Below are positions 1-64,000 of a stretch of 64,000 nt of DNA, piece by piece. Within the stretch, counting starts at the first letter, position 1, and every line of letters begins with the position of its first letter. The notes beneath the pieces were generated by a model. It saw only the letters and a list, made by a program, of their open reading frames with translations, ran no database searches and was not told the DNA's origin. The DNA lies in the NCBI GenBank assembly GCA_019359675.1, contig JAHHGX010000068.1, positions 62,001 to 126,000 on the forward strand. Reading direction: 5' to 3'. The translations under genes were made by a program, and so were the position numbers. The DNA is from Calothrix sp. FI2-JRJ7 (lineage in GTDB: Bacteria > Cyanobacteriota > Cyanobacteriia > Cyanobacteriales > Nostocaceae).

Positions 1-964
1 GCTTACCAGTAGCCAGACTGTGCAAACTGATTGTTTTTCTGTTTGGGTCTTTCTTGGTTGGCGACTCCTGCCACCCACCGATATAGCAGATGCCAAACTT
101 TTTGTGTTTCACAATTGAACCACGTTTAAATCCAGCACTTATTGTTCCACCGTAGCGAGGTCTAATATGACCTTTCTGATGCTGCAATCTATGTAATTGC
201 CTACGGTGGAATTCAAGAGGTATCACTTCTATTAATTTGGTATTGTTTGGTAGCTCAAGTCCATCAACATACCAATTAGCTAACACCCAAGAGTCAACAC
301 AGTGTGCATCAAACTTGTTAGATAACTTGTTCTTTGACTTCTTTAATCCTAGAGATTGACGTAGTTCGTAAGTATCCATTCCTGTTTTAATCTCAAGTCT
401 TGCTAATTTCTCTAATTCAGAATAAAACCACTTTTTTCCAACTTCCGAAGGACTAAACATCACGTTGTGCTTTCTTGCACCCTTCCATGTAGACGCTTTA
501 ATGTCCTCAACCACAAATACAGTGACGGGAAACATCGAAGCTAGTCACGTACAAATACGTAATTTCCACTGCCATCTCGATTTAGTTGATGGAGGTAATT
601 TCTGTTTGTTAACAAGTCTATTCTTTCTGTTTTGGCGACATGGAGTATTGCGAAATCTCCTAGCACGTCGCATGTTACGACGAACTTCTACATGGTCTTT
701 TACCCAATCAACTGCATGAGTCTGTACGTTTAAATAAGTGTGTGCTTTTGACTTAACTGTATACCCTTCACGTTTGCTTCCTGGGTCTACACCAACCGCA
801 ATTGGTTGATAATTCCTATTGCTTGGTTCTACATTTAATCGAACGCAAAATACTCCTTTTCTCCAAAATGGTGTAGCTTTTTTCTGCTTTATCCAACGCC
901 TAGCCCTACTCGGAGTAGTTGGCATTAAGGGACGCTGATTTGCATCTACAACTGGAACAAACAT
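1..964 (-). pseudogene. IscB/IsrB-type RNA-guided nuclease (RRXRR family), interrupted by an in-frame TGA; 3' end beyond window
   Basis: The 5' part (964 down to 545, 139 codons) starts with a PLMP domain (literal PLMP at residues 12-15), then a RuvC-I motif GVDPGS with Asp60 and an arginine-rich bridge helix around residues 95-105 (VRRNMRRARRFR). A TGA at 547-545 ends it. Reading straight on in the same frame gives LASMFPVTVFVVEDIKA, a RuvC-II motif with its Glu, then HCVDSW (RuvC-III) and a C-terminal part with GHIRPRYGG and GFKRGS, open to base 1. No HNH domain lies between RuvC-II and RuvC-III, so the layout is closer to IsrB, known in the family as an omega-RNA-guided nickase, than to IscB. 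Only one stop interrupts it, so the decay is recent, or the stop is read through, or it is a sequencing error. The family assignment is from recalled motifs. Confidence 0.8.
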
Positions 965-1300
965 TTTGTTTAACTATAAATCAATCAGTATTGCTACTAA
1001 TTGTGTGTACATCCCATCGCTACTAACTGTCAGAGAGGTTAAAAACTTGGGAAGCATTCTTAACGTCTCACGGGCTACCACACCCAGACTGTTCAGTTGA
1101 GGTTGTTAACCTCCAAGCTAGACACTGGTTTAATCGCATTTAAAAAGTGGTTAGCTTTTTTCTTGCAAGCTCAGACCCTTCAGGGCTGAGTCAGTGACGT
1201 ATCAAGTGGTACATTCTTCCAGAATGTTTGAAAAGCTCAAAATGCCACGCTGTGTAATCAAAGCTAGAGGTGCTTATTAAGATTCTACTTGAAGTACTAT
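965..1300 (-). ncRNA. Candidate omega RNA (HEARO-like) for the adjacent IsrB-type gene
   Basis: IscB/IsrB proteins use a structured RNA encoded directly upstream of their ORF, known as the HEARO motif or omega RNA. This spacer lies in that place and is rich in hairpins: 1170-1190 (CTCAG/CTGAG outer stem continued by CCC/GGG), 1211-1227 (perfect 7-bp stem ACATTCT/AGAATGT with a 3-nt loop) and a small GGTT/AACC hairpin near 1103-1113. No ORF of note is present. The boundaries are estimates. In this family the guide is at the 5' end of the RNA, which would put it near 1230-1300 on the minus strand. The assignment rests on position plus visible structure, not on a covariance search. Confidence 0.5.
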
Positions 1301-1623
1301 TGAGAATAAGAGTAATTAGAAATTTTGTCAATTGTTTTTAACCCCTCTTAACGATTGTTATTTATCAATTGAATCAATGCTACTAAGTGCCAACAAGCTA
1401 CACAAGTATCATTTACATTGTCTAAATCATTGAAAATCCCTAAATAAAGTGGCAAAACTTCGTATTAATATTTAGGTATCTGTTATTTTAATGTTATAAA
1501 TACTACATATTTAATGAAATGTAATTTATATTAAGTTTTAAATTGAATAATTATTTTGTAGTTCAAGTGATAAATTATGTCAATTAACTGTATTGTATAT
1601 AAGGAGGAAAAAAAATATGAATC
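1301..1623. promoter_or_regulatory. AT-rich spacer ending in a strong Shine-Dalgarno
   Basis: Very AT-rich, no repeat or RNA gene recognised. At 1601-1607 it carries AAGGAGG. This sits 9 nt before an ATG at 1617 that opens a 36-codon ORF, and 16 nt before the ATG at 1624 of the 250-codon gene in another frame, so the ribosome site favours the short ORF. Confidence 0.4.
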
Positions 1624-2376
1624 ATGAGAGGTGTATCAAACAAGTTGACACGTGTTGTAATTCTGAAGTCTTTATTAAGAGCTTATGCGTTGGCTTGCAA
1701 GATTCTTGTTACACTCACAATTATTAGTATCCCCCCAAGAACAATTGCATCTGAACAAAAGTTAGATACGACCATTGAAGCACAACCGCTTCAAACTGAG
1801 ATTACACTGCGGGATTTCAAAATTGTTGAGCAGTTAGTCACCATTGCCCAACGTAACTCCGCTCTTGTTCAAGAGACAAAAGCTGCAATGGGATTAAGCG
1901 CATTTCAAGACATTTTGTTTGTAGAGTTGGCGCCATCTCAAACCACAACAAGTTCTGCGTTACCCGATACTTCATCTGCAAGCGAGCGCAGTTTTTCCGT
2001 TACCATTACAGTAGATCCAATTAAGCTTGTCGGCGCCGTTTCGCTGATTCCAGTTAGAGAAGCTCGTTGGAACGAAGCAAAGCATCAAAAGCGCTTAACA
2101 GTCGTACAAAATTATCTTGCGTATATCCAAGCACGCCAAGTATCAAAAGTCGCTGCCTACCGAATGCAAAAATTTGCTCAAAGCGTGCGTGTTGCAAGCG
2201 TCAACTCCCCAACCTCACCTCCAGAAAAAATTAATCATCTTGCCAATGCCGAATATGTTACAGCAGCTACAGAAATGCTCAACGCGAACGCACGTGAACA
2301 GATAACATTAGAGGAACTCGCAGCTTGTATAGGTTTATCTCCACAACAAACCATAAATATAATCAACGCCCCATAA
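1624..2376 (+). CDS. Secreted coiled-coil protein of unknown function, weakly TolC-like
   Basis: The 250-residue product has a basic N-terminus and a hydrophobic stretch (about residues 14-38) that looks like a signal peptide. The rest is Ala/Gln-rich and helical: about residues 55-100, a Thr/Ser-rich VTITVDP stretch near 120, then a long helix from about 135 and another ending in an Ala-Arg pair followed by EELAACIGLS. This helix-strand-helix pattern recalls half of a TolC/OEP outer-membrane efflux repeat, but it is far too short for TolC. I do not recognise the family. The gene stands alone, downstream of the IsrB element and reading away from it. The start is uncertain because the AAGGAGG fits an ATG 7 nt upstream in another frame better. 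Confidence 0.6.
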   Translation: MRGVSNKLTRVVILKSLLRAYALACKILVTLTIISIPPRTIASEQKLDTTIEAQPLQTEITLRDFKIVEQLVTIAQRNSALVQETKAAMGLSAFQDILFVELAPSQTTTSSALPDTSSASERSFSVTITVDPIKLVGAVSLIPVREARWNEAKHQKRLTVVQNYLAYIQARQVSKVAAYRMQKFAQSVRVASVNSPTSPPEKINHLANAEYVTAATEMLNANAREQITLEELAACIGLSPQQTINIINAP

Positions 2377-2380
2377 ATGT

Positions 2381-2455
2381 CGTAGGGTGTGTGAAAGCCA
2401 TTACTATCCATCAATGAAACTAGATAGTAAAGTGCTTTCACGCACCATTTACGAG
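2381..2455. repeat. Palindromic repeat, GTAGGGTGCGTGAAAGC family
   Basis: About 75 bp with inverted ends: GTAGGGTGTGTGAAAGC at the left and GCTTTCACGCACC at the right. The interior resembles the inner element at 10232-10303, sharing ATC(C/T)ATCAATG and the right arm. It lies just after the stop of the upstream gene. Confidence 0.75.
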
Positions 2456-2469
2456 TTGTAAATTTATAT

Positions 2470-2578
2470 TACTCCCTTCCCACTCAAAGAATGCCGATTG
2501 GGAACTAACCGCAAAGAGCGCAAAGGGCGCAAAGGAAGAGGCAAGATTTGTAGGTAATCTTCTACCGGGAAGGGAGTA
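2470..2578. repeat. MITE-like element with 12-bp terminal inverted repeats
   Basis: TACTCCCTTCCC at 2470-2481 is exactly repeated in inverted form at 2567-2578. Between them is a direct-repeat stretch, CGCAAAGAGCGCAAAGGGCGCAAAGG. No coding potential is visible. No target-site duplication could be confirmed by eye. Confidence 0.6.
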
Positions 2579-2811
2579 AATAAAATATTACAAACAGCCT
2601 ATCCATTAATTTCTAGCTTTTAATTTGTTGCGCTGCCATCCGCATCGCCGACGTAATATACTTATCTATATACAATGAAAAGTCGGCGCCTTCTATAATT
2701 TGTGGTAATTGTGTTAAGTATCTCAATGAAGTGGAGAAAAAGTCAATAGCGTATCACTTGAGGTAAACTATTTAAATAGATTAGCTGAAATAAAACAGTA
2801 CAGAAATCACA

Positions 2812-4083
2812 ATGACATTACATGCAGATACCAAGGTAAATTTTATAATAATCCTAATCAGCGTAATTATAATAATATTAATTACCCTCTCACCATTCAA
2901 TTCTACAATTAATTCTGCTACCGCCGCGCGCAATGTTAATTTATATCAAAAAGCTCAACAAGCTCAGTCAGAGTTCCTAAAAAAGCTTGAACCTCTTGTT
3001 AATATAGATTCTGGAACAGGTTATGTAGACGGAATAACAAAGGTTGAAGATATTGTAATTGAACACTTAAAAGCAATAGGCGCCCAAATTGAGACCACAA
3101 AAGTAACTACTGGTGTTGGAAGAAATATTATTGCGACAATTCAAGGAACTGCTAAGAGTAAAAGAAACATATTACTCCTTGCTCATTCCGATACTGTGTT
3201 TAAAGAAGGAACGGCTGCCGAACGTCCATTTAAGATTGAACAAGGAAAAGCAAGAGGACCAGGAGTAATGGACGACAAGGGAGGAATTATACTCGGTCTC
3301 GAAGCGCTAAAAATCTTAAAAGAAGTAAATTTTAAAAATTTTGGTAAAATTACTTTTTTAATTAATCCAGATGAAGAAAAAGGTTCTAGAGGTTCGCGCG
3401 AGTTAATTAAGCAAATAGCGAAACAACATGATTATGCTCTAGTTTTAGAATTTGGTTCGCCACAAGATAAAATTACATCATGGCGAAAAGGGATTGGTAA
3501 CTATGGATTTGAGGTGAAAGGTAAAGCTGCCCATGCAGGCGCCGAACCCGAAAAAGGATGTAATGCTTTACTCGAAGCTGCTCATCAAAGCTTACAAATG
3601 AAGAACCTTAGCAACCCAAGTAAACAAACAACGGTTAATTTTACTTTGTTTCAAGCAGGTGAGCGAGCGAATATTATTCCAGACTCAGCAAAAGTTCAGG
3701 CAGATGTGCGTGTGTTAGAAGCAGCTGAATTCGATAGGTTAGAGCGCGACTTTACAAAGATATCGCAAAACAAACTTCTGCCTTGTACCCAAATTAAAGT
3801 TGTTGCAGAACGAGGACGACCACCTTTTCCACCTAACTCGAAAACCGATGCGCTAGTTAAAAAAGCTCAAGCCATTTACAAAGAAATTCAACTCAATCTT
3901 GGAGTTGAAGGTAGTGGTGGGGGTACAGATGGTAACTATGCTGCTGCTGTTGGTACTGCAACTCTTGATGCGCTTGGGCCTGTAGGAGGTGGCGCCCATA
4001 GTTCAGAAGAATACATTGAATTAGAACGTATTGCACCCCGCATTTACTTGTTAACAAAACTTATGATGGATTTGGGAGCCTAA
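2812..4083 (+). CDS. M20 family metallopeptidase, glutamate carboxypeptidase (CPG2) type
   Basis: The 423-residue protein starts with a membrane anchor or signal (about residues 10-28). The zinc-peptidase core has the M20 ligands in order: His125 (AHSDTV), Asp154 (MDDKGG), Glu188/Glu189 (DEEKGS), Glu213 (LEFG) and His396 (GAHSSEEY). The ligand spacing matches carboxypeptidase G2 from memory, offset by about 13 residues. The dimerisation domain carries GKAAHAGAEPEKG. Members hydrolyse C-terminal Glu or other peptide/folate amide bonds outside the cytoplasm; the substrate here is unknown. The gene ends against speA on the other strand with a hairpin between them. Confidence 0.88.
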   Translation: MTLHADTKVNFIIILISVIIIILITLSPFNSTINSATAARNVNLYQKAQQAQSEFLKKLEPLVNIDSGTGYVDGITKVEDIVIEHLKAIGAQIETTKVTTGVGRNIIATIQGTAKSKRNILLLAHSDTVFKEGTAAERPFKIEQGKARGPGVMDDKGGIILGLEALKILKEVNFKNFGKITFLINPDEEKGSRGSRELIKQIAKQHDYALVLEFGSPQDKITSWRKGIGNYGFEVKGKAAHAGAEPEKGCNALLEAAHQSLQMKNLSNPSKQTTVNFTLFQAGERANIIPDSAKVQADVRVLEAAEFDRLERDFTKISQNKLLPCTQIKVVAERGRPPFPPNSKTDALVKKAQAIYKEIQLNLGVEGSGGGTDGNYAAAVGTATLDALGPVGGGAHSSEEYIELERIAPRIYLLTKLMMDLGA

Positions 4084-4086
4084 ATT

Positions 4087-4111
4087 GTAGGGTGGGCACT
4101 GCCCACCTTAC
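4087..4111. terminator. Hairpin between convergent genes
   Basis: GTAGGGTGGGCA and TGCCCACCTTAC form an almost perfect stem with a very small loop, 4 nt after the peptidase stop and 27 nt from the speA stop. It probably ends transcription in both directions. It also looks like a dispersed cyanobacterial palindrome. Confidence 0.6.
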
Positions 4112-4137
4112 AAATGTACGCAAAGGCTCCACCCAAC

Positions 4138-6165
4138 CTACGAAGATAGATAAGTGTATCTACTCAAGCTTTGTTCATAAGTTTGTAACAACCTTTGCGA
4201 TTCCGCTAAAGTAATACGCTTTTCTTCGAGTGCTTTTTCACAGCGCTGGCGAATGTTTTCAACCATGTCCTCAGAATCGTACTGTACGTAGCTAACGACC
4301 TCGCTCATGGTGTCACCTTTAACAACATGTTCGATTTGATAGCCTTTTGGTGTTAGCTGAATGTGAACGGTGTTTGTGTCGCCAAATAAGTTGTGCAAGT
4401 TGCCCATAATTTCTTGATAGGCGCCATTCAGGAACATGCCAAGATAATAAGGTTCGCCCTGTTTAAATGTGTGTAACTCTAACACAGGTTTAACATCGCG
4501 TAAATCGATAAAGTTATCGATTTTTCCATCGCTGTCGCAAGTTAAATCTGCCAATATTCCCCGTCGCGTTGGTTCTTCTCCTAAACGATGTATGGGCATA
4601 ATGGGAAATAATTGGTCTATTGCCCAACAATCTGGCGCCGATTGAAACACCGAAAAATTGACGTAATAAATGGAAGCCATTATTTGTTCGAGGTCTTCCA
4701 ATTCATCGGGCACGTATTCATGCTGCCGAGTCAAATAAAGTATTTTATGGCAACATGCCCAAAACAAACGTTCGGCTTTGGCGCGTTCAGTTAGGCTAAA
4801 AATTCCTAACTTGAAGCGGCTAATAGCTTCATCTTTAAACTGGGTGGCATCGTGATAAAGTTCTTGATAGTTATCGTTGTTGATTGATTGGTAAGTTTCC
4901 CAAAGATAGTTAATAATGTGGGACTCACCTTCTTTTGGAGGTTCGGGTTGTTCGTGGGGGACTTCGCACGTACTAAGAACATCGAAAATCAACACTGACT
5001 GATGCGACGCAATTGCACGTCCACTTTCACTAATTAATGTTGGTACTCCTATACCACGCTCGCTGCAGGTATCTTTTAACTCTGCCACAATATCATTGGC
5101 ATAGTTTTGCATGTTGTAGTTTTTTGAGGCATAAAAGTTGGTTTGCGAGCCATCGTAGTCTACACCTAAACCACCACCAACATCGAGATACTTCATGTTG
5201 GCACCGAGTGCTGCTAGTTCTACGTAAATTTGACTAGCTTCTTGAATGGCATCTTTTATTACATGAATGGCTGAGATTTGTGAGCCAATATGAAAGTGTA
5301 AAAGCTGTAAAGAATCTAACAAATCTGCCGCACGTAGTTTATCAACAGCTTGGATAATTTCGGGGATGCTCAAACCAAATTTAGCACGGTCGCCCGATGA
5401 AGTTCCCCAACGTCCCATTCCTTGCGTACTAAGTTTCGCGCGTATACCTAAAATTGGTTTAATTCCCAACTGAATATTCGCTTCGATAACTAGGTCAACT
5501 TCTTCAACTTGTTCAAGCACAATAATTGGAGTTTGCCCAAGTTTAATTGCCAGCATCGCGGTTTCAACGTACTCGCGGTCTTTATAACCGTTACATACTA
5601 ACAAGGCGCCTGGAGTATCGAGTAGTGCTAAAGCAATCATTAACTCTGGTTTAGAGCCAGCTTCTAAACCAAACTGATGGGGTTTACCGAACTTGACTAA
5701 ATCTTCAATGAGATGTCGCTGCTGGTTACATTTGACTGGGAATACACCACGGTATACACCTGGATAATTATAGCGGGCAATTGCTTTAGCAAAACAAGCA
5801 TTAAGACGCTCGATTCGGTCTTCCAAAATATCAGAGAATCGAATCAGTAACGGTAAACCGAGATTACGCTGCTTGAGTGCATTAACCAAATCATATAAAT
5901 CTAGCGAACCACCTCTGTCACCTTTGGGGGAAACCGTAATATGACCAGCAGCGTTAATCGAAAAATAAGGCTGTCCCCATCCGTCAATGCGATATAAATC
6001 TTCGCTATCTTCAATAGTCCAGTGACGACGGGGGGTATTTGGCGTACTACTCGGTAAAAGCAACTGTTTTTGCTTATTGTTTGAATTATGACTCAGTGGA
6101 GCTTTCTTACCGTTGGACGGAGGTTTCAACACCTCATCAGTCGTAGCAGTTGACTCAACACCCAT
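4138..6165 (-). CDS. speA: Biosynthetic arginine decarboxylase
   Basis: The 675-residue product is a fold-III PLP enzyme converting arginine to agmatine, the first step of polyamine synthesis and of one arginine-catabolic route in cyanobacteria. The N-terminal 45 residues are a low-complexity extension. The core begins at WTIEDSEDLYRIDGWGQPYF. The PLP lysine is Lys145 in GVFPVKCNQ. Other family segments are FGLEAGSKPEL, LHFHIGSQ and LDVGGGLGVDYDG, the Gly-rich loop that holds the PLP phosphate. Length and order are normal for SpeA. It stands alone, diverging from ndk. Confidence 0.97.
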   Translation of the reverse strand: MGVESTATTDEVLKPPSNGKKAPLSHNSNNKQKQLLLPSSTPNTPRRHWTIEDSEDLYRIDGWGQPYFSINAAGHITVSPKGDRGGSLDLYDLVNALKQRNLGLPLLIRFSDILEDRIERLNACFAKAIARYNYPGVYRGVFPVKCNQQRHLIEDLVKFGKPHQFGLEAGSKPELMIALALLDTPGALLVCNGYKDREYVETAMLAIKLGQTPIIVLEQVEEVDLVIEANIQLGIKPILGIRAKLSTQGMGRWGTSSGDRAKFGLSIPEIIQAVDKLRAADLLDSLQLLHFHIGSQISAIHVIKDAIQEASQIYVELAALGANMKYLDVGGGLGVDYDGSQTNFYASKNYNMQNYANDIVAELKDTCSERGIGVPTLISESGRAIASHQSVLIFDVLSTCEVPHEQPEPPKEGESHIINYLWETYQSINNDNYQELYHDATQFKDEAISRFKLGIFSLTERAKAERLFWACCHKILYLTRQHEYVPDELEDLEQIMASIYYVNFSVFQSAPDCWAIDQLFPIMPIHRLGEEPTRRGILADLTCDSDGKIDNFIDLRDVKPVLELHTFKQGEPYYLGMFLNGAYQEIMGNLHNLFGDTNTVHIQLTPKGYQIEHVVKGDTMSEVVSYVQYDSEDMVENIRQRCEKALEEKRITLAESQRLLQTYEQSLSRYTYLSS

Positions 6166-6383
6166 TTTTTACTAAACCTCTATATTCACCCACGAAACTA
6201 CAATTTAGCAAAATTCCACGCTATGTCCTGCACCATAAAGAAGATTAATAAAAGATTAAGAGGCGCCGATAATGTCACGAGTTGGATGTTTTTAGCTTTC
6301 CCCTTTCCGCTTTCGCCTTTACCCGATAAACTTTTATTGGTCAGTTGAATTTTCACGATTACCCATATTTGAGGAGTACAACT

Positions 6384-6833
6384 TTGGAGCGCACATTCTT
6401 AGCAATTAAACCCGATGGCGTACAGCGTAAGCTTGTTGGCGAAATTATCCGTCGCTTTGAGACTAAGGGTTTTACCCTTGTTGCGCTGAAGTTCATGAAT
6501 GTTAGTCGCGAATTAGCTCAAGCGCATTACGATGTTCACCGCGAACGCCCTTTCTTTGCAAGCTTGATAGATTTTATTACCTCTGGCCCAGTTGTCGCGA
6601 TGGTATGGGAAGGTGATGGTGTTATTGCCTCTGCCCGTAAACTTATCGGCGCCACCAACCCTCTCAACTCCGAGCCAGGTACTATTAGGGGTGACTTTGG
6701 TGTAAATACTGGTCGTAACATCATCCACGGTTCCGATGCTCCTGAAACCGCAAAAAACGAAATCGCTCTATGGTTTAAAGAAGAAGAACTAGTCAACTGG
6801 ACACCTGAAATCAAAGGTTGGTTGTACGAATAA
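6384..6833 (+). CDS. ndk: Nucleoside diphosphate kinase
   Basis: This enzyme moves the gamma phosphate of ATP to other NDPs through a phospho-histidine. I chose the TTG at 6384: it follows GAGGAG (6371-6376) by 7 nt and gives 149 residues, the usual length, starting [12 protein letters not shown]. An upstream TTG at 6345 would add 13 unconserved residues. The signature [12 protein letters not shown] contains the active-site His and the invariant HGSD. FAMily features IRGDFG and the C-terminal WLYE are present. GGCGCC falls inside the IGATN codons. Confidence 0.96.
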
Positions 6834-6860
6834 GTAGAGACGTGATTTATCACTCTATAC

Positions 6861-6917
6861 GGAGTTAGGAGTTAGGAGTTATTTACAACTCATAACTCAT
6901 AACTTATAACTCCTAAC
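6861..6917. repeat. GAGTTA-type palindromic repeat between convergent genes
   Basis: GGAGTTA is repeated about three times in tandem and answered by ACTCATAACTCATAACTTATAACTCC, so the RNA folds back on itself. It lies between the ndk and terC stops and may terminate both. A related TAAGAGTTA / TAACTC motif recurs near 11630 and 49110-49193. Confidence 0.6.
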
Positions 6918-6919
6918 TT

Positions 6920-7657
6920 TTATTCTGCAACTTCCTGCTTCTTCAATTCAGGCGCCGTTAAAACTTCTTCTACTACTTCTGGTTCGTTACGTTTAGAGAA
7001 TCCCCACATTAGGATAATCGCAATTGCGCTGATTACAATCCACTGTGGAGGAACAAGCGATTCGTTAATGACTTTGAGAAGTAAGCGTAAACCCACAAAT
7101 GCCACGGTGATATAACCAGCATCTTCTAAATGAGTAAACTCATCCAACCAGCGAATAAATAAACCTGCCATGAAACGCAGGGTGATAACACCAATAGTAG
7201 TACCTGTTAAAACTAACCAGGTTTCCTGACTTACAGCAATAGCTGTTGTAACGCTGTCTAATGAGAACGCTAAATCAGTAAGTGCAATTACCGGAATAAG
7301 CCGTAAAACCGAACTAAACTTGGGACCGTGATGCTGATTTTCTTCGTCTTGCTCTGACGTAAAATGCTGGAAAACTAACCACAGCAAGTAAGATGCACCA
7401 ATTAATTCAAACTGCCAATACTTTTGTACCCAAGTAGCTGTAAGCAGCAGTGTGATACGCAGCACATAAGCTATCACCAAGCCATAGTTAAGAGCTTCTT
7501 TCTCTTTTTCCTTATCGTCAAGCCCTTGGGCAATAGCTGCAAGTGCAATAGCGTTATCAGCAGAAAGCACTGCCTCTAAAAATATCAGCAGTAACAGCAC
7601 GATAGATGCTTCTACGCTGAAATGAAATTGGAGGTTATCAAAAATTCGGTCTAGCAT
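6920..7657 (-). CDS. TerC family integral membrane protein
   Basis: The 245-residue protein has about seven hydrophobic helices. It carries the two acidic TerC motifs: EAVLSADNAIALAAIA in helix 1-2 (about residues 28-43) and DLAFSLDSVTTAIAVS near residue 127. These intramembrane Asp residues are linked to metal (Mn2+, tellurite) handling in TerC/Alx proteins. The C-terminus is a charged cytoplasmic tail rich in Glu. I looked for a yybP-ykoY manganese riboswitch upstream and did not find one. The ion is not predictable from sequence. Confidence 0.9.
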   Translation of the reverse strand: MLDRIFDNLQFHFSVEASIVLLLLIFLEAVLSADNAIALAAIAQGLDDKEKEKEALNYGLVIAYVLRITLLLTATWVQKYWQFELIGASYLLWLVFQHFTSEQDEENQHHGPKFSSVLRLIPVIALTDLAFSLDSVTTAIAVSQETWLVLTGTTIGVITLRFMAGLFIRWLDEFTHLEDAGYITVAFVGLRLLLKVINESLVPPQWIVISAIAIILMWGFSKRNEPEVVEEVLTAPELKKQEVAE

Positions 7658-8108
7658 TACAGTTTCTTGAGTTGAAATAAAAAATTAACACTTAGGGCGA
7701 AATTTATATAAATAGCACTGAAAAAATGCTACTCTCTCCCAGCTTAACCTGTGGTAGTAAATTTATGACATGCGGTTTCCACCATACTTACATGAAGACG
7801 CTCCGGTAGAGACCGAATTAATTCGGTCTCTACTTCTTAAATCTTTGTTAATTAATTAGTTTTGTTTAACCTATTTTTAGGCTGTGTAGCTTCAGCTAAT
7901 GTATAAATTTACTCACATATTAAATAGTAATTGGTAACTTTAACGGCGTTAAATATATATAAAATAAGGTTTATTAAAAAATATTACGCCAAAATTAAGT
8001 CGTCAAAAACTGTAAAAAATATAACTTTAAGGTGATTGGGAACCGTTAGATATTTCTAAGTACGATTATTGGTACATTTAACCGCACTGTGCTTGCTAAG
8101 GAGTGGCA
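7658..8108. promoter_or_regulatory. Divergent intergenic region with a perfect 28-bp palindrome
   Basis: Spacer between terC and the LprI-like gene, which read away from each other. At 7806-7833 is a perfect 14+14 palindrome (GTAGAGACCGAATT and its complement) of the GTAGAGAC family found throughout the window. The rest is AT-rich and must hold both promoters; no clear -35/-10 pair stood out. Confidence 0.5.
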
Positions 8109-8525
8109 ATGGAATTGCTCTTGCGCTGGAATATATTAATTATCATGGGATTTTTATTATCGGAAGTTTATTTTGCACCTGTGGGAGCGCAAACTAAAAA
8201 GCAGCTACCACCCCCGAACTGTAAAGACCCCCAAACAACAAGGGATATGATTGAGTGTGGCGAACGCACCTACAAAGAAGCAAGTAAAAAGCTCAGTTCC
8301 ATAAATAAACAATTGCTGGACAAGGTGAGTGTTAGTCAAAGAAAGCGTTTGGTCGCATCACACCAAAACTGGTTGAAGCATCGTGATACATTTTGTGCGT
8401 TTGAGGCAGGAATGTATGAAGCTGGAACACTTGAACCAACGACACGCATTAATTGTTACGCGCGCATGACAAACGAGCGAAGTCAAGAACTCAATACTTG
8501 GCTAATTGAATTAAATCGACGCTAG
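8109..8525 (+). CDS. LprI-like (DUF1311) secreted protein
   Basis: I start at the ATG at 8109, 5 nt after AAGGAG; a GTG 6 nt earlier is in frame but inside that Shine-Dalgarno. A hydrophobic signal peptide (about residues 5-25, ending near VGAQ) precedes a domain with four cysteines in the LprI arrangement: NCKDP, IECGE, DTFCAF, INCYA, plus the W..HRD pattern and a terminal NERSQEL motif. LprI N-terminal domain proteins are periplasmic; one mycobacterial member inhibits lysozyme. The function here is unknown. Confidence 0.75.
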   Translation: MELLLRWNILIIMGFLLSEVYFAPVGAQTKKQLPPPNCKDPQTTRDMIECGERTYKEASKKLSSINKQLLDKVSVSQRKRLVASHQNWLKHRDTFCAFEAGMYEAGTLEPTTRINCYARMTNERSQELNTWLIELNRR

Positions 8526-8584
8526 TTTTTACTGATTTTAACTCGCCCCAAATACATTCAGCTTTAAAGCTATCTGGGGCGCCA

Positions 8585-9295
8585 TTAACTACACAAAAGT
8601 TCACCTAACCAATTTTCGACTTGTAAGCGCAGACGGCAACCAGCACCATCGTTACTGTTTTGTGAGGTTGGTAGCTTCTCTAAAGCACGACGATAATCGG
8701 CAATAGCCCAATTCCAATCACCCCAAAGATGATAGGTACGTCCACGCTCTGCAAAAATGTGACCCTCGTATTGGTCAAATAACAACGCGCATTCAAAATT
8801 ATCTGTCGCTTCTTCATATCGTCCCAAGTCACGTAGCGTAATTCCACGGTTTATCCAAGCACGCGCATAGCTAGGATTTAAGTCTAATGCTTTGTCGTAA
8901 TCATCCAGTGCTGCCGCTAAATCACCAATTGCAGCGTAATAATTCGCACGGTTATTATAAGCACTGGCTAAATTCGGGTTAAGCTCAATTGCTGTGTTAT
9001 AGTCGCAAATAGCCTTTTGTCTTTCGCCACATTGATAATAAATTAATCCCCGATTATTATAATCAATTGCATTTTCAGGGTGGCGCTGTAAAAGTAAACT
9101 CAACAGTGATATCGCTTCGCGGTAGTCCCCAAGTTTCGCAGAACGCAATGCACAAGAACGTAAGTTCCCATCTCCCACATAGAAATTGTCGTCACTCGAT
9201 GTTTCTTGATGTCGAACCTGGTTTTTTGTACTGGCAACAAACTGGTTGAAGTAGTGTTGCTCATCATCAGATGCGAGAAAAGTGTGAGTATTCAT
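8585..9295 (-). CDS. Tetratricopeptide repeat protein
   Basis: The 236-residue soluble protein carries about five consecutive 34-residue TPR units from residue 45 to 205. Each has the W/N-RG, Y..A...Y..A..L.P consensus (for example YNNRGLIYYQCGERQKAICD and AWINRGITLRDLGRYEEA). A polar 40-residue leader lies before them. TPR arrays bind other proteins; no enzymatic domain is present. There is no signal peptide. It stands alone, and its partner cannot be inferred from neighbours. Confidence 0.85.
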   Translation of the reverse strand: MNTHTFLASDDEQHYFNQFVASTKNQVRHQETSSDDNFYVGDGNLRSCALRSAKLGDYREAISLLSLLLQRHPENAIDYNNRGLIYYQCGERQKAICDYNTAIELNPNLASAYNNRANYYAAIGDLAAALDDYDKALDLNPSYARAWINRGITLRDLGRYEEATDNFECALLFDQYEGHIFAERGRTYHLWGDWNWAIADYRRALEKLPTSQNSNDGAGCRLRLQVENWLGELLCS

Positions 9296-9723
9296 ATCTT
9301 CCTGCCTGCGGTGCTGCTTTGATTGTTGTTGGTTAGTATCGGTACTGCCCCTGTATCAAGAATGAATCTGGTTGTGTGTACGAGGAGGAAGTATCTTTTT
9401 AGAACAGTCACTGCGAATTGACGCGCGTTCATGCTCTAATTCAATTAATGGTCGAATCTATTAATAGATACTTCGTCCCCTGGTTCAATTCCAGAAAAAG
9501 TAAACCTCAATCTGCCAGACTAGGCAAGTGGTGAGAGTTACAGGTTGCTAGAATCCACCTCAAGGATGTATTCGAGCAATTACTCTACAGGGCTTTTAAA
9601 CATTGAGGGTTAAAAGTCGCCTTTCAACCCCTTCGCTTTTATAGTTCCCACCTATAAGCTGGTAGTCTCAATTTTCTGTTAAATAGTTTCTATTTGTTTA
9701 TTAAGTTTTCATAAATTTTTCTT
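9296..9723. other. Divergent spacer
   Basis: This 430-bp stretch separates the TPR gene from the conserved hypothetical gene at 9724, which read away from each other. It must hold both promoters. It includes AATCTATTAATAGATAC (a short palindrome near 9453-9469). I see no RNA gene or repeat-family copy. Confidence 0.35.
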
Positions 9724-10185
9724 ATGTCAGGAACTTCTTACCCCAGCGCACCCGACTTGACTCAAGACGACTATATTGTTCTAGGTTTAGCAACATGCTT
9801 CGTCAAAGAAGAGGGTGAAGTCCATCAAGTCGAAGTTATCGAACCAATACCATCAGCAGCGTTAGAAGCACTAGTTAAAGGAATTCCCACTTCGTATAAA
9901 TTTGCCTGTGGAACAACGCTTGGAAGTATTTTAAGCGGCAGTAACTTTCAAATTCCCTCAGAATTTCCCGAAACTGCTCAATTAAGTGACGAATTCGAGC
10001 AAAGACTGTTCTCTGCTGCGCGTACTTACAAACGACGCGAAAGTGCTAAATCTCTGATTCCTGAAGGTACATGTTACAAAGACTTTCAATACTCCATTGA
10101 CCGTAAGCGTGTACTAAACGCCGCACGAGTCATCACAAAAGACGACAACGTTAAACAGCATCCAAATACCCACAAAATCCTTTAA
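9724..10185 (+). CDS. Conserved cyanobacterial protein of unknown function
   Basis: The 153-residue soluble protein resembles a family I recall from many cyanobacteria. Its landmarks are APDLTQDDYIVLGLATCF at the N-terminus, EPIPSAALEAL, AARTYKRR near residue 100 and the strongly kept C-terminus NAARVITKDDNVKQH. No signal peptide, membrane segment or catalytic motif is visible. Function is unknown. A nested palindromic repeat follows 3 nt after the stop. Confidence 0.7.
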   Translation: MSGTSYPSAPDLTQDDYIVLGLATCFVKEEGEVHQVEVIEPIPSAALEALVKGIPTSYKFACGTTLGSILSGSNFQIPSEFPETAQLSDEFEQRLFSAARTYKRRESAKSLIPEGTCYKDFQYSIDRKRVLNAARVITKDDNVKQHPNTHKIL

Positions 10186-10188
10186 AGA

Positions 10189-10321
10189 GGTAGGGTGCGT
10201 GACGCCATAACAATCGTGAAGTAAAACTAATGTAGGGTGCGTGAAAGCTATTTAAATCTATCAATGTAACAGAATATTAAAATGCTTTCACGCACCCTAC
10301 GAGCGTCACGCACCTTACGAG
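10189..10321. repeat. Two nested palindromic repeats, one inserted in another
   Basis: The outer pair is GGTAGGGTGCGTGACGCC (10189-10206) and GCGTCACGCACCTTACGAG (10303-10321). Between them lies a complete inner element: GTAGGGTGCGTGAAAGCT (10232-10249) with GCTTTCACGCACCCTACGAG (10284-10303). The outer arms match the element at 11671-11744 and the inner matches 2381-2455. The distal end runs into TTAGGAGTTATT, which is the ribosome-binding site of the next gene. Confidence 0.8.
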
Positions 10322-10333
10322 TTAGGAGTTATT

Positions 10334-10885
10334 ATGCTTAAACTATATGCAGGCGCCCGCAGTCGCGCATCAATCGTTCAGTGGTATCTTGAAGAATTGA
10401 GTGTTCCTTATGAGCTAGTCATACTCGACATGGCAGCAGGAGAACATCGTCAAGATGCGTTTTTAGCAATAAACCCGTTTGGCAAAGTCCCAGCAATAGT
10501 AGACGGTGACTTTAAATTATGGGAGTCAGGCGCCATTTTAATGTACCTTGCCGAAAAACACGCAGGAATTACATCAGTAGAAACACGTGCAGTACTTAAT
10601 CAATGGGTATTATTTGGTAATTCAACTTTGGCAACAGGAGTTTTTATCGAAGCAAGCAGAGAAAAAGAAATGCCGCGTTTGATGACGGCACTTAATAATA
10701 TGTTCGAGAAGCAACCTTTTATTATGGGTGACGAATTTACGGTTGCTGATGTCGCTGTTGGCTCTATCCTTTGTTACATTCCAATAATGTTAAAACTTGA
10801 TTTAAGTGCTTACCCAGCAGTACTTGATTATATGAAGCGGATGACCGAACGCGATGGATTTAAAAAAAGTATTGGCGCCCGTTAG
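10334..10885 (+). CDS. Glutathione S-transferase family protein
   Basis: The 183-residue protein has a thioredoxin-fold N-terminal domain (residues 1-75: LYAGARSRASIVQWYLEEL, then INPFGKVPAIVDG and WESGAILMYLAEK, where the ES pair binds the gamma-glutamyl part of glutathione). An all-helical C-terminal domain follows, with FTVADVAVGS, the N-capping box of GSTs. It is somewhat short for a GST. The Shine-Dalgarno AGGAG comes from the tail of the repeat in front. The stop lies in a palindromic repeat shared with the convergent gene. Confidence 0.88.
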   Translation: MLKLYAGARSRASIVQWYLEELSVPYELVILDMAAGEHRQDAFLAINPFGKVPAIVDGDFKLWESGAILMYLAEKHAGITSVETRAVLNQWVLFGNSTLATGVFIEASREKEMPRLMTALNNMFEKQPFIMGDEFTVADVAVGSILCYIPIMLKLDLSAYPAVLDYMKRMTERDGFKKSIGAR

Positions 10886-10945
10886 GCAACGGATATAAAC
10901 GGATGTAACGGATAAGTTGTTCTGGCATCCGTTACATCTGTTGCC
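10885..10945. repeat. CGGATGTAACGGAT palindromic repeat covering two convergent gene ends
   Basis: GGCAACGGAT...CGGATGTAACGGAT pairs with ATCCGTTACATC..TTGCC. A second copy in the opposite orientation lies at 62291-62349. This copy contains the last base of the GST stop and the last codons and stop of the 2Fe-2S gene, so it probably serves both as a terminator. Confidence 0.75.
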
Positions 10946-11567
10946 AATGGTCTTCTATTAGAGATGCAATATCAGTGGGTTTAACTTGGCTGTATTTTTT
11001 ATTACCAAGTTGTACAATACAGTTAGGCGCCTTGGAGCATTTTTTTAAACAGCCAGTGCTTTGAATTTTAACTTTATCTCGCACTTCAGATACTTGCTGT
11101 TGCGATAGCTTGGTTTTACTAAGGGTTTTTTCTATTTTTGATAATAATTCTTTGGCGCCTCGTTTACGACAACCAGAACCTTGACATACCAAAATTTTGG
11201 CTTTTTTTGAACATTCAGGGTTATGGGTAGTGTGTAGGGGTGATTTATTTATAGGGCAGACAGGTAAAGGTATGACATCATATGCTTTGAGCTTGATATC
11301 ACCTGTACTCGTGTGTAATTTACTATAACCGATGACGCGAATGTGGGCGCCTGGTATTAAAGAACCAGAAAGTGCTTTTCGTAATTCTTTAGGAAGTTTG
11401 ATTTTCAAATTTCCGGCTGTAAGTGCGGTAACGGCGTTACACTTGGTTAAAGCAAATTGTAGATATTTGAATTTTTGGGACTTGAATTTTTTGGCATGTT
11501 TGTCTGCAAAACCCAGAAATTCACCTTCAATGTCAAATTCTGATAGTTTGAGATAGTTGTTACCCAT
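10932..11567 (-). CDS. (2Fe-2S) ferredoxin-like protein with thioredoxin fold
   Basis: The 211-residue protein has an N-terminal beta-rich half (residues 1-105) and a C-terminal half with LVCQGSGCRKRGA and TGCLKKCSKAPN. Its cysteines at about 128, 133, 174 and 178 match the cluster ligands of thioredoxin-like 2Fe-2S ferredoxins and NuoE. Cyanobacteria often have such a protein with the same two-part layout. It may act as a small electron carrier; partners are unknown. It lies just downstream of nifVZT on the same strand, but a palindromic repeat and about 185 bp separate them. Its final QQM codons come from a repeat. Confidence 0.75.
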   Translation of the reverse strand: MGNNYLKLSEFDIEGEFLGFADKHAKKFKSQKFKYLQFALTKCNAVTALTAGNLKIKLPKELRKALSGSLIPGAHIRVIGYSKLHTSTGDIKLKAYDVIPLPVCPINKSPLHTTHNPECSKKAKILVCQGSGCRKRGAKELLSKIEKTLSKTKLSQQQVSEVRDKVKIQSTGCLKKCSKAPNCIVQLGNKKYSQVKPTDIASLIEDHWQQM

Positions 11568-11670
11568 TTTAGATATTTAATTAATAGATAGGGGTAGATT
11601 GTAAGTAATATGGCGCCAATAAGAAGCTAAGAGTAATTGTTAAATATGAGCTATTAACTCCTAACTCAGC

Positions 11671-11744
11671 CTCGTAAGGTGCGTGACGCTACGCTCATCA
11701 CTTGCTTCATTTAAAAATTTTTCATAGCGTCACGCACCCTACCG
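11671..11744. repeat. Palindromic repeat, GTAGGGTGCGTGACGC family
   Basis: CTCGTAAGGTGCGTGACGCTA pairs with a TAGCGTCACGCACCCTACC end, about 74 bp in all. It is in the opposite orientation to the outer element at 10189-10321 and lies downstream of nifT, 10 nt from its stop, so it probably also terminates the nif transcript. A lone half-copy sits near 50243-50255. Confidence 0.7.
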
Positions 11745-11753
11745 GAGCGCCTC

Positions 11754-11957
11754 TTAATTTACTCGTCTTGCTTCGTAGGTTTGAGGAATTTTTAGAGGTT
11801 CGGCTAAATTTGAAATCTCTAATTCCCAACCGTTTGCTAAGGTGAAAACTTTACCTGCTTCGGAATCGATTTGTTTGACAACTTCTTCCTCTAGGTCTTT
11901 TTTGGGAACGTAGACTGTCAACTTGCCAGCAGAATTTTCACGCAACATTACTTTCAT
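11754..11957 (-). CDS. nifT: NifT/FixU family protein
   Basis: The 67-residue protein is typical NifT: MKVMLRENSAGKLTVYVPKKDLEE followed by LANGWELEI. It is a small accessory protein of nitrogenase clusters with no firmly proven role. Its ATG overlaps the nifZ stop by 4 nt (ATGA type), so translation is probably coupled. It is the last gene of nifV-nifZ-nifT. Confidence 0.93.
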   Translation of the reverse strand: MKVMLRENSAGKLTVYVPKKDLEEEVVKQIDSEAGKVFTLANGWELEISNLAEPLKIPQTYEARRVN

Positions 11958-12241
11958 CTATTTGCCTCTTTATCTGGATTTTTTTCAATTAGTTCAAGTT
12001 CCTTTTTTTTACACCCAACGACAAACCCTGACTGTAAAAAATGCACTGCGTATATATACGAGCTTTGCAGAAATGTGCCTATACTAACGACGTATCCAAT
12101 TTCTCCCTTTTTGGCAAGAACAGTACCAATTTCTTGACCGGGAAAGGTTCCATCATTTTTTAGAAGCTTACGAGTACGAACTTTATCGCCAATCTCAAAT
12201 TCTGGTGGCGAATGTAGTTCCATTTCATCAGATTGTTGCAT
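11954..12241 (-). CDS. nifZ: Nitrogen fixation protein NifZ
   Basis: The 95-residue protein carries the NifZ core: FEIGDKVRTRKLLKNDGTFPG, GEIGYVVSIGTFLQSSYIYAVHF and a C-terminal VVGCKKKELELI. NifZ is known to help form the second P-cluster of the MoFe protein. It follows nifV by 12 nt and overlaps nifT by 4 nt. Confidence 0.95.
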   Translation of the reverse strand: MQQSDEMELHSPPEFEIGDKVRTRKLLKNDGTFPGQEIGTVLAKKGEIGYVVSIGTFLQSSYIYAVHFLQSGFVVGCKKKELELIEKNPDKEANR

Positions 12242-12253
12242 GGCTTTATACCT

Positions 12254-13363
12254 CTATTTACGTGCTAAATTCAAGAGTTCTTGCGTAGTTAGGCTACGTT
12301 TTTTGTGAGTTGATTCTTGCCGTACAGCGTCTAATACTGTTTGAGTTTCTTCGTGATTTAGGACAATGCCATGCTCTTTTAGCACGTTCATTAGTAAATG
12401 CCGTCCAGAATGCTTGCCAACAACTAGGCGCCGTTCCCAACCAACTTCTTCTGGTGCGAACGGTTCATAAGTGCTGGGGTTTTGTAATACACCGTGGGCG
12501 TGAATTCCTGACTCGTGAGCAAAGGTATTGTCACCCACAATTGCTTTCCAAGGTGGAACGTTGCAACCAGATGCTTTTGCAACTAATCGGGAAAGTTCTA
12601 ACAGTCGGCGTGTATCTATACCCAAGTCAATGCCGTGCAAACGTTTGAGCGCCATTACGACTTCTTCTAATGCAGCATTACCAGCACGCTCACCCAACCC
12701 ATTTACGGTAGTGTTAATTGATGTTGCACCAGCTTTGACACCTACGAGTGCATTTGCTGTTGCTAGTCCAAAGTCGTTGTGGGTGTGCATTTCCACAGGA
12801 ATCTGCAAACCTGTAACAAGTTTTTTAACACGTGTGCAGGTACTAAAAGGGTCAAGTATTCCTACTGTGTCGCAAAATCTAAATCTAGAGGCGCCCCATT
12901 CTTGAGCATATAATGCAACGTCTTGAAGGAAGCATTCATCAGCTCTAGAAGAATCTTCACCACCGACGGCAACCCATAGTCCGTTATCAACAGCATAGCT
13001 GATCGAATTTCTGAGTTGCTGTAACGTTGTACGCCATTGTCCCTGAAATTTAGCTGCTATTTGAACTCCAGAAACAGGTATAGATATGTGAACTCGACGC
13101 AATCCGCACTTTATCGAAGCTTGAATATCAGAAATAACTGCACGGTTCCAGCCAAGCAGTTTAGCTTTTAAGCCAGAATCTAATATTGCGCGAATTGCAT
13201 AGGTTTCTTCCCGACCCATTGCCGGAATACCGACTTCTAGCTCATGAACACCGATTGCATCTAAAAACTTAGCAATCGCAACTTTTTCTTGCAAATTAAA
13301 CGCAACGCCAGCAGCTTGTTCGCCATCACGCAGCGTAGTGTCGTTTATGGAGATTTCGTTCAT
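12254..13363 (-). CDS. nifV: Homocitrate synthase
   Basis: NifV condenses acetyl-CoA with 2-oxoglutarate to homocitrate, the organic ligand of the FeMo cofactor. The 369-residue protein has the HMGL/LeuA-type TIM barrel: [14 protein letters not shown] at the N-terminus with the catalytic Arg and metal-binding Asp, [12 protein letters not shown] with the HxH metal ligands, [19 protein letters not shown], and a C-terminal GKHSGRH segment. It lacks the LeuA regulatory domain, as NifV does. It opens the nifVZT group. Transcription probably rises with nitrogen step-down, but I see no convincing NtcA or NifB-type promoter upstream. Confidence 0.95.
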
Positions 13364-13664
13364 CTAATAAATACCTAATACAATTAACTAACGCATAAAC
13401 TAGTGCATAATTTTGATGATTTTAATAATTTACACATTTATACATATACCTACTGCTATTAATTTTCCTTCGCTAAAGTCTTTATATAACTTTTGCCTAG
13501 TAATAATAATTTATCTGTATACTAACCGACCATAAAGCTAACTATTTATGAATCATTTTTACTTGTATATATTGCAATTTTACTGATTAGTATGTATCAA
13601 ATTAAAATTCTAAAAACCGAGTTCATTAGCGTATAAAAACAATTTCATATATTTTGATGTGTAT
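13364..13664. other. AT-rich spacer upstream of nifV
   Basis: About 300 bp, very AT-rich, upstream of nifV and downstream of the DUF2949 gene, all on the minus strand. It should hold the nif promoter. I searched for GTA-N8-TAC and found only the imperfect GTAGGTATATGTAT on the minus strand. Confidence 0.35.
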
Positions 13665-13865
13665 TTATAACACTTGCTTTTCTAACCAATCAAAAATACG
13701 TGCGAGTTCTTCAATGTTAACCAATCCATATTGCCAAAGTAACATAGGAAAAGGTGCATTTTTTGACTCTGGATGCCTTAGAGCTACTGAAATATCATCT
13801 GTTGACAGGTTAATTTCGTTTTGCAAAAAATGAATTAATTTTGTGTCACTATTACAACTTATCAT
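13665..13865 (-). CDS. DUF2949 family small cyanobacterial protein
   Basis: The 66-residue soluble protein matches the pattern I recall for DUF2949: LIHFLQNEINLSTDDISVALR, then PFPMLLWQYGLVNIEELARIFDWLE. No catalytic motif or membrane segment is present. Function unknown. It lies about 50 nt downstream of the next small gene on the same strand, so they may be cotranscribed. Confidence 0.75.
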   Translation of the reverse strand: MISCNSDTKLIHFLQNEINLSTDDISVALRHPESKNAPFPMLLWQYGLVNIEELARIFDWLEKQVL

Positions 13866-13918
13866 ACTTAACTAAACTCCTCTAATTGCCTCCCGCTAAC
13901 TATTGACCTGACAAAAAG

Positions 13919-14164
13919 TTATAGGCGCCAACATTGTTCAAGCCAATCAATTAAATCGGCTCGATTCGCAAAAAACTGCATCAAAGTGCTACGGACAAGA
14001 ATAGCTGTAAGGACGCTGTTAATATGCACTCGTAACGAACCATCGTCTGGACACCAGCAAGCAATTGTTAACTCTTGTAAGCGATGATAAATTTGCCAAC
14101 GTTCTGCAAACGGAATGTTGATAATTTGCAGCTTTTGATTTCCTAAATGATTCTGTGGAAACAT
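13919..14164 (-). CDS. Small conserved cyanobacterial protein of unknown function
   Basis: The 81-residue soluble protein has INIPFAERWQIYHRLQEL, ACWCPDDGSLRVHIN and a C-terminal RADLIDWLEQCW. These look like a short cyanobacterial family I recall without a known role. It may share a transcript with the DUF2949 gene. The C-terminal WLEQCW resembles the WLEKQ end of that neighbour, which may be coincidence. Confidence 0.6.
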   Translation of the reverse strand: MFPQNHLGNQKLQIINIPFAERWQIYHRLQELTIACWCPDDGSLRVHINSVLTAILVRSTLMQFFANRADLIDWLEQCWRL

Positions 14165-14733
14165 GTCTGATTTGGGAGCGATGTGCTAGTTTTATGCTTA
14201 TATCAGGCGCCTTGAACTAGCTAGCTCAGGACATGCGTGTTAAATTTATTGAACTAATTAATAATGTACTCAACTATCCAAATATATATAAATATAGACT
14301 TAACAAAACTTTAAAATCTTTCTTAGGGTAGGGGCACGAGCATTTATAGAGTGAGGTACTAGATTTTTTGGGGTAAGGGATAAGTATTTTTGCACTCAAT
14401 CTAAAAGTCAGAACCGCCTAAAATCATCATCTTGGAGCCAATTCTTTTTTTAAATCAACTTGTACTCACACATAATCAAGCAATACAAATAAGTAAAGTT
14501 TTGTATATCTAGCCACTCTTCGCCATCATATACCGATATTGACTAGAACATATGATTTCTTTAAGTTGTTTTCAGAAACCCAGAAACCTGGTTTCTTTAT
14601 GAGAGATTAAAGTTTTATTGCAAAATCTACTAGAAACCAGGTTTCTGTAATTTTTTTAACAATAAAATGCTACTAGATGATAAAATCAAGCGGTTTATCG
14701 ACAAAAATTAAAAACTAAAAGGGCTGTGTAAAA
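14165..14733. other. Spacer with an AGAAACC repeat
   Basis: About 570 bp between divergent genes. At 14573-14647 is a copy of the AGAAACC(C/T)GGTTTCT repeat: two arms around an AT-rich middle with TTTTATTGCAAAATC. The remaining sequence should hold the promoter of the HExxH protein; its ATG at 14734 follows AAAAGGG. Nothing else recognised. Confidence 0.5.
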
Positions 14734-16713
14734 ATGGCAGAACAAAGAAAACCTGCGTCTCGAAAAGTTTCCTCTACGTCTAAACCTTCTTCGGCACAAA
14801 AGCGTCCGTTGGCAAGAAGAGCATCAAGTGCCTCGAAGGTTTCCTCGACGGAAAAAAAAACGAAAGAGGCACAAGTTGCTTCTGCCTCAAACGCTTTAGA
14901 TGATGAAGAAGTTATCGCAACAGTTGAAGACACAACCTCTACAACTGAGACTGCAACCCAAGAAGTCTCGGCGCCAACTCAGGAACCTGTCGCAAAAAAG
15001 GCGCCTGCAACTAAATTAATGGGGATGTTTTTACAAGACCCTAGCTTGCCGAAACTAAGAGGTAACTATAAATTTCCTCTAGACAAAGACTATTTAATAG
15101 CAACAGGTTCAAGTCGGTTTACGATTCGAGATACCAATGAAGCTGGAGAACCCGTTTTCGCAAGTCCTGATTGGTCAAAACAAGACGACTTATCGTTTGA
15201 GCATTTCGAGCTTCAGGGTTTAGTAGATAACCCAGCATTCCATCAGGTAAATGTATTTGGTGTATTAAGTCGTACCTTAGATTTAGTAGAAGAAGAAGTT
15301 GGTCATCCCATAGTTTGGAAAGATGGTGGGCCTCTTATTATTCGTCCTCATGCATTTGAAGGGATGAACGCATATTATGACCCAATGAATCCTTCGCTTA
15401 ATTTTGGCTACTTTAATTCTCCGTTCCGACGGGCGCCAGTTTGGACATGTTTATCGCACGATATAGTTTCGCACGAATTAGGACACGCGATTCTAGATAC
15501 CTTCCGTCCTCTATATTTATATAGTAGTGATATTGATGCATCGGCATTACATGAATCTTTTGCTGATATCTTAGCAATGTTCGCAGCACTGCAATATCCA
15601 AGTGTAGTTGAATATATATATAGAGAAACAGGTGGTGATATGCGCCATCCAAGTTTAATTACTCATCTAGCAGAGGAATTTGGTGTAGGTATTTTTGGTG
15701 CAGGTGTACCTTATTTACGTTCTGCACTCGAAGGAGCAAAATATGCTGCTGACACACCTAAAGAACCGCATGTACGTTCAACAATTTGGACTGCTGCGAT
15801 TTACGAAATTATGCAAAAACTCGTCGAAGCTATACAACCAAATGCTTCTGATGATACAGCATCCGGGTTTGCAGGATTTATCGCTGCACTTGTCAAAGCT
15901 ACGCACGTATTAAAAGGAATGCTCATCCGTGCGCTGCATTACACTCCACCAACTTCGTTATCAATGCCAATGTTGGCACGCTTAATATACGAAGCTGACG
16001 CGCGTGTTTATCCTACTGACAGCAAATTTAGAGATATTGCTAAAGAAGTATTTGTCGCGCGCAACTTGTGGAATGAAAAAATAGATTTGAAGGCGCCTGA
16101 TATTGGTAATGTATTTAAAGAGCTACAAGGCGCCGATATACGCACATTAATGCGGGCAGTTGTTCATAACGCTCCGGCATTACGTATACCAGAAAGTGCC
16201 TCACGTTTTCTCAAACCACGTTTAATTACTACCACCCGTCGTATAGACAAAGTAAAAGAAGGCGAAGAAACCACAATCAAAGAAATTACAGAACACTACC
16301 TTGAATATACTTATGAATATTCACAAATGGTGTCAGATTTTCTCTCCGGTGGCATGAGCGCATTTACCGTCTACGGTGGTGGAACCTTAGTAATGGATGA
16401 AAACTGGAACCCCGTTTGTCTCGCAGCTTACCCAGAACCCATACAACAAGACCCAGCAGGCGCCGAAGGAGGCAAAGCGGCATGGAAACGTGTACGTGAA
16501 CAGTTCGATAAAATACACGGAGGCAGCATTCAACGCACACTAGCATCCAAAGACGAAAACCGCAGTCTCAAAGACCGTCCCGTCGTTCCCGGTTGCCCAT
16601 TCGTAATTCAATCAACATCAACAGGAGGATACCGACTAATGCGCCGTTGCTGCAACCTGCACGAACACATCAAAGGCATTTCAGTTAGTCAAAATGGACT
16701 TGCTGACTCGTAA
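14734..16713 (+). CDS. Gluzincin-type (HExxH...E) putative metalloprotease
   Basis: The 659-residue protein opens with a Ser/Lys/Ala-rich, then acidic Thr-rich, low-complexity tail of about 95 residues with no signal peptide. The core has HELGH at 247-251 and a third ligand Glu274 in HESFADIL, the HExxH...ExxAD arrangement of thermolysin-like M4 peptidases. A second domain (from about residue 430) ends with a cysteine pair, RRCCNLHEH. It could be a cytoplasmic protease or one exported by a non-classical route. I do not recognise a characterised orthologue. A strong terminator follows. It stands alone. Confidence 0.7.
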   Translation: MAEQRKPASRKVSSTSKPSSAQKRPLARRASSASKVSSTEKKTKEAQVASASNALDDEEVIATVEDTTSTTETATQEVSAPTQEPVAKKAPATKLMGMFLQDPSLPKLRGNYKFPLDKDYLIATGSSRFTIRDTNEAGEPVFASPDWSKQDDLSFEHFELQGLVDNPAFHQVNVFGVLSRTLDLVEEEVGHPIVWKDGGPLIIRPHAFEGMNAYYDPMNPSLNFGYFNSPFRRAPVWTCLSHDIVSHELGHAILDTFRPLYLYSSDIDASALHESFADILAMFAALQYPSVVEYIYRETGGDMRHPSLITHLAEEFGVGIFGAGVPYLRSALEGAKYAADTPKEPHVRSTIWTAAIYEIMQKLVEAIQPNASDDTASGFAGFIAALVKATHVLKGMLIRALHYTPPTSLSMPMLARLIYEADARVYPTDSKFRDIAKEVFVARNLWNEKIDLKAPDIGNVFKELQGADIRTLMRAVVHNAPALRIPESASRFLKPRLITTTRRIDKVKEGEETTIKEITEHYLEYTYEYSQMVSDFLSGGMSAFTVYGGGTLVMDENWNPVCLAAYPEPIQQDPAGAEGGKAAWKRVREQFDKIHGGSIQRTLASKDENRSLKDRPVVPGCPFVIQSTSTGGYRLMRRCCNLHEHIKGISVSQNGLADS

Positions 16714-16747
16714 ACTGTGTGGTCTTTATTTAATACTTCTCTTGTGG

Positions 16748-16767
16748 AACGGCTGTCCCCAGCCGTT
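16748..16767 (+). terminator. Rho-independent terminator
   Basis: AACGGCTG and CAGCCGTT form a perfect 8-bp stem with a TCCC loop, followed by ATTTTGTAT, 35 nt after the stop of the metalloprotease-like gene. A second hairpin, GGGCG-AGGA-CGCCC, lies at 16849-16862 towards the convergent hydrolase gene. Confidence 0.7.
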
Positions 16768-16905
16768 ATTTTGTATAATTAGTCCATATTTTAGGCAGCG
16801 AAAACTAAGCAAACATCCCAATATACAATCCACCGGTGGTAAAACGACGGGCGAGGACGCCCATCGCACAAGAGAATTATCCCACAATAAAATATCCCAT
16901 AAGAC

Positions 16906-17658
16906 TTATAAAGCAATTTGAGTAAGTAGTTCTGCAAGACGCGCGCTTTGGGATAAATATGGGCAATGTCCACTATTCAACTCTATTGCTTCAATTCCCA
17001 AGCGTTTCTGTGCTGCGTATTTAGACCAAGCAGGAGAAATTATCCTATCTTGAGTGCAAACAATATATGATGACTCCACATCTGGTAAAGCTTGTAGAGG
17101 AAAAACCTCTGTTAAATGTGCAGATGATAACTGATTTCGCAATTTAGATACAGCAAAACGCGCAACCTCTGGTTCGCAGTCGTGAAAGAGAAATTCCATC
17201 GCTACTGTTTCATCTTCCAGTGGGCTTTTTTCCAACGAACCCGGATTAAACATATTAGGTTCATCGCGTACCTGCTCAAATTTAGTTGAATAAGGCGCCT
17301 CAAAACCAGCTGCCTTCCACATATCCGGAACAGCATCCTCATACATTTGCTCAATAACACTCATTCCTGGATAAGGAATTAAAGCACCAAGATATACAAG
17401 TTTCCGGACTCGACGCTGTGTTGCCACCAACGGAATAACAGTACCAGCCATTGATGTTCCCACAAGTATTACATCATCCTCGTTTGATGGAAGCGCTTTA
17501 ATTACAGCTTCTGCATAATCAGACAAAGTAGCTTTGGGGTTTTCAATGGGCAAATCCATCGCTACCGAAGAATGACCCTTTGCTTCTAATTTCGGAATTA
17601 GCGAACCCCAAGACCAGGCGCCTTGAAAAGCTGCATGAACTAAACAAAAAACACTCAT
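16906..17658 (-). CDS. Alpha/beta hydrolase
   Basis: The 250-residue protein is a single alpha/beta-hydrolase domain of the salicylate-binding esterase / hydroxynitrile lyase type. It starts FCLVHAAFQGAWSW, has the nucleophile elbow GTSMAG with Ser69, an acid in CTQDRIISP and the catalytic His in SGHCPYLS near the C-terminus. No signal peptide. The substrate cannot be predicted. It is monocistronic and diverges from the small secreted protein gene at 17818. Confidence 0.88.
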   Translation of the reverse strand: MSVFCLVHAAFQGAWSWGSLIPKLEAKGHSSVAMDLPIENPKATLSDYAEAVIKALPSNEDDVILVGTSMAGTVIPLVATQRRVRKLVYLGALIPYPGMSVIEQMYEDAVPDMWKAAGFEAPYSTKFEQVRDEPNMFNPGSLEKSPLEDETVAMEFLFHDCEPEVARFAVSKLRNQLSSAHLTEVFPLQALPDVESSYIVCTQDRIISPAWSKYAAQKRLGIEAIELNSGHCPYLSQSARLAELLTQIAL

Positions 17659-17817
17659 ATTGATTTTTAACTTTGATATTTAAGCGATTGCTTAAATATA
17701 AACTAGCACATCAAAACAGACGGTCAACCAAATCAAAATTAGAAACCTTTCCGTAATACCGCTAGCACATACTGTAGATATGAGTAATAAAAATCACGCT
17801 TACTTAGGAAGTATAAA

Positions 17818-18231
17818 ATGCAAGTTCGTACACAAACAATATTGAAATTTTCTTGGCGCCAGTTAGTTTTAGTAACATTAGGAGTTTGTTCATTATCACT
17901 ACCACTGACTCAAACAGTTGATGCAAGCCAGCCAAAAAGGGAACGTAACTACTGTCAAAAGCAAGAAAGCATGTTTTTATCAGTTGAGACAAAGAGCTTT
18001 TGGGTAAATATTTGTGGTGGTGACTTAGCACACACTTATGTTGGTGTAAATAAAAAGACGGGTAAATCGATTCGTTTACCTCTGAAAGATGTTGACCAAC
18101 AAGGTCGCTACTTTGAAGCTGTTAGTGGCCCTTATACATATATATTGGCAGATTCTACTAAAGGTAAAAATTTGACTGTAAGTAAAGGAACTCGTGAACT
18201 GTTGCGTGAACCTGTTTTGAGAGGTTGGTAA
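17818..18231 (+). CDS. Secreted protein of unknown function
   Basis: The 137-residue product has a Sec-type signal peptide: basic start, hydrophobic residues 13-33, and a likely cut after VDAS. The mature part has two cysteines (NYCQKQ and NICGGD) that could form a disulfide. It also contains VNKKTGKSIRLPL and ends in basic residues. AGGAAG lies 7 nt before the ATG. No family recognised. A palindrome shared with 19231-19278 begins 15 nt after the stop. Confidence 0.65.
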   Translation: MQVRTQTILKFSWRQLVLVTLGVCSLSLPLTQTVDASQPKRERNYCQKQESMFLSVETKSFWVNICGGDLAHTYVGVNKKTGKSIRLPLKDVDQQGRYFEAVSGPYTYILADSTKGKNLTVSKGTRELLREPVLRGW

Positions 18232-18246
18232 TTTCAAAGCTACATG

Positions 18247-18294
18247 ATTTTCCTAAAGGATATATTAATGAGATTTATCCTCTAGGAATTTTGG
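18247..18294. repeat. 48-bp palindromic repeat, left copy
   Basis: It folds through TTTCCTAAAGGATA pairing with TATCCTCTAGGAATTTT, with one mismatch. A second copy at 19231-19278 matches it at 45 of 48 positions by my count. The two lie on either side of the toxin-antitoxin pair, in the same orientation. Confidence 0.8.
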
Positions 18295-18382
18295 AATATG
18301 AAACAAAGTATCAAGTCAGTAACATCATATCTAATGTAACTCCTGTCCGCAGGTTGCATAAGTGTTTTTTTTTACTTGCTTA

Positions 18383-18724
18383 TTAATTATCAAGAAGATT
18401 GCATAATCGTTTTGCAATCATTTCTTGCGTTTCCAATGTTAATGTACCTAGTTCACGTTGAATTACGTCAGTAGAAACTGTTACGACTTGGTGTAATCTA
18501 ATAGTAGATGTAACTCGTAAACCAGATGCGATAAAGTCTGCTTAGTCATCATTTAATACGATATCTGTTTCAAGTAAAGGGGTAGGAACACGACTAGTAA
18601 TATAGGCTAAAATGACATGGCGCCGTGTTTCGATAGGGTCTACTAGGCACAGTGCAGGACGTAACTTATTGGTAGACAAGTCGTCAAAAGGAAAAAGTGC
18701 GAGGAATATTTTACCCTTGGTCAT
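18383..18724 (-). pseudogene. MazF/PemK-like toxin, truncated by an in-frame TAA
   Basis: The reading frame starts MTKGKIFLALFPFDD (18724; an in-frame ATG at 18742 is also possible) and runs through RPALCLVDP, a MazF/PemK pattern, to a TAA at 18544-18542. Directly past that stop the same frame gives ADFIASGLRVTSTIRLHQVV, the expected continuation of a MazF-like fold, and ends at the TAA at 18385-18383. So one point change has cut the toxin to about half. MazF proteins are mRNA endoribonucleases; this one is probably inactive. Its start overlaps the antitoxin gene by 14 nt, as usual for such pairs. Confidence 0.75.
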
Positions 18725-19103
18725 AGAATGGTTTTCCATCATCTATAGTATAAATATCTTCCTCTAAATCTGTGACTGAATTAAAATCTGGGTTACTAAT
18801 AACTGAACGATTAAATTCTGGGTCATGAAATGGTTTGCCATCAGCTAAAGTATAAATATCTTCTTCTGGGTCTCTAAGAAAATCAAAAGCTGGATTTCGG
18901 AGTGCTGCTTTAAGCCATTCAAGCTCCTCTAGTTTGGCTTTCTTTAAAATGATAGCCTCTAATGTCTCTAAGCGTTTTAAATCATCATAAGTAATGATTG
19001 CAGCAGTTGCTTTACCTTCCTGCTCGATAACGATACGCTCTTTATTTTCTCTAACTCGATTTACCAGTTTTGATAAATCCTCGTTTGCACTAAAGTTAAT
19101 CAT
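18711..19103 (-). CDS. Phd/YefM-type antitoxin with a duplicated C-terminal motif
   Basis: The 131-residue protein (from the ATG at 19103; an ATG at 19118 is in frame) has an N-terminal DNA-binding Phd/YefM fold: INFSANEDLSKLVNRVRENKERIVI and ATAAIITYDDLKRLETLEA. The C-terminal part holds two copies of a NPxFxxxxDxEEDIYTxxDGKPFxD motif, at about residues 74-100 and 104-130. Such antitoxins bind the toxin by their C-terminus and repress their own operon by their N-terminus. The partner toxin gene downstream is broken, so this is probably an orphan antitoxin. Confidence 0.8.
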   Translation of the reverse strand: MINFSANEDLSKLVNRVRENKERIVIEQEGKATAAIITYDDLKRLETLEAIILKKAKLEELEWLKAALRNPAFDFLRDPEEDIYTLADGKPFHDPEFNRSVISNPDFNSVTDLEEDIYTIDDGKPFYDQG

Positions 19104-19230
19104 GGTTTTGAACAGCAAAGGATAAGGAAAAAGCGAAATGAGAAAAGAGGATTATAAGCTTTAATATAACGTTTCCTTTACCTTTTGCCTAAAGTCTCAT
19201 TAGTATTAGGTGCCGACGCGCGTTGTACGA

Positions 19231-19278
19231 ATTTTCCTAGAGGATATATTAATGCAATTTATCCTCTAGGAATTTTGG
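19231..19278. repeat. 48-bp palindromic repeat, right copy
   Basis: It matches 18247-18294 at 45 of 48 positions and has the better stem here (TTTCCTAGAGGATA / TATCCTCTAGGAA). It includes the stop codon and last codons of the collapsed exoprotein gene on the minus strand. Confidence 0.8.
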
Positions 19279-19883
19279 TACCAGGACACGTATTTGTTGT
19301 AGGGGTAACTGTATAAGGCGCCGTTGCGACAAGGGAAATGTTACCATCGGTGCCTTTTATCCATGCTTGTGCTTTAATGATGGGTGTGGGGGCAGGTTTA
19401 GTAGATTGTTGTGGTAATTTGATGGATGTTGGTAAACCCACCCCTGCGAGGTTGTTTGTGATGATGGCGCCTGGTAATGGTTCTAGGGGACTGGGTGGTA
19501 AACTGCCATGTTCAGTAATGGTAAATTCACTTAACGGTTTGGCAAAATTGGCGCCAGTAACTCCCAGAGTTCCTAAAATATTCGAGGCATTACCACCTGT
19601 GACGCGCGTTAATATATTTTGCACGTTGCTAGGATTCGCAAAATATACCCGTTGACCATCACCAACATTAAAATCACTAAAACTGTGAAAAAGATTTACA
19701 CCACGTTGGCGCCGCCATTAATTAAGTTAAAATTAATACCGTTGATTTGAAAAGGCGCAATGCTGGAATTCTCAGAACCAAGAGTATTATCTGGTATAAT
19801 TTAGGCACGAATAGGTACAGAATAGCTCAGTATTAAAAAACTGCACAAAAGTGATTTATTAAACCAGTTTTGTAAGCGTTTCA
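19259..19883 (-). pseudogene. Two-partner-secretion exoprotein (filamentous haemagglutinin type), collapsed remnant
   Basis: From an ATG at 19883 a signal peptide (MKRLQNWFNKSLLCSFLIL...) runs to an in-frame TAA where the family has Gln before IIPDNTLG. The frame continues to NLINGGA, then shifts by one base and continues as RGVNLFHSFSDFNVGDGQRV and NILTRVTGGNASNILGTLGV, the classic TPS domain. It then jumps straight to what looks like the C-terminal end of these proteins (IIKAQAWIKGTDGNISLVA). The large middle is deleted. There are thus three lesions: a nonsense codon, a frameshift and an internal deletion. Intact relatives are several hundred to over a thousand residues long. Confidence 0.85.
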
Positions 19884-20090
19884 TAAACATTTATGTATAA
19901 ATTTATTAAATTTGCATCAGTGAATGAATTATTACAGGTTTTATTCTCGCCAGATAATAATTTTGTTTTAATTTAACAATAACTCTGAATCATTAGCAAA
20001 AATAGGATTATAGTATTAATTACAACAGCTTGATATTAACATGATGTAAATACATCAAACTACAGCATAAATATTAAGTATATAACTTAT

Positions 20091-21587
20091 CTATTTGTTC
20101 ATTCTATCAAAAAGTAAACGCGACATTTTTGGAAAAATATCCTGACTCACACCATAAGTTTTGTCATCTCCAAACACTGCGATTATATATCTAGTTTTCC
20201 CGTTGTTTGTTGCGATATATGCTACTTCTTGACGCGAGCTTGTAGTCCAACCAGCTTTTGAAACAAATTCAACTTTATCTGCTGGCAATGATTCACCTAA
20301 AAAATTCTTTACAGGATGAAATTCTTCAGGGTTTAATGGTATTGCTTGCCAGGTTTGTAAATTTCTACTTAATAAATCTTTCATTTCATGACTAGATTGT
20401 GGACTAATCGCTTGCCCAGTAACTATTTCATACATTAATCTGGCTGCATGATATGTAGTAACTTTATTGCGTATTGGTTTATTTGGATTATCACCGCGTA
20501 TTTGTAAATCTGTTCCTTGCGGTTCTTGAATATTAAGATGGGGAATAGGAAAAGTTTTTTGAGTGATATTAATATTTTTATAACCAGCATTCTGAAAAAA
20601 TAAGTTTAAAGACTCTCGCTTAGTTTTCCATTGTTTAAACTGTTCTTTGCCTAATTTTTTTGTAAATGTTTCTGTAGATGTTATGCGGTCAATAATATTA
20701 CTGGCTGCATCATTATCAGATTGTAGAATTAGTTGATTTATCTCATGATTCACAGATGCATCAAAAGGAATAACTCCTTGCTGTATTTTAGCTTTTAGAG
20801 CTACCAACCAAAATATTTTTGCAACGCTAGCAGGAAATCGTGGTGTATTTTCTTGATATTGAGCAATAGCGTTTTTATTTAAGTCTATGAGTGTGATAGA
20901 TAATTTATCGGTAGATGTTTTGTTACTTTTTGCTAACTCGACTAAATCTTTGACGATTCCATCTAATTTCTGACTTGACTGAAAGGTTGGGGGTGTAATG
21001 ACATTGTAAATAAATTCTGAATTAGCAAATGTCACTGATGGTAAAGCAGCAATGGTTTGCTCTACAACAGGAGTCTGCTTATAGTTATTGCTGGGAACCG
21101 TGACTGGAGTATTCACTCTTATTCCTGAACTAAGTGGTTGTTGGGAAGCTGAAAATTTTTTAATAGGCTGATTATTTACAGGTTCTGGATTTTTTTCATT
21201 GCTACGATTAACGATAAATGAGCTTACTCCATATACGCTCGTAATTGAAATCATAACTAAACTAATTAGTCCATAAAATTTTAATCTTGATAATTTTTTA
21301 ATTATTTTTTTGCGTTTTTTCCCTTCTGAGATGAAACAATGCTTTTGTAGTGGTTTTTGATTCATATTCAAACTTGTTTGGATATTTAAGAGTAGCGAAG
21401 GAGAATCATTATTAGTAGTTTTAGTTACTTTCGTTTCTGAATTATTACTTACTAAGTTATTTACTTGTTGCTTTAAAGCTAAGTTTTGTTGTTGCAAAGA
21501 AGATATAACCTGATTAGCTCGAATCAATTTAGCTTCTAGCTCAAAAACCTTTTTGTCTAATTGATTTGAATTATGCGAATGTTCCAC
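20091..21587 (-). CDS. Membrane-anchored class A beta-lactamase-like serine hydrolase
   Basis: The 498-residue protein has a cytoplasmic coiled coil (residues 10-48), a membrane segment (about 104-126) and an extracytoplasmic domain. The active-site motifs are present: Ser254-x-x-Lys257 (ASVAK), SDN at 290-292 and KAG at 444-446. The coiled coil and Pro/Gln/Asn-rich linker are unlike secreted resistance enzymes, so a role in peptidoglycan (carboxypeptidase-like) is as likely as beta-lactam hydrolysis. GGCGCC is absent from 19.7 to 22.0 kb, unlike most of the window. It is the only intact gene between pseudogenes here. Confidence 0.8.
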   Translation of the reverse strand: MEHSHNSNQLDKKVFELEAKLIRANQVISSLQQQNLALKQQVNNLVSNNSETKVTKTTNNDSPSLLLNIQTSLNMNQKPLQKHCFISEGKKRKKIIKKLSRLKFYGLISLVMISITSVYGVSSFIVNRSNEKNPEPVNNQPIKKFSASQQPLSSGIRVNTPVTVPSNNYKQTPVVEQTIAALPSVTFANSEFIYNVITPPTFQSSQKLDGIVKDLVELAKSNKTSTDKLSITLIDLNKNAIAQYQENTPRFPASVAKIFWLVALKAKIQQGVIPFDASVNHEINQLILQSDNDAASNIIDRITSTETFTKKLGKEQFKQWKTKRESLNLFFQNAGYKNINITQKTFPIPHLNIQEPQGTDLQIRGDNPNKPIRNKVTTYHAARLMYEIVTGQAISPQSSHEMKDLLSRNLQTWQAIPLNPEEFHPVKNFLGESLPADKVEFVSKAGWTTSSRQEVAYIATNNGKTRYIIAVFGDDKTYGVSQDIFPKMSRLLFDRMNK

Positions 21588-21716
21588 TTTAACTCCAAAA
21601 AGCTTAATTCTATTAGGTTTTAAATTTTTGCCAAATATACATCTACTTTATTTTCAACTCGTTACTAGGCTCACACCTAGTAACAAGAAAAAATTAAAAA
21701 TAAAAATTCATGACTA

Positions 21717-23413
21717 TTAATTAAGCGCTTTATAATCGGCTATTTTGACAGTTCCATCTTCATATTGCAAAGAGTAGCGTACAACTGTGGTACTAAAAGC
21801 TGTATTAGCTCGGTCGATTTTGCCATTTTTATAAAGTGTACGCTCTTCAGTAATTGCAGCTTCAATTGTAGCGTTATCTCCACTTGATGAAAAATCTTTG
21901 ATTTGTTCTACCTTTTGCACTCCATAGGTATAATAAGCATTATTTCTAATTAACCAATCGACAGAACTTAAACAATCATCTTCATTGGCGCCAGTTGCTA
22001 AACATGCATCTGGATTATCTGTTCTGCTGATATTGTCTTGATAAGCTTTACCTGTTAGTAATTGCGCTCCGAGTTCAGAACGATGGTTGGGGCCAAATAT
22101 TTCTCGTTTTGCACTAATCCAATTCCTAATGGTTTGCTCGGCATCTGCTTGTGAAATACGTGCATTTGTTTGAGGAAGTACAGAAGTTGGAGTGCGCTCT
22201 TGTTGTGGTTGCTGAATAGTAACTAAACGTGTGACTGTAGGAATTGGCTGGGGTGCAGTAGTTTGAATCGTTTGAGGTGTATCTGGTGGAGAAGCTGTTG
22301 GAGTTGGTATGGTATTAGCGACTTCTGTTATTGGCTTTGATGGTGAATTATTTGCAAATAACTGTGTAGCCCATAAACCACCAGCAACAAATACACCGAT
22401 GACACTACCAATAATTACTGCTTGCTGCCAAGTACCCGAAGCACGCGGAACAACTGTCTGCTGGTAAGGTGCAGCTGGATACTGTGGTGTAACAGGTGGA
22501 GGAGAAAACACTTTTGGTTGTGGCTGTGGAGCTTGAGACACAACAGTTGGTACTGATTGTTGCACTGGTATGGTAGGCGCCATAGGTGCCTGTAGTGTTT
22601 GCAGTGCCCGCATCATTTCTCTGGCATTTGAATAACGGTCGCGTGAAAAAGGCTGTATTGCTTTATCAATAATTGCTGCAAACGATGGTGTGACATTCCA
22701 AGCAAAGTTTCGCCAGACGATTTCCCCTGTAGTCGGGTTCGTCGGTAACTCCTGCGGTAGTTTACCTGTAAGTAAATAAATAGCGGTTAAAGCTAGACTA
22801 TATATATCGCTTGAAAATACTGGTCTTCCTACCGATTGTTCCATTGGCATAAAACCAGGTGTACCTATAACTATTGACTGTGCTGAATTACCAGAAGCTG
22901 TTATCGTCGTACCCATCGTTTCTTTGACGGCGCCGAAGTCAATTAAAATCGGTTTACTATCTGAACTACGAATCAAAATATTATCTGGCTTGATATCACG
23001 ATGCACCATGCCTCTGGCATGAACATAATCAAGTACAGGCAAAATATTAATCAAAATTTCTTTAACCGTACTTTCACTCAGTGCCCCTTGTTGCTGCAAC
23101 TGCGTAAGTGTTTGCCCTTGTATATATTCTTGTACTAAATAAAATTGTCCGTTCTCAACAAAGTAAGCATATAATGCTGGTATTTGAGGCTACCTTCACC
23201 CAATTCTTCTAAAATAGCGGCTTCCCGTTGAAAGCGCTCTTGCACCAATTGGTAAATTTGAGGATTATTAGCAACAGGTTTAAGTTGCTTAATCACACAC
23301 CGACGGCCCGATGGCATCTGAGTATCTTCAGCTAAAAAAGTTTCCCCAAATCCCCCATCGCCCAGCACGCGCAGAACCTTATAGCGATTGTTTAATAGCG
23401 TTGGCGTAATCAT
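21717..23413 (-). pseudogene. Ser/Thr protein kinase with C-terminal IMS/ARC6-like domain, frameshifted
   Basis: The N-terminal lobe (from MITPTLLNNRYKVL at 23413) has the Gly-rich loop GDGGFGETF and the ATP-binding Lys in VIKQLKP. Near 23188-23192 the frame breaks after EELGEGS; the missing continuation QIPALYAYFVENGQFYLVQE is present in the next frame and leads into the 460-codon segment with HRDIKPDN, DFGAV and GTPGFMPMEQ. One lost base (AGCCTC for AGCCCTC) explains it. After the kinase come a Pro/Gln-rich linker, a membrane segment near 22370-22430 and a C-terminal domain (ADAEQTIRNWISAKREIFGP) like the IMS domain of ARC6. If the shift is real the kinase is inactive. Confidence 0.82.
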
Positions 23414-23434
23414 ACGTGTTACCCAGAAGCTCAT

Positions 23435-23688
23435 ATCAACAATAACTACACTGGCTTCTAAGTGAATTCCGGTAATATAGTAAATTTTTACATTTGTTCG
23501 TAGTTGGCGCCGATCTACCTGCGGTACACTGTGTGAACAAACTTTTTTAACACTTTCAAAAAAATCTGATACATCAAGTAGTAATGGTTTATTCGTTGGG
23601 TTGGTGGTATTTACCGAATCAACAAACTTTACTGCTTGAACCCACGTTCAATTGGACTATTAATTAGTTGATTTGTTACTGAAGTCAT
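23435..23688 (-). other. Open frame upstream of the kinase, possibly a broken small gene
   Basis: In frame with the kinase start and without a stop, about 70 codons read back to near 23643 (for example KPLLLDVSDFFESVKKVC and NVKIYYITGIHLEASVV). There is no start codon in that frame. An ATG at 23688 (MTSVTNQLINSPIERG) would join it if one base were restored in the GGG near 23641. So either a small gene has been fused and broken, or the kinase had an N-terminal extension. No family recognised. Confidence 0.4.
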
Positions 23689-23839
23689 ATATTTATGTTG
23701 ACATTACAGCTAAATACAATTTATTTTTAATTATATATTAATAATTAAATCTAAAATAATATCAAGCCTAAAATTCTCAACTAATCTTTTAGACTTTGAA
23801 TTAAACAAGTTTCACTTGCTGGTATTTGGTCAATTAGAT

Positions 23840-24058
23840 TTAATACAAGTTTATCAGGTCTATACGCTTACTAATTTCACTTCGCATTTGTGTCGCTAAG
23901 TTGTTAACTGCCATTTGCCCATTGTGGTAAGAAAAATAACCAACTAGTGACACCGCAGTAAAAGTTTGCACAAGAAATGGTACTGACAAAACCGTCGTTA
24001 ATGAAAAAGAACATTCAAATTTAGGACGGAAAAAGCGATTTAGCCGTTTGATAGACAT
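23840..24058 (-). pseudogene. Stub of a Cache-type membrane sensor protein
   Basis: The 72 residues match the N-terminus of large cyanobacterial sensor kinases and cyclases as I recall them: a basic start, LTTVLSVPFLVQTFTAVSLVGYFSY as a transmembrane helix, then NGQMAVNNLATQMRSEISKRI. The frame stops where the periplasmic Cache domain should follow. Another frame downstream gives LVLNLIDQIPASETCLIQSLKD before a stop near 23790, perhaps the tail of another gene. It is a remnant with no expected function. Confidence 0.65.
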
Positions 24059-24118
24059 GATATCACTACACTATCAAGCTCAAGTATGCCGTTTGTTAAT
24101 TTGCTTACATTAACACGT

Positions 24119-24187
24119 CAGAAACCGGGTTTCTATGTAAAATTGGTTTTTTTATTACAATATATTAATGAAGAAACCCGGTTTCTA
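24119..24187. repeat. AGAAACCCGGTTTCT repeat pair
   Basis: AGAAACCGGGTTTCT and AGAAACCCGGTTTCT arms flank an AT-rich middle containing TTTATTACAATAT, the shared spacer of this family. Confidence 0.8.
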
Positions 24188-24348
24188 GTTTCTGGTTCCT
24201 TGGAATTTGTTTAAACTGTATCAACTAATAATTCGATATATTAAGAGTTTTTTAATAGTTGTGTCATGTTGTCCAATAATACCGGACGTTTTCAAATCAA
24301 TTGTGTATCCTGAAAAAAATCAGTCGATTATTTGGAATGGAGGTAAAT

Positions 24349-24567
24349 GTGACTCCGAATCTTATGCGTCAGTTTTGGTCGGTACTAGAAAGCGCTCAGA
24401 GTAGAACGCTTTTACAAATGGATGATGCAAGCTTGGTACAATGGCTCGTAAGACAGACCAAGATGCAAACATCCCTCGATTACAGTGAAACTGCTTTTTT
24501 GAACGATTACATCCAATCACGGTTAGCTCTTATCCGTGACATGGCTTACGAACGTTCGTACAATTAA
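24349..24567 (+). CDS. Small conserved cyanobacterial protein of unknown function
   Basis: About 72 residues: VTPNLMRQFWSVLESAQSRTLLQMDD, then LVQWLVRQ and DYIQSRLALIRDMA. This resembles a short soluble cyanobacterial family I recall. The GTG at 24349 follows GGAGGT by 4 nt; an ATG at 24337 overlaps that site. Its stop overlaps the ribD stop on the other strand by 4 nt. Confidence 0.6.
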   Translation: MTPNLMRQFWSVLESAQSRTLLQMDDASLVQWLVRQTKMQTSLDYSETAFLNDYIQSRLALIRDMAYERSYN

Positions 24568-25757
24568 ATGTTAAGAGGTAAATACCCCTCAATTAAACAG
24601 TCAGTTCCAACTAAACGCATTTCGACACGTTCTAAAGCAAGTGCCTCAGTCATAGTGGTAAAGCCTAAATCTCCTACGGGGGTAGGAGCAGCACTGCCAC
24701 CGATGATTTTAGGGGCAATAAAAGCTAAAACCTTTTGTACAGCATTTTGTTTAATTGCACTTGCTGCTAATGTTCCACCACACTCCCACAAGACGTTACA
24801 GAAACCACGCTCATAAAAATATGCCATCGCTTTATCGGGTGTAAGTAAATCTAATTCAATTACTTCTACCCCACGACGACGTAGACTTGCCTGAAAATCG
24901 GGGTTTGCTCCCTCACTCGTCAGTACCAAAGTGGGAGCTACCTCGGTTTGCCAGAGGTGAGCTTCTGCTGGTAAGTCAAGACTACGACTCATTACTACCC
25001 GTAAAGGATTGCGTGCAAACTCGTTATGACTTGTTAAATATGGATTATCTTTTCTAACTGTATTTCCACCTATAATTACTGCATCACATGCTACTCGCGT
25101 TTTATAAACTACGCTGCGAGCTTCCTGATTTGTAATCCAAGCGCTATGACCTGTATTTGTGGCGATTTTACCATCTAGAGTCATGGCATATTTTAATATA
25201 CCCAACGGGCGCCGATGCAATATTCTATGTATAAAACCTTCATTTAATTTCTGACAAGCAGCTTCTTCGACTCCAACTATTACCTCAATACCCGCATCGC
25301 GAAGTTTAGCAATACCACCACCTGCTACTAAAGGGTTTGGGTCAACCATTCCCACAACAACTTTTGCAACACCTGCTTTTACTAAGGCAGATGAACAAGG
25401 TGGGGTGCGTCCATAGTGGTTACAAGGTTCTAGACTAACATAAGCTGTGGCGCCACATGCATTTTCACCAGCTTCTCGCAACGCAAAAACCTCCGCGTGA
25501 GGTTCACCAGCTTTGGGATGAAATCCTTCTCCAACTATTTTTCCATCTTTAACAATAACCGCTCCAACCATCGGGTTTGGCGCCGTACATCCCAAAGCTT
25601 TGCGTGCAAGTTCCAAGCATCGCTGCATCATGCGCGCGTCAAAATCTGTTCCAATATTTTTAGATTGTGAGTAATAACCCATTGATATATTAATAGTATT
25701 TTCCTGACTTTGGAGCGCTTCGGCATTGGCATGTTGCACTATTGGGGAGTTATCCAT
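24564..25757 (-). CDS. ribD: Bifunctional riboflavin biosynthesis deaminase/reductase RibD
   Basis: The 397-residue protein carries out steps 2 and 3 of riboflavin synthesis. The deaminase domain (about residues 40-180) has zinc-binding HAEVFAL and PCNHYGRTPPC, with NPMVGAVIV. The reductase domain follows from RRPLGILKYAMTLDGKIAT, with GGNTVRKDNP and a C-terminal IGGSAAPTPVGD. The first 25 residues are unconserved, so the true start may be the ATG at 25682. It is monocistronic, with no FMN riboswitch visible upstream. Confidence 0.95.
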   Translation of the reverse strand: MDNSPIVQHANAEALQSQENTINISMGYYSQSKNIGTDFDARMMQRCLELARKALGCTAPNPMVGAVIVKDGKIVGEGFHPKAGEPHAEVFALREAGENACGATAYVSLEPCNHYGRTPPCSSALVKAGVAKVVVGMVDPNPLVAGGGIAKLRDAGIEVIVGVEEAACQKLNEGFIHRILHRRPLGILKYAMTLDGKIATNTGHSAWITNQEARSVVYKTRVACDAVIIGGNTVRKDNPYLTSHNEFARNPLRVVMSRSLDLPAEAHLWQTEVAPTLVLTSEGANPDFQASLRRRGVEVIELDLLTPDKAMAYFYERGFCNVLWECGGTLAASAIKQNAVQKVLAFIAPKIIGGSAAPTPVGDLGFTTMTEALALERVEMRLVGTDCLIEGYLPLNI

Positions 25758-26179
25758 AACCTATATACACCTTTATTTCCGAAACTTCCTGCTACTGTAT
25801 AACGAATAAAAATGACAGGCTTAAGCCAAGTTTAAAGCGTCATGCTTAACAATTCCAGCAAAAAGGTAAAATTGATTCTGCTTACTTATTTCTTCTTTCT
25901 TCTTTCTTTGTGTCCTTTGTGCCAAAGTGGCTCATTCCTCATAATAATCTTGTATTAAGAGTATCTTTTTTGACAAAACACGTAGAGACGTGTAAAGCAG
26001 AGGTTTTCCCGCTCTTATTAATCACGTCTCTACATATCACCTATAAATATGTTAAGAATCCCATCTTCACCAAAGAAAATGGGACTCTAATTTATCACCA
26101 CACTCCGCCCAATGATTGGGTGTTAACAAGTAAAATACCAGCTAACACCTTTAATAACGTTAAAATTTGATTCAAAAAT
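25758..26179. other. Spacer with GTAGAGACG repeat
   Basis: About 420 bp between mreD (3' end) and ribD (5' end), both on the minus strand. At 25982-26033 a GTAGAGACGTG arm pairs with CACGTCTCTAC around an insert that is longer than in other copies. An AATCCCAT/ATGGGACT hairpin lies near 26055-26085 and may terminate mreD's neighbour. An 86-codon ORF here is not convincing. Confidence 0.5.
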
Positions 26180-26863
26180 TTAGTTTTGCTCTGCGAGCTT
26201 AAGCTTTTGCCACCAGCGGTTTAAAGGATAATAAACGACAGGCGCCCAAAGGCTACTAAGAATAGCAGAAGCAAGAGCGACTCGCTGAAAATATGCCCAA
26301 ATAAATGTGACGTTTCGACCTCCACTTAAAGTTAGTTGTGATGCAAAAACAGCTTCACTAAAAACTGCCATTACAAACACAATCAAAGCAATAGAGATAA
26401 AGTCCTCTTCTATAAATCGCTGCTTTTGAATTCCACCAGTGATTAATCCTACCAAACCCAGAGGCAATGCATGAGTTGGTTCAGAATATGTCATGGCATC
26501 TTGAAGGAATCCCAAAATGATACCAGCGAAGGCGCCTTGCCATGCATTACGCTTAACACTCCAAGCGACTACCCAAATAAGCAGCCAATTTGGCGCAATT
26601 CCGAGTAACTCCATACCAGGTAAACGGTTGGGTAGCAACATCAAACATAAGAGTACACTGAAAAACATCAAAGAGTAATCTACGATTTGACGAGTTCGGG
26701 GTTTCCAACTAGCAACAGGCTTGAAGTTGAATTTAAATAGTGGTTTTGATTTTGGTTTTGAAGAAGGCGCCTCTTTTTGGCGTGCGACCTGTTTTCTTTT
26801 TTTAGGTTTGGCTGAATAAGAGCTAGTGCGACGCTTGGAACCCTTCCATGAAAATAGCTTCAT
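26180..26863 (-). CDS. mreD: Rod shape-determining protein MreD
   Basis: The 227-residue protein has a basic 55-residue N-terminal extension rich in Lys/Arg/Ser, then about five membrane helices (from IVDYSLMFFSVLLCLMLLP), with WLLIWVVAWSVKRNAWQGA and GFLQDAMTYSEPTHALPLGLV, the MreD pattern. It is the third gene of mreB-mreC-mreD and belongs to the cell-wall elongation complex of the inner membrane. The extension is typical of cyanobacterial forms as far as I recall. Confidence 0.9.
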   Translation of the reverse strand: MKLFSWKGSKRRTSSYSAKPKKRKQVARQKEAPSSKPKSKPLFKFNFKPVASWKPRTRQIVDYSLMFFSVLLCLMLLPNRLPGMELLGIAPNWLLIWVVAWSVKRNAWQGAFAGIILGFLQDAMTYSEPTHALPLGLVGLITGGIQKQRFIEEDFISIALIVFVMAVFSEAVFASQLTLSGGRNVTFIWAYFQRVALASAILSSLWAPVVYYPLNRWWQKLKLAEQN

Positions 26864-26917
26864 ACTCTTTGAGGTGATGCGTATCTTAAATGTTTAATTT
26901 TTAATTGGTCAATTAGG

Positions 26918-27745
26918 TTAGAAAAGTGAAACAGATTTTTGTGATTCTTGAGTTTCTTTTTGTTTATCAGCGTTTACTGGAGCTTCTGGTTGCGCTTCTG
27001 GCTTTGGATAAATTTCAACCCAGTCAAGTGAACGAATTGGTGGGAAAAGTTCGATTTTGGCAATCGATGCAGGCAAGCGCTTTAAATCTAAAGATTTTAT
27101 ACGACCAACCGCAACTCCTGATGGAAATTTTTGGCTGTAGGTGGATGTGGCGATTAAATCACCAATTTTGACGTTGGGGACTTTTTCGTAAAACTCAAGT
27201 ACAGCTTCACTAGAACCATCACCGCGTAATACACCTTTGGCGCCAGTTCGACTAACGGTTACACCAACTTGGCTTTTGAGGTCGCTAACTAACAGCACGC
27301 GGCTAGAGTTTGGAGTTACATTTTCTACAAGACCAATTAACCCACCTTCGGCACGAACAACAGAACCCTCTTGAACTCCATTGGAACTGCCACGGTTGAG
27401 AGTTACTTGTTGCCACCAATTGTCAGCACTGCGCCCAATTACACGAGCTACAGCCAGAGGTTTTGCGGCTTTTTCTTGTTCGTTATAATTTAAAATTTGT
27501 TTGAGCTTTTGATTTTGACTTTGTAGCTCAACAATCTGGGTTTGCAATTCTAATAACTGGGCATCACGTAATCTTTCTTCTTTAGTTGGACCAGAACTCA
27601 TAATTTGTAGTGGACGAGTTATGCCTTGATAGACCTCAAGTAAAAATGAACCTTGAGTTTGTCTCAGTACAAAAGCACTACCAACTACTAAACCGAGTAA
27701 ACTTATTTGTAAGCCCCTGCGCTCCCACCACCGTGCTGTAAACAT
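26918..27745 (-). CDS. mreC: Rod shape-determining protein MreC
   Basis: The 275-residue protein has one N-terminal membrane helix (residues 12-28), a coiled coil (about 55-90, LRDAQLLELQTQIVELQSQNQKL) and the periplasmic double beta-barrel with VARVIGRSADNWWQQVTLNRGS and GLIGLVENVTPNSSRVLLVSD. It links MreB inside the cell with peptidoglycan synthases outside. The C-terminus is Gln/Lys/Pro-rich. It lies 78 nt after mreB and 54 nt before mreD. Confidence 0.95.
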   Translation of the reverse strand: MFTARWWERRGLQISLLGLVVGSAFVLRQTQGSFLLEVYQGITRPLQIMSSGPTKEERLRDAQLLELQTQIVELQSQNQKLKQILNYNEQEKAAKPLAVARVIGRSADNWWQQVTLNRGSSNGVQEGSVVRAEGGLIGLVENVTPNSSRVLLVSDLKSQVGVTVSRTGAKGVLRGDGSSEAVLEFYEKVPNVKIGDLIATSTYSQKFPSGVAVGRIKSLDLKRLPASIAKIELFPPIRSLDWVEIYPKPEAQPEAPVNADKQKETQESQKSVSLF

Positions 27746-27823
27746 ACGTACCTTTCTTATAGCTATAAATAATAGGGATACTGGATTCTACCGAGAATCC
27801 AGTAACACTTGCTGCATTCTACT

Positions 27824-28867
27824 TTACATATTTCGTGAACGAGCGCTAAATACTCGCTCATGCTGTTTAAAGTTCTCCAATACACGACCAGTACCAAGAA
27901 CTACACAACTTAATGGGTCTGATGCTATGTGTGTAACAATACCCGTTTCATGACTAATTAAAGTGTCAATACCCTTAAGTAACGCACCACCACCAGCAAG
28001 CATAATACCCCTGTCGATAATATCTGCTGCAAGTTCCGGTGGTGTGCGCTCTAAAGTCCGCTTCACTGCTTCAATAATTACGCTTAAAGGTTCAGACATG
28101 CTTTCGCGAATCTCTGGCCCTTTAATTGTGACAGTACGTGGTAATCCTGAAAGCAAGTGCAAACCGCGAACTTCCATAATCGCTTCTTCGTCATCAGAAG
28201 TCGGATAAGCCGAACCGATACGAATCTTAATATCTTCGGCAGTTCGTTCGCCAATCACCAAATTATGAACTTTCTTCATATATCCGATTATGGACTCGGT
28301 TAACTCATCACCTGCGATACGTACCGATTCGCTTAGTACTGTACCTTGTAGGCTCAGAACTGCTACCTCTGTGGTACCACCACCAATATCAATAATCATG
28401 TTACCTGTTGGGTCAGCAACTGGTAATCCGGCGCCTATTGCTGCTGCAACAGGTTCATCAATCAAAAACACTTCCCTGGCGCCTGCTTGGGCAGCAGCGT
28501 CCATTACAGCTCGTCGTTCAACACCAGTTACACCGCTAGGAATACCGATGACAATTCTTGGTAAAACCAATGACTTGCCCTCGTTAACGCGCTGGATAAA
28601 GCTTTTCAACATCAGCTCGGCGGTATCAAAGTCAGCGATTACACCGTCACGCAAGGGGCGGAGAGCAACCACGTTACCAGGTGTCCGACCGAGCATTTTT
28701 TTTGCTTCTTCTCCCACTGCCAATGCGACCTTTTCATTTTGGTCGATGGCTACCACAGAAGGTTCTTGGAGAACAATACCTTTACCACATACGTAAACGA
28801 GGGTGTTGGCTGTACCTAAATCGATACCCATATCCCGCGATAAGGAAAACTTTTTAAAAAGACCCAC
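27824..28867 (-). CDS. mreB: Rod shape-determining protein MreB
   Basis: The 347-residue actin-like ATPase has phosphate-1 motif DLGTANT (from residue 16), connect-1 and phosphate-2 motif [12 protein letters not shown], and the adenosine motif [15 protein letters not shown]. Its N-terminus [14 protein letters not shown] can act as a membrane-binding segment. MreB filaments position wall synthesis during cell elongation. It opens the mreBCD operon and diverges from ssb over 338 bp that must hold both promoters. Confidence 0.98.
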
Positions 28868-29205
28868 GCGCTTCTACGCCCCCTATTTGCGATACTTTTG
28901 ACTACGAGTTTTTGAGTGAATCGTGCTGGATTCTATTACTTTTTGTATCCTGAGTCTAGTAAAGCAGGCTATTTTTTATAGAACTTTTGGTAATCTTTAC
29001 TAAACACTGCACTACTTTTTTCTATTCTATGGCTACGTCAGTATATCCGTAAGGATTCACTCCGGCGCCGAAGTAATTTTTACCAATTTTCCTGCACAGA
29101 GCGACAATTGCTCTTTATCTAAACATATATTTTAGATAGTGACAATTCCTCTGTCATACAAGTAATATAAATAAAGTACCTTTGTACTTAATAAATAGCA
29201 TTAGT
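28868..29205. promoter_or_regulatory. Divergent mreB/ssb promoter region
   Basis: About 340 bp between two genes that read apart. No repeat-family copy is present apart from one GGCGCC at 29064. ATATTTTAGATAGTGACA near 29127-29145 is promoter-like but not a clear match. No RNA gene seen. Confidence 0.4.
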
Positions 29206-29568
29206 ATGAGTATAAATTGTATCACTCTTATCGGTCGTGTCGGCTCGGAACCAGATATTAAATACTTTGATTCTGGGAGTGTGAAGTGTCGGTTAACATT
29301 GGCCGTTAATCGCCGTAGTCGCGACGCAGAACCAGATTGGTTTAGCTTAGAGATATGGGGTAAAACAGCCCAAATAGCCAAGGATTATGTAACGAAGGGT
29401 AAACAAATAGGAGTTAAGGGTTCTTTAAAATTTGACACTTGGGTTGATAACAAAACAGGCGCCAACCGTTCCACACCAGTTATCTTGGTAGAACAGTTGG
29501 AATTACTAGGCTCTAAGCGCGATACCGATAACTCAGGAAGCGACTTCGACAGTCCTGATAATTTTTAA
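29206..29568 (+). CDS. ssb: Single-stranded DNA-binding protein
   Basis: From the ATG at 29206 the product has 120 residues. The OB-fold starts MSINCITLIGRVGSEPDIKY and includes LTLAVNRRSRDAEPDWFSLEIWGKTAQIA and GSLKFDTW. The C-terminus is short and acidic (SGSDFDSPDNF) and ends in Phe, like the SSB protein-interaction tip. It binds ssDNA in replication and repair. From memory, ssb also lies next to mreB in Anabaena PCC 7120. Confidence 0.92.
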   Translation: MSINCITLIGRVGSEPDIKYFDSGSVKCRLTLAVNRRSRDAEPDWFSLEIWGKTAQIAKDYVTKGKQIGVKGSLKFDTWVDNKTGANRSTPVILVEQLELLGSKRDTDNSGSDFDSPDNF

Positions 29569-29588
29569 TGTAATTATTCCTCCTCTGT

Positions 29589-29616
29589 GTAAAGACGCGA
29601 TTTATCGCGTCTCTAC
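29589..29616. terminator. GTAGAGACGCG-family hairpin after ssb
   Basis: GTAAAGACGCGA pairs with TCGCGTCTCTAC around a TTTA loop, 20 nt after the ssb stop. A second hairpin of another family, CACAGGC-aaggat-GCCTGTG, is at 29694-29713, next to the stop of the convergent SIMPL gene. Both probably end transcription. Confidence 0.65.
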
Positions 29617-29726
29617 TGTACCTATGTGGTAATAATCTTGACCACAGAGACACGCTCGGACACAGAGATAAAGTTTTTGAGTTCACTTGTAAACACAGGC
29701 AAGGATGCCTGTGCCACAATCCAACA

Positions 29727-30458
29727 TTAATAACTAATTTGTAAGGTAACTGAAGCTTCAACTTGTTGCTCACCACCAACAACAGGAGTAGGAGGCGCCG
29801 CAGCATCTGCCCTTAAGCTAGCATTAGCCAATTCTCGATATACAGGTCTAGGAGGAACGGCGCCGTTAATTTGTACATTAACTACTTCTTTCGCTTTTAA
29901 GCCAAGAGTCGTGAATACTGCATTTGCTTGTTGTTGTGCGTCTTGAGTTGCTTTTTGTAAAGCTTGTCTTTGCGCTTGGGATATCGCTTCATCACTCGCG
30001 ACAAAACTTATGCCATCAATACGTGTGGCGCCTGCTTTGACTACATCATCAAGCAAGTTACCTGTTCTATCAGTAGGAATACGGAAATTAACGGTGTTAG
30101 TAGCACTGTAACCAGTAATTCGCTGTACGTTGTTAGTGTAACTGTAAACTGGGTTGAGGTTAATGTTTGTTGTTTGTAACTTTTCAACCCCAGGACGTGA
30201 TTTTATTAACGTGACTACAGCATTTGAACGACGTGCCGCTTCTTGTTGAACTTGTTTTGCGTCTTTTCCTTGCACTTCTACACCCACATTAACTTGAGAA
30301 AGAGTCGTTGGTATAGACTCTACACCACGTCCACTTACCGTTAGTGTCCGTAACATCCGCTCTTTTTCTTGAGCTAAACTAGGCTGCACAAAAGTAGCGC
30401 ACAGTAATAACGCTACAGGTAACGTTTTCCAAAAATTGCCATTAATTTGACTCATCAC
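29727..30458 (-). CDS. SIMPL (DUF541) domain periplasmic protein
   Basis: The 243-residue protein has a signal peptide (about residues 10-29, ending VQPSLAQE) and a DUF541/SIMPL domain: LTVSGRGVESIPTTLSQVNVGVEVQGKDAKQVQ, then GYSATNTVNFRI and DGISFVASDE. Related proteins include the oxidative-stress protein YggE and bacterial BP26. The role here is unknown. It is convergent with ssb. Confidence 0.88.
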   Translation of the reverse strand: MMSQINGNFWKTLPVALLLCATFVQPSLAQEKERMLRTLTVSGRGVESIPTTLSQVNVGVEVQGKDAKQVQQEAARRSNAVVTLIKSRPGVEKLQTTNINLNPVYSYTNNVQRITGYSATNTVNFRIPTDRTGNLLDDVVKAGATRIDGISFVASDEAISQAQRQALQKATQDAQQQANAVFTTLGLKAKEVVNVQINGAVPPRPVYRELANASLRADAAAPPTPVVGGEQQVEASVTLQISY

Positions 30459-31017
30459 TCATCACTCCTCATAAATATATACACTCGAAACTTTCCAGAT
30501 ACTTAAGTAAAATCAATAGTACCTGAAATAGATTAAATGTCAAAAAAAACAAAAATGTATCTAGCAAATTAGTAAAAACTTACATATAAATATTTACTAA
30601 TATATTAGATAAATCTCGTATTTATATGCTTTAAACTGAACTTGTATATCACCTGTCATACGACAAAAACAATATATAGCAAAGCTTTGGCTCTAATCAC
30701 AAAATCTTATGCGATACAGCTTTACCCCAAAAATGTGGCTATTTATTTTTGTTTAATGCACTGCTTTTTAGTTCAGTTAAAAGCTAAACTTTCATGTTTA
30801 TACTTTGACATGGCGCCTTCTTAAAACGATGCACGGTTACGTTTTTTGAAACTAAAAAATTACACCCTGCATTTCGGCGTATTTGTAGAGACGTTACATG
30901 TAACGTCTCTATGATTAATCAATAGAATTATTGATAATAATTCTTATTAAGCCGAATTAATAACAATTAATCCCCTAGCAGTTGATAGAGTAGAGGGATG
31001 ATTTCGCGTCTTTTACA
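30459..31017. other. Divergent spacer with one palindrome
   Basis: About 560 bp between the SIMPL gene and the antiporter gene, which read apart. At 30885-30912 is a GTAGAGACGTTACA palindrome, nearly perfect and without a loop. The rest is AT-rich with no convincing gene; a 60-codon ORF at 30642 has no support. Confidence 0.45.
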
Positions 31018-32391
31018 ATGCAATTAGACTTAATGACGATTTCTTTTCAACCGTTACATTTACTTGCATCTACAACTGAGACTGCTGATAGTTCTTTAGT
31101 ATTAGCATCAGTACTACTAAGTTTAGTGGTAGTTTACTTTGCTAGCAAGTTGGGTGGAGAACTATTTAACCGTATCGGGTTGCCTCCTGTTTTAGGAGAA
31201 CTTGTAGGTGGTGTAGTAGTAGGTGTTTCAGCTTTACACCTTTTGGTATTTGGTGATGCTGAAGCTTCAAGCTCAGTAATAATGCAATTCTTGACCTTTA
31301 CAGGTGGTTTAAGTCCCGAAGCTGCAAACAGCGTATTTCATGCACAGTCGGAAGTAATATCTGTTTTGGCAGAATTAGGTGTTATTATCCTGCTGTTTGA
31401 AATTGGTTTGGAGTCTAATTTAAAGGATTTGTTATCTGTTGGACTGCAAGCAACGGTGGTGGCTTGTGTTGGGGTGGTGGTTCCCTTTGCAGCAGGTACT
31501 GCTGGGCTAATGTTAATATTTGGTGTGGGTGCGGTTCCTGCTATTTTTGCTGGAGCGGCGTTAACTGCTACAAGTATTGGTATTACATCCAGGGTACTAT
31601 CAGAGTTAGGGCGCCTCAATTCTAAGGAAGGGCAAATAATTTTGGGGGCTGCTGTTATTGACGACGTGTTGGGTATTATTGTTCTGGCTGTCGTCGCTAG
31701 TCTTGCTAAAGATGGCGCTGTAGATGTTGGCAAAGTCGTATACTTGATTTTTAGTGCTGCTGGCTTCTTGGTAGGCGCCATTGCACTCGGTAATTTCTTT
31801 AACAAATCGTTTGTAGCGGTTGTTAATGTTCTCAAAACCCGTGGTGAACTCATATTACCCGCGTTTATTTTCGCTTTTCTAATGGCATATTTTGCCGCGT
31901 CTATTCAGTTAGAAGCAATTTTAGGTTCGTTTGCTGCTGGTTTAGTTCTTGAAGAAACTGAAAAACGCAAAGAGCTACAGCAACAAATAATTCCCGTTGC
32001 TGATATGTTAGTACCAATTTTCTTTGTAACTGTAGGCGCTAAAACTGATTTAAGCGTTCTTAACCCCGCTATACCTAGCAACCGCGAAGGGTTAATAATG
32101 GCAATCTTTTTAGTAACGGTAGCTATTCTCGGTAAACTTGTTACAGGTTTTAGTGTATTTGGAAAAGAAAAAATTAACCGCTTGGCTATTGGTGTAGGAA
32201 TGATACCACGTGGAGAAGTTGGACTAGTATTTTTGGGTATTGGTTCCAGCGTTGGTATTTTAACCAAGCCATTAGAAGCGGCAATCATTCTCATGGTGAT
32301 AGTTACAACATTTTTGGCGCCACCATTTTTAAGGATTGTATTCCCAGACCCAGAACCAGCAGCTTTGAGCAATACTGCCGAAAATCCATAA
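31018..32391 (+). CDS. Cation:proton antiporter (CPA2 / NapA type)
   Basis: The 457-residue protein has about 12-13 membrane helices. Landmarks are GLPPVLGELVGGVVVG, LAELGVIILLFEIGLESNLKDLL, the discontinuous-helix segment ALTATSIGITSRVL and the ion-binding double Asp in GAAVIDDVLGIIVLA. IPRGEVGLVFLGIG is also typical. It probably exchanges Na+ or K+ for H+; the specificity and membrane (plasma or thylakoid) are not readable. From memory, a similar gene lies at this place in Anabaena PCC 7120. Confidence 0.92.
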   Translation: MQLDLMTISFQPLHLLASTTETADSSLVLASVLLSLVVVYFASKLGGELFNRIGLPPVLGELVGGVVVGVSALHLLVFGDAEASSSVIMQFLTFTGGLSPEAANSVFHAQSEVISVLAELGVIILLFEIGLESNLKDLLSVGLQATVVACVGVVVPFAAGTAGLMLIFGVGAVPAIFAGAALTATSIGITSRVLSELGRLNSKEGQIILGAAVIDDVLGIIVLAVVASLAKDGAVDVGKVVYLIFSAAGFLVGAIALGNFFNKSFVAVVNVLKTRGELILPAFIFAFLMAYFAASIQLEAILGSFAAGLVLEETEKRKELQQQIIPVADMLVPIFFVTVGAKTDLSVLNPAIPSNREGLIMAIFLVTVAILGKLVTGFSVFGKEKINRLAIGVGMIPRGEVGLVFLGIGSSVGILTKPLEAAIILMVIVTTFLAPPFLRIVFPDPEPAALSNTAENP

Positions 32392-32398
32392 TCAGCAA

Positions 32399-32434
32399 AG
32401 AAACCCGGTTTCTCAAAGTAGAAACCGGGTTTCT
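32399..32434. repeat. AGAAACCCGGTTTCT repeat pair, compact form
   Basis: Two 15-bp arms (AGAAACCCGGTTTCT and AGAAACCGGGTTTCT) separated by only CAAAGT, 7 nt after the antiporter stop. Each arm is itself a palindrome. It lacks the AT-rich middle of other copies. Confidence 0.8.
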
Positions 32435-32499
32435 AAGACTTAGCTATTAATTTTAGCTATCAAAGAGTAAATGAGTTGTATAAAAAGCTTATATGTTAT

Positions 32500-32527
32500 G
32501 GCACCTCCTACTGGTGCCTTTTGTTTT
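32500..32527 (+). terminator. Rho-independent terminator after the antiporter
   Basis: GGCACC and GGTGCC form a 6-bp stem around TCCTACT, followed by TTTTGTTTTTG. It lies about 110 nt after the antiporter stop, beyond the AGAAACC repeat. Confidence 0.75.
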
Positions 32528-32760
32528 TGTGTTTATATTGATTATATTTTGGCTAAAGTATTTTAAATGATGCCGTAGATGTGCGGAGTGCTTTATGTTA
32601 GCATATGACGCTACATGCTGCATCTACCCAAATTCTTGAGAAATATCAACGATTGGGTAACAACAGATGCTAGAGTATCCGTGCGTTGACTGCATAAGGA
32701 TTTGCCAATGCTGTCTTCAAATTGCACTACTACCAGGAACGTTTTGGTGGAGAAAATATT

Positions 32761-34341
32761 GTGAAACTACATTGGTTGTTATCAGGTACTTTTATAACTT
32801 CGATTTTGATACTACCGTCCGAAGCTCGCGCTCTGAACGGTTCAATTATATTTGATAACGATAATGAATCAAAAATAATACAAATATCCCAACTAGTTCA
32901 AAAACTCAAAACAGCTCAAGCTGAAACACAAATCGAAAATGTACGAGTTACGGGTGACGGTTTCTTCGTCCGTACCAATGGCGGAAATCCTTTGGTTCGT
33001 ATTTCTCGTAGTCGTGATCAACAAATTATCAATATAGATATATCGGGAGCATCGCTAGCACCAACTTTAACGCGAGAGATGATGGTGAATCGTTTTGGTG
33101 TTAGCCAAGTAATTTTATCGCAGCTTGAAGGTAATACTCCCATTGTTAGGATGTCTTTACAAGTTGAAAGAAACAGCCCTAACTGGAGAGTTTTGAAAAA
33201 TGCTAACAATCTGATTTTTTTACCTGACCGTTTTGGTGGTGGCGCCAATACTTCAGGGTCTAATAGTGGAGGTTCAAATAATCCTGCTCCTTCCCCTTCA
33301 CCTTCCTCTCCACCTTCGACACCGTTCCCTGGTATTCCACCAACACCAGGTCGCAGTAATACTCCTGCAACAATTCAATCAGTAGAACTTGTAGGTGGTG
33401 GAACGCAGTTAATTATTCGCGCAGACCAAAACTTTACTGCCACAAGCGGTTGGGATAGAGCAACAGGAATGTTCCGTGTTACCGTAGCAAACGCGCGTCT
33501 TACCAACAACGTTCGTGGTCCAGCACTTGATAGTAATAGCCCAATTCTTAGGATTCGGTTAACCGAACAAAAAGAATCAAATACTGTAGTAATTTTGGTG
33601 CAACCTGCTAGCGGAGTGCAAATTGGGCAACTAAATCAAATTACTGGGCAGTTTTTAGCGCTCGAATTGCGCCGTAATAGACCAATACCACCGATTAGGC
33701 CGTTTCCTGACCCAATTAGACCAGGTGGTTCCGGACCAATTATTGGTGAACCTCCACGGCCTCCTGTAGACCCTGTACCTGGTCGAAGACGTAATGATGG
33801 GCGTTTAGTCGTAATTATTGACCCAGGACACGGAGGTAAGGACTCAGGCGCCCTTGGGATAGGGGGTTCAATGGAAAAAGATGTAATTTTGCCAATAGGT
33901 ATTAGAGTAGCCCAAATTCTTCAGCAAAACGGTATACAAGCAGTAATGACACGCAATGCAGACTATTTTGTGACGTTGCAAGGTCGAGTGGATATGGCGG
34001 AGCGAATCAACGCTGATGTTTTTGTTAGCATCCACGCGAATTCAGCCGGTGCAAGTCGTCCGGATGTGAATGGATTGGAAACGTATTATTACGACAGTGG
34101 TCTAGAACTCGCTCGCATAGTCCACAGTACCATGCTTCAGAGTCTCAGTGTCCGAGACAGAGGAGTACGGCGAGCTAGATTTTTTGTCTTGAGAAAAAGC
34201 TCAATGCCCTCAATTTTAGTAGAAACCGGGTTTATGACAGGTACTCAAGACGTATCGCGGCTCGTTACGCCACAATACCAAGCTCAAATGGCTGATGCCA
34301 TCGCGCGCGGTGTTTTGCAATATCTCCGACAAATTCGATAG
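32761..34341 (+). CDS. amiC1: N-acetylmuramoyl-L-alanine amidase, AmiC1-type, lacking the first AMIN domain
   Basis: The GTG start at 32761 gives VKLHWLLSGTF, aligned with the start of the next gene. After a signal peptide come one AMIN domain (IENVRVTGDGFFVRTN...), a Pro/Ser-rich linker, a second AMIN-like domain (TIQSVELVGGGTQLIIRADQ...), a Pro-rich hinge and the amidase_3 domain. Zinc ligands and catalytic residues are IDPGHGGKD, a Glu in MEKDVI, SIHAN and the Glu of LVETGFMT. The enzyme cuts the amide between MurNAc and the peptide. AmiC amidases drill septal nanopores for cell-cell communication in heterocyst formers. The paralogue downstream has one more N-terminal AMIN domain. Confidence 0.9.
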   Translation: MKLHWLLSGTFITSILILPSEARALNGSIIFDNDNESKIIQISQLVQKLKTAQAETQIENVRVTGDGFFVRTNGGNPLVRISRSRDQQIINIDISGASLAPTLTREMMVNRFGVSQVILSQLEGNTPIVRMSLQVERNSPNWRVLKNANNLIFLPDRFGGGANTSGSNSGGSNNPAPSPSPSSPPSTPFPGIPPTPGRSNTPATIQSVELVGGGTQLIIRADQNFTATSGWDRATGMFRVTVANARLTNNVRGPALDSNSPILRIRLTEQKESNTVVILVQPASGVQIGQLNQITGQFLALELRRNRPIPPIRPFPDPIRPGGSGPIIGEPPRPPVDPVPGRRRNDGRLVVIIDPGHGGKDSGALGIGGSMEKDVILPIGIRVAQILQQNGIQAVMTRNADYFVTLQGRVDMAERINADVFVSIHANSAGASRPDVNGLETYYYDSGLELARIVHSTMLQSLSVRDRGVRRARFFVLRKSSMPSILVETGFMTGTQDVSRLVTPQYQAQMADAIARGVLQYLRQIR

Positions 34342-35056
34342 CAAATAGACTCATATGTTTAAACCGAACACCAAGTATTTTGTACTGCCATTACAAATAG
34401 CATTGTAGAGACGCGATGTTCCTCGCGTCTAGGTTATTGGTAACTAGTTCTATTGGTCAGCATCAAATTTTGCACCCCTGACCAAGAACAAAATCCCAAC
34501 AATCAACGACTACATAGACAGGGACTTATATAAGGCTTACGTGCATCGATTACTCAAACGTCCTATTCCTCGCTACTTCCATCAACTTTACCTTTCGACA
34601 AATTTTTATTTTTTATGCTTGGGTTGACACTACGATTCAAAACTGGATAAATTGTTTCAAAAAATACAATTCTTATTTTGGGCAGTTTGTTAAACGTAGG
34701 TCTTGTGCGCCTGGGAGGGTCGCTGTTCTCAAAATCTCAAATAACACGTGGTATATGTTACAACCAATGATTAACACTTACTGTTAATTTTGGTTATCTC
34801 ATTATTGGCGTAATAGTAATGCCGTAGCGAGCAATTTTTGATACGTAAGTGTATCAAAAGTTAATTTTCTCTTCTGAGCATTCATGTGTGGAGCTATATA
34901 ACTGCGATAGCAATACAAGATGTGTGGTGACCAAAACGCCTGCAATAACTGCTTCTCGTTGGGTGACGGTGTGAGGAATAGCTAAAAAAAAACAAAACAT
35001 TATATTTGACCGGTTGACGCTTCGGCGTTATATCAATGGATTCAGGAGAAAACACT
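34342..35056. other. Spacer between the two amidase genes
   Basis: About 700 bp. A GTAGAGACGCGA...TCGCGTCT palindrome is at 34405-34431. At 35015-35030, TGACGC-TTCG-GCGTTA forms a 6-bp hairpin with a UUCG tetraloop, 27 nt before the next start, so it probably lies in the 5' leader. AGGAGAA at 35045-35050 is the ribosome-binding site. A possible ORF on the minus strand (34894-35157) has no family support. Confidence 0.5.
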
Positions 35057-36988
35057 GTGAGATTACACTGGTTACTACCCAGCACCCTTTTTACTGTCTT
35101 CATACTTTCGTCGCCCGCCCATGCAGCTAAACTTAACTCTTGGCGGTTTGATGCCAATCAAAACCGATTGGAAATCGTTACCGACGGCGCCGTGCAACCA
35201 AAAGCACAGCTAATTTTTAACCCAACACGGGTAGTTATCGATTTACCGGGAACGCGGTTTGGGCGTCCCCAACTTACGCAACCAATAGGTGGGGCAATAC
35301 GCTCGCTTCGTATCGGACAATTCGACGAAGATACAGCGCGTCTTGTCGTTGAACTCGCACCTGGTTTTACGCTTGACCCTGCTCAAGTCAAATTTGTTGG
35401 GGTTAGTCCCAGTCGCTGGACTGTACAATTACCAAAACCCGAACGTGAACAAATTGGAGATTCCTCTGATAAAGGTATCTATAATGTAGTTACTACTCCC
35501 TCTAATAACACGCCTCCTAGCAATGCAAATAACTCAAGACCGTTACCCCCATCAACAGTAGTTGCCGCTTCGTCCGTACCAACCACAGTTGAGAATGTTC
35601 AAATTACGGGTGATGGGTTTTTTGTTCGCACTAGTGGGGCTGGAAATCCACAGTTGAGAGTAATTCGCAGTCTCGATAGACGCTCGATAGATGTAGACAT
35701 TACTGGCGCCACAATATCATCGCAAGCGCAACGCGACATTTCAGTTAATAAACATGGTGTTAACAGAGTTTTATTATCTCAACTAAATTCTAGAACTCCG
35801 ACTGTCAGAATGCAGCTACAGGTAAATCGAGACAGTCCTGACTGGAATGCCTCATTAAGCGGTGCAAATGGATTGATTCTAATTCCTAGCGCTGCCTCAG
35901 TTGTTAGACTTCCAAGTCCAAATAATCCTCGTCCTCCTATCAACCAACCAAACCCAAATCCACCAATAACTGTTAATACAGTTGCCACAATTCAATCGGT
36001 TGAGCTTAACGCTACAGGTACACAGCTCATTATTAGTGGAGACCAGCGTTTAACGGGAAGTGGTGGGTGGGATAGGTCTACTGGACAATATCGTATTACT
36101 ATTCCTAACGCCAAGTTACAACAAAACGTTCGCGGCCCAAGTTTTGGCGCCAATAGTCCAGTATTAAAAGTTCGTTTACAGCAGCAAGACCCCAACACCG
36201 TCGCAATATTAGTACAACCTGCCGCAGGAGTGCAATTTGGACAAGTCAATCAACTTAGTGGTCAACTACTATCACTCGAACTCACTCGTGGACGTATAAG
36301 TACCCTACCACCTATTAATCCACCGTCCCAACCGATTCAACCTCCTGTAGTTCTTCCATTGCCGCTTCCACGTCCTAACCCGCAACCGTTACCTCCTGGT
36401 GGCAACCCTGTACCGAACCCACAACCTCCAGTGCGTCAACCAACTCCCAGAGGCAAAATCATTGTGATTGTTGACCCAGGACATGGAGGTAAAGATTCAG
36501 GCGCCCCAGGTCTTCGTGGTTTACTTGAAAAAGACGTAATTCTACCTATAGGTCTACGAGTTAGGTCTATCTTGGAGCAAAATGGTATTCAAGTTGTCAT
36601 GACTCGTGATTCTGATTACTTTGTTGACTTAAAACCACGGGTAGACTTAGCAGAACGTGTTAACGCCAATTTATTCGTCAGTATCCACGCTAACTCTATC
36701 AGTGGGCGCCCAGATGTCAACGGTTTGGAAGTTTACTATTATGACAGTGGCTATCGTCTTGCTGAAGCAGTTCGCCAAAGCATTGTCCAAAATATCTCTA
36801 CCATTAAAGACCGAGGCACCCGTAAAGCCAGATTTTACGTTTTGAGAAAAAGCTCGATGCCTTCGATTTTAGTAGAAACGGGTTATATGACAGGAGTACA
36901 AGATAACCCCCGTCTCGGTACTCGTGAGTATCAAAATCGCATGGCTGAAGCTATCGCACGCGGTGTTCTTAGATATTTAGGAAGATAG
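35057..36988 (+). CDS. amiC2: N-acetylmuramoyl-L-alanine amidase, AmiC2-type
   Basis: The GTG start at 35057 follows AGGAG by 8 nt and gives 643 residues. After the signal peptide (cut near AHAAK) there are three AMIN-type domains: LNSWRFDANQNRLEIVTDGA, TVENVQITGDGFFVRTS and TIQSVELNATGTQLIISGDQ. Pro/Asn/Gln-rich linkers separate them. The C-terminal amidase_3 domain has VDPGHGGKDSGA, LEKDVIL, SIHAN and LVETGYMT. AMIN domains bind peptidoglycan and place the enzyme at septa. The tandem pair followed by murI fits, from memory, the amiC1-amiC2-murI order of Anabaena PCC 7120. Confidence 0.92.
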   Translation: MRLHWLLPSTLFTVFILSSPAHAAKLNSWRFDANQNRLEIVTDGAVQPKAQLIFNPTRVVIDLPGTRFGRPQLTQPIGGAIRSLRIGQFDEDTARLVVELAPGFTLDPAQVKFVGVSPSRWTVQLPKPEREQIGDSSDKGIYNVVTTPSNNTPPSNANNSRPLPPSTVVAASSVPTTVENVQITGDGFFVRTSGAGNPQLRVIRSLDRRSIDVDITGATISSQAQRDISVNKHGVNRVLLSQLNSRTPTVRMQLQVNRDSPDWNASLSGANGLILIPSAASVVRLPSPNNPRPPINQPNPNPPITVNTVATIQSVELNATGTQLIISGDQRLTGSGGWDRSTGQYRITIPNAKLQQNVRGPSFGANSPVLKVRLQQQDPNTVAILVQPAAGVQFGQVNQLSGQLLSLELTRGRISTLPPINPPSQPIQPPVVLPLPLPRPNPQPLPPGGNPVPNPQPPVRQPTPRGKIIVIVDPGHGGKDSGAPGLRGLLEKDVILPIGLRVRSILEQNGIQVVMTRDSDYFVDLKPRVDLAERVNANLFVSIHANSISGRPDVNGLEVYYYDSGYRLAEAVRQSIVQNISTIKDRGTRKARFYVLRKSSMPSILVETGYMTGVQDNPRLGTREYQNRMAEAIARGVLRYLGR

Positions 36989-36998
36989 ATACACGACT

Positions 36999-37027
36999 GT
37001 AGAGACGCGATTAAATCGCGTCTCTAC
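36999..37027. terminator. GTAGAGACGCGATT-family palindrome after amiC2
   Basis: GTAGAGACGCGATT and AATCGCGTCTCTAC pair almost perfectly, 11 nt after the amiC2 stop. It is one of about nine copies in the window. Confidence 0.7.
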
Positions 37028-37125
37028 AACAAATTCCCTGTTTGTAAAAAAACTCCTTGGCTAGGTATTTGTCTAATTGCTATAAATCCTGTATTGTTAA
37101 TCAAAAATAAAAAGACTAACTAGCT

Positions 37126-37992
37126 GTGTTTCTATCTTCAAACTTTGAAACTAATCTTGTTCAAGAAAACTTTAACTATTACACAGAGCCACAGCGTGCC
37201 CCTATTGGGGTATTTGATAGTGGTGTAGGGGGTTTAACTGTACTACGCGAACTGTATCGCCAGATTCCGAATGAGTCGATTCTCTATTTTGGAGATACGG
37301 CTCGACTACCTTATGGTATTCGCTCTCAAACTGAAATTATTCAGTTTAACCGCGAAATTTTAACTTGGATGCAGCGTGTTGGTGTTAAGATGGCGGTAAT
37401 GGCTTGTAATACAAGTTCAGCACTTGCCCTTGAAACTGTACGCGAAGAATTTAATTTTCCTATTATTGGTGTTATTCTTCCAGGCGCTAAGGCCGCAGTT
37501 CAACATGGAAAACGTATCGGTGTTATCGCGACTCCAGCCACAGCAAAAAGTAACGCCTACAAAAACGTTATCCTAGAAATTGATGCCCAAGCTCAAGTTT
37601 GGCAAGTTAGCTGTCCTGAATTTGTCCCTTTAATCGAACAAAACCGTATTCATGACCCCTACACTGTTGAAGTAGCAACCTCATACCTAGAACCACTAAT
37701 TCAACAACAAATCGATACATTGGTCTACGGTTGTACTCACTATCCTCACTTGGCGCCAATTTTACGCTCGCTTTTACCAAGCACAGTTAACATTGTAGAC
37801 CCAGCAGTTTACGTTGCTTCTGCTTGCGCGACTGAACTTGATATACTCAACTTACGTAACAACTTCCCCCCGATGCCAACTCGCTTTGCCGTCAGTGGTT
37901 GCCCAGAAACGTTCGCACTTACTTCTGTAAACTGGCTCGGTTGCACTCCAACAGTTGAAGTTGTAAACTGTGGGTCAGGTATTTTGGCTTGA
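37126..37992 (+). CDS. murI: Glutamate racemase
   Basis: MurI makes D-glutamate for peptidoglycan. The 288-residue protein starts with a GTG and has a 24-residue extension before the conserved PIGVFDSGVGGLTVLREL. The two catalytic cysteines lie in MACNTSSA and YGCTHYPHL, and YFGDTARLPYG is present. Following the two amidases it makes a cell-wall gene group, but a hairpin and 138 bp separate it from amiC2. Confidence 0.96.
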   Translation: MFLSSNFETNLVQENFNYYTEPQRAPIGVFDSGVGGLTVLRELYRQIPNESILYFGDTARLPYGIRSQTEIIQFNREILTWMQRVGVKMAVMACNTSSALALETVREEFNFPIIGVILPGAKAAVQHGKRIGVIATPATAKSNAYKNVILEIDAQAQVWQVSCPEFVPLIEQNRIHDPYTVEVATSYLEPLIQQQIDTLVYGCTHYPHLAPILRSLLPSTVNIVDPAVYVASACATELDILNLRNNFPPMPTRFAVSGCPETFALTSVNWLGCTPTVEVVNCGSGILA

Positions 37993-37997
37993 GTATT

Positions 37998-38020
37998 GCA
38001 CAGGCGAAGAAGGCCTGTGC
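37998..38020 (+). terminator. GCACAGGC hairpin after murI
   Basis: GCACAGGC and GCCTGTGC form an 8-bp stem around CGAAGAAG... 5 nt after the murI stop. Copies of the same CACAGGC/GCCTGTG family occur at 29694-29713 and, degenerate, at 62132-62153. Confidence 0.6.
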
Positions 38021-39128
38021 TACAATTCAACAGAATTAAATCGAGTAAGTACTAGCTACACATCATCAATTGGCGAAGTTTTGTTTCCAGAACGTTTCGC
38101 TAATGCCAATAAGAGGTATACAGTAAATAAATATCCAGAAGCTAATATAAAAATTATCATCGCCGTTCTCACATAAACTATTTTTTTTTACGAGTTATTT
38201 GTGTTTAATATTAAGCAAAGGCCATTAGCTAACCGTAAGCGTGCGAATACATCCCACGATTACAGCAGCACTCTCTTTAGTACTAAAAATAATTAGTACG
38301 CTTTAGTTTGCCTAGAACTAAGTTCTTTGCTTTTTTTGCTTTATAGTTATATATGTTTACAGACTCACTGCTGTTATTGAGCTACCATTCGCCATACAAC
38401 AATTTAGAGCGCTGCTGAAACAGTCTCTTTAAGTCTGCAAAATTTCTGCCTTTGTGTTTAGTTACAACAAAGAACATCTAAGCCTCTGAATTAAGCGTTA
38501 AAGGCTAACTGACTCCTTCACCGAAATAAATTTCCTTCTTCCGGCAAGAAACTATATGAACCTACTGTCAAACCACTGAAATTGCTAAAAACAGCTTCCC
38601 TAGTTCAACAAACGGTATCTATTTGACTCACGACTGTCGAAAAGCAAAACACCCGTGAGTGAGTTACCTTTCGTGCGGTGATTAACAAAAAACTTTTAAG
38701 TCCCTTAATTTTAGCGTAACATAACCACCGGGACTTTTCATCTCAGTTCTAAGTTATTTTTGAAATATTTTGGCAATCACAAAAATAAGTTTTTCTTTTG
38801 TTTCTTGCCTATTGTATAAATAATAATTATTCCACTTACGTAGATATTAAAAATTTTGCACCTCTTCCTTGTGTACTAAATAATATAACAATAATTATCT
38901 CACTTCAGCAAGCATTTTTAAGTATTGTTTTATACATATGGCTAATCTTCAGGTACTATTCTAGCTTAAAATACCTCGTTGGGGTATTGTGGGTAGAAAA
39001 AAATTACTGCTGTTGCTATTGATTAATACAATGATTCTTTACAATAAGCTTTGCAGTCTACCTGCGTTATCTTAAAATGAGTATAGAATATGTAAACTTT
39101 CGTAACTTAAGCCAGAGTCCGCCCATCC
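38021..39128. other. Long spacer without a recognisable gene
   Basis: About 1.1 kb between murI and sds, both on the plus strand. It has no GGCGCC and no good ORF; a 74-codon ORF at 38798 is AT-rich and unsupported. An inverted repeat, AAGTCCC (38698-38704) with GGGACTT (38730-38736) followed by TTC, could end a small RNA transcribed from upstream. Long A/T runs lie from 38760 to 39060. The sds promoter should be near 39040-39090. Confidence 0.4.
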
Positions 39129-40097
39129 ATGACCCCAGCAACCTCCCTTTTTACTCCTGTGGAAGCAGACCTGCGATTACTAGCAGACAATCTGATACAG
39201 TTAGTTGGAACAGACCACCCCATCCTCTATGCGGCGGCAAAACACCTATTTGGAGCTGGGGGAAAGCGTATCAGACCAGCGATAGTTCTGCTTGTATCGC
39301 GCGCTACCATGTCCGAAGATATTACAACTCGTCATCGGCGCCTAGCTGAAATCACAGAAATGATTCACACAGCGAGTTTGGTACACGATGATGTAGTAGA
39401 TGAGTCGAACGAGCGACGTGGAGTTCCAACAATTCATAGTTTGTTTGGAAACCGTGTTGCTGTGTTGGCAGGAGATTTCTTCTTTGCCCAATCTTCTTGG
39501 CACTTAGCCAACTTAGATAATTTAGAAGTTGTAAAACTCTTATCACAAGTATTGATGGATTTCGCTGTTGGTGAAATTCAACAGGGACTAAACCGTTTTG
39601 ATGCGAGTATCACAATTGATACTTATCTTCAAAAAAATTATTATAAAACTGCAACATTATTTGCTAACAGCGCTAAAGCTGCCGCAGTGTTGAGCGAAGT
39701 TTCTGCTGAAACCGCAGAACGTCTGTATTCTTATGGTCGTGAAATCGGTTTGGCGTTCCAAATAGTTGATGATATTTTAGACTTTACGAGTTCGTCAGAA
39801 GCGTTAGGCAAACCAGCTGGTTCAGATTTGAAAAGCGGCACCTTAACGGCGCCTGTTTTGTATGCGTTGGAAGAAAAGCCAGCTTTGTTTATGCTAATAG
39901 AGCGAGAGTTTGCTCAAGAAGGAGACTTAGAGCAAGCGTTGGCGTTAATTTCGGACAGTCAAGGTATCGCAAGAGCAAGGGAGCTAGCAGCACATCACGC
40001 GAAGTTGGCTGTAGAGCATTTGGTAGATTTGCCATATTCAGAGTCTCGTCAAGCTTTGATAAACATGACTGATTTTGCGCTGAGTCGATTGTATTAA
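39129..40097 (+). CDS. sds: Solanesyl diphosphate synthase
   Basis: The 322-residue all-helical trans-prenyltransferase has the first Asp-rich motif DDVVDE in LVHDDVVDESNERRG and the second DDILD in QIVDDILDFTSSSEALGKPAGSDL. GAGGKRIRPAIVLL binds IPP. Long-chain synthases of this type make the C45 side chain of plastoquinone in cyanobacteria. An earlier ATG in another frame at 39077 is not the gene. Confidence 0.93.
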   Translation: MTPATSLFTPVEADLRLLADNLIQLVGTDHPILYAAAKHLFGAGGKRIRPAIVLLVSRATMSEDITTRHRRLAEITEMIHTASLVHDDVVDESNERRGVPTIHSLFGNRVAVLAGDFFFAQSSWHLANLDNLEVVKLLSQVLMDFAVGEIQQGLNRFDASITIDTYLQKNYYKTATLFANSAKAAAVLSEVSAETAERLYSYGREIGLAFQIVDDILDFTSSSEALGKPAGSDLKSGTLTAPVLYALEEKPALFMLIEREFAQEGDLEQALALISDSQGIARARELAAHHAKLAVEHLVDLPYSESRQALINMTDFALSRLY

Positions 40098-40133
40098 GTT
40101 TTTTATTTACCAAATTTAATTTATTGGTCTTAA

Positions 40134-40193
40134 AAGAGCTAAGGAGTAGGCACAGACGGTAAAATCCAGTAGTGCTAGTTACCCTTAGCTCTT
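40134..40193. terminator. Inverted repeat between convergent sds and the next gene
   Basis: AAGAGCTAAGG (40134-40144) and CCTTAGCTCTT (40183-40193) are exact inverted copies. Inside, GGTAA and TTACC extend the stem after an asymmetric loop. A bidirectional terminator is likely. Confidence 0.55.
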
Positions 40194-40257
40194 GAAATAG
40201 TTACAGCAATTCCCCACAATAACCCGTATGACAAGTTAAGCTGATATCTGGTAGTTT

Positions 40258-40728
40258 TTAAGCGATATCAGGAGGCACGGAGGAGTTACGGTACGGCGCC
40301 ATTACCTGTTGGATCAATAATTGTAGCTCAAAACGTGGGATTTCGATTGTATCACCACTCACGCCAGAAGTTTCAAAAAAAACTATACTATCTACGGGTT
40401 CCATTGCCGTTAACTGAAACAAAGCGTGTATAACTCCGATTGGTTTAGCAGTTAATTGAGGGTTATCCCTCCTGTATTGGCTTTTAATCGCATCTTGTAA
40501 TGTAGGGTAAGCATATACCACTCGTTTTTCGAGTTCTGGATTAGTACGATTGCTCAGTGTGGTGACAACCCACTCTTCGTCCATACTTTGGAGGATGAAG
40601 TACTGTTTATGGGCTAACCTTTGAGCAAGCGTCTGTAAAGCCGGAGCGATTGCTGTTATCAGTTGTGGTGTAATGCCATCTTGGGGTGCATTTTCTTTCA
40701 GCAATTGAATTTGTGCTTGTAAATCCAT
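40258..40728 (-). CDS. Conserved cyanobacterial protein of unknown function
   Basis: The 156-residue soluble protein begins with a helical part (LQAQIQLLKENAPQDGITPQL) and has a mixed alpha/beta C-terminal part with YFILQSMDEEWVVTTLSNR and a run from EKRVVYAYPTLQDA to VIHALFQL. No motif I know. It diverges from hetZ over 216 bp. From memory, a similar protein lies next to hetZ in Anabaena PCC 7120. Confidence 0.65.
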   Translation of the reverse strand: MDLQAQIQLLKENAPQDGITPQLITAIAPALQTLAQRLAHKQYFILQSMDEEWVVTTLSNRTNPELEKRVVYAYPTLQDAIKSQYRRDNPQLTAKPIGVIHALFQLTAMEPVDSIVFFETSGVSGDTIEIPRFELQLLIQQVMAPYRNSSVPPDIA

Positions 40729-40944
40729 AAATGTACCAGAGGGAAAAATAATAACGGTTGGAAAGAATTTTGTCAGGCATAGCTAAATAATCGCCACTTG
40801 GTTGAGAATAATAAACTAAACCAATTCTTTAATTATGGTGTGCGTCAATCGCGCTAATCTGAGACATAATACTTTTTTACCAATTATTCATTTTGATCCC
40901 AGGCTGTAAATAGATTATGTTAGGGTCTTTTTAAGAACGAGACT

Positions 40945-42135
40945 ATGAATTTAGCCGCAACCACAACTATTCAGGGAGAAAATTCTATCGGCGTGGAGGC
41001 GATATTAGAACTTTCCTTCCAGGAACTAAGGCAATCAACCAAAGCTTCGGAGAAAAATTGTCACGATGTGGCAATGCGTATCACCAACGAAGTTTATCGG
41101 ATTTGCAATGAGAGCAAACGCATCCAAGCTTCTGGCTCTATAGAAAGCTCCGCCATTACCCTGGCTCGACATCGCCTGACTCAGTGCTTGCGATATTACC
41201 AGTTAGGTTCATCTCGTGGCAGGGTCGAACTTCACAGTACTTTGAGTGCAATTATCTATCGTTATATTAATCCTCCGCAACGCCAATTGAGCTATCAAGG
41301 GCGCCTAACGATAATTGAAGATTTTCTACAAAGTTTTTATTTAGAAGCTCTTAATGCTTTTCGCAGAGAAAATCAACTCGGTGCTACCTATCAGCCTCAT
41401 ACACTCCTTGAATTAGCCGAGTATATGGCGTTCACCGAACGTTACGGGAAACGTCGCATCCCTTTACCAGGAAGACAGCAACAACTTATTATTCTGCGCG
41501 CACAAACTTTTTCTCAACAACAACCACCAGAAACCTGTGTTGACATCGAACAAGCTGCCGAAGGTAGTGGAGGTGAAAGTGATGGCTCTTGGGAAGAACC
41601 AGCGGTTCAAATGCTGCGAAGCGCAATGGCTACACAGCCCGAACCAGAACCAACTGAAGATACGCTACGTTCTGTTGTAATAACTGAATTAATGAGTTAT
41701 TTAGAGGAACGACAACAAACCGATTGTGCAGATTATTTTGCGCTGCGGTTACAGGATATGTCGGCAACTGAAATCGAATCAGTTTTGAATTTGACCTCCA
41801 GGCAACGCGATTATTTACAACAGCGTTTTAAGTATCACTTGATTCGATTTGCTTTACTGCACCGCTGGGAACTAGTTCACGAATGGCTTGAAGCTGATTT
41901 AAGTACAAATTTGGGCTTGACACCTATTCAGTGGGAAAAGTTTATTGAAGAAATGGATCCGAAGCAACGGTCTTTACTCGAACTAAAGCAACAAAAAGAA
42001 CCTGATGAAAAAATTGCCAAGTTGTGCGGGTTATCAATGGCACAACTGCAAAAGCGATGGTTTAAAATTCTTGAACAAGCCTGGGAAATTCGTAACTCTC
42101 TAGTGTCCGGATCGGGTGCATCTACTCATGAATAG
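40945..42135 (+). CDS. hetZ: Heterocyst differentiation protein HetZ
   Basis: The 396-residue protein has the length and landmarks of HetZ, an early regulator of heterocyst differentiation under HetR control. Recognisable segments are ILELSFQELRQSTKASEKNC, LARHRLTQCLRYYQLGSSRGRVELHSTLSAIIYRYI, YMAFTERYGKRRIPLPGRQQQLIILRAQ and a C-terminal helix-turn-helix-like half with ATEIESVLNLTSRQRDYLQQRFKYH and EKIAKLCGLSMAQLQKRW. The C-terminal part resembles sigma-like DNA-binding folds. I found no clear HetR palindrome in the 216-bp upstream spacer. The stop lies inside patU. Confidence 0.92.
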   Translation: MNLAATTTIQGENSIGVEAILELSFQELRQSTKASEKNCHDVAMRITNEVYRICNESKRIQASGSIESSAITLARHRLTQCLRYYQLGSSRGRVELHSTLSAIIYRYINPPQRQLSYQGRLTIIEDFLQSFYLEALNAFRRENQLGATYQPHTLLELAEYMAFTERYGKRRIPLPGRQQQLIILRAQTFSQQQPPETCVDIEQAAEGSGGESDGSWEEPAVQMLRSAMATQPEPEPTEDTLRSVVITELMSYLEERQQTDCADYFALRLQDMSATEIESVLNLTSRQRDYLQQRFKYHLIRFALLHRWELVHEWLEADLSTNLGLTPIQWEKFIEEMDPKQRSLLELKQQKEPDEKIAKLCGLSMAQLQKRWFKILEQAWEIRNSLVSGSGASTHE

Positions 42136-43102
42136 TGACTCAGAATCCTTACAAAACCAGTTGTTTAGATGGTTAATAGCTAAGTATGCTATAGAATCAG
42201 AAAATACCTCGGTCAATTGTAAGGAAAATAACGGGGTCGAAAATATACCGAGTGCTGCGAATACTCCAATGGATTTGCAGCAACCGGAATGGACACCCCA
42301 AACCTCTCAACTAGGAGAAATTCCTACTGTGCAAGAACGTTTCCAAGCCGTCCTTAAACGTCGGTTACAAATTCAAATACAAAACCATCCTCCGTTATTC
42401 CCTTGGGAAACCCAAATCCGAGAATATCCTGACTACGTAGACAATCCCTCAGTCGCGTTAGTTCCTTCGTGGGGATGGAGTCGTGGAGCATCTTTAACGC
42501 TCCCGATTGACTTACCAGAACGTGTATTTCAGCAATTGCTGGCTAGATGCCAAGAATTAGTTGCTTCTTCATTACCGTTAGGAGCAAAATTAGTGGCTGC
42601 TGTGGAAAGCTTATTTCCTAATGATGAGCAGGCAATTAATGATTTAGCTGGATTAGTGCTAAGAACTCCTTATCGTTCTGCTTCGACCATTGAAGCAATG
42701 CCTAATTTGGATGGTGATTACTTTGATCTTCAAAGTCGTCAGCAAATGGCCGTTTCATTGTTAGCAGCAAAACAACTGTTTGATAACTTAACATTACCTG
42801 TTTCTGCGACTAATCCAGTTGTAGAAAGAGAATGGTTAACTGATGTTGGTGCTATCAAACTTCATGTTGAGTACGTACAATACGGCGCCGAAGCAAAGCT
42901 TTGTGTTCGGGCTGATTTACCTACTCAAGGAAACATCAAAGTTGGTAATGCTAGCACAACTGCAATGGCTCAGTCTTCGAGTTCAGGTAACTTACGTGTG
43001 GAAATACTTTGTGTTTCTCCACGTCAACCTTACACTCTCGAAGTAAAACTAACAGAAATCGACCAACAACCGTTGACATTTTTAATTCTTCCCACTATGT
43101 AG
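42128..43102 (+). CDS. patU: Heterocyst patterning protein PatU
   Basis: I start at the ATG at 42128, overlapping the hetZ stop by 8 nt (ATGAATAG); another ATG 12 nt upstream is in frame. The 324-residue protein begins MNSDSESLQNQLFRWLIAKYA, has VQERFQAVLKRRLQIQIQNHPPLFPWETQIREYPDY in the middle and a beta-rich C-terminal half. In Anabaena PCC 7120 this gene is split into patU5 and patU3; here it is one frame. PatU acts with HetZ in spacing heterocysts. Confidence 0.9.
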   Translation: MNSDSESLQNQLFRWLIAKYAIESENTSVNCKENNGVENIPSAANTPMDLQQPEWTPQTSQLGEIPTVQERFQAVLKRRLQIQIQNHPPLFPWETQIREYPDYVDNPSVALVPSWGWSRGASLTLPIDLPERVFQQLLARCQELVASSLPLGAKLVAAVESLFPNDEQAINDLAGLVLRTPYRSASTIEAMPNLDGDYFDLQSRQQMAVSLLAAKQLFDNLTLPVSATNPVVEREWLTDVGAIKLHVEYVQYGAEAKLCVRADLPTQGNIKVGNASTTAMAQSSSSGNLRVEILCVSPRQPYTLEVKLTEIDQQPLTFLILPTM

Positions 43103-43218
43103 AAAATAATACTTACTGCTAGCACCAATATATTTAGATAGGCTCTTGTTGGTTTTCGAGTCAGGTGACGAAACCTAGTTTAAAGCGTATGCTTGGTATA
43201 AATAAGCGGTCATTAGGA

Positions 43219-43257
43219 AGGCACTAGTACATGTCGTATTTCGACGGTATAGTGCCT
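43219..43257. terminator. Hairpin downstream of patU
   Basis: AGGCACTA and TAGTGCCT pair around an insert that has its own GTCG/CGAC stem. No T-run follows, so it may be a structured leader of the next gene instead. The 283-bp spacer holds nothing else. Confidence 0.4.
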
Positions 43258-43386
43258 CTCCGGTCTACGGTCAACAGCATTTTATCCGGACAATGTATTA
43301 AGAGTTTATACTGACTACATTAGTATCCGTTGTGTACAAATGCATCGCTTAGTGATTACATCCACTAATTGCTTTATAACTAAAAA

Positions 43387-45702
43387 ATGTTTACCAGGAT
43401 ACGACTTGGCGCCCCAAAACCTGAATGGAATTATTGGCGCAACGGGTTTAAAGCATCTGCAATCGAAGTAGAAAATTCAATTGCTTTAAGGGTGCTGGTG
43501 CTAGCAAATGTAATTGTGGGAATTATTGCAACGGATATAGCGGCAGAAACTCAATTATCTTTTTGGGCAGCACCGCTTTCGGTTGTGGGGGCAGCTTGGA
43601 GTTATAGAAGGCGCCAATATCGTAATGTATCGGTCAAATTTGGAATTGCGATCTTGATGTTAATAGCACTGGGTGCTTTCTTTGGTCGAATACTGGGGGA
43701 ATTGAACGATACGCGATTAGTTTTGGCGCAGTTACTAGTACAACTCCAAGTACTCCACAGCTTTGATATGCCTAGGCGTAAAGACTTGGGGTATTCGATT
43801 GTTATTGGGATGATTTTGATAGGTGTAGCGGCAACATTAAGTCAAACTTTAGCGTTTGCACCAGTGTTGTTACTGTTTTTAGCTATTGCTCTACCAACTT
43901 TAATATTCGATTACCGTTCAAGGCTAGGTATTACAAAGCCAATAGTTAATCAGGAGAAGACGAAGCATTCATATGTGGCTTCGTCTTTACCTTCTTACTT
44001 TTTGCTTTTTGGATTAATTTTAGTTATCGGTTTGGGGATATTTGCCGTATTACCGCGTTTTCCAGGCTATCAACTGCGAATGTTTCCAGTTAGCTCTAAT
44101 ATCGAAGTCAAAGGTAATTTTACTGGACGCAGCATTATTAATCCTGGCTATGTGCGCGCAGGTAATAGAAATGGTGGCACCGCAAATCCAGGTAGTGCAA
44201 ATGCCCCAGGAGAAAATGGAGAACCTGGTAAGGTAGACTCAAGTTTTTACTACGGCTTTAATAGTCGCATGAATCAAAACCTGCGCGGTGAAATGATGCC
44301 CAAAGTTGTAATGCGAGTGCGTTCACAAATTGAGGGGTTTTGGCGGGTATTAGCATTTGACCGCTATACTGGCAAAGGGTGGGAAATTTCTCGTAACGAT
44401 AAAGTACAAACGATTCGACGTTCTCCTTGGTCTTATCAAATTTATATACCCAGACCTAACGCCATTGGCGCCACCAAAGAAATAGTACAGACATATACAG
44501 TACTAGCTGATTTACCGAACTTAGTGCCAGCGATGGCGCATCCCAAGGAAATTTACTTTCCAACTCCGGTGATAGCGGTAGATACAGAAAATAGTTTACG
44601 GGCGCCTGTAGGTTTGTCAGATGGGTTAATATATACAGTTATTTCTGAAGTTCCACTGCGTGACAGAACTCTATTAAATAAAGCAGGGAATGATTATCCA
44701 GATAGCATTTCCAAGCATTACTTACAAATTCCAGAAGCCATTCAAGAGAAAGTTCGCACTCGTACAGAAGAGATATTGGCGAACTATAATAAAAACAGTG
44801 TTGGCAAATCAGATAAAAGTTTAGATTCAGCTTACGAAAAAGCGCTTTACTTAGCGCAGTATTTAAAACAAAACTACAAAGTGCCCGAAAACCCTTCGGA
44901 GTTTCCCTTCTTAGAAGCAAACGAGGATTTAGTCGAAGCGTTTTTATTTAAATATAAAGGTGGCTATCCTGACCACTTTTCTACAGTATTAACAATGATG
45001 CTACGCTCGATTGGTATTCCAGCGCGCTTAGTAGCAGGTTTTGGAGCAGGACAGTTCAACCCATTTACTGGTTTGTATATTGTTCGTAACACCGATGCTT
45101 ACGCGATGACCGAAGTGTATTTTCCCAAATCTGGATGGTTCGCGTTTGACCCAATACCTCAACATCCTTTAATTCCTCCTTCAATTGAAGAAACTCAAAC
45201 ATTTTCGGTACTTCAGCAGTTTTGGAAATGGGTGGCAGGGTGGTTGCCTTCTCCAGTGAGTGGTTTGCTCAATAATTTGTTTGGGGGTATATTCTCATTT
45301 TTAGCTAGGACATTTGTTTGGTTCTTTGGTTTATTTACAAAAGGTTTTTTTGGAATAATCCAAGGATTAATAATTGCAACAGCAACAGCTTTTGGTATTT
45401 GGTTATTATGGCAGCAATGGAAAGGATATCGGAACCGAAAAGCTCTTAACAAACTGCCACCAATGGAAAGTCTTTATCAGCAGATGTTACAGTGGGTTGC
45501 TATGAGTGGTTTCAAGAAACATCCATCTCAAACACCACTAGAATATGCCCAAATATCCAAGACGCAACAACCAGCAGCGACATCAGAAGTAATTGATGAA
45601 ATATGCTCATCTTATGTTAGTTGGCGTTATGGTGGTCAGGCGCCTAATTTACAATTGCTGAGAGAAAAATTCAAAAAACTTAAAACAATACAGAAACCTT
45701 AG
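43387..45702 (+). CDS. TgpA-like membrane protein with a transglutaminase-fold domain lacking Cys and His
   Basis: The 771-residue protein has about six N-terminal membrane helices (up to residue 225, DUF3488/TgpA_N), an extracytoplasmic part, a transglutaminase-core domain (about residues 470-600), then a C-terminal helix (around 655-680) and a cytoplasmic tail (DUF4129-like). In active members the core reads GYCEHF, DAHAW and FDPTP. Here it reads GYPDHF with Pro528, DAYAM with Tyr572, and FDPIP with Asp588. So two of three catalytic residues are gone and the domain is probably a binding fold. The last codons come from an AGAAACC repeat. It follows hetZ-patU. Confidence 0.85.
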   Translation: MFTRIRLGAPKPEWNYWRNGFKASAIEVENSIALRVLVLANVIVGIIATDIAAETQLSFWAAPLSVVGAAWSYRRRQYRNVSVKFGIAILMLIALGAFFGRILGELNDTRLVLAQLLVQLQVLHSFDMPRRKDLGYSIVIGMILIGVAATLSQTLAFAPVLLLFLAIALPTLIFDYRSRLGITKPIVNQEKTKHSYVASSLPSYFLLFGLILVIGLGIFAVLPRFPGYQLRMFPVSSNIEVKGNFTGRSIINPGYVRAGNRNGGTANPGSANAPGENGEPGKVDSSFYYGFNSRMNQNLRGEMMPKVVMRVRSQIEGFWRVLAFDRYTGKGWEISRNDKVQTIRRSPWSYQIYIPRPNAIGATKEIVQTYTVLADLPNLVPAMAHPKEIYFPTPVIAVDTENSLRAPVGLSDGLIYTVISEVPLRDRTLLNKAGNDYPDSISKHYLQIPEAIQEKVRTRTEEILANYNKNSVGKSDKSLDSAYEKALYLAQYLKQNYKVPENPSEFPFLEANEDLVEAFLFKYKGGYPDHFSTVLTMMLRSIGIPARLVAGFGAGQFNPFTGLYIVRNTDAYAMTEVYFPKSGWFAFDPIPQHPLIPPSIEETQTFSVLQQFWKWVAGWLPSPVSGLLNNLFGGIFSFLARTFVWFFGLFTKGFFGIIQGLIIATATAFGIWLLWQQWKGYRNRKALNKLPPMESLYQQMLQWVAMSGFKKHPSQTPLEYAQISKTQQPAATSEVIDEICSSYVSWRYGGQAPNLQLLREKFKKLKTIQKP

Positions 45703-45775
45703 AAACCCGGTTTCTTAGTTGATATATTGTAATCAAAATGACGATTTGGTTTAGAAATCTGGTTTCTGGTTTCTT
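45701..45775. repeat. AGAAACCCGGTTTCT repeat pair
   Basis: The left arm begins within the stop codon of the preceding gene. The spacer TATATTGTAATCAAAAT is the reverse of the TTATTACAATAT seen elsewhere, so this copy is inverted. Extra half-copies (TTTAGAAATCTGG, GGTTTCTTT) follow. Confidence 0.75.
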
Positions 45776-46184
45776 TACAGCATCAAATAAACTAAATTTA
45801 TTTGATGCTTTCCGTATCTACGGATATTCTCTGTGTAACATTTCATTAAGTAATAGGTTTGAGTTTAATATTTTACCTACATTTTATTCATAAGGATTTA
45901 CCTGTATCTTTAGAGAGATTTTAATTCAATATTTATCGATTGAGATTGATAAAGATTTAAAAAAAGCAATGATAATAAAAAAACAAGCATTTCGACGACA
46001 AAATAGCGTTGTAACTGCTATTTTTTACGGATAACATGAGAAATAGTATTTTGTAGAAACACAATTTATTCTTTAGTCCCGTATCGGTATTTACGCTTTT
46101 AAGGTAAATTCGATTCGGCATCCTGTATTGGGTGAAAAGAATATTGTGTTTGACTTCACACCGTGCATTGAATAAGCTTTTTAT
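45776..46184. other. Spacer upstream of remA
   Basis: About 410 bp, AT-rich. Nothing recognised beyond the end of the AGAAACC repeat. The remA-gmk promoter should be in the last 150 bp. Confidence 0.35.
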
Positions 46185-46451
46185 ATGGACATTCAGCTAA
46201 TCAACATAGGATTTGGCAATATTGTCTCTGCCAACCGGGTAGTTGCCATTGTCAGTCCAGAGTCAGCTCCGATAAAGCGTATCATTACCGATGCGCGTGA
46301 CCGGGGTCAGCTGGTTGACGCCACTTATGGGCGCCGTACTAGGGCTGTAATCATTACAGATTCGAGTCACGTGATACTGTCAGCGATACAGCCAGAAACG
46401 GTAGCAAATCGTTTCGTAATTTCGCGCGAACATCAAGTGGTGGATAATTAA
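46185..46451 (+). CDS. remA: RemA/DUF370 family DNA-binding regulator
   Basis: The 88-residue protein has the DUF370 core: [29 protein letters not shown] and [29 protein letters not shown]. RemA of Bacillus activates biofilm-matrix genes and binds DNA as a ring-shaped oligomer. Cyanobacterial members are common and often lie, as here, just upstream of gmk. The target genes in cyanobacteria are not known to me. Confidence 0.9.
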
Positions 46452-46639
46452 TCAAAAATTTATGGGTGGGTTTAAATCCCTACCCCTAAAAAACATTTAT
46501 CGGCAGTAACATGTGAATTAGAATAGTTTATCTGTCAACAAAGTTACAGATACTGAAGTTAGCTATCGTGTTAGGTTATACCCCTACTTTACACACGGCT
46601 AATGGATAATGTATATTGATTTATTCACAAGTTGAGCGG

Positions 46640-47257
46640 ATGATGCAAGTTTTATCCATCCAGAATAGTGCAACTACCTTTTCAAAGCTGTCTCAAGGCA
46701 AACTCATAGTCTTGACAGGTCCAAGTGGAGTTGGCAAAGGCACACTAATGCGGACGCTACTCCAGCGTCATCCAGAACTATATTATTCTGTTTCAGCAAC
46801 TACGAGGGCGCCTCGCCCAGGCGAAATAGATGGCAAACACTACCATTTTATCGAGCGTAGTAAGTTTGAACAATTAGTTGCTCATGGAGAATTTTTGGAG
46901 TGGGCTGAGTTTGCCGGAAATTATTACGGCACTCCTAGACAAGCTGTACTTAACCAAATAAATGCAGGTAAGTGCGTAGTGCTAGAAATTGAATTAGAGG
47001 GAGCGCGTCAAATTCGTACTTCTTTTCCAGAAGCCAAGAGCATCTTTATTTTGCCTCCTTCGCTCACCGAACTAGAAAACCGTATACGCGGTCGCGGTCA
47101 AGACCCCGAAGAAGCAATTAGGCGCCGTTTAAATCGTGCCCACGAAGAAATTCAAGCCGCAGACGAGTTTGACGTTCAAATTGTCAACGACGATTTTGAA
47201 GCTGCTTTACAGTCAATTGAAACTGCCCTGGATAGTTTCGTCAATTGTAAACAATAA
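46640..47257 (+). CDS. gmk: Guanylate kinase
   Basis: This enzyme makes GDP from GMP and ATP. I start at the ATG at 46640; a TTG 24 nt upstream is in frame and would add eight residues. The 205-residue protein has the P-loop GPSGVGKGT, the GMP-binding [12 protein letters not shown] and [10 protein letters not shown], and the lid [15 protein letters not shown]. It follows remA by 188 nt and ends 22 nt before a hairpin. Confidence 0.96.
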
Positions 47258-47278
47258 CGTCGGCGCCTTATATCAAAC

Positions 47279-47313
47279 AGAAACCGGGCTTCTTTAAGAA
47301 GTCCGGTTTCTTT
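47279..47313. terminator. Terminator built from an AGAAACCGG repeat
   Basis: AGAAACCGGGCTTCTT pairs with AGAAGTCCGGTTTCTTT, giving a stem of about 15 bp followed by T residues, between the convergent gmk and psaL. It has the same AGAAACC ends as the dispersed repeat. A degenerate GTAGAGACGTGATT copy follows. Confidence 0.75.
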
Positions 47314-47345
47314 GTAGAGACGTGATTAATCACACCTGTACGAAC

Positions 47346-47864
47346 TTATCCAGCTAGACCTTGGATAATTGCAAAATTGCTGGTTAGGAAGTAAGCAACA
47401 ACGGCGCCACCAATACCACCAATAAGAAACGCGCTACTATAGTTATTCCAACCTTCTTTTGAGGTAAATGCATCGGGTGGATTTGGAACTGTTACGCTTC
47501 CGAGTGCTGGTTTGGGGTTGCTGTTAGCGTACAACGCTATTGCACCAGTCGAGATTACTATTAAACCAATAGCTGCCAGTAAACCAGCTAAGTTAGCGTT
47601 TGGGGTATTACGCAGTGGACCTAATTTAGCAAACGGGCCAAAAATAAAGTACCCATGTGCCATACCAACCTCTAGTCCACGACGGAAAGGTGTAAGACCT
47701 GGGCGATAAGCGGGTAAGTTATTGATGTACCACTTACTCAAGGGAGAAGCATTAATTGGTGTGTCGAGATTGCCTTGCATCGGGTCGCGTTCTGCGGGGA
47801 AAACGACCTCACGGTTCCTAGGGTCACTAGGATTATTTTTTGATGCGTCTATTGCTTGTACCAT
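47346..47864 (-). CDS. psaL: Photosystem I reaction centre subunit XI
   Basis: The 172-residue protein has the PsaL order: soluble N-terminus with EVVFPAERDPMQGNLDTPIN, PLSKWYINNLPAYRPGLTPFRRGLEVGMAHGYFIFGPF, then two hydrophobic helices (about 88-110 and 143-165). PsaL joins PSI monomers into trimers or, in many heterocystous species, tetramers. It lies 338 bp downstream of psaJ with a terminator between, so it probably has its own promoter. Confidence 0.97.
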   Translation of the reverse strand: MVQAIDASKNNPSDPRNREVVFPAERDPMQGNLDTPINASPLSKWYINNLPAYRPGLTPFRRGLEVGMAHGYFIFGPFAKLGPLRNTPNANLAGLLAAIGLIVISTGAIALYANSNPKPALGSVTVPNPPDAFTSKEGWNNYSSAFLIGGIGGAVVAYFLTSNFAIIQGLAG

Positions 47865-48112
47865 ATTTTATCTTTGCCTCATCTAAGTGAATTGAAATTT
47901 TGGCAGGATTTTATCTTCAATGATAAATGTAGCCGAGTACTATAAAGTAACTTCTGTTTAAAAAACTTAATAAGCGGTACAAATCGATTTATTAATTTTT
48001 ATTAAAATACTCTAAAAATAATCAAAAAAACTCTTGATTTGACACCTTGCTAAAAGCATGATATAAGCAATAATTTTTTTGCAAAACGATTATGTAGATA
48101 AAAAATAAAAGC

Positions 48113-48154
48113 GACAGTTAAGAGTTAGATATTTATTTCTAACTCTTAACTGTC
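48113..48154 (-). terminator. Strong terminator after psaF-psaJ
   Basis: GACAGTTAAGAGTTAGA and its exact complement form a perfect 17-bp stem with an 8-nt loop. On the minus strand it is followed by a T-rich run (TTTTATTTTTTAT). It is 49 nt past the psaJ stop. The rest of the spacer to psaL (47865-48112) is AT-rich with no other feature. Confidence 0.85.
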
Positions 48155-48202
48155 ATAAGTTTTAAACAATTATGTTTACTTTTTATACCCCGTAACTAAT
48201 AG

Positions 48203-48337
48203 TTACCTGGGCATTGGGTGGAAAAGCAGGTCTGGGAAAATGAGATTAAATACAATCAACAGTACAGCTTGTGCAATCAATAAAGCAAACAGTGTGACTG
48301 GCGCAAGGGATAAATATCTAAGAAGACCATTTTGCAT
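48203..48337 (-). CDS. psaJ: Photosystem I reaction centre subunit IX
   Basis: The 44-residue single-helix membrane protein reads MQNGLLRYLSLAPVTLFALL... and ends FPDLLFHPMPR, the usual PsaJ termini. It binds chlorophyll at the PSI edge next to PsaF. It follows psaF by 119 nt on the same strand, the standard psaF-psaJ operon. Confidence 0.95.
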   Translation of the reverse strand: MQNGLLRYLSLAPVTLFALLIAQAVLLIVFNLIFPDLLFHPMPR

Positions 48338-48456
48338 GAGTAAAGCTCCAAAAGTATTTCCACTTAATTCGTTTCTCTAATTAATAGAGACCTTAATTGA
48401 GAGCGCGCTTCCACATAATTAAATGTGGAAGTATAGTTTATAACTAGTAAGTTTAA

Positions 48457-48951
48457 CTAGCGTGGAGAAATGGGGATTTCTGTATCCTTCGCTGTTAACT
48501 CACCGCTCGTAAACTCCTTAATTGCAGCAAGAGGCCATGTAAAACCACTTAGCATAATTGGCAGAGCCAAAGGAACATCAATAACGACTTCCTTGATTTC
48601 TGAGTTTGGAAGCTTATGCACAGCATTGAGGTAAGCACGACCAACCCAGCCGATCCAACCAGCGATATACAGGAACAGGATGCTAGGAATAATGAAATCA
48701 CCTGCGTGGTCGAGGCCCCCATCTACAATTAGGTGAGGCAGACCTTCAGGACCACATAGTGCTTGTGAATAGCGTTCAAAACGCTTCGCACCAGAGTTTG
48801 GGTCGGCAGTAGTATTTCTCGCAGCTTCCGCGCGTGCTTGGAAGGCTGGAGACTGACTGCAAGGTACTAAGTCAGCTCCTAACGCCAGGGTTGGCGGGGT
48901 GAAGCTGAACCATAAACATAGGGCTAGAAAGAGAGCAAACAAGCGTTGCAT
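48457..48951 (-). CDS. psaF: Photosystem I reaction centre subunit III
   Basis: I start at the ATG at 48951, which follows AAAGGA by 8 nt and begins a signal peptide ([15 protein letters not shown]...LALG); an upstream in-frame start would add 21 unconserved residues. The mature lumenal part begins [19 protein letters not shown], with two cysteines ([13 protein letters not shown]), then the helix [22 protein letters not shown]. PsaF is the site of plastocyanin/cytochrome c6 docking in some organisms. Confidence 0.96.
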
Positions 48952-49141
48952 GAAATTGTTTCCTTTTATTACGAAACAAAAAGTTCCTTGTACAAAACGA
49001 AGCGGTCTGTACAATTTTTATTTGCCTAACTAGCATGTCATCATAATCTGTGGCGGTAAAGCGAGTAAAGTTGAAGTAAATAAAAGTTAAAGCTTCGCAA
49101 ACGAAAGTTAGAAATCAGAAGTTAAGAGTCAGGAGTAAAAA

Positions 49142-49178
49142 TTCTAGATTCTAAATTCTGAATTCTGAATTCTGAATT
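49142..49178. repeat. AATTCTG heptamer tandem repeat
   Basis: TTCTAGA / TTCTAAA / TTCTGAA / TTCTGAA / TTCTGAA / TTTTGGA follow each other with a strict 7-bp period. It resembles the short tandemly repeated repetitive sequences of heterocystous cyanobacteria. It ends 15 nt before the tsaD start; the following GAGTTAAGAGTTATG may be part of another repeat and provides the ribosome site. Confidence 0.8.
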
Positions 49179-49193
49179 TTGGAGTTAAGAGTT

Positions 49194-50231
49194 ATGGCGA
49201 CTGTGTTGGCAATTGAGACAAGCTGTGATGAGACGGCAGTAGCTATTGTTTCTGGGCGTGAGGTTAAAAGCAGTATTATTTCTTCACAAATTCCTGTGCA
49301 TCGGCAATATGGTGGAGTTGTACCAGAAGTTGCTTCACGCGCGCATTTGGAAATTATTAACGACATCATTACACAAGCAATGGTAGATGCCCAACTTGGT
49401 TGGGAAGAAATTGATGGAATTGCAGCAACTTGCGCTCCGGGTTTAGTGGGAGCGCTGTTGGTGGGGATGACGGCGGGTAAGACGCTGGCGATGCTTTATG
49501 AGAAGCCGTTTTTGGGTGTTCATCATTTGGAGGGGCATATTTACGCGACTTATTTAAGTGAGCCAACTTTAAAACCGCCTTTTTTGAGTTTGCTAGTTTC
49601 GGGGGGTCACACGAGTTTAATTCATGTGCAGGAATGCGGCGCCTATAAGACGTTAGGTGAGACTCGTGATGATGCTGCTGGGGAAGCTTTTGATAAGGTG
49701 GCCAGGCTATTAAAGCTTGGTTATCCTGGTGGCCCTGCTATTGACCGTATAGCTTCTCAAGGTAATAGTAAGGCGTTTGTGTTTCCGGAAGGAAGAGTTT
49801 CTTTACCTAATGGTGGCTATCATCCCTATGATGCTAGTTTTAGTGGGTTAAAAACGGCTGTGTTACGTCTTGTGCAGCAGATAGAGCAAACTGGCGCCCC
49901 TATACCCGTAGAAGATATTGCCGCTAGTTTTCAAGCAACTGTGGCACAGGCTTTAACTAAGCGTGCTGTTAGGTGTGCCCTTGATTATGAGCTTGATACA
50001 ATTGCTGTTGGTGGTGGTGTTGCTGCTAATAGTGCGTTGAGAAAAACACTTGCAGCTGCTTGTGCTGAAAATAATCTACGTGTGTTATTTCCACCGTTGA
50101 AGTTTTGTACTGATAATGCTGCCATGATTGGATGTGCTGCTTCTGAACATCTCGCTTTGGGGAATACTTCGTCTTTGTCTTTAGGGGTTCATTCTAGGCT
50201 TGCGCTGAGTGAAGTGATGAAGTTGTATTGA
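49194..50231 (+). CDS. tsaD: tRNA N6-adenosine threonylcarbamoyltransferase TsaD
   Basis: TsaD transfers the threonylcarbamoyl group to A37 of ANN-decoding tRNAs. The ATG at 49194 gives 345 residues beginning [19 protein letters not shown]. The metal ligands are in HLEGHIYA (His-x-x-x-His), and the ATP-binding parts are [25 protein letters not shown] and [11 protein letters not shown]. The companion Sua5-type enzyme lies at 55441-56028. Confidence 0.97.
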
Positions 50232-50244
50232 GAAATTGGTAGCG

Positions 50245-51183
50245 TCACGCACCCGAAGAATGTTGGGCTACTAGCCTGCGAATTTCCTTACTTACGGCGT
50301 CTGGTTGTTCTAACATTGCTAGATGTCCACAATTGGGTATTTCTATGACGTTATCGCCGCTGTATTGAAATGAGGAATGGAAGCTGGCTAGGTGACGCAC
50401 GTACTTTGGTTCCATGACTTTATCTTCGGTGCCTGTAAGGAAGTAAACTGGTTGGACAAGTTGTGCTACTAGTTGAGGCAATGTATTTACTTCTTCTTCT
50501 GTTGTAGATTCAAGCAGTGTGCCTAATGCCGCTTCTGGGTCTGCTACAACAAAATCGATTACTCGCTGCTTTGCCCAGTGTCTATCTAAGGGACGCGCTA
50601 CACTGGTTCTGGAAAATAATAAATCGATTAATGGCACTTGAGAAAGCCAACGGGGACGTACTTGTAAAAATTTTTGCCCTGCTGATCGAAATTGCTCGAA
50701 TGCTTCTTTTAAGTAAATTCCACCACCAGAATTGATACAAATAACACCTTTGATTGTGTCAGGAAGTTTAGCCGCAGCCCAAAGCGCGATTGTTCCTCCT
50801 AACGAATGACCAACCAACCAAGCGCTTTTAATTTGAAGTTTTTGTAAAAGAGTTATTAAATCTTGAGCATAAGCTGCCGGAGTATAAACCGATTCAAAGG
50901 GATGTGTAACATCACTACTATAATCACTGCCATAATTGGGAGTTAGGTTTGACGAAGTAACTAATTCACGAGCGTTTTTGCTATGTGTAGACGCTTGTGA
51001 TTCGCCAAAACCTCTAAGGTCATAAGATAAACACTGAATATCAACCCCGATACGAGAAATTATAGGCTGCCAGTATCCACGACTATTTAGCCAACCGTGG
51101 ATAAAAACTATAGTGTCGGGGCATGACGTAGGTTTTGAGAACTCGTATGCGTGTAATACGCTTCTAATTTCTATGGTTGCCAT
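50245..51183 (-). CDS. Alpha/beta hydrolase
   Basis: The 312-residue protein has the oxyanion HGWLNS segment, the nucleophile elbow GHSLGG in SAWLVGHSLGGTIALWAA, an acid in GTEDKVMEP and His in NCGHLAMLEQPDAV, all in the haloperoxidase/esterase order. An insert of about 35 residues (about 75-105, Ser/Thr-rich) sits before the nucleophile. No signal peptide. The substrate is unknown. It is convergent with tsaD; a half repeat GCGTCACGCACCC lies at its stop. Confidence 0.88.
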   Translation of the reverse strand: MATIEIRSVLHAYEFSKPTSCPDTIVFIHGWLNSRGYWQPIISRIGVDIQCLSYDLRGFGESQASTHSKNARELVTSSNLTPNYGSDYSSDVTHPFESVYTPAAYAQDLITLLQKLQIKSAWLVGHSLGGTIALWAAAKLPDTIKGVICINSGGGIYLKEAFEQFRSAGQKFLQVRPRWLSQVPLIDLLFSRTSVARPLDRHWAKQRVIDFVVADPEAALGTLLESTTEEEVNTLPQLVAQLVQPVYFLTGTEDKVMEPKYVRHLASFHSSFQYSGDNVIEIPNCGHLAMLEQPDAVSKEIRRLVAQHSSGA

Positions 51184-51276
51184 ACCTCTATGGTACAGTA
51201 GCGCCCGTGAGCGTGTAACTTAATATGAATTTACAAGGGTAATTGAAGAAAGTTTAAGCGTATAAATTAAAATTAT

Positions 51277-51996
51277 TTACCTGCCAAGTAATCTCGTTCG
51301 CACCCCTTCTGCAATTTTATGACCTAAGTACTCAGGTATCAAACTTTCGTTAGGTCCGAGTAAGTAGAGAATTAGACGAGTACGTCCACGCCATACTAGT
51401 AAATTAGCATTCACGACTAACAGGTCTTCTTGCCATATGGCGTACATGACTTTGTAAAATAAGCCTGGTTGATTGTCTGCTTCAATTACTAATGCAGGCA
51501 GGTGAAACACTGGGTCTACATAAAACTCCGTCTGGACTTGCTCTAAACCAGCATCTAAATTAAATTCCACCGCTAGCATTTCTTCTACTTCAAACCGACC
51601 ACCTAATGCTTCGCGTATTGCACGACAAACGTTTTCAGCGGTTTTATCGGTAAGCGATTTACTTCCACGCGATACTATCAGCTTCATAAAAACTAGCATC
51701 GGTGGTTTAATTTGACCGTATAACGAAAGTGAATGGATTGTTAGTCCATAAGCTGCTAGTACACCAAAAATATCGCTGAGAAGGAATGATTGATTCCGGT
51801 AAGCAAAATGTAAAGCGCTTTTACTTCCCTCGGTTTTTAATTCAATAACGGCACGTCGAGTTTTATATAAGCGGTAAGCTAGACGTAAATTTTGCAGTTG
51901 AATTTCGCTGCTCACAAATTGCTCGTAAAACTGGGGAAACGCTCGATTAAAGCGTTTGAGAAGTTCTAGGGTAGAAGTTTTTAATCCAGTTGCCAT
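51277..51996 (-). CDS. ACT domain protein of unknown function
   Basis: The 239-residue soluble protein has two ACT-like regulatory folds: about residues 60-110 (FLLSDIFGVLAAYGLTIHSLSLYG) and 165-220 (ALVIEADNQPGLFYKVMYAIWQEDLLVVNANLLVW). The second is like the ACT domains of GlnD. The N-terminal 50 residues are helical (LLKRFNRAFPQFYEQFV). ACT domains bind amino acids or other small ligands. With no catalytic domain it could be a sensor. Found in many cyanobacteria as I recall. Confidence 0.75.
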   Translation of the reverse strand: MATGLKTSTLELLKRFNRAFPQFYEQFVSSEIQLQNLRLAYRLYKTRRAVIELKTEGSKSALHFAYRNQSFLLSDIFGVLAAYGLTIHSLSLYGQIKPPMLVFMKLIVSRGSKSLTDKTAENVCRAIREALGGRFEVEEMLAVEFNLDAGLEQVQTEFYVDPVFHLPALVIEADNQPGLFYKVMYAIWQEDLLVVNANLLVWRGRTRLILYLLGPNESLIPEYLGHKIAEGVRTRLLGR

Positions 51997-52281
51997 TATA
52001 AGTATTTGGTAGTAGGTAGTAATTAACAGGCATCGAACCGAAAAATAAGACCTTAAAAGTACAGCAATATTATCCGGAGTCTTGCAACAAAGTGCTACAG
52101 TTGAAATTGATTGATTTGAAATAAGCTTTAAAAATGGTAAAGGTTAATTCGATATGCGATTCATTGCACTTAACATCAGTTTAAGTGTGACACGTCCTAT
52201 TCTGTTACCCACCATAAACAAGCTTATCAAGATTCATGAGAGTGGAAACTCCCTCAGTTATACTACCCGAACCACCTGGCA

Positions 52282-52827
52282 ATGGGTTTTTGGAAAACTT
52301 GGTTTAGTACGTCGGAGACTGCGGCAACGCGCACTACTCCCGAAGAGCAAATTATGGATGCAAACGGTAAGTCCATTCCCAATGGCGCCACCGATGCTTC
52401 CAAAGCAGAAACTCGTATTGTTTTTAGTACCGAGCGCGACATTGACCTTTACGAACTCGAAGAACTTTGTGATGCGGTTGGTTGGTCACGTCGTCCTTTA
52501 CGAAAAGTCAAAAAAGCTATTGAGCATAGTTTTCTCGTTGCCTCAATGTGGCAGGTTCGAGGAAACCAACGGCGCCTAATTGGTTTTGCCCGCGCAACCT
52601 CAGACCACGCATTTAACGCCACAATATGGGATGTGGTCGTTCATCCAGACTACCAAGGTAAAGGCCTGGGTAAGGCACTGATGAAATATGTACTCAAAAA
52701 ACTTAGAAGCGAGGAAATTAGCAACGTCACACTCTTTGCTGACCCCCATGTTGTTGATTTTTATCGTGGCTTAGGTTTTATGCCTGACCCCGAAGGTATT
52801 AAAGGTATGTTTTGGTATCCTCAGTAA
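52282..52827 (+). CDS. GNAT N-acetyltransferase, Ycf52-like
   Basis: The 181-residue protein has a variable N-terminal 45 residues and then a GNAT domain: [23 protein letters not shown], the core strands [36 protein letters not shown] with the CoA loop QGKGLG, and [21 protein letters not shown]. This pattern is that of Ycf52 in red-algal plastids and of plant plastid NSI/SNAT acetyltransferases. The substrate in cyanobacteria is not settled. Confidence 0.85.
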
Positions 52828-52977
52828 ACTTATGTAGTATGCTTACTTAGTACAAAAATGACACGTAAAAAGTAGAAGAAAATAAAAATAATATTTTTCT
52901 TGTAAAATAGCGGCTTGTATGCTAACTTTATTGAAGTTGGATAACTCGTTCATCGAGAAAGCAACTTGAGTAAAAAA

Positions 52978-53051
52978 CGGGATGTAGCGCAGCTTGGTAG
53001 CGCGCCTGCTTTGGGAGCAGGATGCCGCAGGTTCGAATCCTGTCATCCCGA
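52978..53051 (+). tRNA. trnP: tRNA-Pro (TGG)
   Basis: A full cloverleaf: acceptor CGGGATG/CATCCCG with discriminator A, D-arm GCGC-AGCTTGGTA-GCGC, anticodon stem CCTGC/GCAGG with loop TTTGGGA (anticodon TGG) and T-arm GCAGG-TTCGAAT-CCTGT. CCA is not encoded. A terminator follows at 53071-53095. Confidence 0.97.
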
Positions 53052-53070
53052 TAGTATATTAATTTCTATA

Positions 53071-53095
53071 AACCCAGATTAATTAATCTTGGGTT
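53071..53095 (+). terminator. Terminator after tRNA-Pro
   Basis: AACCCAGATT and AATCTTGGGTT form a stem with one bulge and run into TTTTTTA, 20 nt after the tRNA. Confidence 0.85.
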
Positions 53096-53634
53096 TTTTA
53101 GTATGAGTGATTAAAAAATAAAATTTAATCTAAGTTTAATTGTTTTAAATGCTCTTGACTCAGAGTTTTTACTTGCCTAGGATGTGTAGTTGTTTGAATT
53201 CGTATTCAAAGATTTAGAGCGCGTGAAAAATTGAATAACGTTCCTTAGATAAGGCACCACGTTCTTATTGATGAGTTAATCGCCGACACGATCAGGAGTG
53301 AAAACCGAAGTAAAAATTTATGACTTAAAACAATTGCAAGTTATTTTACACGGAACGATTCATTTTATGGCGCCGTCGAATATAACAGATAAAGACAATT
53401 ACATTGCATCCGTCACGCTCTTTCAGTGAAAACCAGATTTTCATCGTTTGAACGTGTCAGTTCCATACGCATTGCTAAATATATAGTCAATGCTTATGGA
53501 GCATAACCAATGCTTAAAAAAATAGTGCTATTAGTTGGCTAAGACGGTAGTATAGCTAAAACTACTAAAACTATTTACCGCTCACCAAACTAAAATCTCG
53601 GCTTGATAAAAGTTTTAATGTGTTAGGAGAGGTT
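53096..53634. other. Spacer upstream of the Tic22-like gene
   Basis: About 540 bp with one GGCGCC (53370) and one of the rare GATC sites (53289). No gene or repeat recognised. AGGAGA at 53624-53629 is the ribosome site of the next gene. Confidence 0.35.
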
Positions 53635-54459
53635 ATGAAATCATTGATTCGCTGGGGCACAACATTAGGTATAGTCGGAAGTACTGTATTAACAACAGTA
53701 TTAGGTGGTTTCATCCCAGCGTTTGCGTTATCAGAGCAACAAATTAAAGAAAAATTGGATGCTGTACCAGTTTGGATGATTACCAACCCTCAAGGTTTGC
53801 CACTTAGTCGTCAGCTACCTGCTGCTTCGGACGGCAAAAAAGCACCTGCTGGTTCGGTGACAGGAGTTTACATGAGCAAAACAGAAGCTCAAGCTTTTAT
53901 TAAAGAACTGCAAGCTGTTAAAAACCCTGACCCCAAAATGGCACAAATGTTAAAAAGCTTGCAGGCAACAGCAGTACCTTTAGGCAGCATTTATCAGCAA
54001 TTACAGCAAACAAAGAACCAAAATGAGCGCTTACAGTTTGCTTTTAAACCAGTTGAACAAGAAATTAAAGGAGCTATGGACTTGCTCCGTGCTAGTGGTC
54101 AAGATGTCAAACAGTTTAGAAGCGTACCTGTGTTTATGGTACGATTTGCACCCGACAAAGGATATGTTCCGATTCAACTCGGTCAAAACAAACAAGAGTA
54201 TTTTCCACTGTTTATGAGTAAGCAAGATGCTTTGGCTTTACTAAATCAAGTTAAGCCAAAGTTTCCTAAAGCTGACATCCAAGTTGTTGATGTCGATGGT
54301 GTACTCAAAACAATGCAAGATAAAAACGATAAGTGGCTTGAGCAAGTAGTATTCTTCCCATCCCCAGAAGCACGGGAATACATCCGTACATTATCTAGCA
54401 ACAACCCACAGCAAAAACCAAACCAACAACCAGCTAATCGTCCAGCTCCCAAAAAGTAA
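53635..54459 (+). CDS. Tic22-like periplasmic protein
   Basis: I start at the ATG at 53635, after AGGAGA with 5-nt spacing. The 274-residue protein has a signal peptide (residues 1-32, ending PAFA) and the Tic22 fold: VPVWMITNPQGLPL, GVYMSKTEAQAFIKELQ, RSVPVFMVRF and FPLFMSKQDALALLNQVKPKFPKADIQVVDVDGVL, the two halves being similar to each other. The tail is Pro/Gln/Asn-rich. Cyanobacterial Tic22 is a periplasmic or thylakoid-associated chaperone for outer-membrane biogenesis. Confidence 0.9.
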   Translation: MKSLIRWGTTLGIVGSTVLTTVLGGFIPAFALSEQQIKEKLDAVPVWMITNPQGLPLSRQLPAASDGKKAPAGSVTGVYMSKTEAQAFIKELQAVKNPDPKMAQMLKSLQATAVPLGSIYQQLQQTKNQNERLQFAFKPVEQEIKGAMDLLRASGQDVKQFRSVPVFMVRFAPDKGYVPIQLGQNKQEYFPLFMSKQDALALLNQVKPKFPKADIQVVDVDGVLKTMQDKNDKWLEQVVFFPSPEAREYIRTLSSNNPQQKPNQQPANRPAPKK

Positions 54460-54509
54460 GATTATATGGAGATGGGATAACTCCCTGTCTCCACATCTCC
54501 ACCAATGTT

Positions 54510-55412
54510 ATGCCTGAATACCCTTACTCAATTTCTGGTTTACAACTTTGGCAATGGCGTATTGAAGCAATTGCAGATGCCGTTCAGCATGACGTAGAAG
54601 TTGCAGAAGTAGATTGGTTACTTAGGGGAATTACACAGTTAGATGGTTTAGCATTGCGTTTAGGGTCATACAAAGACCAAGCTCAAATCAACATCAAGTT
54701 AAAGATTGAAGAATTAGATGCATTATGGCAAAAACGTTTAAAAGAACGTTTGCCTGTGCAGTATATTGCTTCATCTCAACCTTGGCGCCAGTTTGAGCTA
54801 TCCGTATCACCCTCCGTTTTAATACCAAGACCAGAAACAGAGTATTTAATCGATTTAGCAATTGGCACCGTCAAAAATAGTAACATTCTTCAATTTGGGA
54901 ATTGGGCAGATTTGGGAACCGGAAGCGGCGCCATTGCTATTGGACTTGCGGATGCTTTTACGCAAGCAACTATTCATGCTGTTGATGTCAGTCCCGAAGC
55001 TCTTAAAATAGCTTCAGCAAATGCTCGTAATTTAGGCTTATCTGAACGTATAAAATTTTATCAGGGTAACTGGTGGGAACCTTTAGCTTTATGCAAAGGT
55101 AAATTTAGCGGTATGGTTTCCAATCCACCATATATTCCCACAAGTACTGTACTGGCTTTACAACCAGAAGTTGTGAATCACGAGCCACATTTAGCATTAG
55201 ATGGTGGAACTGATGGTTTAGATTGTATCCGTCAATTAATTACATCATCACCAGAATATTTACAACCTGGTGGAGTATGGTTAATTGAAATGATGGCAGG
55301 ACAAGCAGATACTGTTTTTCAACTTTTACAAAACCACGGTAGTTATTGCAGTATAGAAATTCATAGTGATTTTGCTGGGATTGAAAGATTCGCGGTTGCT
55401 TATATGATTTAA
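54510..55412 (+). CDS. prmC: Peptide chain release factor N5-glutamine methyltransferase
   Basis: PrmC methylates the Gln of the GGQ motif in release factors. The 300-residue protein has an N-terminal helical domain, then PVQYIASSQPWRQFELSVSPSVLIPRPETEYLID, the SAM-binding LGTGSGAIAIGLA and the catalytic NPPYIP. It follows the Tic22-like gene by 50 nt and precedes the Sua5-type gene by 28 nt, so the three may be cotranscribed. Confidence 0.95.
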   Translation: MPEYPYSISGLQLWQWRIEAIADAVQHDVEVAEVDWLLRGITQLDGLALRLGSYKDQAQINIKLKIEELDALWQKRLKERLPVQYIASSQPWRQFELSVSPSVLIPRPETEYLIDLAIGTVKNSNILQFGNWADLGTGSGAIAIGLADAFTQATIHAVDVSPEALKIASANARNLGLSERIKFYQGNWWEPLALCKGKFSGMVSNPPYIPTSTVLALQPEVVNHEPHLALDGGTDGLDCIRQLITSSPEYLQPGGVWLIEMMAGQADTVFQLLQNHGSYCSIEIHSDFAGIERFAVAYMI

Positions 55413-55440
55413 ATTTATGGATATTTATGGATAAAAATGT

Positions 55441-56028
55441 ATGCCTCAAGTTTCAATGGATGCGCTGATTGATGGAGCGCGTAAAGGTTTACTAGTCAGC
55501 TTTCCTACTGATACTGTTCCAGCACTTGCAGCAAAACCAGAAAATGCCGATTTGATTTACACTGCAAAACAACGCAGTTTAGATAAACCCTTAATTTTAA
55601 TGGCAGCAAGTCCATCTGAATTGTGGAATTTTGTAGATGGTAGTAAATCTGAATTGGAAATTTGGCGCCAAGTCGCAGCTAAATATTTGCCTGGTGCATT
55701 AACAATGGTGTTACCAACGGAAGCGCTTGTTGCAAAAACAATGAATCCGAACGACCCCAAGACAATTGGTGTACGGGTGCCAGCAAGTGAAATTGCGTGT
55801 TCAATTTTGGCACAAACTGGTCCTTTAGCTACTACAAGCGCTAACCTATCCGGTCAAAGTGCTTTGCTAACTATGACAAAAATTGCAGAACAGTTTCCAC
55901 AAGTGCTTACACTCTCCGATAGTCAATGTCAAGATACTGCTGCCATTGGAGTACCTTCAACTGTCGTCAAATGGAATGGTAATAATTGGGATATTTTGCG
56001 ACAAGGCGCCTTAAAATTTATAAACTAA
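55441..56028 (+). CDS. L-threonylcarbamoyladenylate synthase (Sua5/YciO/TsaC type)
   Basis: The 195-residue single-domain protein has SFPTDTVPALAAKPENADLIYTAKQRSLDKPLILM (nucleotide and threonine site), YLPGALTMVLP and TIGVRVPASEIACSIL with TTSANLSGQ. It makes threonylcarbamoyl-AMP for the t6A pathway, which TsaD (49194) completes. YciO relatives look similar, so the exact enzyme is not certain. Its stop lies 1 nt before an AGAAACCGGG repeat array. Confidence 0.85.
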   Translation: MPQVSMDALIDGARKGLLVSFPTDTVPALAAKPENADLIYTAKQRSLDKPLILMAASPSELWNFVDGSKSELEIWRQVAAKYLPGALTMVLPTEALVAKTMNPNDPKTIGVRVPASEIACSILAQTGPLATTSANLSGQSALLTMTKIAEQFPQVLTLSDSQCQDTAAIGVPSTVVKWNGNNWDILRQGALKFIN

Positions 56029-56142
56029 GAAACCGGGTTTCTAGGCAAAATCATAATTTTATTACAATATTTAAAAAAGAAACCGGGTTTCTAGGCAAAA
56101 TCGTAATTTTATTACAATATTAAAAAAAAGAAACCGGGTTCT
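56028..56142. repeat. Tandem AGAAACCGGGTTTCT array
   Basis: Three arms (56028, 56078, 56129) with a period of 50-51 bp. The two complete units share the middle AGGCAAAATC(A/G)TAATTTTATTACAATATT nearly exactly. It begins at the last base of the stop of the Sua5-type gene. Confidence 0.9.
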
Positions 56143-56174
56143 AGAATTTTATTCTAAGTTAATGACAGCAAATT

Positions 56175-57107
56175 ATGAATTGGAACAATTGGATATATTT
56201 AGCAGTAGGACTATTAATTGGCGCCGGATGGAGCAGTTTTTTTACTAACACCAAATCTAGGACAAATGTATCAGAAAATTTGCATCAAGACGAAGTAAAC
56301 GAACTGCGAAACCAAATTAAGCGTCTTTACTTAGCATATAGTCTTGCGACTGAGATGAGCCAGTTTAAAGCAGGTTTTTTAGCGCGCACAACACACGTAT
56401 TGCGTTCACCGTTAAATGGTTTAATTGGTTTGCATCAGTTGATTTTGTCTGATTTATGTGAAAGTCCAGAAGAAGAACGCCAATTTATCGCTGATGCTCA
56501 TAAACGAGCGTTAAAATTGCTGAAGTTAATAGACACTCTGCTCAATGTTGCTCGTGCAGAACGCGGTACTAATCGTCTAGATATGCAGCCACAATCTTTG
56601 AATGAACTATTACAGGAAGTTCATGATTTGATATATATGTTAGCAGAAAATCGTAATTATCCATTTAAAATTTCATTGCCCGACCCAGAAATATACGTGT
56701 TGACAGATATTAAATGGCTACGGCAAGTATTAATAATTTTAATCGAGACTGTAATTGCTCAAATGGAAGTACAAATGGAAGAAGGCAGTATTTCTGTATC
56801 TGTATCAGGCGCCGATACAAACAAATATACTTACCTTTGGTTAGACGTACCAATTTATGCGTTTCCAAGCAGCGAAATAGTAAATCTAATGGATATTGAA
56901 GCTCAACAAAACTTGAAAGAACTTGAAGACAATCAAATATCACCAGGTATGAAATTACTACTAGCCACAACTATACTTGAAGTATTAGGAGGCAAGCTTG
57001 AAGTTGTTCCATACCCAGACAACACACAATCACAAACAACAACGAGATTGCAAATGTCTATCCCCCTAGCACCTCTTGAAACTGCATCGATGATTGCAGC
57101 GGGTTAA
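56175..57107 (+). CDS. Degenerate histidine kinase-like protein
   Basis: The 310-residue protein has one N-terminal membrane helix (5-22), a coiled coil (about 36-60), a HisKA-like domain with His74 in THVLRSPLNGLIGLHQL, and a HATPase-like region from about 140. In that region the N-box residues expected after LRQVL are missing (IILIETVIAQ) and there is no DxGxG. So ATP binding is doubtful; it may be a pseudokinase or dimerisation partner. Its 3' end overlaps the convergent acetyltransferase gene by 50 nt. Confidence 0.7.
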   Translation: MNWNNWIYLAVGLLIGAGWSSFFTNTKSRTNVSENLHQDEVNELRNQIKRLYLAYSLATEMSQFKAGFLARTTHVLRSPLNGLIGLHQLILSDLCESPEEERQFIADAHKRALKLLKLIDTLLNVARAERGTNRLDMQPQSLNELLQEVHDLIYMLAENRNYPFKISLPDPEIYVLTDIKWLRQVLIILIETVIAQMEVQMEEGSISVSVSGADTNKYTYLWLDVPIYAFPSSEIVNLMDIEAQQNLKELEDNQISPGMKLLLATTILEVLGGKLEVVPYPDNTQSQTTTRLQMSIPLAPLETASMIAAG

Positions 57108-57525
57108 AGTGAGATTGATTGTATATAACCATTGTGGTTGTGGAATTTTTCTCAAACCCAATTTTCTCGTAAAATCCTTGTCGATGAGTTGTCATTAAGT
57201 ATGTACGCTCAACTCGATTGACTTTGGGGTGACTCAAAACAGTTTCTACTAACTTGTTACCAAGTCCCTGAGAACGGTAATCAGGATGAATTACAACGTC
57301 CCAAATTGTAGCTCTATATATACCGTCACTTGTTGCCCTTGCAAAACCTATCAATCTTTCCCCATCTTTAACTGTTATCACAGGTTCACTATTAGCGACT
57401 GCGATACTTAAATCCTCAGTGCTGCGCTCAGATGCCCAAAATGCCGCAATTTTAAATAATTCGCGCAATTGCTCAAAGTCTACATCTGACTTGCGCTCGC
57501 TAAATTGAATGTGAGCATTACTCAT
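57058..57525 (-). CDS. GNAT family N-acetyltransferase
   Basis: I start at the ATG at 57525 (MSNAHIQFSERKSDVDF), giving 155 residues; an in-frame start at 57597 would add 24 residues that look unconserved. The GNAT core is [40 protein letters not shown] with the CoA loop RSQGLG, and FYEKIGFEKNSTTTMVIY. It shares much of its core with the Ycf52-like protein at 52282, so the two are paralogues. It overlaps the convergent kinase-like gene by 50 nt. Confidence 0.85.
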   Translation of the reverse strand: MSNAHIQFSERKSDVDFEQLRELFKIAAFWASERSTEDLSIAVANSEPVITVKDGERLIGFARATSDGIYRATIWDVVIHPDYRSQGLGNKLVETVLSHPKVNRVERTYLMTTHRQGFYEKIGFEKNSTTTMVIYNQSHFNPLQSSMQFQEVLGG

Positions 57526-57662
57526 ATTGATAATACCAAATTCACAATTTTTACTTAATCTACTTACTTTCATTCTGTGAAATGTTTCACAGAACACATT
57601 TATGACTACTATTCTAATGATTTATATAAAAAAAGATTACAGTATGTTAAGGTTTGATAACA

Positions 57663-57789
57663 AGAAACCCAGAAACCCGGTTTCTGAGCAAAATCCTCAT
57701 TCTTATTACGATATTCGATAAAGAAACCGGGTTTCGCTCGCAAAATCTTCATTTTTATTACAATATTTAATCAATAAACCCGGTTTCTA
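57663..57789. repeat. AGAAACCCGG repeat array
   Basis: Three arms (near 57672, 57722 and 57775), with the middle CAAAATC(C/T)TCATT...TTATTAC(A/G)ATATT repeated twice. The last arm touches the stop of the membrane protein gene. Confidence 0.85.
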
Positions 57790-58167
57790 CTGAAAAATCC
57801 ATTTCCATAAAGGATGTGTGGCGCCTTGTTCTCGAATCAGAAAGACTTGTTTTTCGAGACGTTCTCTATCGCGTTGAGGTAAACCAAATAAAATATTTCG
57901 ACTTTGCCAGACCAGTACAGATGTTGTCATGCCGATACAAAATGCTAAACCGAGGGTAGCTAGTGGGTGGAAGTAAAGACCGTAGCGTACAGCCACCCAT
58001 GTGAAATACTGGCGCCACAAAGCAATTTCTCCACGTAAATTCCATAAACAGATTGGGGCAATAAAAATCCACAGAAAACCAACAAATAACCACCGAGCAT
58101 AAACTGTGAGTCTATGTAATTTCTGAACTTGTGCATTAAAAATAGGCTCTTTATCTAGATTGGACAT
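57787..58167 (-). CDS. Small membrane protein of unknown function
   Basis: The 126-residue protein has two hydrophobic helices (about residues 25-45 and 68-90), WLFVGFLWIFIAPICLW and ATLGLAFCIGMTTSVLVW, with a conserved-looking LRGEIALWRQYFTWVAVRYGLYFHP between. The C-terminus is charged and ends HPLWKWIF. No known family. It lies 77 nt after secF on the same strand and may share its transcript. Confidence 0.65.
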   Translation of the reverse strand: MSNLDKEPIFNAQVQKLHRLTVYARWLFVGFLWIFIAPICLWNLRGEIALWRQYFTWVAVRYGLYFHPLATLGLAFCIGMTTSVLVWQSRNILFGLPQRDRERLEKQVFLIREQGATHPLWKWIFQ

Positions 58168-58244
58168 GAAATCAGGAATTGAAAATATAAGTAAAATTGG
58201 AAGAAGCAGGGGGTGGATACCCTGCTGTCTTTATTTATTGATGT

Positions 58245-59216
58245 TCAGGTTGCAACTGATTCGGTATTTGGGGGAGGGGCGCCTTTTTCGCTTCGTTGTC
58301 TCCACCAAGCGAGTAAAGTACTAGCAATAAAGATGCTCGAATAAGCACCTAACGTAAAGCCAACAATTAGGGACAAAGAAAAGATTTTGAGTGTTTCTCC
58401 ACCAAATAAGAAGATAGCGAACAGTGTTAGCAACGTTGCGAAAGAGGTATTAATCGAGCGTGCGAGGGTTTGGTCTACTGCGTCATCAATAATTTCGGTG
58501 ATGGGGCGCCCTTTTTCAATTTGCGCTGTTTCCCGAATTCGGTCGTAAATTACCACAGTGTCGTTAACCGAGAAACCAACAATTGTCAGCAGGGCAACAA
58601 CAAATAAGCTGTCTACCTCAATACCAAAAAAACCTAGTATTGAGAATACACCGATTGTAATGAATACATCGTGAAACAAAGCAACAATTGCAAATACGGC
58701 ATAATCCCACTGAAAACGGAATCTTAAGTAAACTAATATACCAAGAAGTGACAAAAATAGAGCAGTTAAACCAGAGGTAAATAGCTCTCGTCCAAGAGTG
58801 GGACCTACGGTGTCAATTGACTTTTTTTCCGGGTCAAAGGCGCCGATTTTTTCTGAGAGTGCGTTTTCCAGTTGGGTGCGCTGTTCAGGACTTAAGTCTT
58901 TCGAGCGAATTAATATACCGTTTTCTTGTTTTGTTTCTTCATCGGTAATAAGCTGAATACTGGCATCGCCCAGTCCTCTTTTTTGAGCAATGTCACGCAC
59001 AGCGTTGATATCAATCGGTTTATCACAGTTTCCAGGTTGTGTGCAGTCTCTTTCTAACTGTAAGCGCGTACCACCGATAAAATCTAAACCAGGACGTAGA
59101 GGCGCCTTAATTTGAGGGTTAAACGTGGAAATTACCATCGAGATAATACTGATGATAATTAAAGCAGAAGAAATACCCCACCACAGCGACCGCCTTTTGT
59201 TTACAGCTAGTTTCAT
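58245..59216 (-). CDS. secF: Protein translocase subunit SecF
   Basis: The 323-residue protein has six membrane helices. Motifs are [29 protein letters not shown] and [25 protein letters not shown], with [13 protein letters not shown]. SecF with SecD uses the proton gradient to help pull proteins across plasma and thylakoid membranes. Its start overlaps the secD stop by 4 nt. Confidence 0.96.
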
Positions 59217-60634
59217 CGTGCTGCCTCCACTTTTTTAGATGGCGCCAAGTTAGGGCCGAAATATTCTAGTTTTTTCAATCCGGGAATCCCTATTGCTAAA
59301 AACATGAAAGTGCGACTACATGTAACTGCTGTAAACATACTAACTAGAACTCCTATACCTAAGGTTACAGCAAAGCCTTTGACTAAACCGGAACCAAAAA
59401 TAAATAGGAACAAGCAGGCAATCCAGGTTGTAACATTACCATCTAAAATACTGGAGAAAGCTCGATAAAAGCCTGATTCAACAGAGCGGTACAAAGTTTT
59501 ACCTGCCTGCAATTCTTCGCGCGTCCGTTCAAAGATTAAAACGTTGGCATCAACTGCCATGCCAATACTAAGAACAAAGCCAGCGATACCAGGTAATGTC
59601 ATTGTCACCTGTAATAAACCAAAAGCAGCCCAGGAAAGTAAAGCGTAAATGATTAATGCAATATCCGCTAAAATACCTGGTAGTCTATAGTACACTGCCA
59701 TAAATACTAGTACAAGAGTAAGACCACCAATACCAGCATAAATACTGCTTTGAATACTGTCTTTACCGAGGGTGGCGCCGACGGTGCGGTTTTCGACGAT
59801 TGCCACAGGTACAGGGAGGGCGCCACCTCGTAACTGAATACCTAAGCCAGTAGCTTCTTGGGCAGTAAAATTACCAGTAATTACCGCATTACCTCCGGTA
59901 ATACCTGTAGCAGCAAATTGGGCGCCGACACTTGGAAAGCTAATAAGTTCATTATCAAGAAAAATACCAATACTTCTTCCAGTACCAGCAAGTTCCTTAG
60001 TTATTTGGGCAAATAAATCGCCACCTTGTTGATTAAAACTGATTGCGACTTCCCAGGTAGTGCCTTGGGTAGGTGTACCTTGGGCATCTTTGAGAAATTT
60101 ACCGCTAAGTGGAGGATTAGTACTTTCAAATAATTCTGCTATAGCTTGATTATTTTTTTGTAAATCTTCTTGAATTTTAGCGATTGCTGAGGAATCTTTG
60201 CCTTTACGAGCCTGGTCAAGCTTTGCCTTTAACTCACTACGTGAAGCGAAAAACACAGGAAGTTGGGTTTCTGTACCTGGTTTTTGCTTGCGAAACTCTA
60301 ACTGAGCAGTTCCACCCAAAACTTTTTCGGCTTGTTCAGGGTCTTTAACACCAGGGAGTTGAACTAAAATTTTGTCACTGCCAGCTTGTTGAACTAAAGC
60401 TTCAGAAACACCTAAACCGTTAATGCGTCCTTCAATAACTTTGAGAACGGCTTCCATTTCACGTTCGGTGATTGTTTTGATTTCTGGTGTAGTCTTGACT
60501 TGAATAGTAAGTTGGGAACCTCCTTGTAAATCGAGACCAAGGGGTACACGTAAACCAGGAGTGGCAATCACCGCGATGGCGGCAATTACCATAACAATAA
60601 TTAGGGCTAATAGCGATTGCTGTCTTTGCTGCAT
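59213..60634 (-). CDS. secD: Protein translocase subunit SecD
   Basis: I start at the ATG at 60634 ([13 protein letters not shown]); a GTG 24 nt upstream is in frame. The 473-residue protein has one N-terminal helix, [11 protein letters not shown], a large periplasmic domain with [17 protein letters not shown], and five C-terminal helices with [16 protein letters not shown]. The length is usual for the single-chain SecD of cyanobacteria. It forms an operon with secF. Confidence 0.95.
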
Positions 60635-60690
60635 ACCATAACGGGAGTGCGGACACACGCTATGATAACGTTTCTTTTACCAGTAATAAA

Positions 60691-60720
60691 TGTAGAGACC
60701 GGATTAAGTCGGTCTCTACA
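60691..60720. repeat. GTAGAGACC-family palindrome
   Basis: TGTAGAGACC and GGTCTCTACA pair around GGATTAAGTC, between pdhB and secD, both on the minus strand. It is 9 nt beyond the pdhB stop and probably ends its transcript. Confidence 0.7.
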
Positions 60721-60729
60721 AGGGTATTT

Positions 60730-61713
60730 TTACACCCGTAATGTCATCATTTTTTCGACGGCTTCAACAATTTGTTCTGGTTGTACGATAGTTAAACGTT
60801 CTAAGGCGCCATTATAAGGAGTTGGAATATCCTGTGAAGACAGTCGTAGGACTGGTGCATCCAATTCGTCAAACAAGCGGTCATTAATAGAAGCAGTTAA
60901 CTCGGCGCCAATACCACCTGTTCGCATACACTCTTCCACAATAATCACACGGTGGGTTTTGCGTATAGAGGCACCAATGGTATCAAAATCTAGGGGTTTG
61001 AGCGAAATTAAATCGATAACTTCCGGGTCAAAGCCTTGTTTTTCTATATTCTTCACGGCTTGCATGACGTGATGACGCATCCGTGAGTACGTTAGTATTG
61101 TGACATCTTTACCAGGGCGTACAACTTCAGCTTTATCGAGTGGCAGTACGTACTCTTGTTCGGGTAGGTCTTCTTTTAAGTTATAAAGCAGTACATGTTC
61201 AAAAAACAGTACTGGGTTATTATCACGAATAGCAGCTTTTAGAAGTCCTTTTGCGTTGTAAGGAGTTGAGCAAGCGACAATTTTCAAACCCGGAACAGCT
61301 TGAAAATAAGCTTCGAGACGCTGTGAGTGTTCTGCTCCTAGTTGGCGCCCAACACCACCAGGCCCACGAATTACCATTGGGATTTTAAAATTACCACCAC
61401 TCGTGTAGCGTAACATCCCAGCGTTATTAGAAATTTGGTTGAACGCAAGGAGCAGAAATCCCATGTTCATACCCTCGATGATAGGACGTAAACCTGTCAT
61501 CGCGGCGCCGACTGCGATACCAGTAAAACTGTTTTCAGCAATGGGAGTATCTAGAACGCGCAAATCACCATACTTTTTGTACAGGTCTTTTGTTACTTTA
61601 TAAGAGCCTCCGTAGTGTCCTACGTCCTCTCCAAGTACAAATACAGTGTTATCACGCGCCATTTCCTCATCAATGGCTTCCCGCAGAGCGTTGAAGAATA
61701 ATGTTTCTGCCAT
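60730..61713 (-). CDS. pdhB: Pyruvate dehydrogenase E1 component subunit beta
   Basis: The 327-residue protein is the beta chain of the TPP-dependent E1 that feeds the 2-oxoacid dehydrogenase complex. Landmarks are [66 protein letters not shown] and [15 protein letters not shown]. The alpha-chain gene is not in this window, as is usual in cyanobacteria. Confidence 0.95.
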
Positions 61714-62353
61714 TAGACCTAAAATACAACTAAAGTTAATTGAATATTATCGCGCTTGGGGAGCAATTACCGTAACAATTGCATGAGTTAATATATGCCT
61801 ATTGTAGAGCGGGCTTTCTCTTGCCCCGTTTGTTTATATGGGACTCGCGCGGGACGCCCATCCCACGAAATAGTCTCTACAAAAATCTATTTAGGTTGGA
61901 ACGCTGTATATTTGCCGCCTAGTCCTTAATCTTACAAGCACTTAAACAACAAGATTAATCTCAAAGAAACCCGGTTTCTTCATCACTAAGCACAACAATC
62001 TTCAACAGAAACGAAAGAAACCGGGTTTCTCAACAGCAGAGGTGTATATACCAGCGTGATAAGCTTTATTGAAAATGTCAATCTGCTTTAGAAGAACTAT
62101 TTGATGACTTAAATTTTTAAATTTTTTAAAGCATAGGCAGGACACCTGTGCCACAAGATATTAGGTTTAACAGTCGATTAGTTCTGGTGTTTGGTTAAGA
62201 ATTTGGCGCCGAATTGAAACGAAATCAAGATACTGTGGTGAATTTACCACCCATCATTCGCTTTGCATTGTCGCAAAAAAAGTAACAATTGCAACGAATG
62301 TAACGGATGTTTGATTCTTCTATCCGTTACATCCGCTTTATCCGTTGCCAGGG
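61714..62353. other. Repeat-rich spacer
   Basis: About 640 bp with, from left to right: a TGTAGAGCGGGC / GACGCCCATCCCAC element (about 61803-61880), an AGAAACCCGGTTTCT pair with a different middle (61964-62030), a degenerate CAGGCAGGACACCTGTG hairpin (62132-62153) and the CGGATGTAACGGAT palindrome (62291-62349), which ends 5 nt from the metallothionein stop. No gene is supported. Confidence 0.55.
62291..62349. repeat. CGGATGTAACGGAT palindrome, second copy
   Basis: GCAACGAATGTAACGGAT pairs with ATCCGTTACATCCG...CCGTTGC. It is the reverse orientation of the copy at 10885-10945. Placed just past the metallothionein stop, it probably acts as its terminator. Confidence 0.75.
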
Positions 62354-62521
62354 TTATTTATCGCATCCACAGCCAGTGTGACCGCAACCTTTACCATCTT
62401 GATGACCATTTGCACAAGCTTCTCCGCAGTAAGGTTTGTCATCTTTCATCACAGCACTGGATAGGGAAACTATGCAAAGGCAAGATTCACAAGCGCATTT
62501 CATTTGAGTAACGTTCGTCAT
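62354..62521 (-). CDS. smtA: SmtA-type bacterial metallothionein
   Basis: I start at the ATG at 62521 (MTNVTQMKCACESCLC); an in-frame start at 62557 falls in the promoter. The 55-residue protein has nine cysteines and three histidines in the BmtA layout: KCACESCLC, YCGEACANGH and GCGHTGCGC. SmtA binds Zn2+ and Cd2+ in a four-metal cluster and protects against metal excess. In Synechococcus it is repressed by SmtB; no smtB gene is in this window. Confidence 0.93.
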   Translation of the reverse strand: MTNVTQMKCACESCLCIVSLSSAVMKDDKPYCGEACANGHQDGKGCGHTGCGCDK

Positions 62522-62555
62522 AACTAGCACCCTCATGTAGGCGTGTACATTTATC

Positions 62556-62583
62556 AATATATCACAATTGAACAGTTATTCAA
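62556..62583 (-). promoter_or_regulatory. Metallothionein promoter with overlapping SmtB/ArsR-like operator
   Basis: On the minus strand TTGAAT (-35) and TATATT (-10) are 16 nt apart and lie about 35 nt before the ATG. The palindrome TTGAACAGTTATTCAA (62568-62583, plus strand) covers the -35 and spacer. It resembles the TGAACA-type half-sites recalled for SmtB. Confidence 0.6.
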
Positions 62584-62662
62584 GTGTTGTACAAAAAAGT
62601 TATAGTTTCTTTGTGTTCGGCAATGTGAACATTCTTTGAAATGGCGCCCTTTCTACATCACT

Positions 62663-63025
62663 TTATTGCCCGCGCGCTTTGTGGTTGAGCGTTAAAGCCT
62701 TTATTGTTGCCGTAGTAAACAGTTTTGAAATCAAGTTGATTTGTGTTGGGATTGTAAATTGTGTAACTTGCTTGTCCTGGGGTTCTACCGACGTTTCCGA
62801 CTCGATTTCATCAGTGTTAATACGTTTATCTTTATACTCAGTAATAGCCCGATCTCCTACCACCAATCGCATTGGTTCCAAAACCTTACCACCATTCAAA
62901 CGCGGTGCAGTGCGTCCGGCAACGAGCAATCCCTTGTCAGTATTGTGATGCAGAACCCGACCAAATTTAGCAAGGTACTCGCGACACACGCAATGTTTTT
63001 CATCGTGCCAAGCCACCTGTAGCAT
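62663..63025 (-). CDS. Protein of unknown function
   Basis: The 120-residue product starts MLQVAWHDEKHCVCREYLAKFGRVLHHN and has GLLVAGRTAPRLNGGKVLEPMRLVVGDR, which reads like a real folded domain. The C-terminal 50 residues are polar and then basic. Cys12 and Cys14 could bind metal. I do not recognise the family. Overlapping ORFs on the other strand look like shadows. Confidence 0.5.
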   Translation of the reverse strand: MLQVAWHDEKHCVCREYLAKFGRVLHHNTDKGLLVAGRTAPRLNGGKVLEPMRLVVGDRAITEYKDKRINTDEIESETSVEPQDKQVTQFTIPTQINLISKLFTTATIKALTLNHKARGQ

Positions 63026-63638
63026 CAGACCGATTTTCGCTCACTTTTACCTATACTTCTAGACGACCCATAACAATCTTAAACAAAGCTACATTACCTA
63101 GAAATGAGTTACTAAAAATTTCAAGCAGACTATCCAGACATCAGAGAGAGTGTATTCTAAAATAGAAGAACTTGTTTTGAGTAACTAGGACAAAACAAAA
63201 ACATTTTACATTTGAAACGACCGCCTAATCTCATTGGTTGTTCCTGGTGCGAAACTCAAAAACGTTATGGGGATTAGCATACATTAAATTATTGTTATCG
63301 AGAGAAACCGACCAAGAAAAGAAATAATTACAACTCTTAACATTAAATCGACTACCTTTAAAAACTGGGACTAATGTCAGTTGAATGCAAGCGTATATAT
63401 AAGAACAGCAATTGGCTAAGTATTTCTCTCACAGTATAATAAAATCCCAACAGAAAAGTAGGCGGATTATTACTACGATTGCACAGTATTATTTTTTACA
63501 TATACATATGCAAGCTCAAAGTACTATATCAGCAACAATTGTTTTAATACTGCTCGGCTATTGACTTATGTTTTGCGAATCGAGAGTTATACCCTTAAAC
63601 TGTTATGGTATAAACCATTAACAGTAACTCATTAATTA
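63026..63638. other. Spacer upstream of the last gene
   Basis: About 610 bp, AT-rich. No repeat-family copy, GGCGCC or RNA gene recognised. The promoters of the two flanking divergent genes must be here. Confidence 0.35.
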
Positions 63639-64000
63639 ATGCGCTCTCGGCAAGATATTCCAGAAATATTCGCGACTTTCCTACAGTTTGAGACTGATTA
63701 CTTCAGTGGCTGGGTATGGGATGCAAAGTTGCGTCGCAGTATCCAGAATTGCTTGCTCAAATGCCCTCAAGACAAATCTGAAAATTTTTGGGCTGTTTAC
63801 TGGCACAAATCCTGGCTGACTGAGCCAAACTCTATAAATATGGGGCATTTATCTGCTTACTTACAAGAAAGCTGTTATTGGGCAGCTAAAAGAACGATGC
63901 CTCAGTTTGCTAGCGTGCAGTGTAGTTTGTCTGATTGTTTCCAAATTGCAATTGCCTCTGTCCCCAAAATTCTCAAAGCTTGTGACCCCGACTTACAGGC
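63639..64000 (+). CDS. Sigma-70-like protein, N-terminal part (runs off the window)
   Basis: An open frame from the ATG at 63639 runs to the end of the window (120 codons): MRSRQDIPEIFATFLQFETD, then WDAKLRRSIQNCLLKCPQ, FWAVYWHKSW, HLSAYLQESCYWAAKRTM and LSDCFQIAIASVPKILKA. This resembles from memory a cyanobacterial family annotated as sigma-70-like with a diverged region 2. The remaining part is outside the window, so sigma regions 3-4 cannot be checked. The role is unknown. Confidence 0.5.
   Translation, partial: MRSRQDIPEIFATFLQFETDYFSGWVWDAKLRRSIQNCLLKCPQDKSENFWAVYWHKSWLTEPNSINMGHLSAYLQESCYWAAKRTMPQFASVQCSLSDCFQIAIASVPKILKACDPDLQ

What the first reader, a model, noticed from the sequence alone, without database searches (positions are those of the whole stretch)
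1..64000. GGCGCC is hyper-iterated and appears to take the place of HIP1
I count about 110 GGCGCC sites by eye, one per roughly 580 bp, against about 4-5 expected for independent bases at about 40% GC. They occur in genes and spacers and in all three codon phases: Gly-Ala in ndk (6648), Ala-Pro in murI (37751), and within Arg codons in hetZ (41300) and gmk (47122). So selection or mutation acts on DNA, not protein. The usual cyanobacterial HIP1 octamer GCGATCGC was not seen at all. This genome may maintain a different iterated palindrome, perhaps linked to another methyltransferase.
Basis: partly seen in the sequence, partly recalled or inferred. Interest (0 to 1): 0.8.

Follow-up and report, generated by a model that had tools for sequence, protein, structure and literature searches.

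The report
Genus-wide GGCGCC palindrome replacing HIP1
In one genus of heterocyst-forming cyanobacteria the word GGCGCC is written about once every 600 bases in place of the usual HIP1 word; it mutates away quickly at one probably methylated C, yet the losses do not last, so something seems to be actively keeping it.

Summary
In detail: 110 GGCGCC and no HIP1 in the window; 14,889 GGCGCC and 31 HIP1 in the 8.66-Mb genome. The phenomenon is not new: Elhai 2015 (PMC4390886) reported GGCGCC as an alternate HIP in Calothrix PCC 7103, one of the six congeners held.

New here:
(1) It is a genus trait: 7 of 7 genomes have 1,150-1,719 sites/Mb; the 210 other genomes of the family have at most 111/Mb.
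(2) All seven carry an orthologous m5C methyltransferase of the HindVP (GRCGYC) type without the nuclease.
(3) In aligned relatives, 68 of 95 one-base losses are C-to-T at the third base, first of 1,015 contexts: a 5-methylcytosine signature.
(4) These losses do not persist: deep/terminal changes 8/25 against 1,717/735 elsewhere, also at synonymous positions. In G000, 88-96% of synonymous opportunities are GGCGCC.

So the word is hypermutable yet apparently restored, with a scaled force of about 4-5 (inferred). Weak selection and repair bias are not separated. Known kind, new dynamics.

The parts
1..64000 (.). 110 dispersed GGCGCC sites (palindromic, both strands), mean spacing about 580 bp
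   Evidence: first bases: 1929, 2032, 2685, 3079, 3538, 3991, 4420, 4634, 5605, 6262, 6648, 6951, 8578, 10352, 10529, 10874, 11026, 11154, 11346, 11612, 12427, 12890, 13924, 14206, 14970, 15000, 15432, 16092, 16129, 16459, 17294, 17617, 17855, 18619, 19317, 19466, 19550, 19708, 21987, 22576, 22929, 23506, 25208, 25449, 25579, 26241, 26531, 26766, 27239, 28430, 28478, 29064, 29458, 29794, 29859, 30027, 30812, 31610, 31774, 32316, 33241, 33847, 35186, 35705, 36146, 36500, 36705, 37752, 39337, 39848, 40295, 41300, 42884, 43408, 43610, 44467, 44601, 45639, 46330, 46807, 47121, 47262, 47403, 49638, 49893, 52384, 52571, 53369, 54784, 54927, 55664, 56005, 56220, 56808, 57820, 58011, 58278, 58505, 58839, 59101, 59241, 59774, 59819, 59921, 60805, 60904, 61344, 61504, 62205, 62643
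6648..6653 (+). GGCGCC in phase 0 (GGC GCC, Gly-Ala) in ndk (ORF 6345-6833)
   Evidence: PF00334
37752..37757 (+). GGCGCC in phase 2 (xxG GCG CCx, Ala-Pro) in glutamate racemase (ORF 37126-37992)
   Evidence: TIGR00067
41300..41305 (+). GGCGCC in phase 1 (xGG CGC Cxx, Arg) in hetZ (ORF 40945-42135)
   Evidence: NF037963
47121..47126 (+). GGCGCC in phase 1 (Arg) in guanylate kinase (ORF 46616-47257)
   Evidence: PF00625

Best explanation
GGCGCC is the alternate highly iterated palindrome of one cyanobacterial genus (six named members: Dulcicalothrix desertica PCC 7102 and Calothrix strains PCC 7103, PCC 7716, HK-06, NIES-4105, C42_A2020_038). The likely mechanism is this. An orphan m5C methyltransferase of the GRCGYC (HindVP) type, conserved in the genus without its nuclease, methylates the third base of GGCGCC (inferred). 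That C therefore mutates to T faster than other Cs (shown as a comparative signature). A directional force acting on the whole word then keeps the losses from persisting and favours new sites (shown statistically). Its size is about 4-5 in scaled units (inferred from codon odds, assuming equilibrium), and in G000 88-96% of one-step synonymous opportunities are GGCGCC (shown). I think the force is a repair or gene-conversion bias tied to the methylated word in polyploid cells (inferred; perhaps 50%), with weak per-site selection for a function of the word close behind (perhaps 35%).
For: Genus-wide: 7 of 7 genomes have 7,475-20,380 GGCGCC; the 210 others at most 111/Mb. HIP1: 31-163 in the 7; at least 1,117 in 206 of 210 others. 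MTase 0a: one open orthologue in 7 of 7, dN/dS 0.03-0.14 in the six genomes compared (G062 not included); relatives elsewhere sit beside RE_HindVP (PF09519), which is found in 0 of 7 here. Losses: 95 one-base losses among 309 majority sites, 68 of them third-base C>T; GG_GCC ranks 1 of 1,015 contexts for C>T (68/468). Persistence: deep 8 / terminal 25 against 1,717/735 in all other C/T contexts; odds ratio 0.137, p=9e-8, rank 1 of 27 contexts; synonymous only 8/20 against 1,338/531, p=4e-6. Pairwise C/T discordance is 0.055-0.113 at 5-7% divergence and 0.068-0.115 at 13%, while other G[Y]G rises from 0.067-0.088 to 0.198-0.224. Gains 6 against 1.37 expected, p=0.003; one-base losses at other positions are short-lived too (5/8 against 142/47, p=0.008). 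Codon log-odds 4.7-5.1 at positions 4-6 and 3.6-4.4 at the C3 states in G000; 3.0-6.1 in the six relatives.
Against: No methylation was measured; specificity rests on homology and neighbours. The association of the MTase with GGCGCC avoidance outside the genus is weak and not specific, since the control word shows it too. The MTase is not sufficient: 13 of 50 genomes outside the genus with a full-length relative lack RE_HindVP, yet none exceeds 43 GGCGCC/Mb; all 13 have 1,751 or more HIP1 sites. One-base losses outnumber gains 95 to 6 on terminal branches, so on that count alone the word looks in decay; only the deep comparison argues against it. The deep test rests on 33 site changes and one outgroup genome, and multi-base differences (19 deep, 1 terminal) were left out of the one-base counts. 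Nothing here separates repair bias from selection. Another enzyme (e.g. the second genus-wide m5C MTase, cluster 3) could be the one that matters.
Confidence: 0.6

Rival explanations
1. Elhai's ratchet exactly as published: a G-meC-dependent mismatch-repair system keeps mutations that create GGmeCGCC, up to a density of about one site per kilobase.
For: Orphan GRCGYC-type MTase in the whole genus; third-base methylation, which the model needs, is indicated by the loss spectrum; gains exceed the neutral expectation, 2 of 6 from GACGCC/GGCGTC as the model predicts; sites lost in one genome have somewhat nearer neighbours (median 144 against 203 bp, p=0.026).
Against: Spacing is close to random (CV 1.00, 27 gaps over 2 kb against 32.6 expected, variance/mean 1.08 in 5-kb windows; KS against exponential p=0.034, through a lack of gaps under 100 bp), without the evenness a distance-limited ratchet should give; the model has no obvious reason for third-base losses to be made often and then vanish; the MutH analogue it needs is hypothetical in the paper itself. 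Its supporting remark that exceptional HIPs do not persist in clades is contradicted.
Confidence: 0.3
2. Weak selection on each site for a function of the word (nucleoid protein, segregation, recombination or strand-signal role), with losses present as slightly harmful variants that rarely fix.
For: Losses at the third and at the other positions are short-lived; log-odds are similar across positions and genomes; frequent terminal losses that do not persist is what deleterious polymorphism looks like.
Against: About 15,000 sites with near-random spacing, also on secondary contigs, in all codon phases and outside genes suggest no positional function; I know of no binding protein (not searched).
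Confidence: 0.35
3. DNA-uptake signal: preferential uptake and recombination of GGCGCC-bearing DNA restores mutated copies (molecular drive), as argued for Haemophilus and Neisseria.
For: The drive predicts short-lived losses and few one-mismatch copies (seen; argument in passages of PMC1939737).
Against: A 6-base palindrome present every 600 bp gives little discrimination per fragment; spacing is near random; no uptake data for these strains were seen in the listing.
Confidence: 0.1
4. Fossil of a past burst, now simply decaying by deamination.
For: 95 one-base losses against 6 gains on terminal branches; with G063 agreeing, 32 against 1.
Against: Third-base losses do not accumulate with divergence; 0 positions are T in all four clade genomes and C in G063 while 164 are C in all; all seven genomes keep high density.
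Confidence: 0.05
5. Very-short-patch repair by a Vsr endonuclease converts GGTGCC to GGCGCC.
For: T>C at GG[T]GCC is raised (3 of 13 against 106 of 3,070 other G[T]G, p=0.009).
Against: Vsr (PF03852) was found in none of the 7 genomes (1 of 217 in the family, G165), and losses outside the third base are short-lived too.
Confidence: 0.03

Closest known systems
Alternate HIP GGCGCC of Calothrix PCC 7103 and D253 (Elhai 2015, PMC4390886)
   Same: Same word, similar density, near-absence of HIP1, depleted GATC and CGATCG, other GRCGYC words depleted, GRCGYC-type MTases present. PCC 7103 is G061 here, in the window's own genus.
   Different: Shown here as present in 7 of 7 genomes of the genus (the paper called exceptional HIPs sporadic, not in clades); the methylated base is indicated; the dynamics of loss and restoration are measured.
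HIP1 (GCGATCGC)
   Same: Hyper-iterated GC-rich palindrome in genes and spacers, linked to orphan methyltransferases; in this family GGCGCC is frequent only where HIP1 is rare.
   Different: Different word; m5C GRCGYC-type enzyme rather than GATC and CGATCG enzymes.
HindVP-type (GRCGYC) restriction-modification systems
   Same: MTase 0a is 58-72% identical to full-length relatives in other genera of the family, most of which have RE_HindVP in the same genome (37 of 50).
   Different: No nuclease in the genus (0 of 7), and GGCGCC is enriched instead of avoided.
DNA uptake sequences of Haemophilus and Neisseria
   Same: Very frequent short word with few one-mismatch copies, kept against mutation.
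   Different: Palindrome tied to a methyltransferase; near-random spacing; no uptake evidence.

Membership tests
Highly iterated palindromes (HIP class of Elhai 2015) | GC-rich palindrome hugely over-represented genome-wide, about 1,000-2,000 per Mb | tested here: met
   1,719/Mb in the window's genome; 28-fold over composition in a 544-kb sample
Highly iterated palindromes (HIP class of Elhai 2015) | Alternate HIPs occur only where HIP1 is low or absent | tested here: met
   HIP1 31-163 in 7 of 7 GGCGCC-rich genomes; at least 1,117 in 206 of 210 others
Highly iterated palindromes (HIP class of Elhai 2015) | A methyltransferase able to recognise the word is encoded | tested here: met
   GRCGYC-type m5C MTase in 7 of 7 by homology and neighbours; activity not measured
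Highly iterated palindromes (HIP class of Elhai 2015) | Occurs in coding and non-coding DNA in all phases | tested here: met
   Phases 264/89/116, 70 outside called ORFs, of 539 sites
HindVP-type GRCGYC modification methyltransferase | C5-cytosine methyltransferase fold and motifs | tested here: met
   PF00145 E=9e-66; PCQ and ENV motifs visible in the alignment (motif names recalled)
HindVP-type GRCGYC modification methyltransferase | Homologues are encoded next to RE_HindVP | tested here: met
   Neighbour cluster seen in 65 loci (some of them the same genome fetched twice); 4 of 4 members scanned match PF09519, E 7e-128 to 1e-156
HindVP-type GRCGYC modification methyltransferase | Methylates the inner C of GRCGYC | not testable with these tools
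   Only the C>T spectrum at the third base of GGCGCC; the other three GRCGYC words are too rare to test (at most 5 positions each)
Complete HindVP restriction-modification system | Cognate nuclease present | tested here: not met
   PF09519 in 0 of 7 genus genomes
Vsr very-short-patch repair | Vsr endonuclease (PF03852) present | tested here: not met
   0 of 7 in the genus
DNA uptake sequence | Preferential uptake of DNA carrying the word | not testable with these tools
   No uptake experiment possible; spacing is near random

The most novel reading that the evidence does not exclude
Cyanobacterial HIPs are methylation-addressed words under a directional drive: an orphan m5C methyltransferase marks the word, the mark makes it hypermutable, and a word-level biased repair or gene-conversion process in polyploid cells (a bacterial counterpart of biased gene conversion, addressed by a methylated motif) restores it at about 4-5 scaled units per site. 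A genus can change its HIP by changing which methyltransferase sets the address.
Probability: 0.3. Interest if true: 0.85.

Novelty: new member of a known kind. Interest (0 to 1): 0.6.

Why it matters
Whether HIP sequences are kept by function or are by-products of repair is an open question, discussed both ways by Elhai (2015). This genus offers a clean test: a replacement HIP shared by seven genomes of graded divergence, with a measurable mutation pressure against it (third-base C>T) and a measurable restoring force. It contradicts the published argument that exceptional HIPs do not persist in clades, gives comparative evidence for the methylated base that the ratchet model needed but could not test, and shows that the methyltransferase alone is not enough. 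The seven genomes include culture-collection strains (PCC 7102, PCC 7103), so the decisive experiments can be done.

Tried and rejected
Composition and Markov explanations: rejected. Protein-level selection: rejected, the deep/terminal deficit holds at synonymous positions. Assembly or base-calling artefact of one platform: unlikely; third-base C>T singletons occur in all five genomes (site/other 0.023-0.053), and they are 4.2 times commoner at synonymous than non-synonymous positions, which sequencing errors would not be; since the control ratio is 10.5, a minor share of errors, or some other relaxation, cannot be excluded. Vsr repair: not supported. Even spacing or periodicity: not found, apart from fewer short gaps (under 50 bp 35 against 70 expected; KS p=0.034). 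MTase presence as a predictor of GGCGCC avoidance elsewhere: weak and confounded (50 genomes with, 154 without, 6 with fragments dropped; p=7e-4, but the control word p=2e-4; within-genus shuffles 153 of 5,000). My first reading of the 26-to-1 loss:gain ratio as plain decay was dropped after the deep comparison. Of 16 m5C clusters only cluster 0 and cluster 3 are in 7 of 7 genomes; I did not pursue cluster 3 or the m4C and m6A enzymes. My first MTase extraction misread locus orientation and was redone. Papers: PMC4390886 seen as abstract, sections 3, 9, 13, 18 (part 1 of 2), 19 and passages; PMC1939737 and PMC3025956 passages only; other papers seen only in search listings; Xu et al. 2018 on HIP1 (recalled) is not held. 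That I know of no later work on GGCGCC in this genus rests only on searches of the open-licence library.
Full report
WHAT WAS CHECKED. The window holds exactly 110 GGCGCC and no GCGATCGC. It lies in a genome (G000) of 8,663,394 bp in 91 contigs with 14,889 GGCGCC, one per 582 bp, against 8 for the reversed word CCGCGG, and with 31 HIP1 sites against 51 for its reversed control. In 544 kb of this genome GGCGCC is 28-fold over composition and has the highest z of all hexamers under an order-3 model. In the same sample the other GRCGYC words are depleted: GACGCC 16 and GGCGTC 12 against 48.6 expected each, GACGTC 6 against 75.0.

WHOSE GENOME. The window's own record is not named. The six other genomes of its genus match named contigs by length: Dulcicalothrix desertica PCC 7102 (G060), Calothrix PCC 7103 (G061), HK-06/NIES-2101 (G062), NIES-4105 (G063), MAG C42_A2020_038 (G064), PCC 7716 (G065). 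PCC 7103 is the strain in which Elhai (2015, PMC4390886; sections and passages seen) described GGCGCC as an alternate HIP, with two GRCGYC methyltransferases, a damaged CGATCG methyltransferase gene and a possible GATC nuclease. The kind is therefore known.

A CLADE TRAIT. Of 217 genomes of the family, the 7 of this genus have 7,475-20,380 GGCGCC (1,150-1,719 per Mb); the other 210 have at most 111 per Mb. HIP1 is the mirror image: 31-163 in the 7; at least 1,117 in 206 of the other 210; the four exceptions (G182, G184, G191, G194) have 30-990 HIP1 and 1-326 GGCGCC. Elhai wrote that exceptional HIPs occur sporadically and not in clades; in this genus one does. His second case, strain D253, matched PCC 7103 at 94% in shared fragments and may belong to the same clade. 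Stretches from secondary contigs also carry the word (1.25-3.67 per kb in L031, L054, L049, L056, L061, L038); that these are plasmids is inferred.

THE METHYLTRANSFERASE. Searching PF00145 in the 7 genomes and clustering the proteins gave two m5C families present in 7 of 7, cluster 0 and cluster 3, among 16 clusters. Within cluster 0 one orthologue ('0a', G000 contig C79) is present and open in 7 of 7, 79-99% identical, with dN/dS 0.03-0.14 over the 15 pairs of six genomes. Some genomes have additional cluster-0 copies; PCC 7103 (G061) has two, on separate branches at 57% identity, which fits Elhai's two GRCGYC enzymes in that strain. A RuBisCO-like gene lies beside 0a in 6 of 7 genomes and an S-layer/GHL10 gene in 5 of 7 (clusters 2 and 3, one member of each scanned; only 1.5 kb of flank was held for G000); the HK-06 copy lies beside dnaB instead. 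Relatives of 0a elsewhere lie next to a gene whose cluster was seen in 65 loci, some of them the same genome fetched twice; 4 of 4 members scanned are RE_HindVP (PF09519). That HindVP cuts GRCGYC is recalled. PF09519 is found in 43 of 217 genomes and in 0 of 7 of this genus. So the genus has an orphan GRCGYC-type enzyme. The enzyme alone is not enough: 13 of the 50 genomes outside the genus with a full-length relative lack RE_HindVP, and none of them exceeds 43 GGCGCC per Mb. These 13 all have 1,751 or more HIP1 sites, in line with Elhai's idea that loss of HIP1 opens the way.

HOW SITES ARE LOST. Three blocks of the genome (around contigs C68 with the window, C79, C31) were aligned to relatives. 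On 168,378 columns shared by G000, G060, G061 and G065 there are 309 sites with GGCGCC in at least three of four genomes; 95 have a one-base loss in one genome and 12 a multi-base change. Of the 95, 68 are third-base C>T (GGTGCC/GGCACC), 14 affect the outermost base by transition, 5 the second, and 8 are transversions. C>T at GG[C]GCC is 68/618, against 38/668 in other xGCGCx and 113/2,707 in other GCG. Under the flank rule it is 68/468, the lowest p of 1,015 flank contexts (1.4e-14). The excess holds at synonymous (24.1% against 15.3%), non-synonymous (5.7% against 1.4%) and non-coding positions (21.2% against 5.6%) (ORFs called mechanically). This is the signature expected of 5-methylcytosine at the third base, the assumption Elhai's model needed and could not test.

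LOSSES DO NOT LAST. With G063 (13% divergent) as outgroup, GG[Y]GCC shows 8 deep differences and 25 terminal ones; all other C/T positions show 1,717 and 735. Odds ratio 0.137, p=9e-8, the strongest of 27 contexts with at least 10 changes. No position is T in all four clade genomes and C in G063, while 164 are C throughout (positions counted on both strands). By effect: synonymous 8/20 against 1,338/531, p=4e-6; non-synonymous 0/4 against 202/126, p=0.02; non-coding 0/1 against 177/78, p=0.3. Pairwise discordance is flat: 0.055-0.113 among the five close genomes and 0.068-0.115 against G063, while other G[Y]G more than doubles. Comparisons with G064 rest on 36-44 positions each and run from 0.111 to 0.220, below other G[Y]G (0.263-0.320) in all six pairs. 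One-base losses outside the third base also fail to persist (deep 5, terminal 8, against 142 and 47 in other all-GC hexamers; p=0.008), and gains exceed the neutral expectation (6 against 1.37, p=0.003). Multi-base differences were left out of these one-base counts: 13 sites of the clade and 6 of G063 are replaced by a hexamer that differs at several bases. Counting everything, 82 of 107 sites fixed in the four clade genomes are also in G063 (77%), so there is slow turnover of sites. Against my reading stands the raw excess of terminal losses over gains (95 to 6). I read it as young or segregating losses that do not fix, but the data do not show that directly.

STRENGTH AND SATURATION. In 544 kb of G000, GGY|GCC is GGC in 410 of 455, xxG|GCN|CCx is GCG in 208 of 236, and xGG|CGN|Cxx is CGC in 142 of 148. 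The log-odds against matched contexts are 4.7-5.1 at positions 4-6 and 3.6-4.4 for the third-base C/T states; the other six genomes give 3.0-6.1 overall, and the same opportunities are used 80-98% of the time there (G064 lowest). In 149 kb from 17 loci of other cyanobacteria the same opportunities are used 0 of 22 times, but those loci all surround a GRCGYC-type MTase, so avoidance is expected there. If log-odds are read as scaled selection or conversion coefficients (an inference that assumes equilibrium), the force is about 4-5 per site, and the lower third-base value would fit a roughly 2-4-fold raised mutation rate there. Spacing is near random, so the number of sites seems limited by where the protein allows the word rather than by distance.

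MECHANISM. Shown: genus-wide presence, HIP1 rarity, orphan methyltransferase gene, third-base hypermutation signature, non-persistence of third-base losses, saturation. Inferred: methylation of the third base by 0a; the nature of the restoring force. A repair or gene-conversion bias keyed to the methylated word explains the link with the methyltransferase and the lack of positional pattern; weak selection for an unknown function explains the same numbers. Near-random spacing speaks against the distance-limited part of Elhai's ratchet and gives no support to an uptake-signal drive.

LIMITS. One outgroup genome carries most of the deep test. The alignment is anchored on G000. Two further blocks could not be fetched. 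No methylation data were available.

Noticed in passing
window 1-64000 and 544-kb G000 sample: Extreme avoidance of several palindromes: GATC 163 against 1,936 expected, GGCC 154 against 815, CCATGG, GCATGC, GTGCAC, GTCGAC and TGCGCA 0 each against 75 expected. This suggests many past or present restriction systems.
   Followed up: partly
G061:C7:654281-661928 and similar: Some of the few HIP1 sites left in the genus are clustered (e.g. 8 within about 7.6 kb), as if marking DNA recently acquired from HIP1-rich cyanobacteria; a possible marker of foreign DNA.
   Followed up: no
G182, G184, G191, G194: Four genomes outside the genus are also poor in HIP1 (30-990) without being rich in GGCGCC (1-326); they may carry other alternate HIPs or none.
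   Followed up: no
L027 (G000:C31:280296-281378) and orthologues: A second m5C methyltransferase family (cluster 3, about 370 aa) is also present in 7 of 7 genus genomes; its specificity is unknown.
   Followed up: no
aligned blocks C68, C79, C31: The context GG[Y]CCA is hypervariable between C and T in both directions (C>T 4 of 6, T>C 7 of 12); examples are scattered in unrelated sequences. The cause is unknown.
   Followed up: partly
L038 (G063:C3:328000-340000) and L070 (G000:C22:14001-34000): Unusually high GGCGCC density (3.67 and 2.35 per kb).
   Followed up: no
G084, G034, G071: GGCGCC moderately frequent (106-111/Mb) outside the genus; in G084 the control CCGCGG is equally frequent (1,270 against 1,053), so composition may explain it there.
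   Followed up: no
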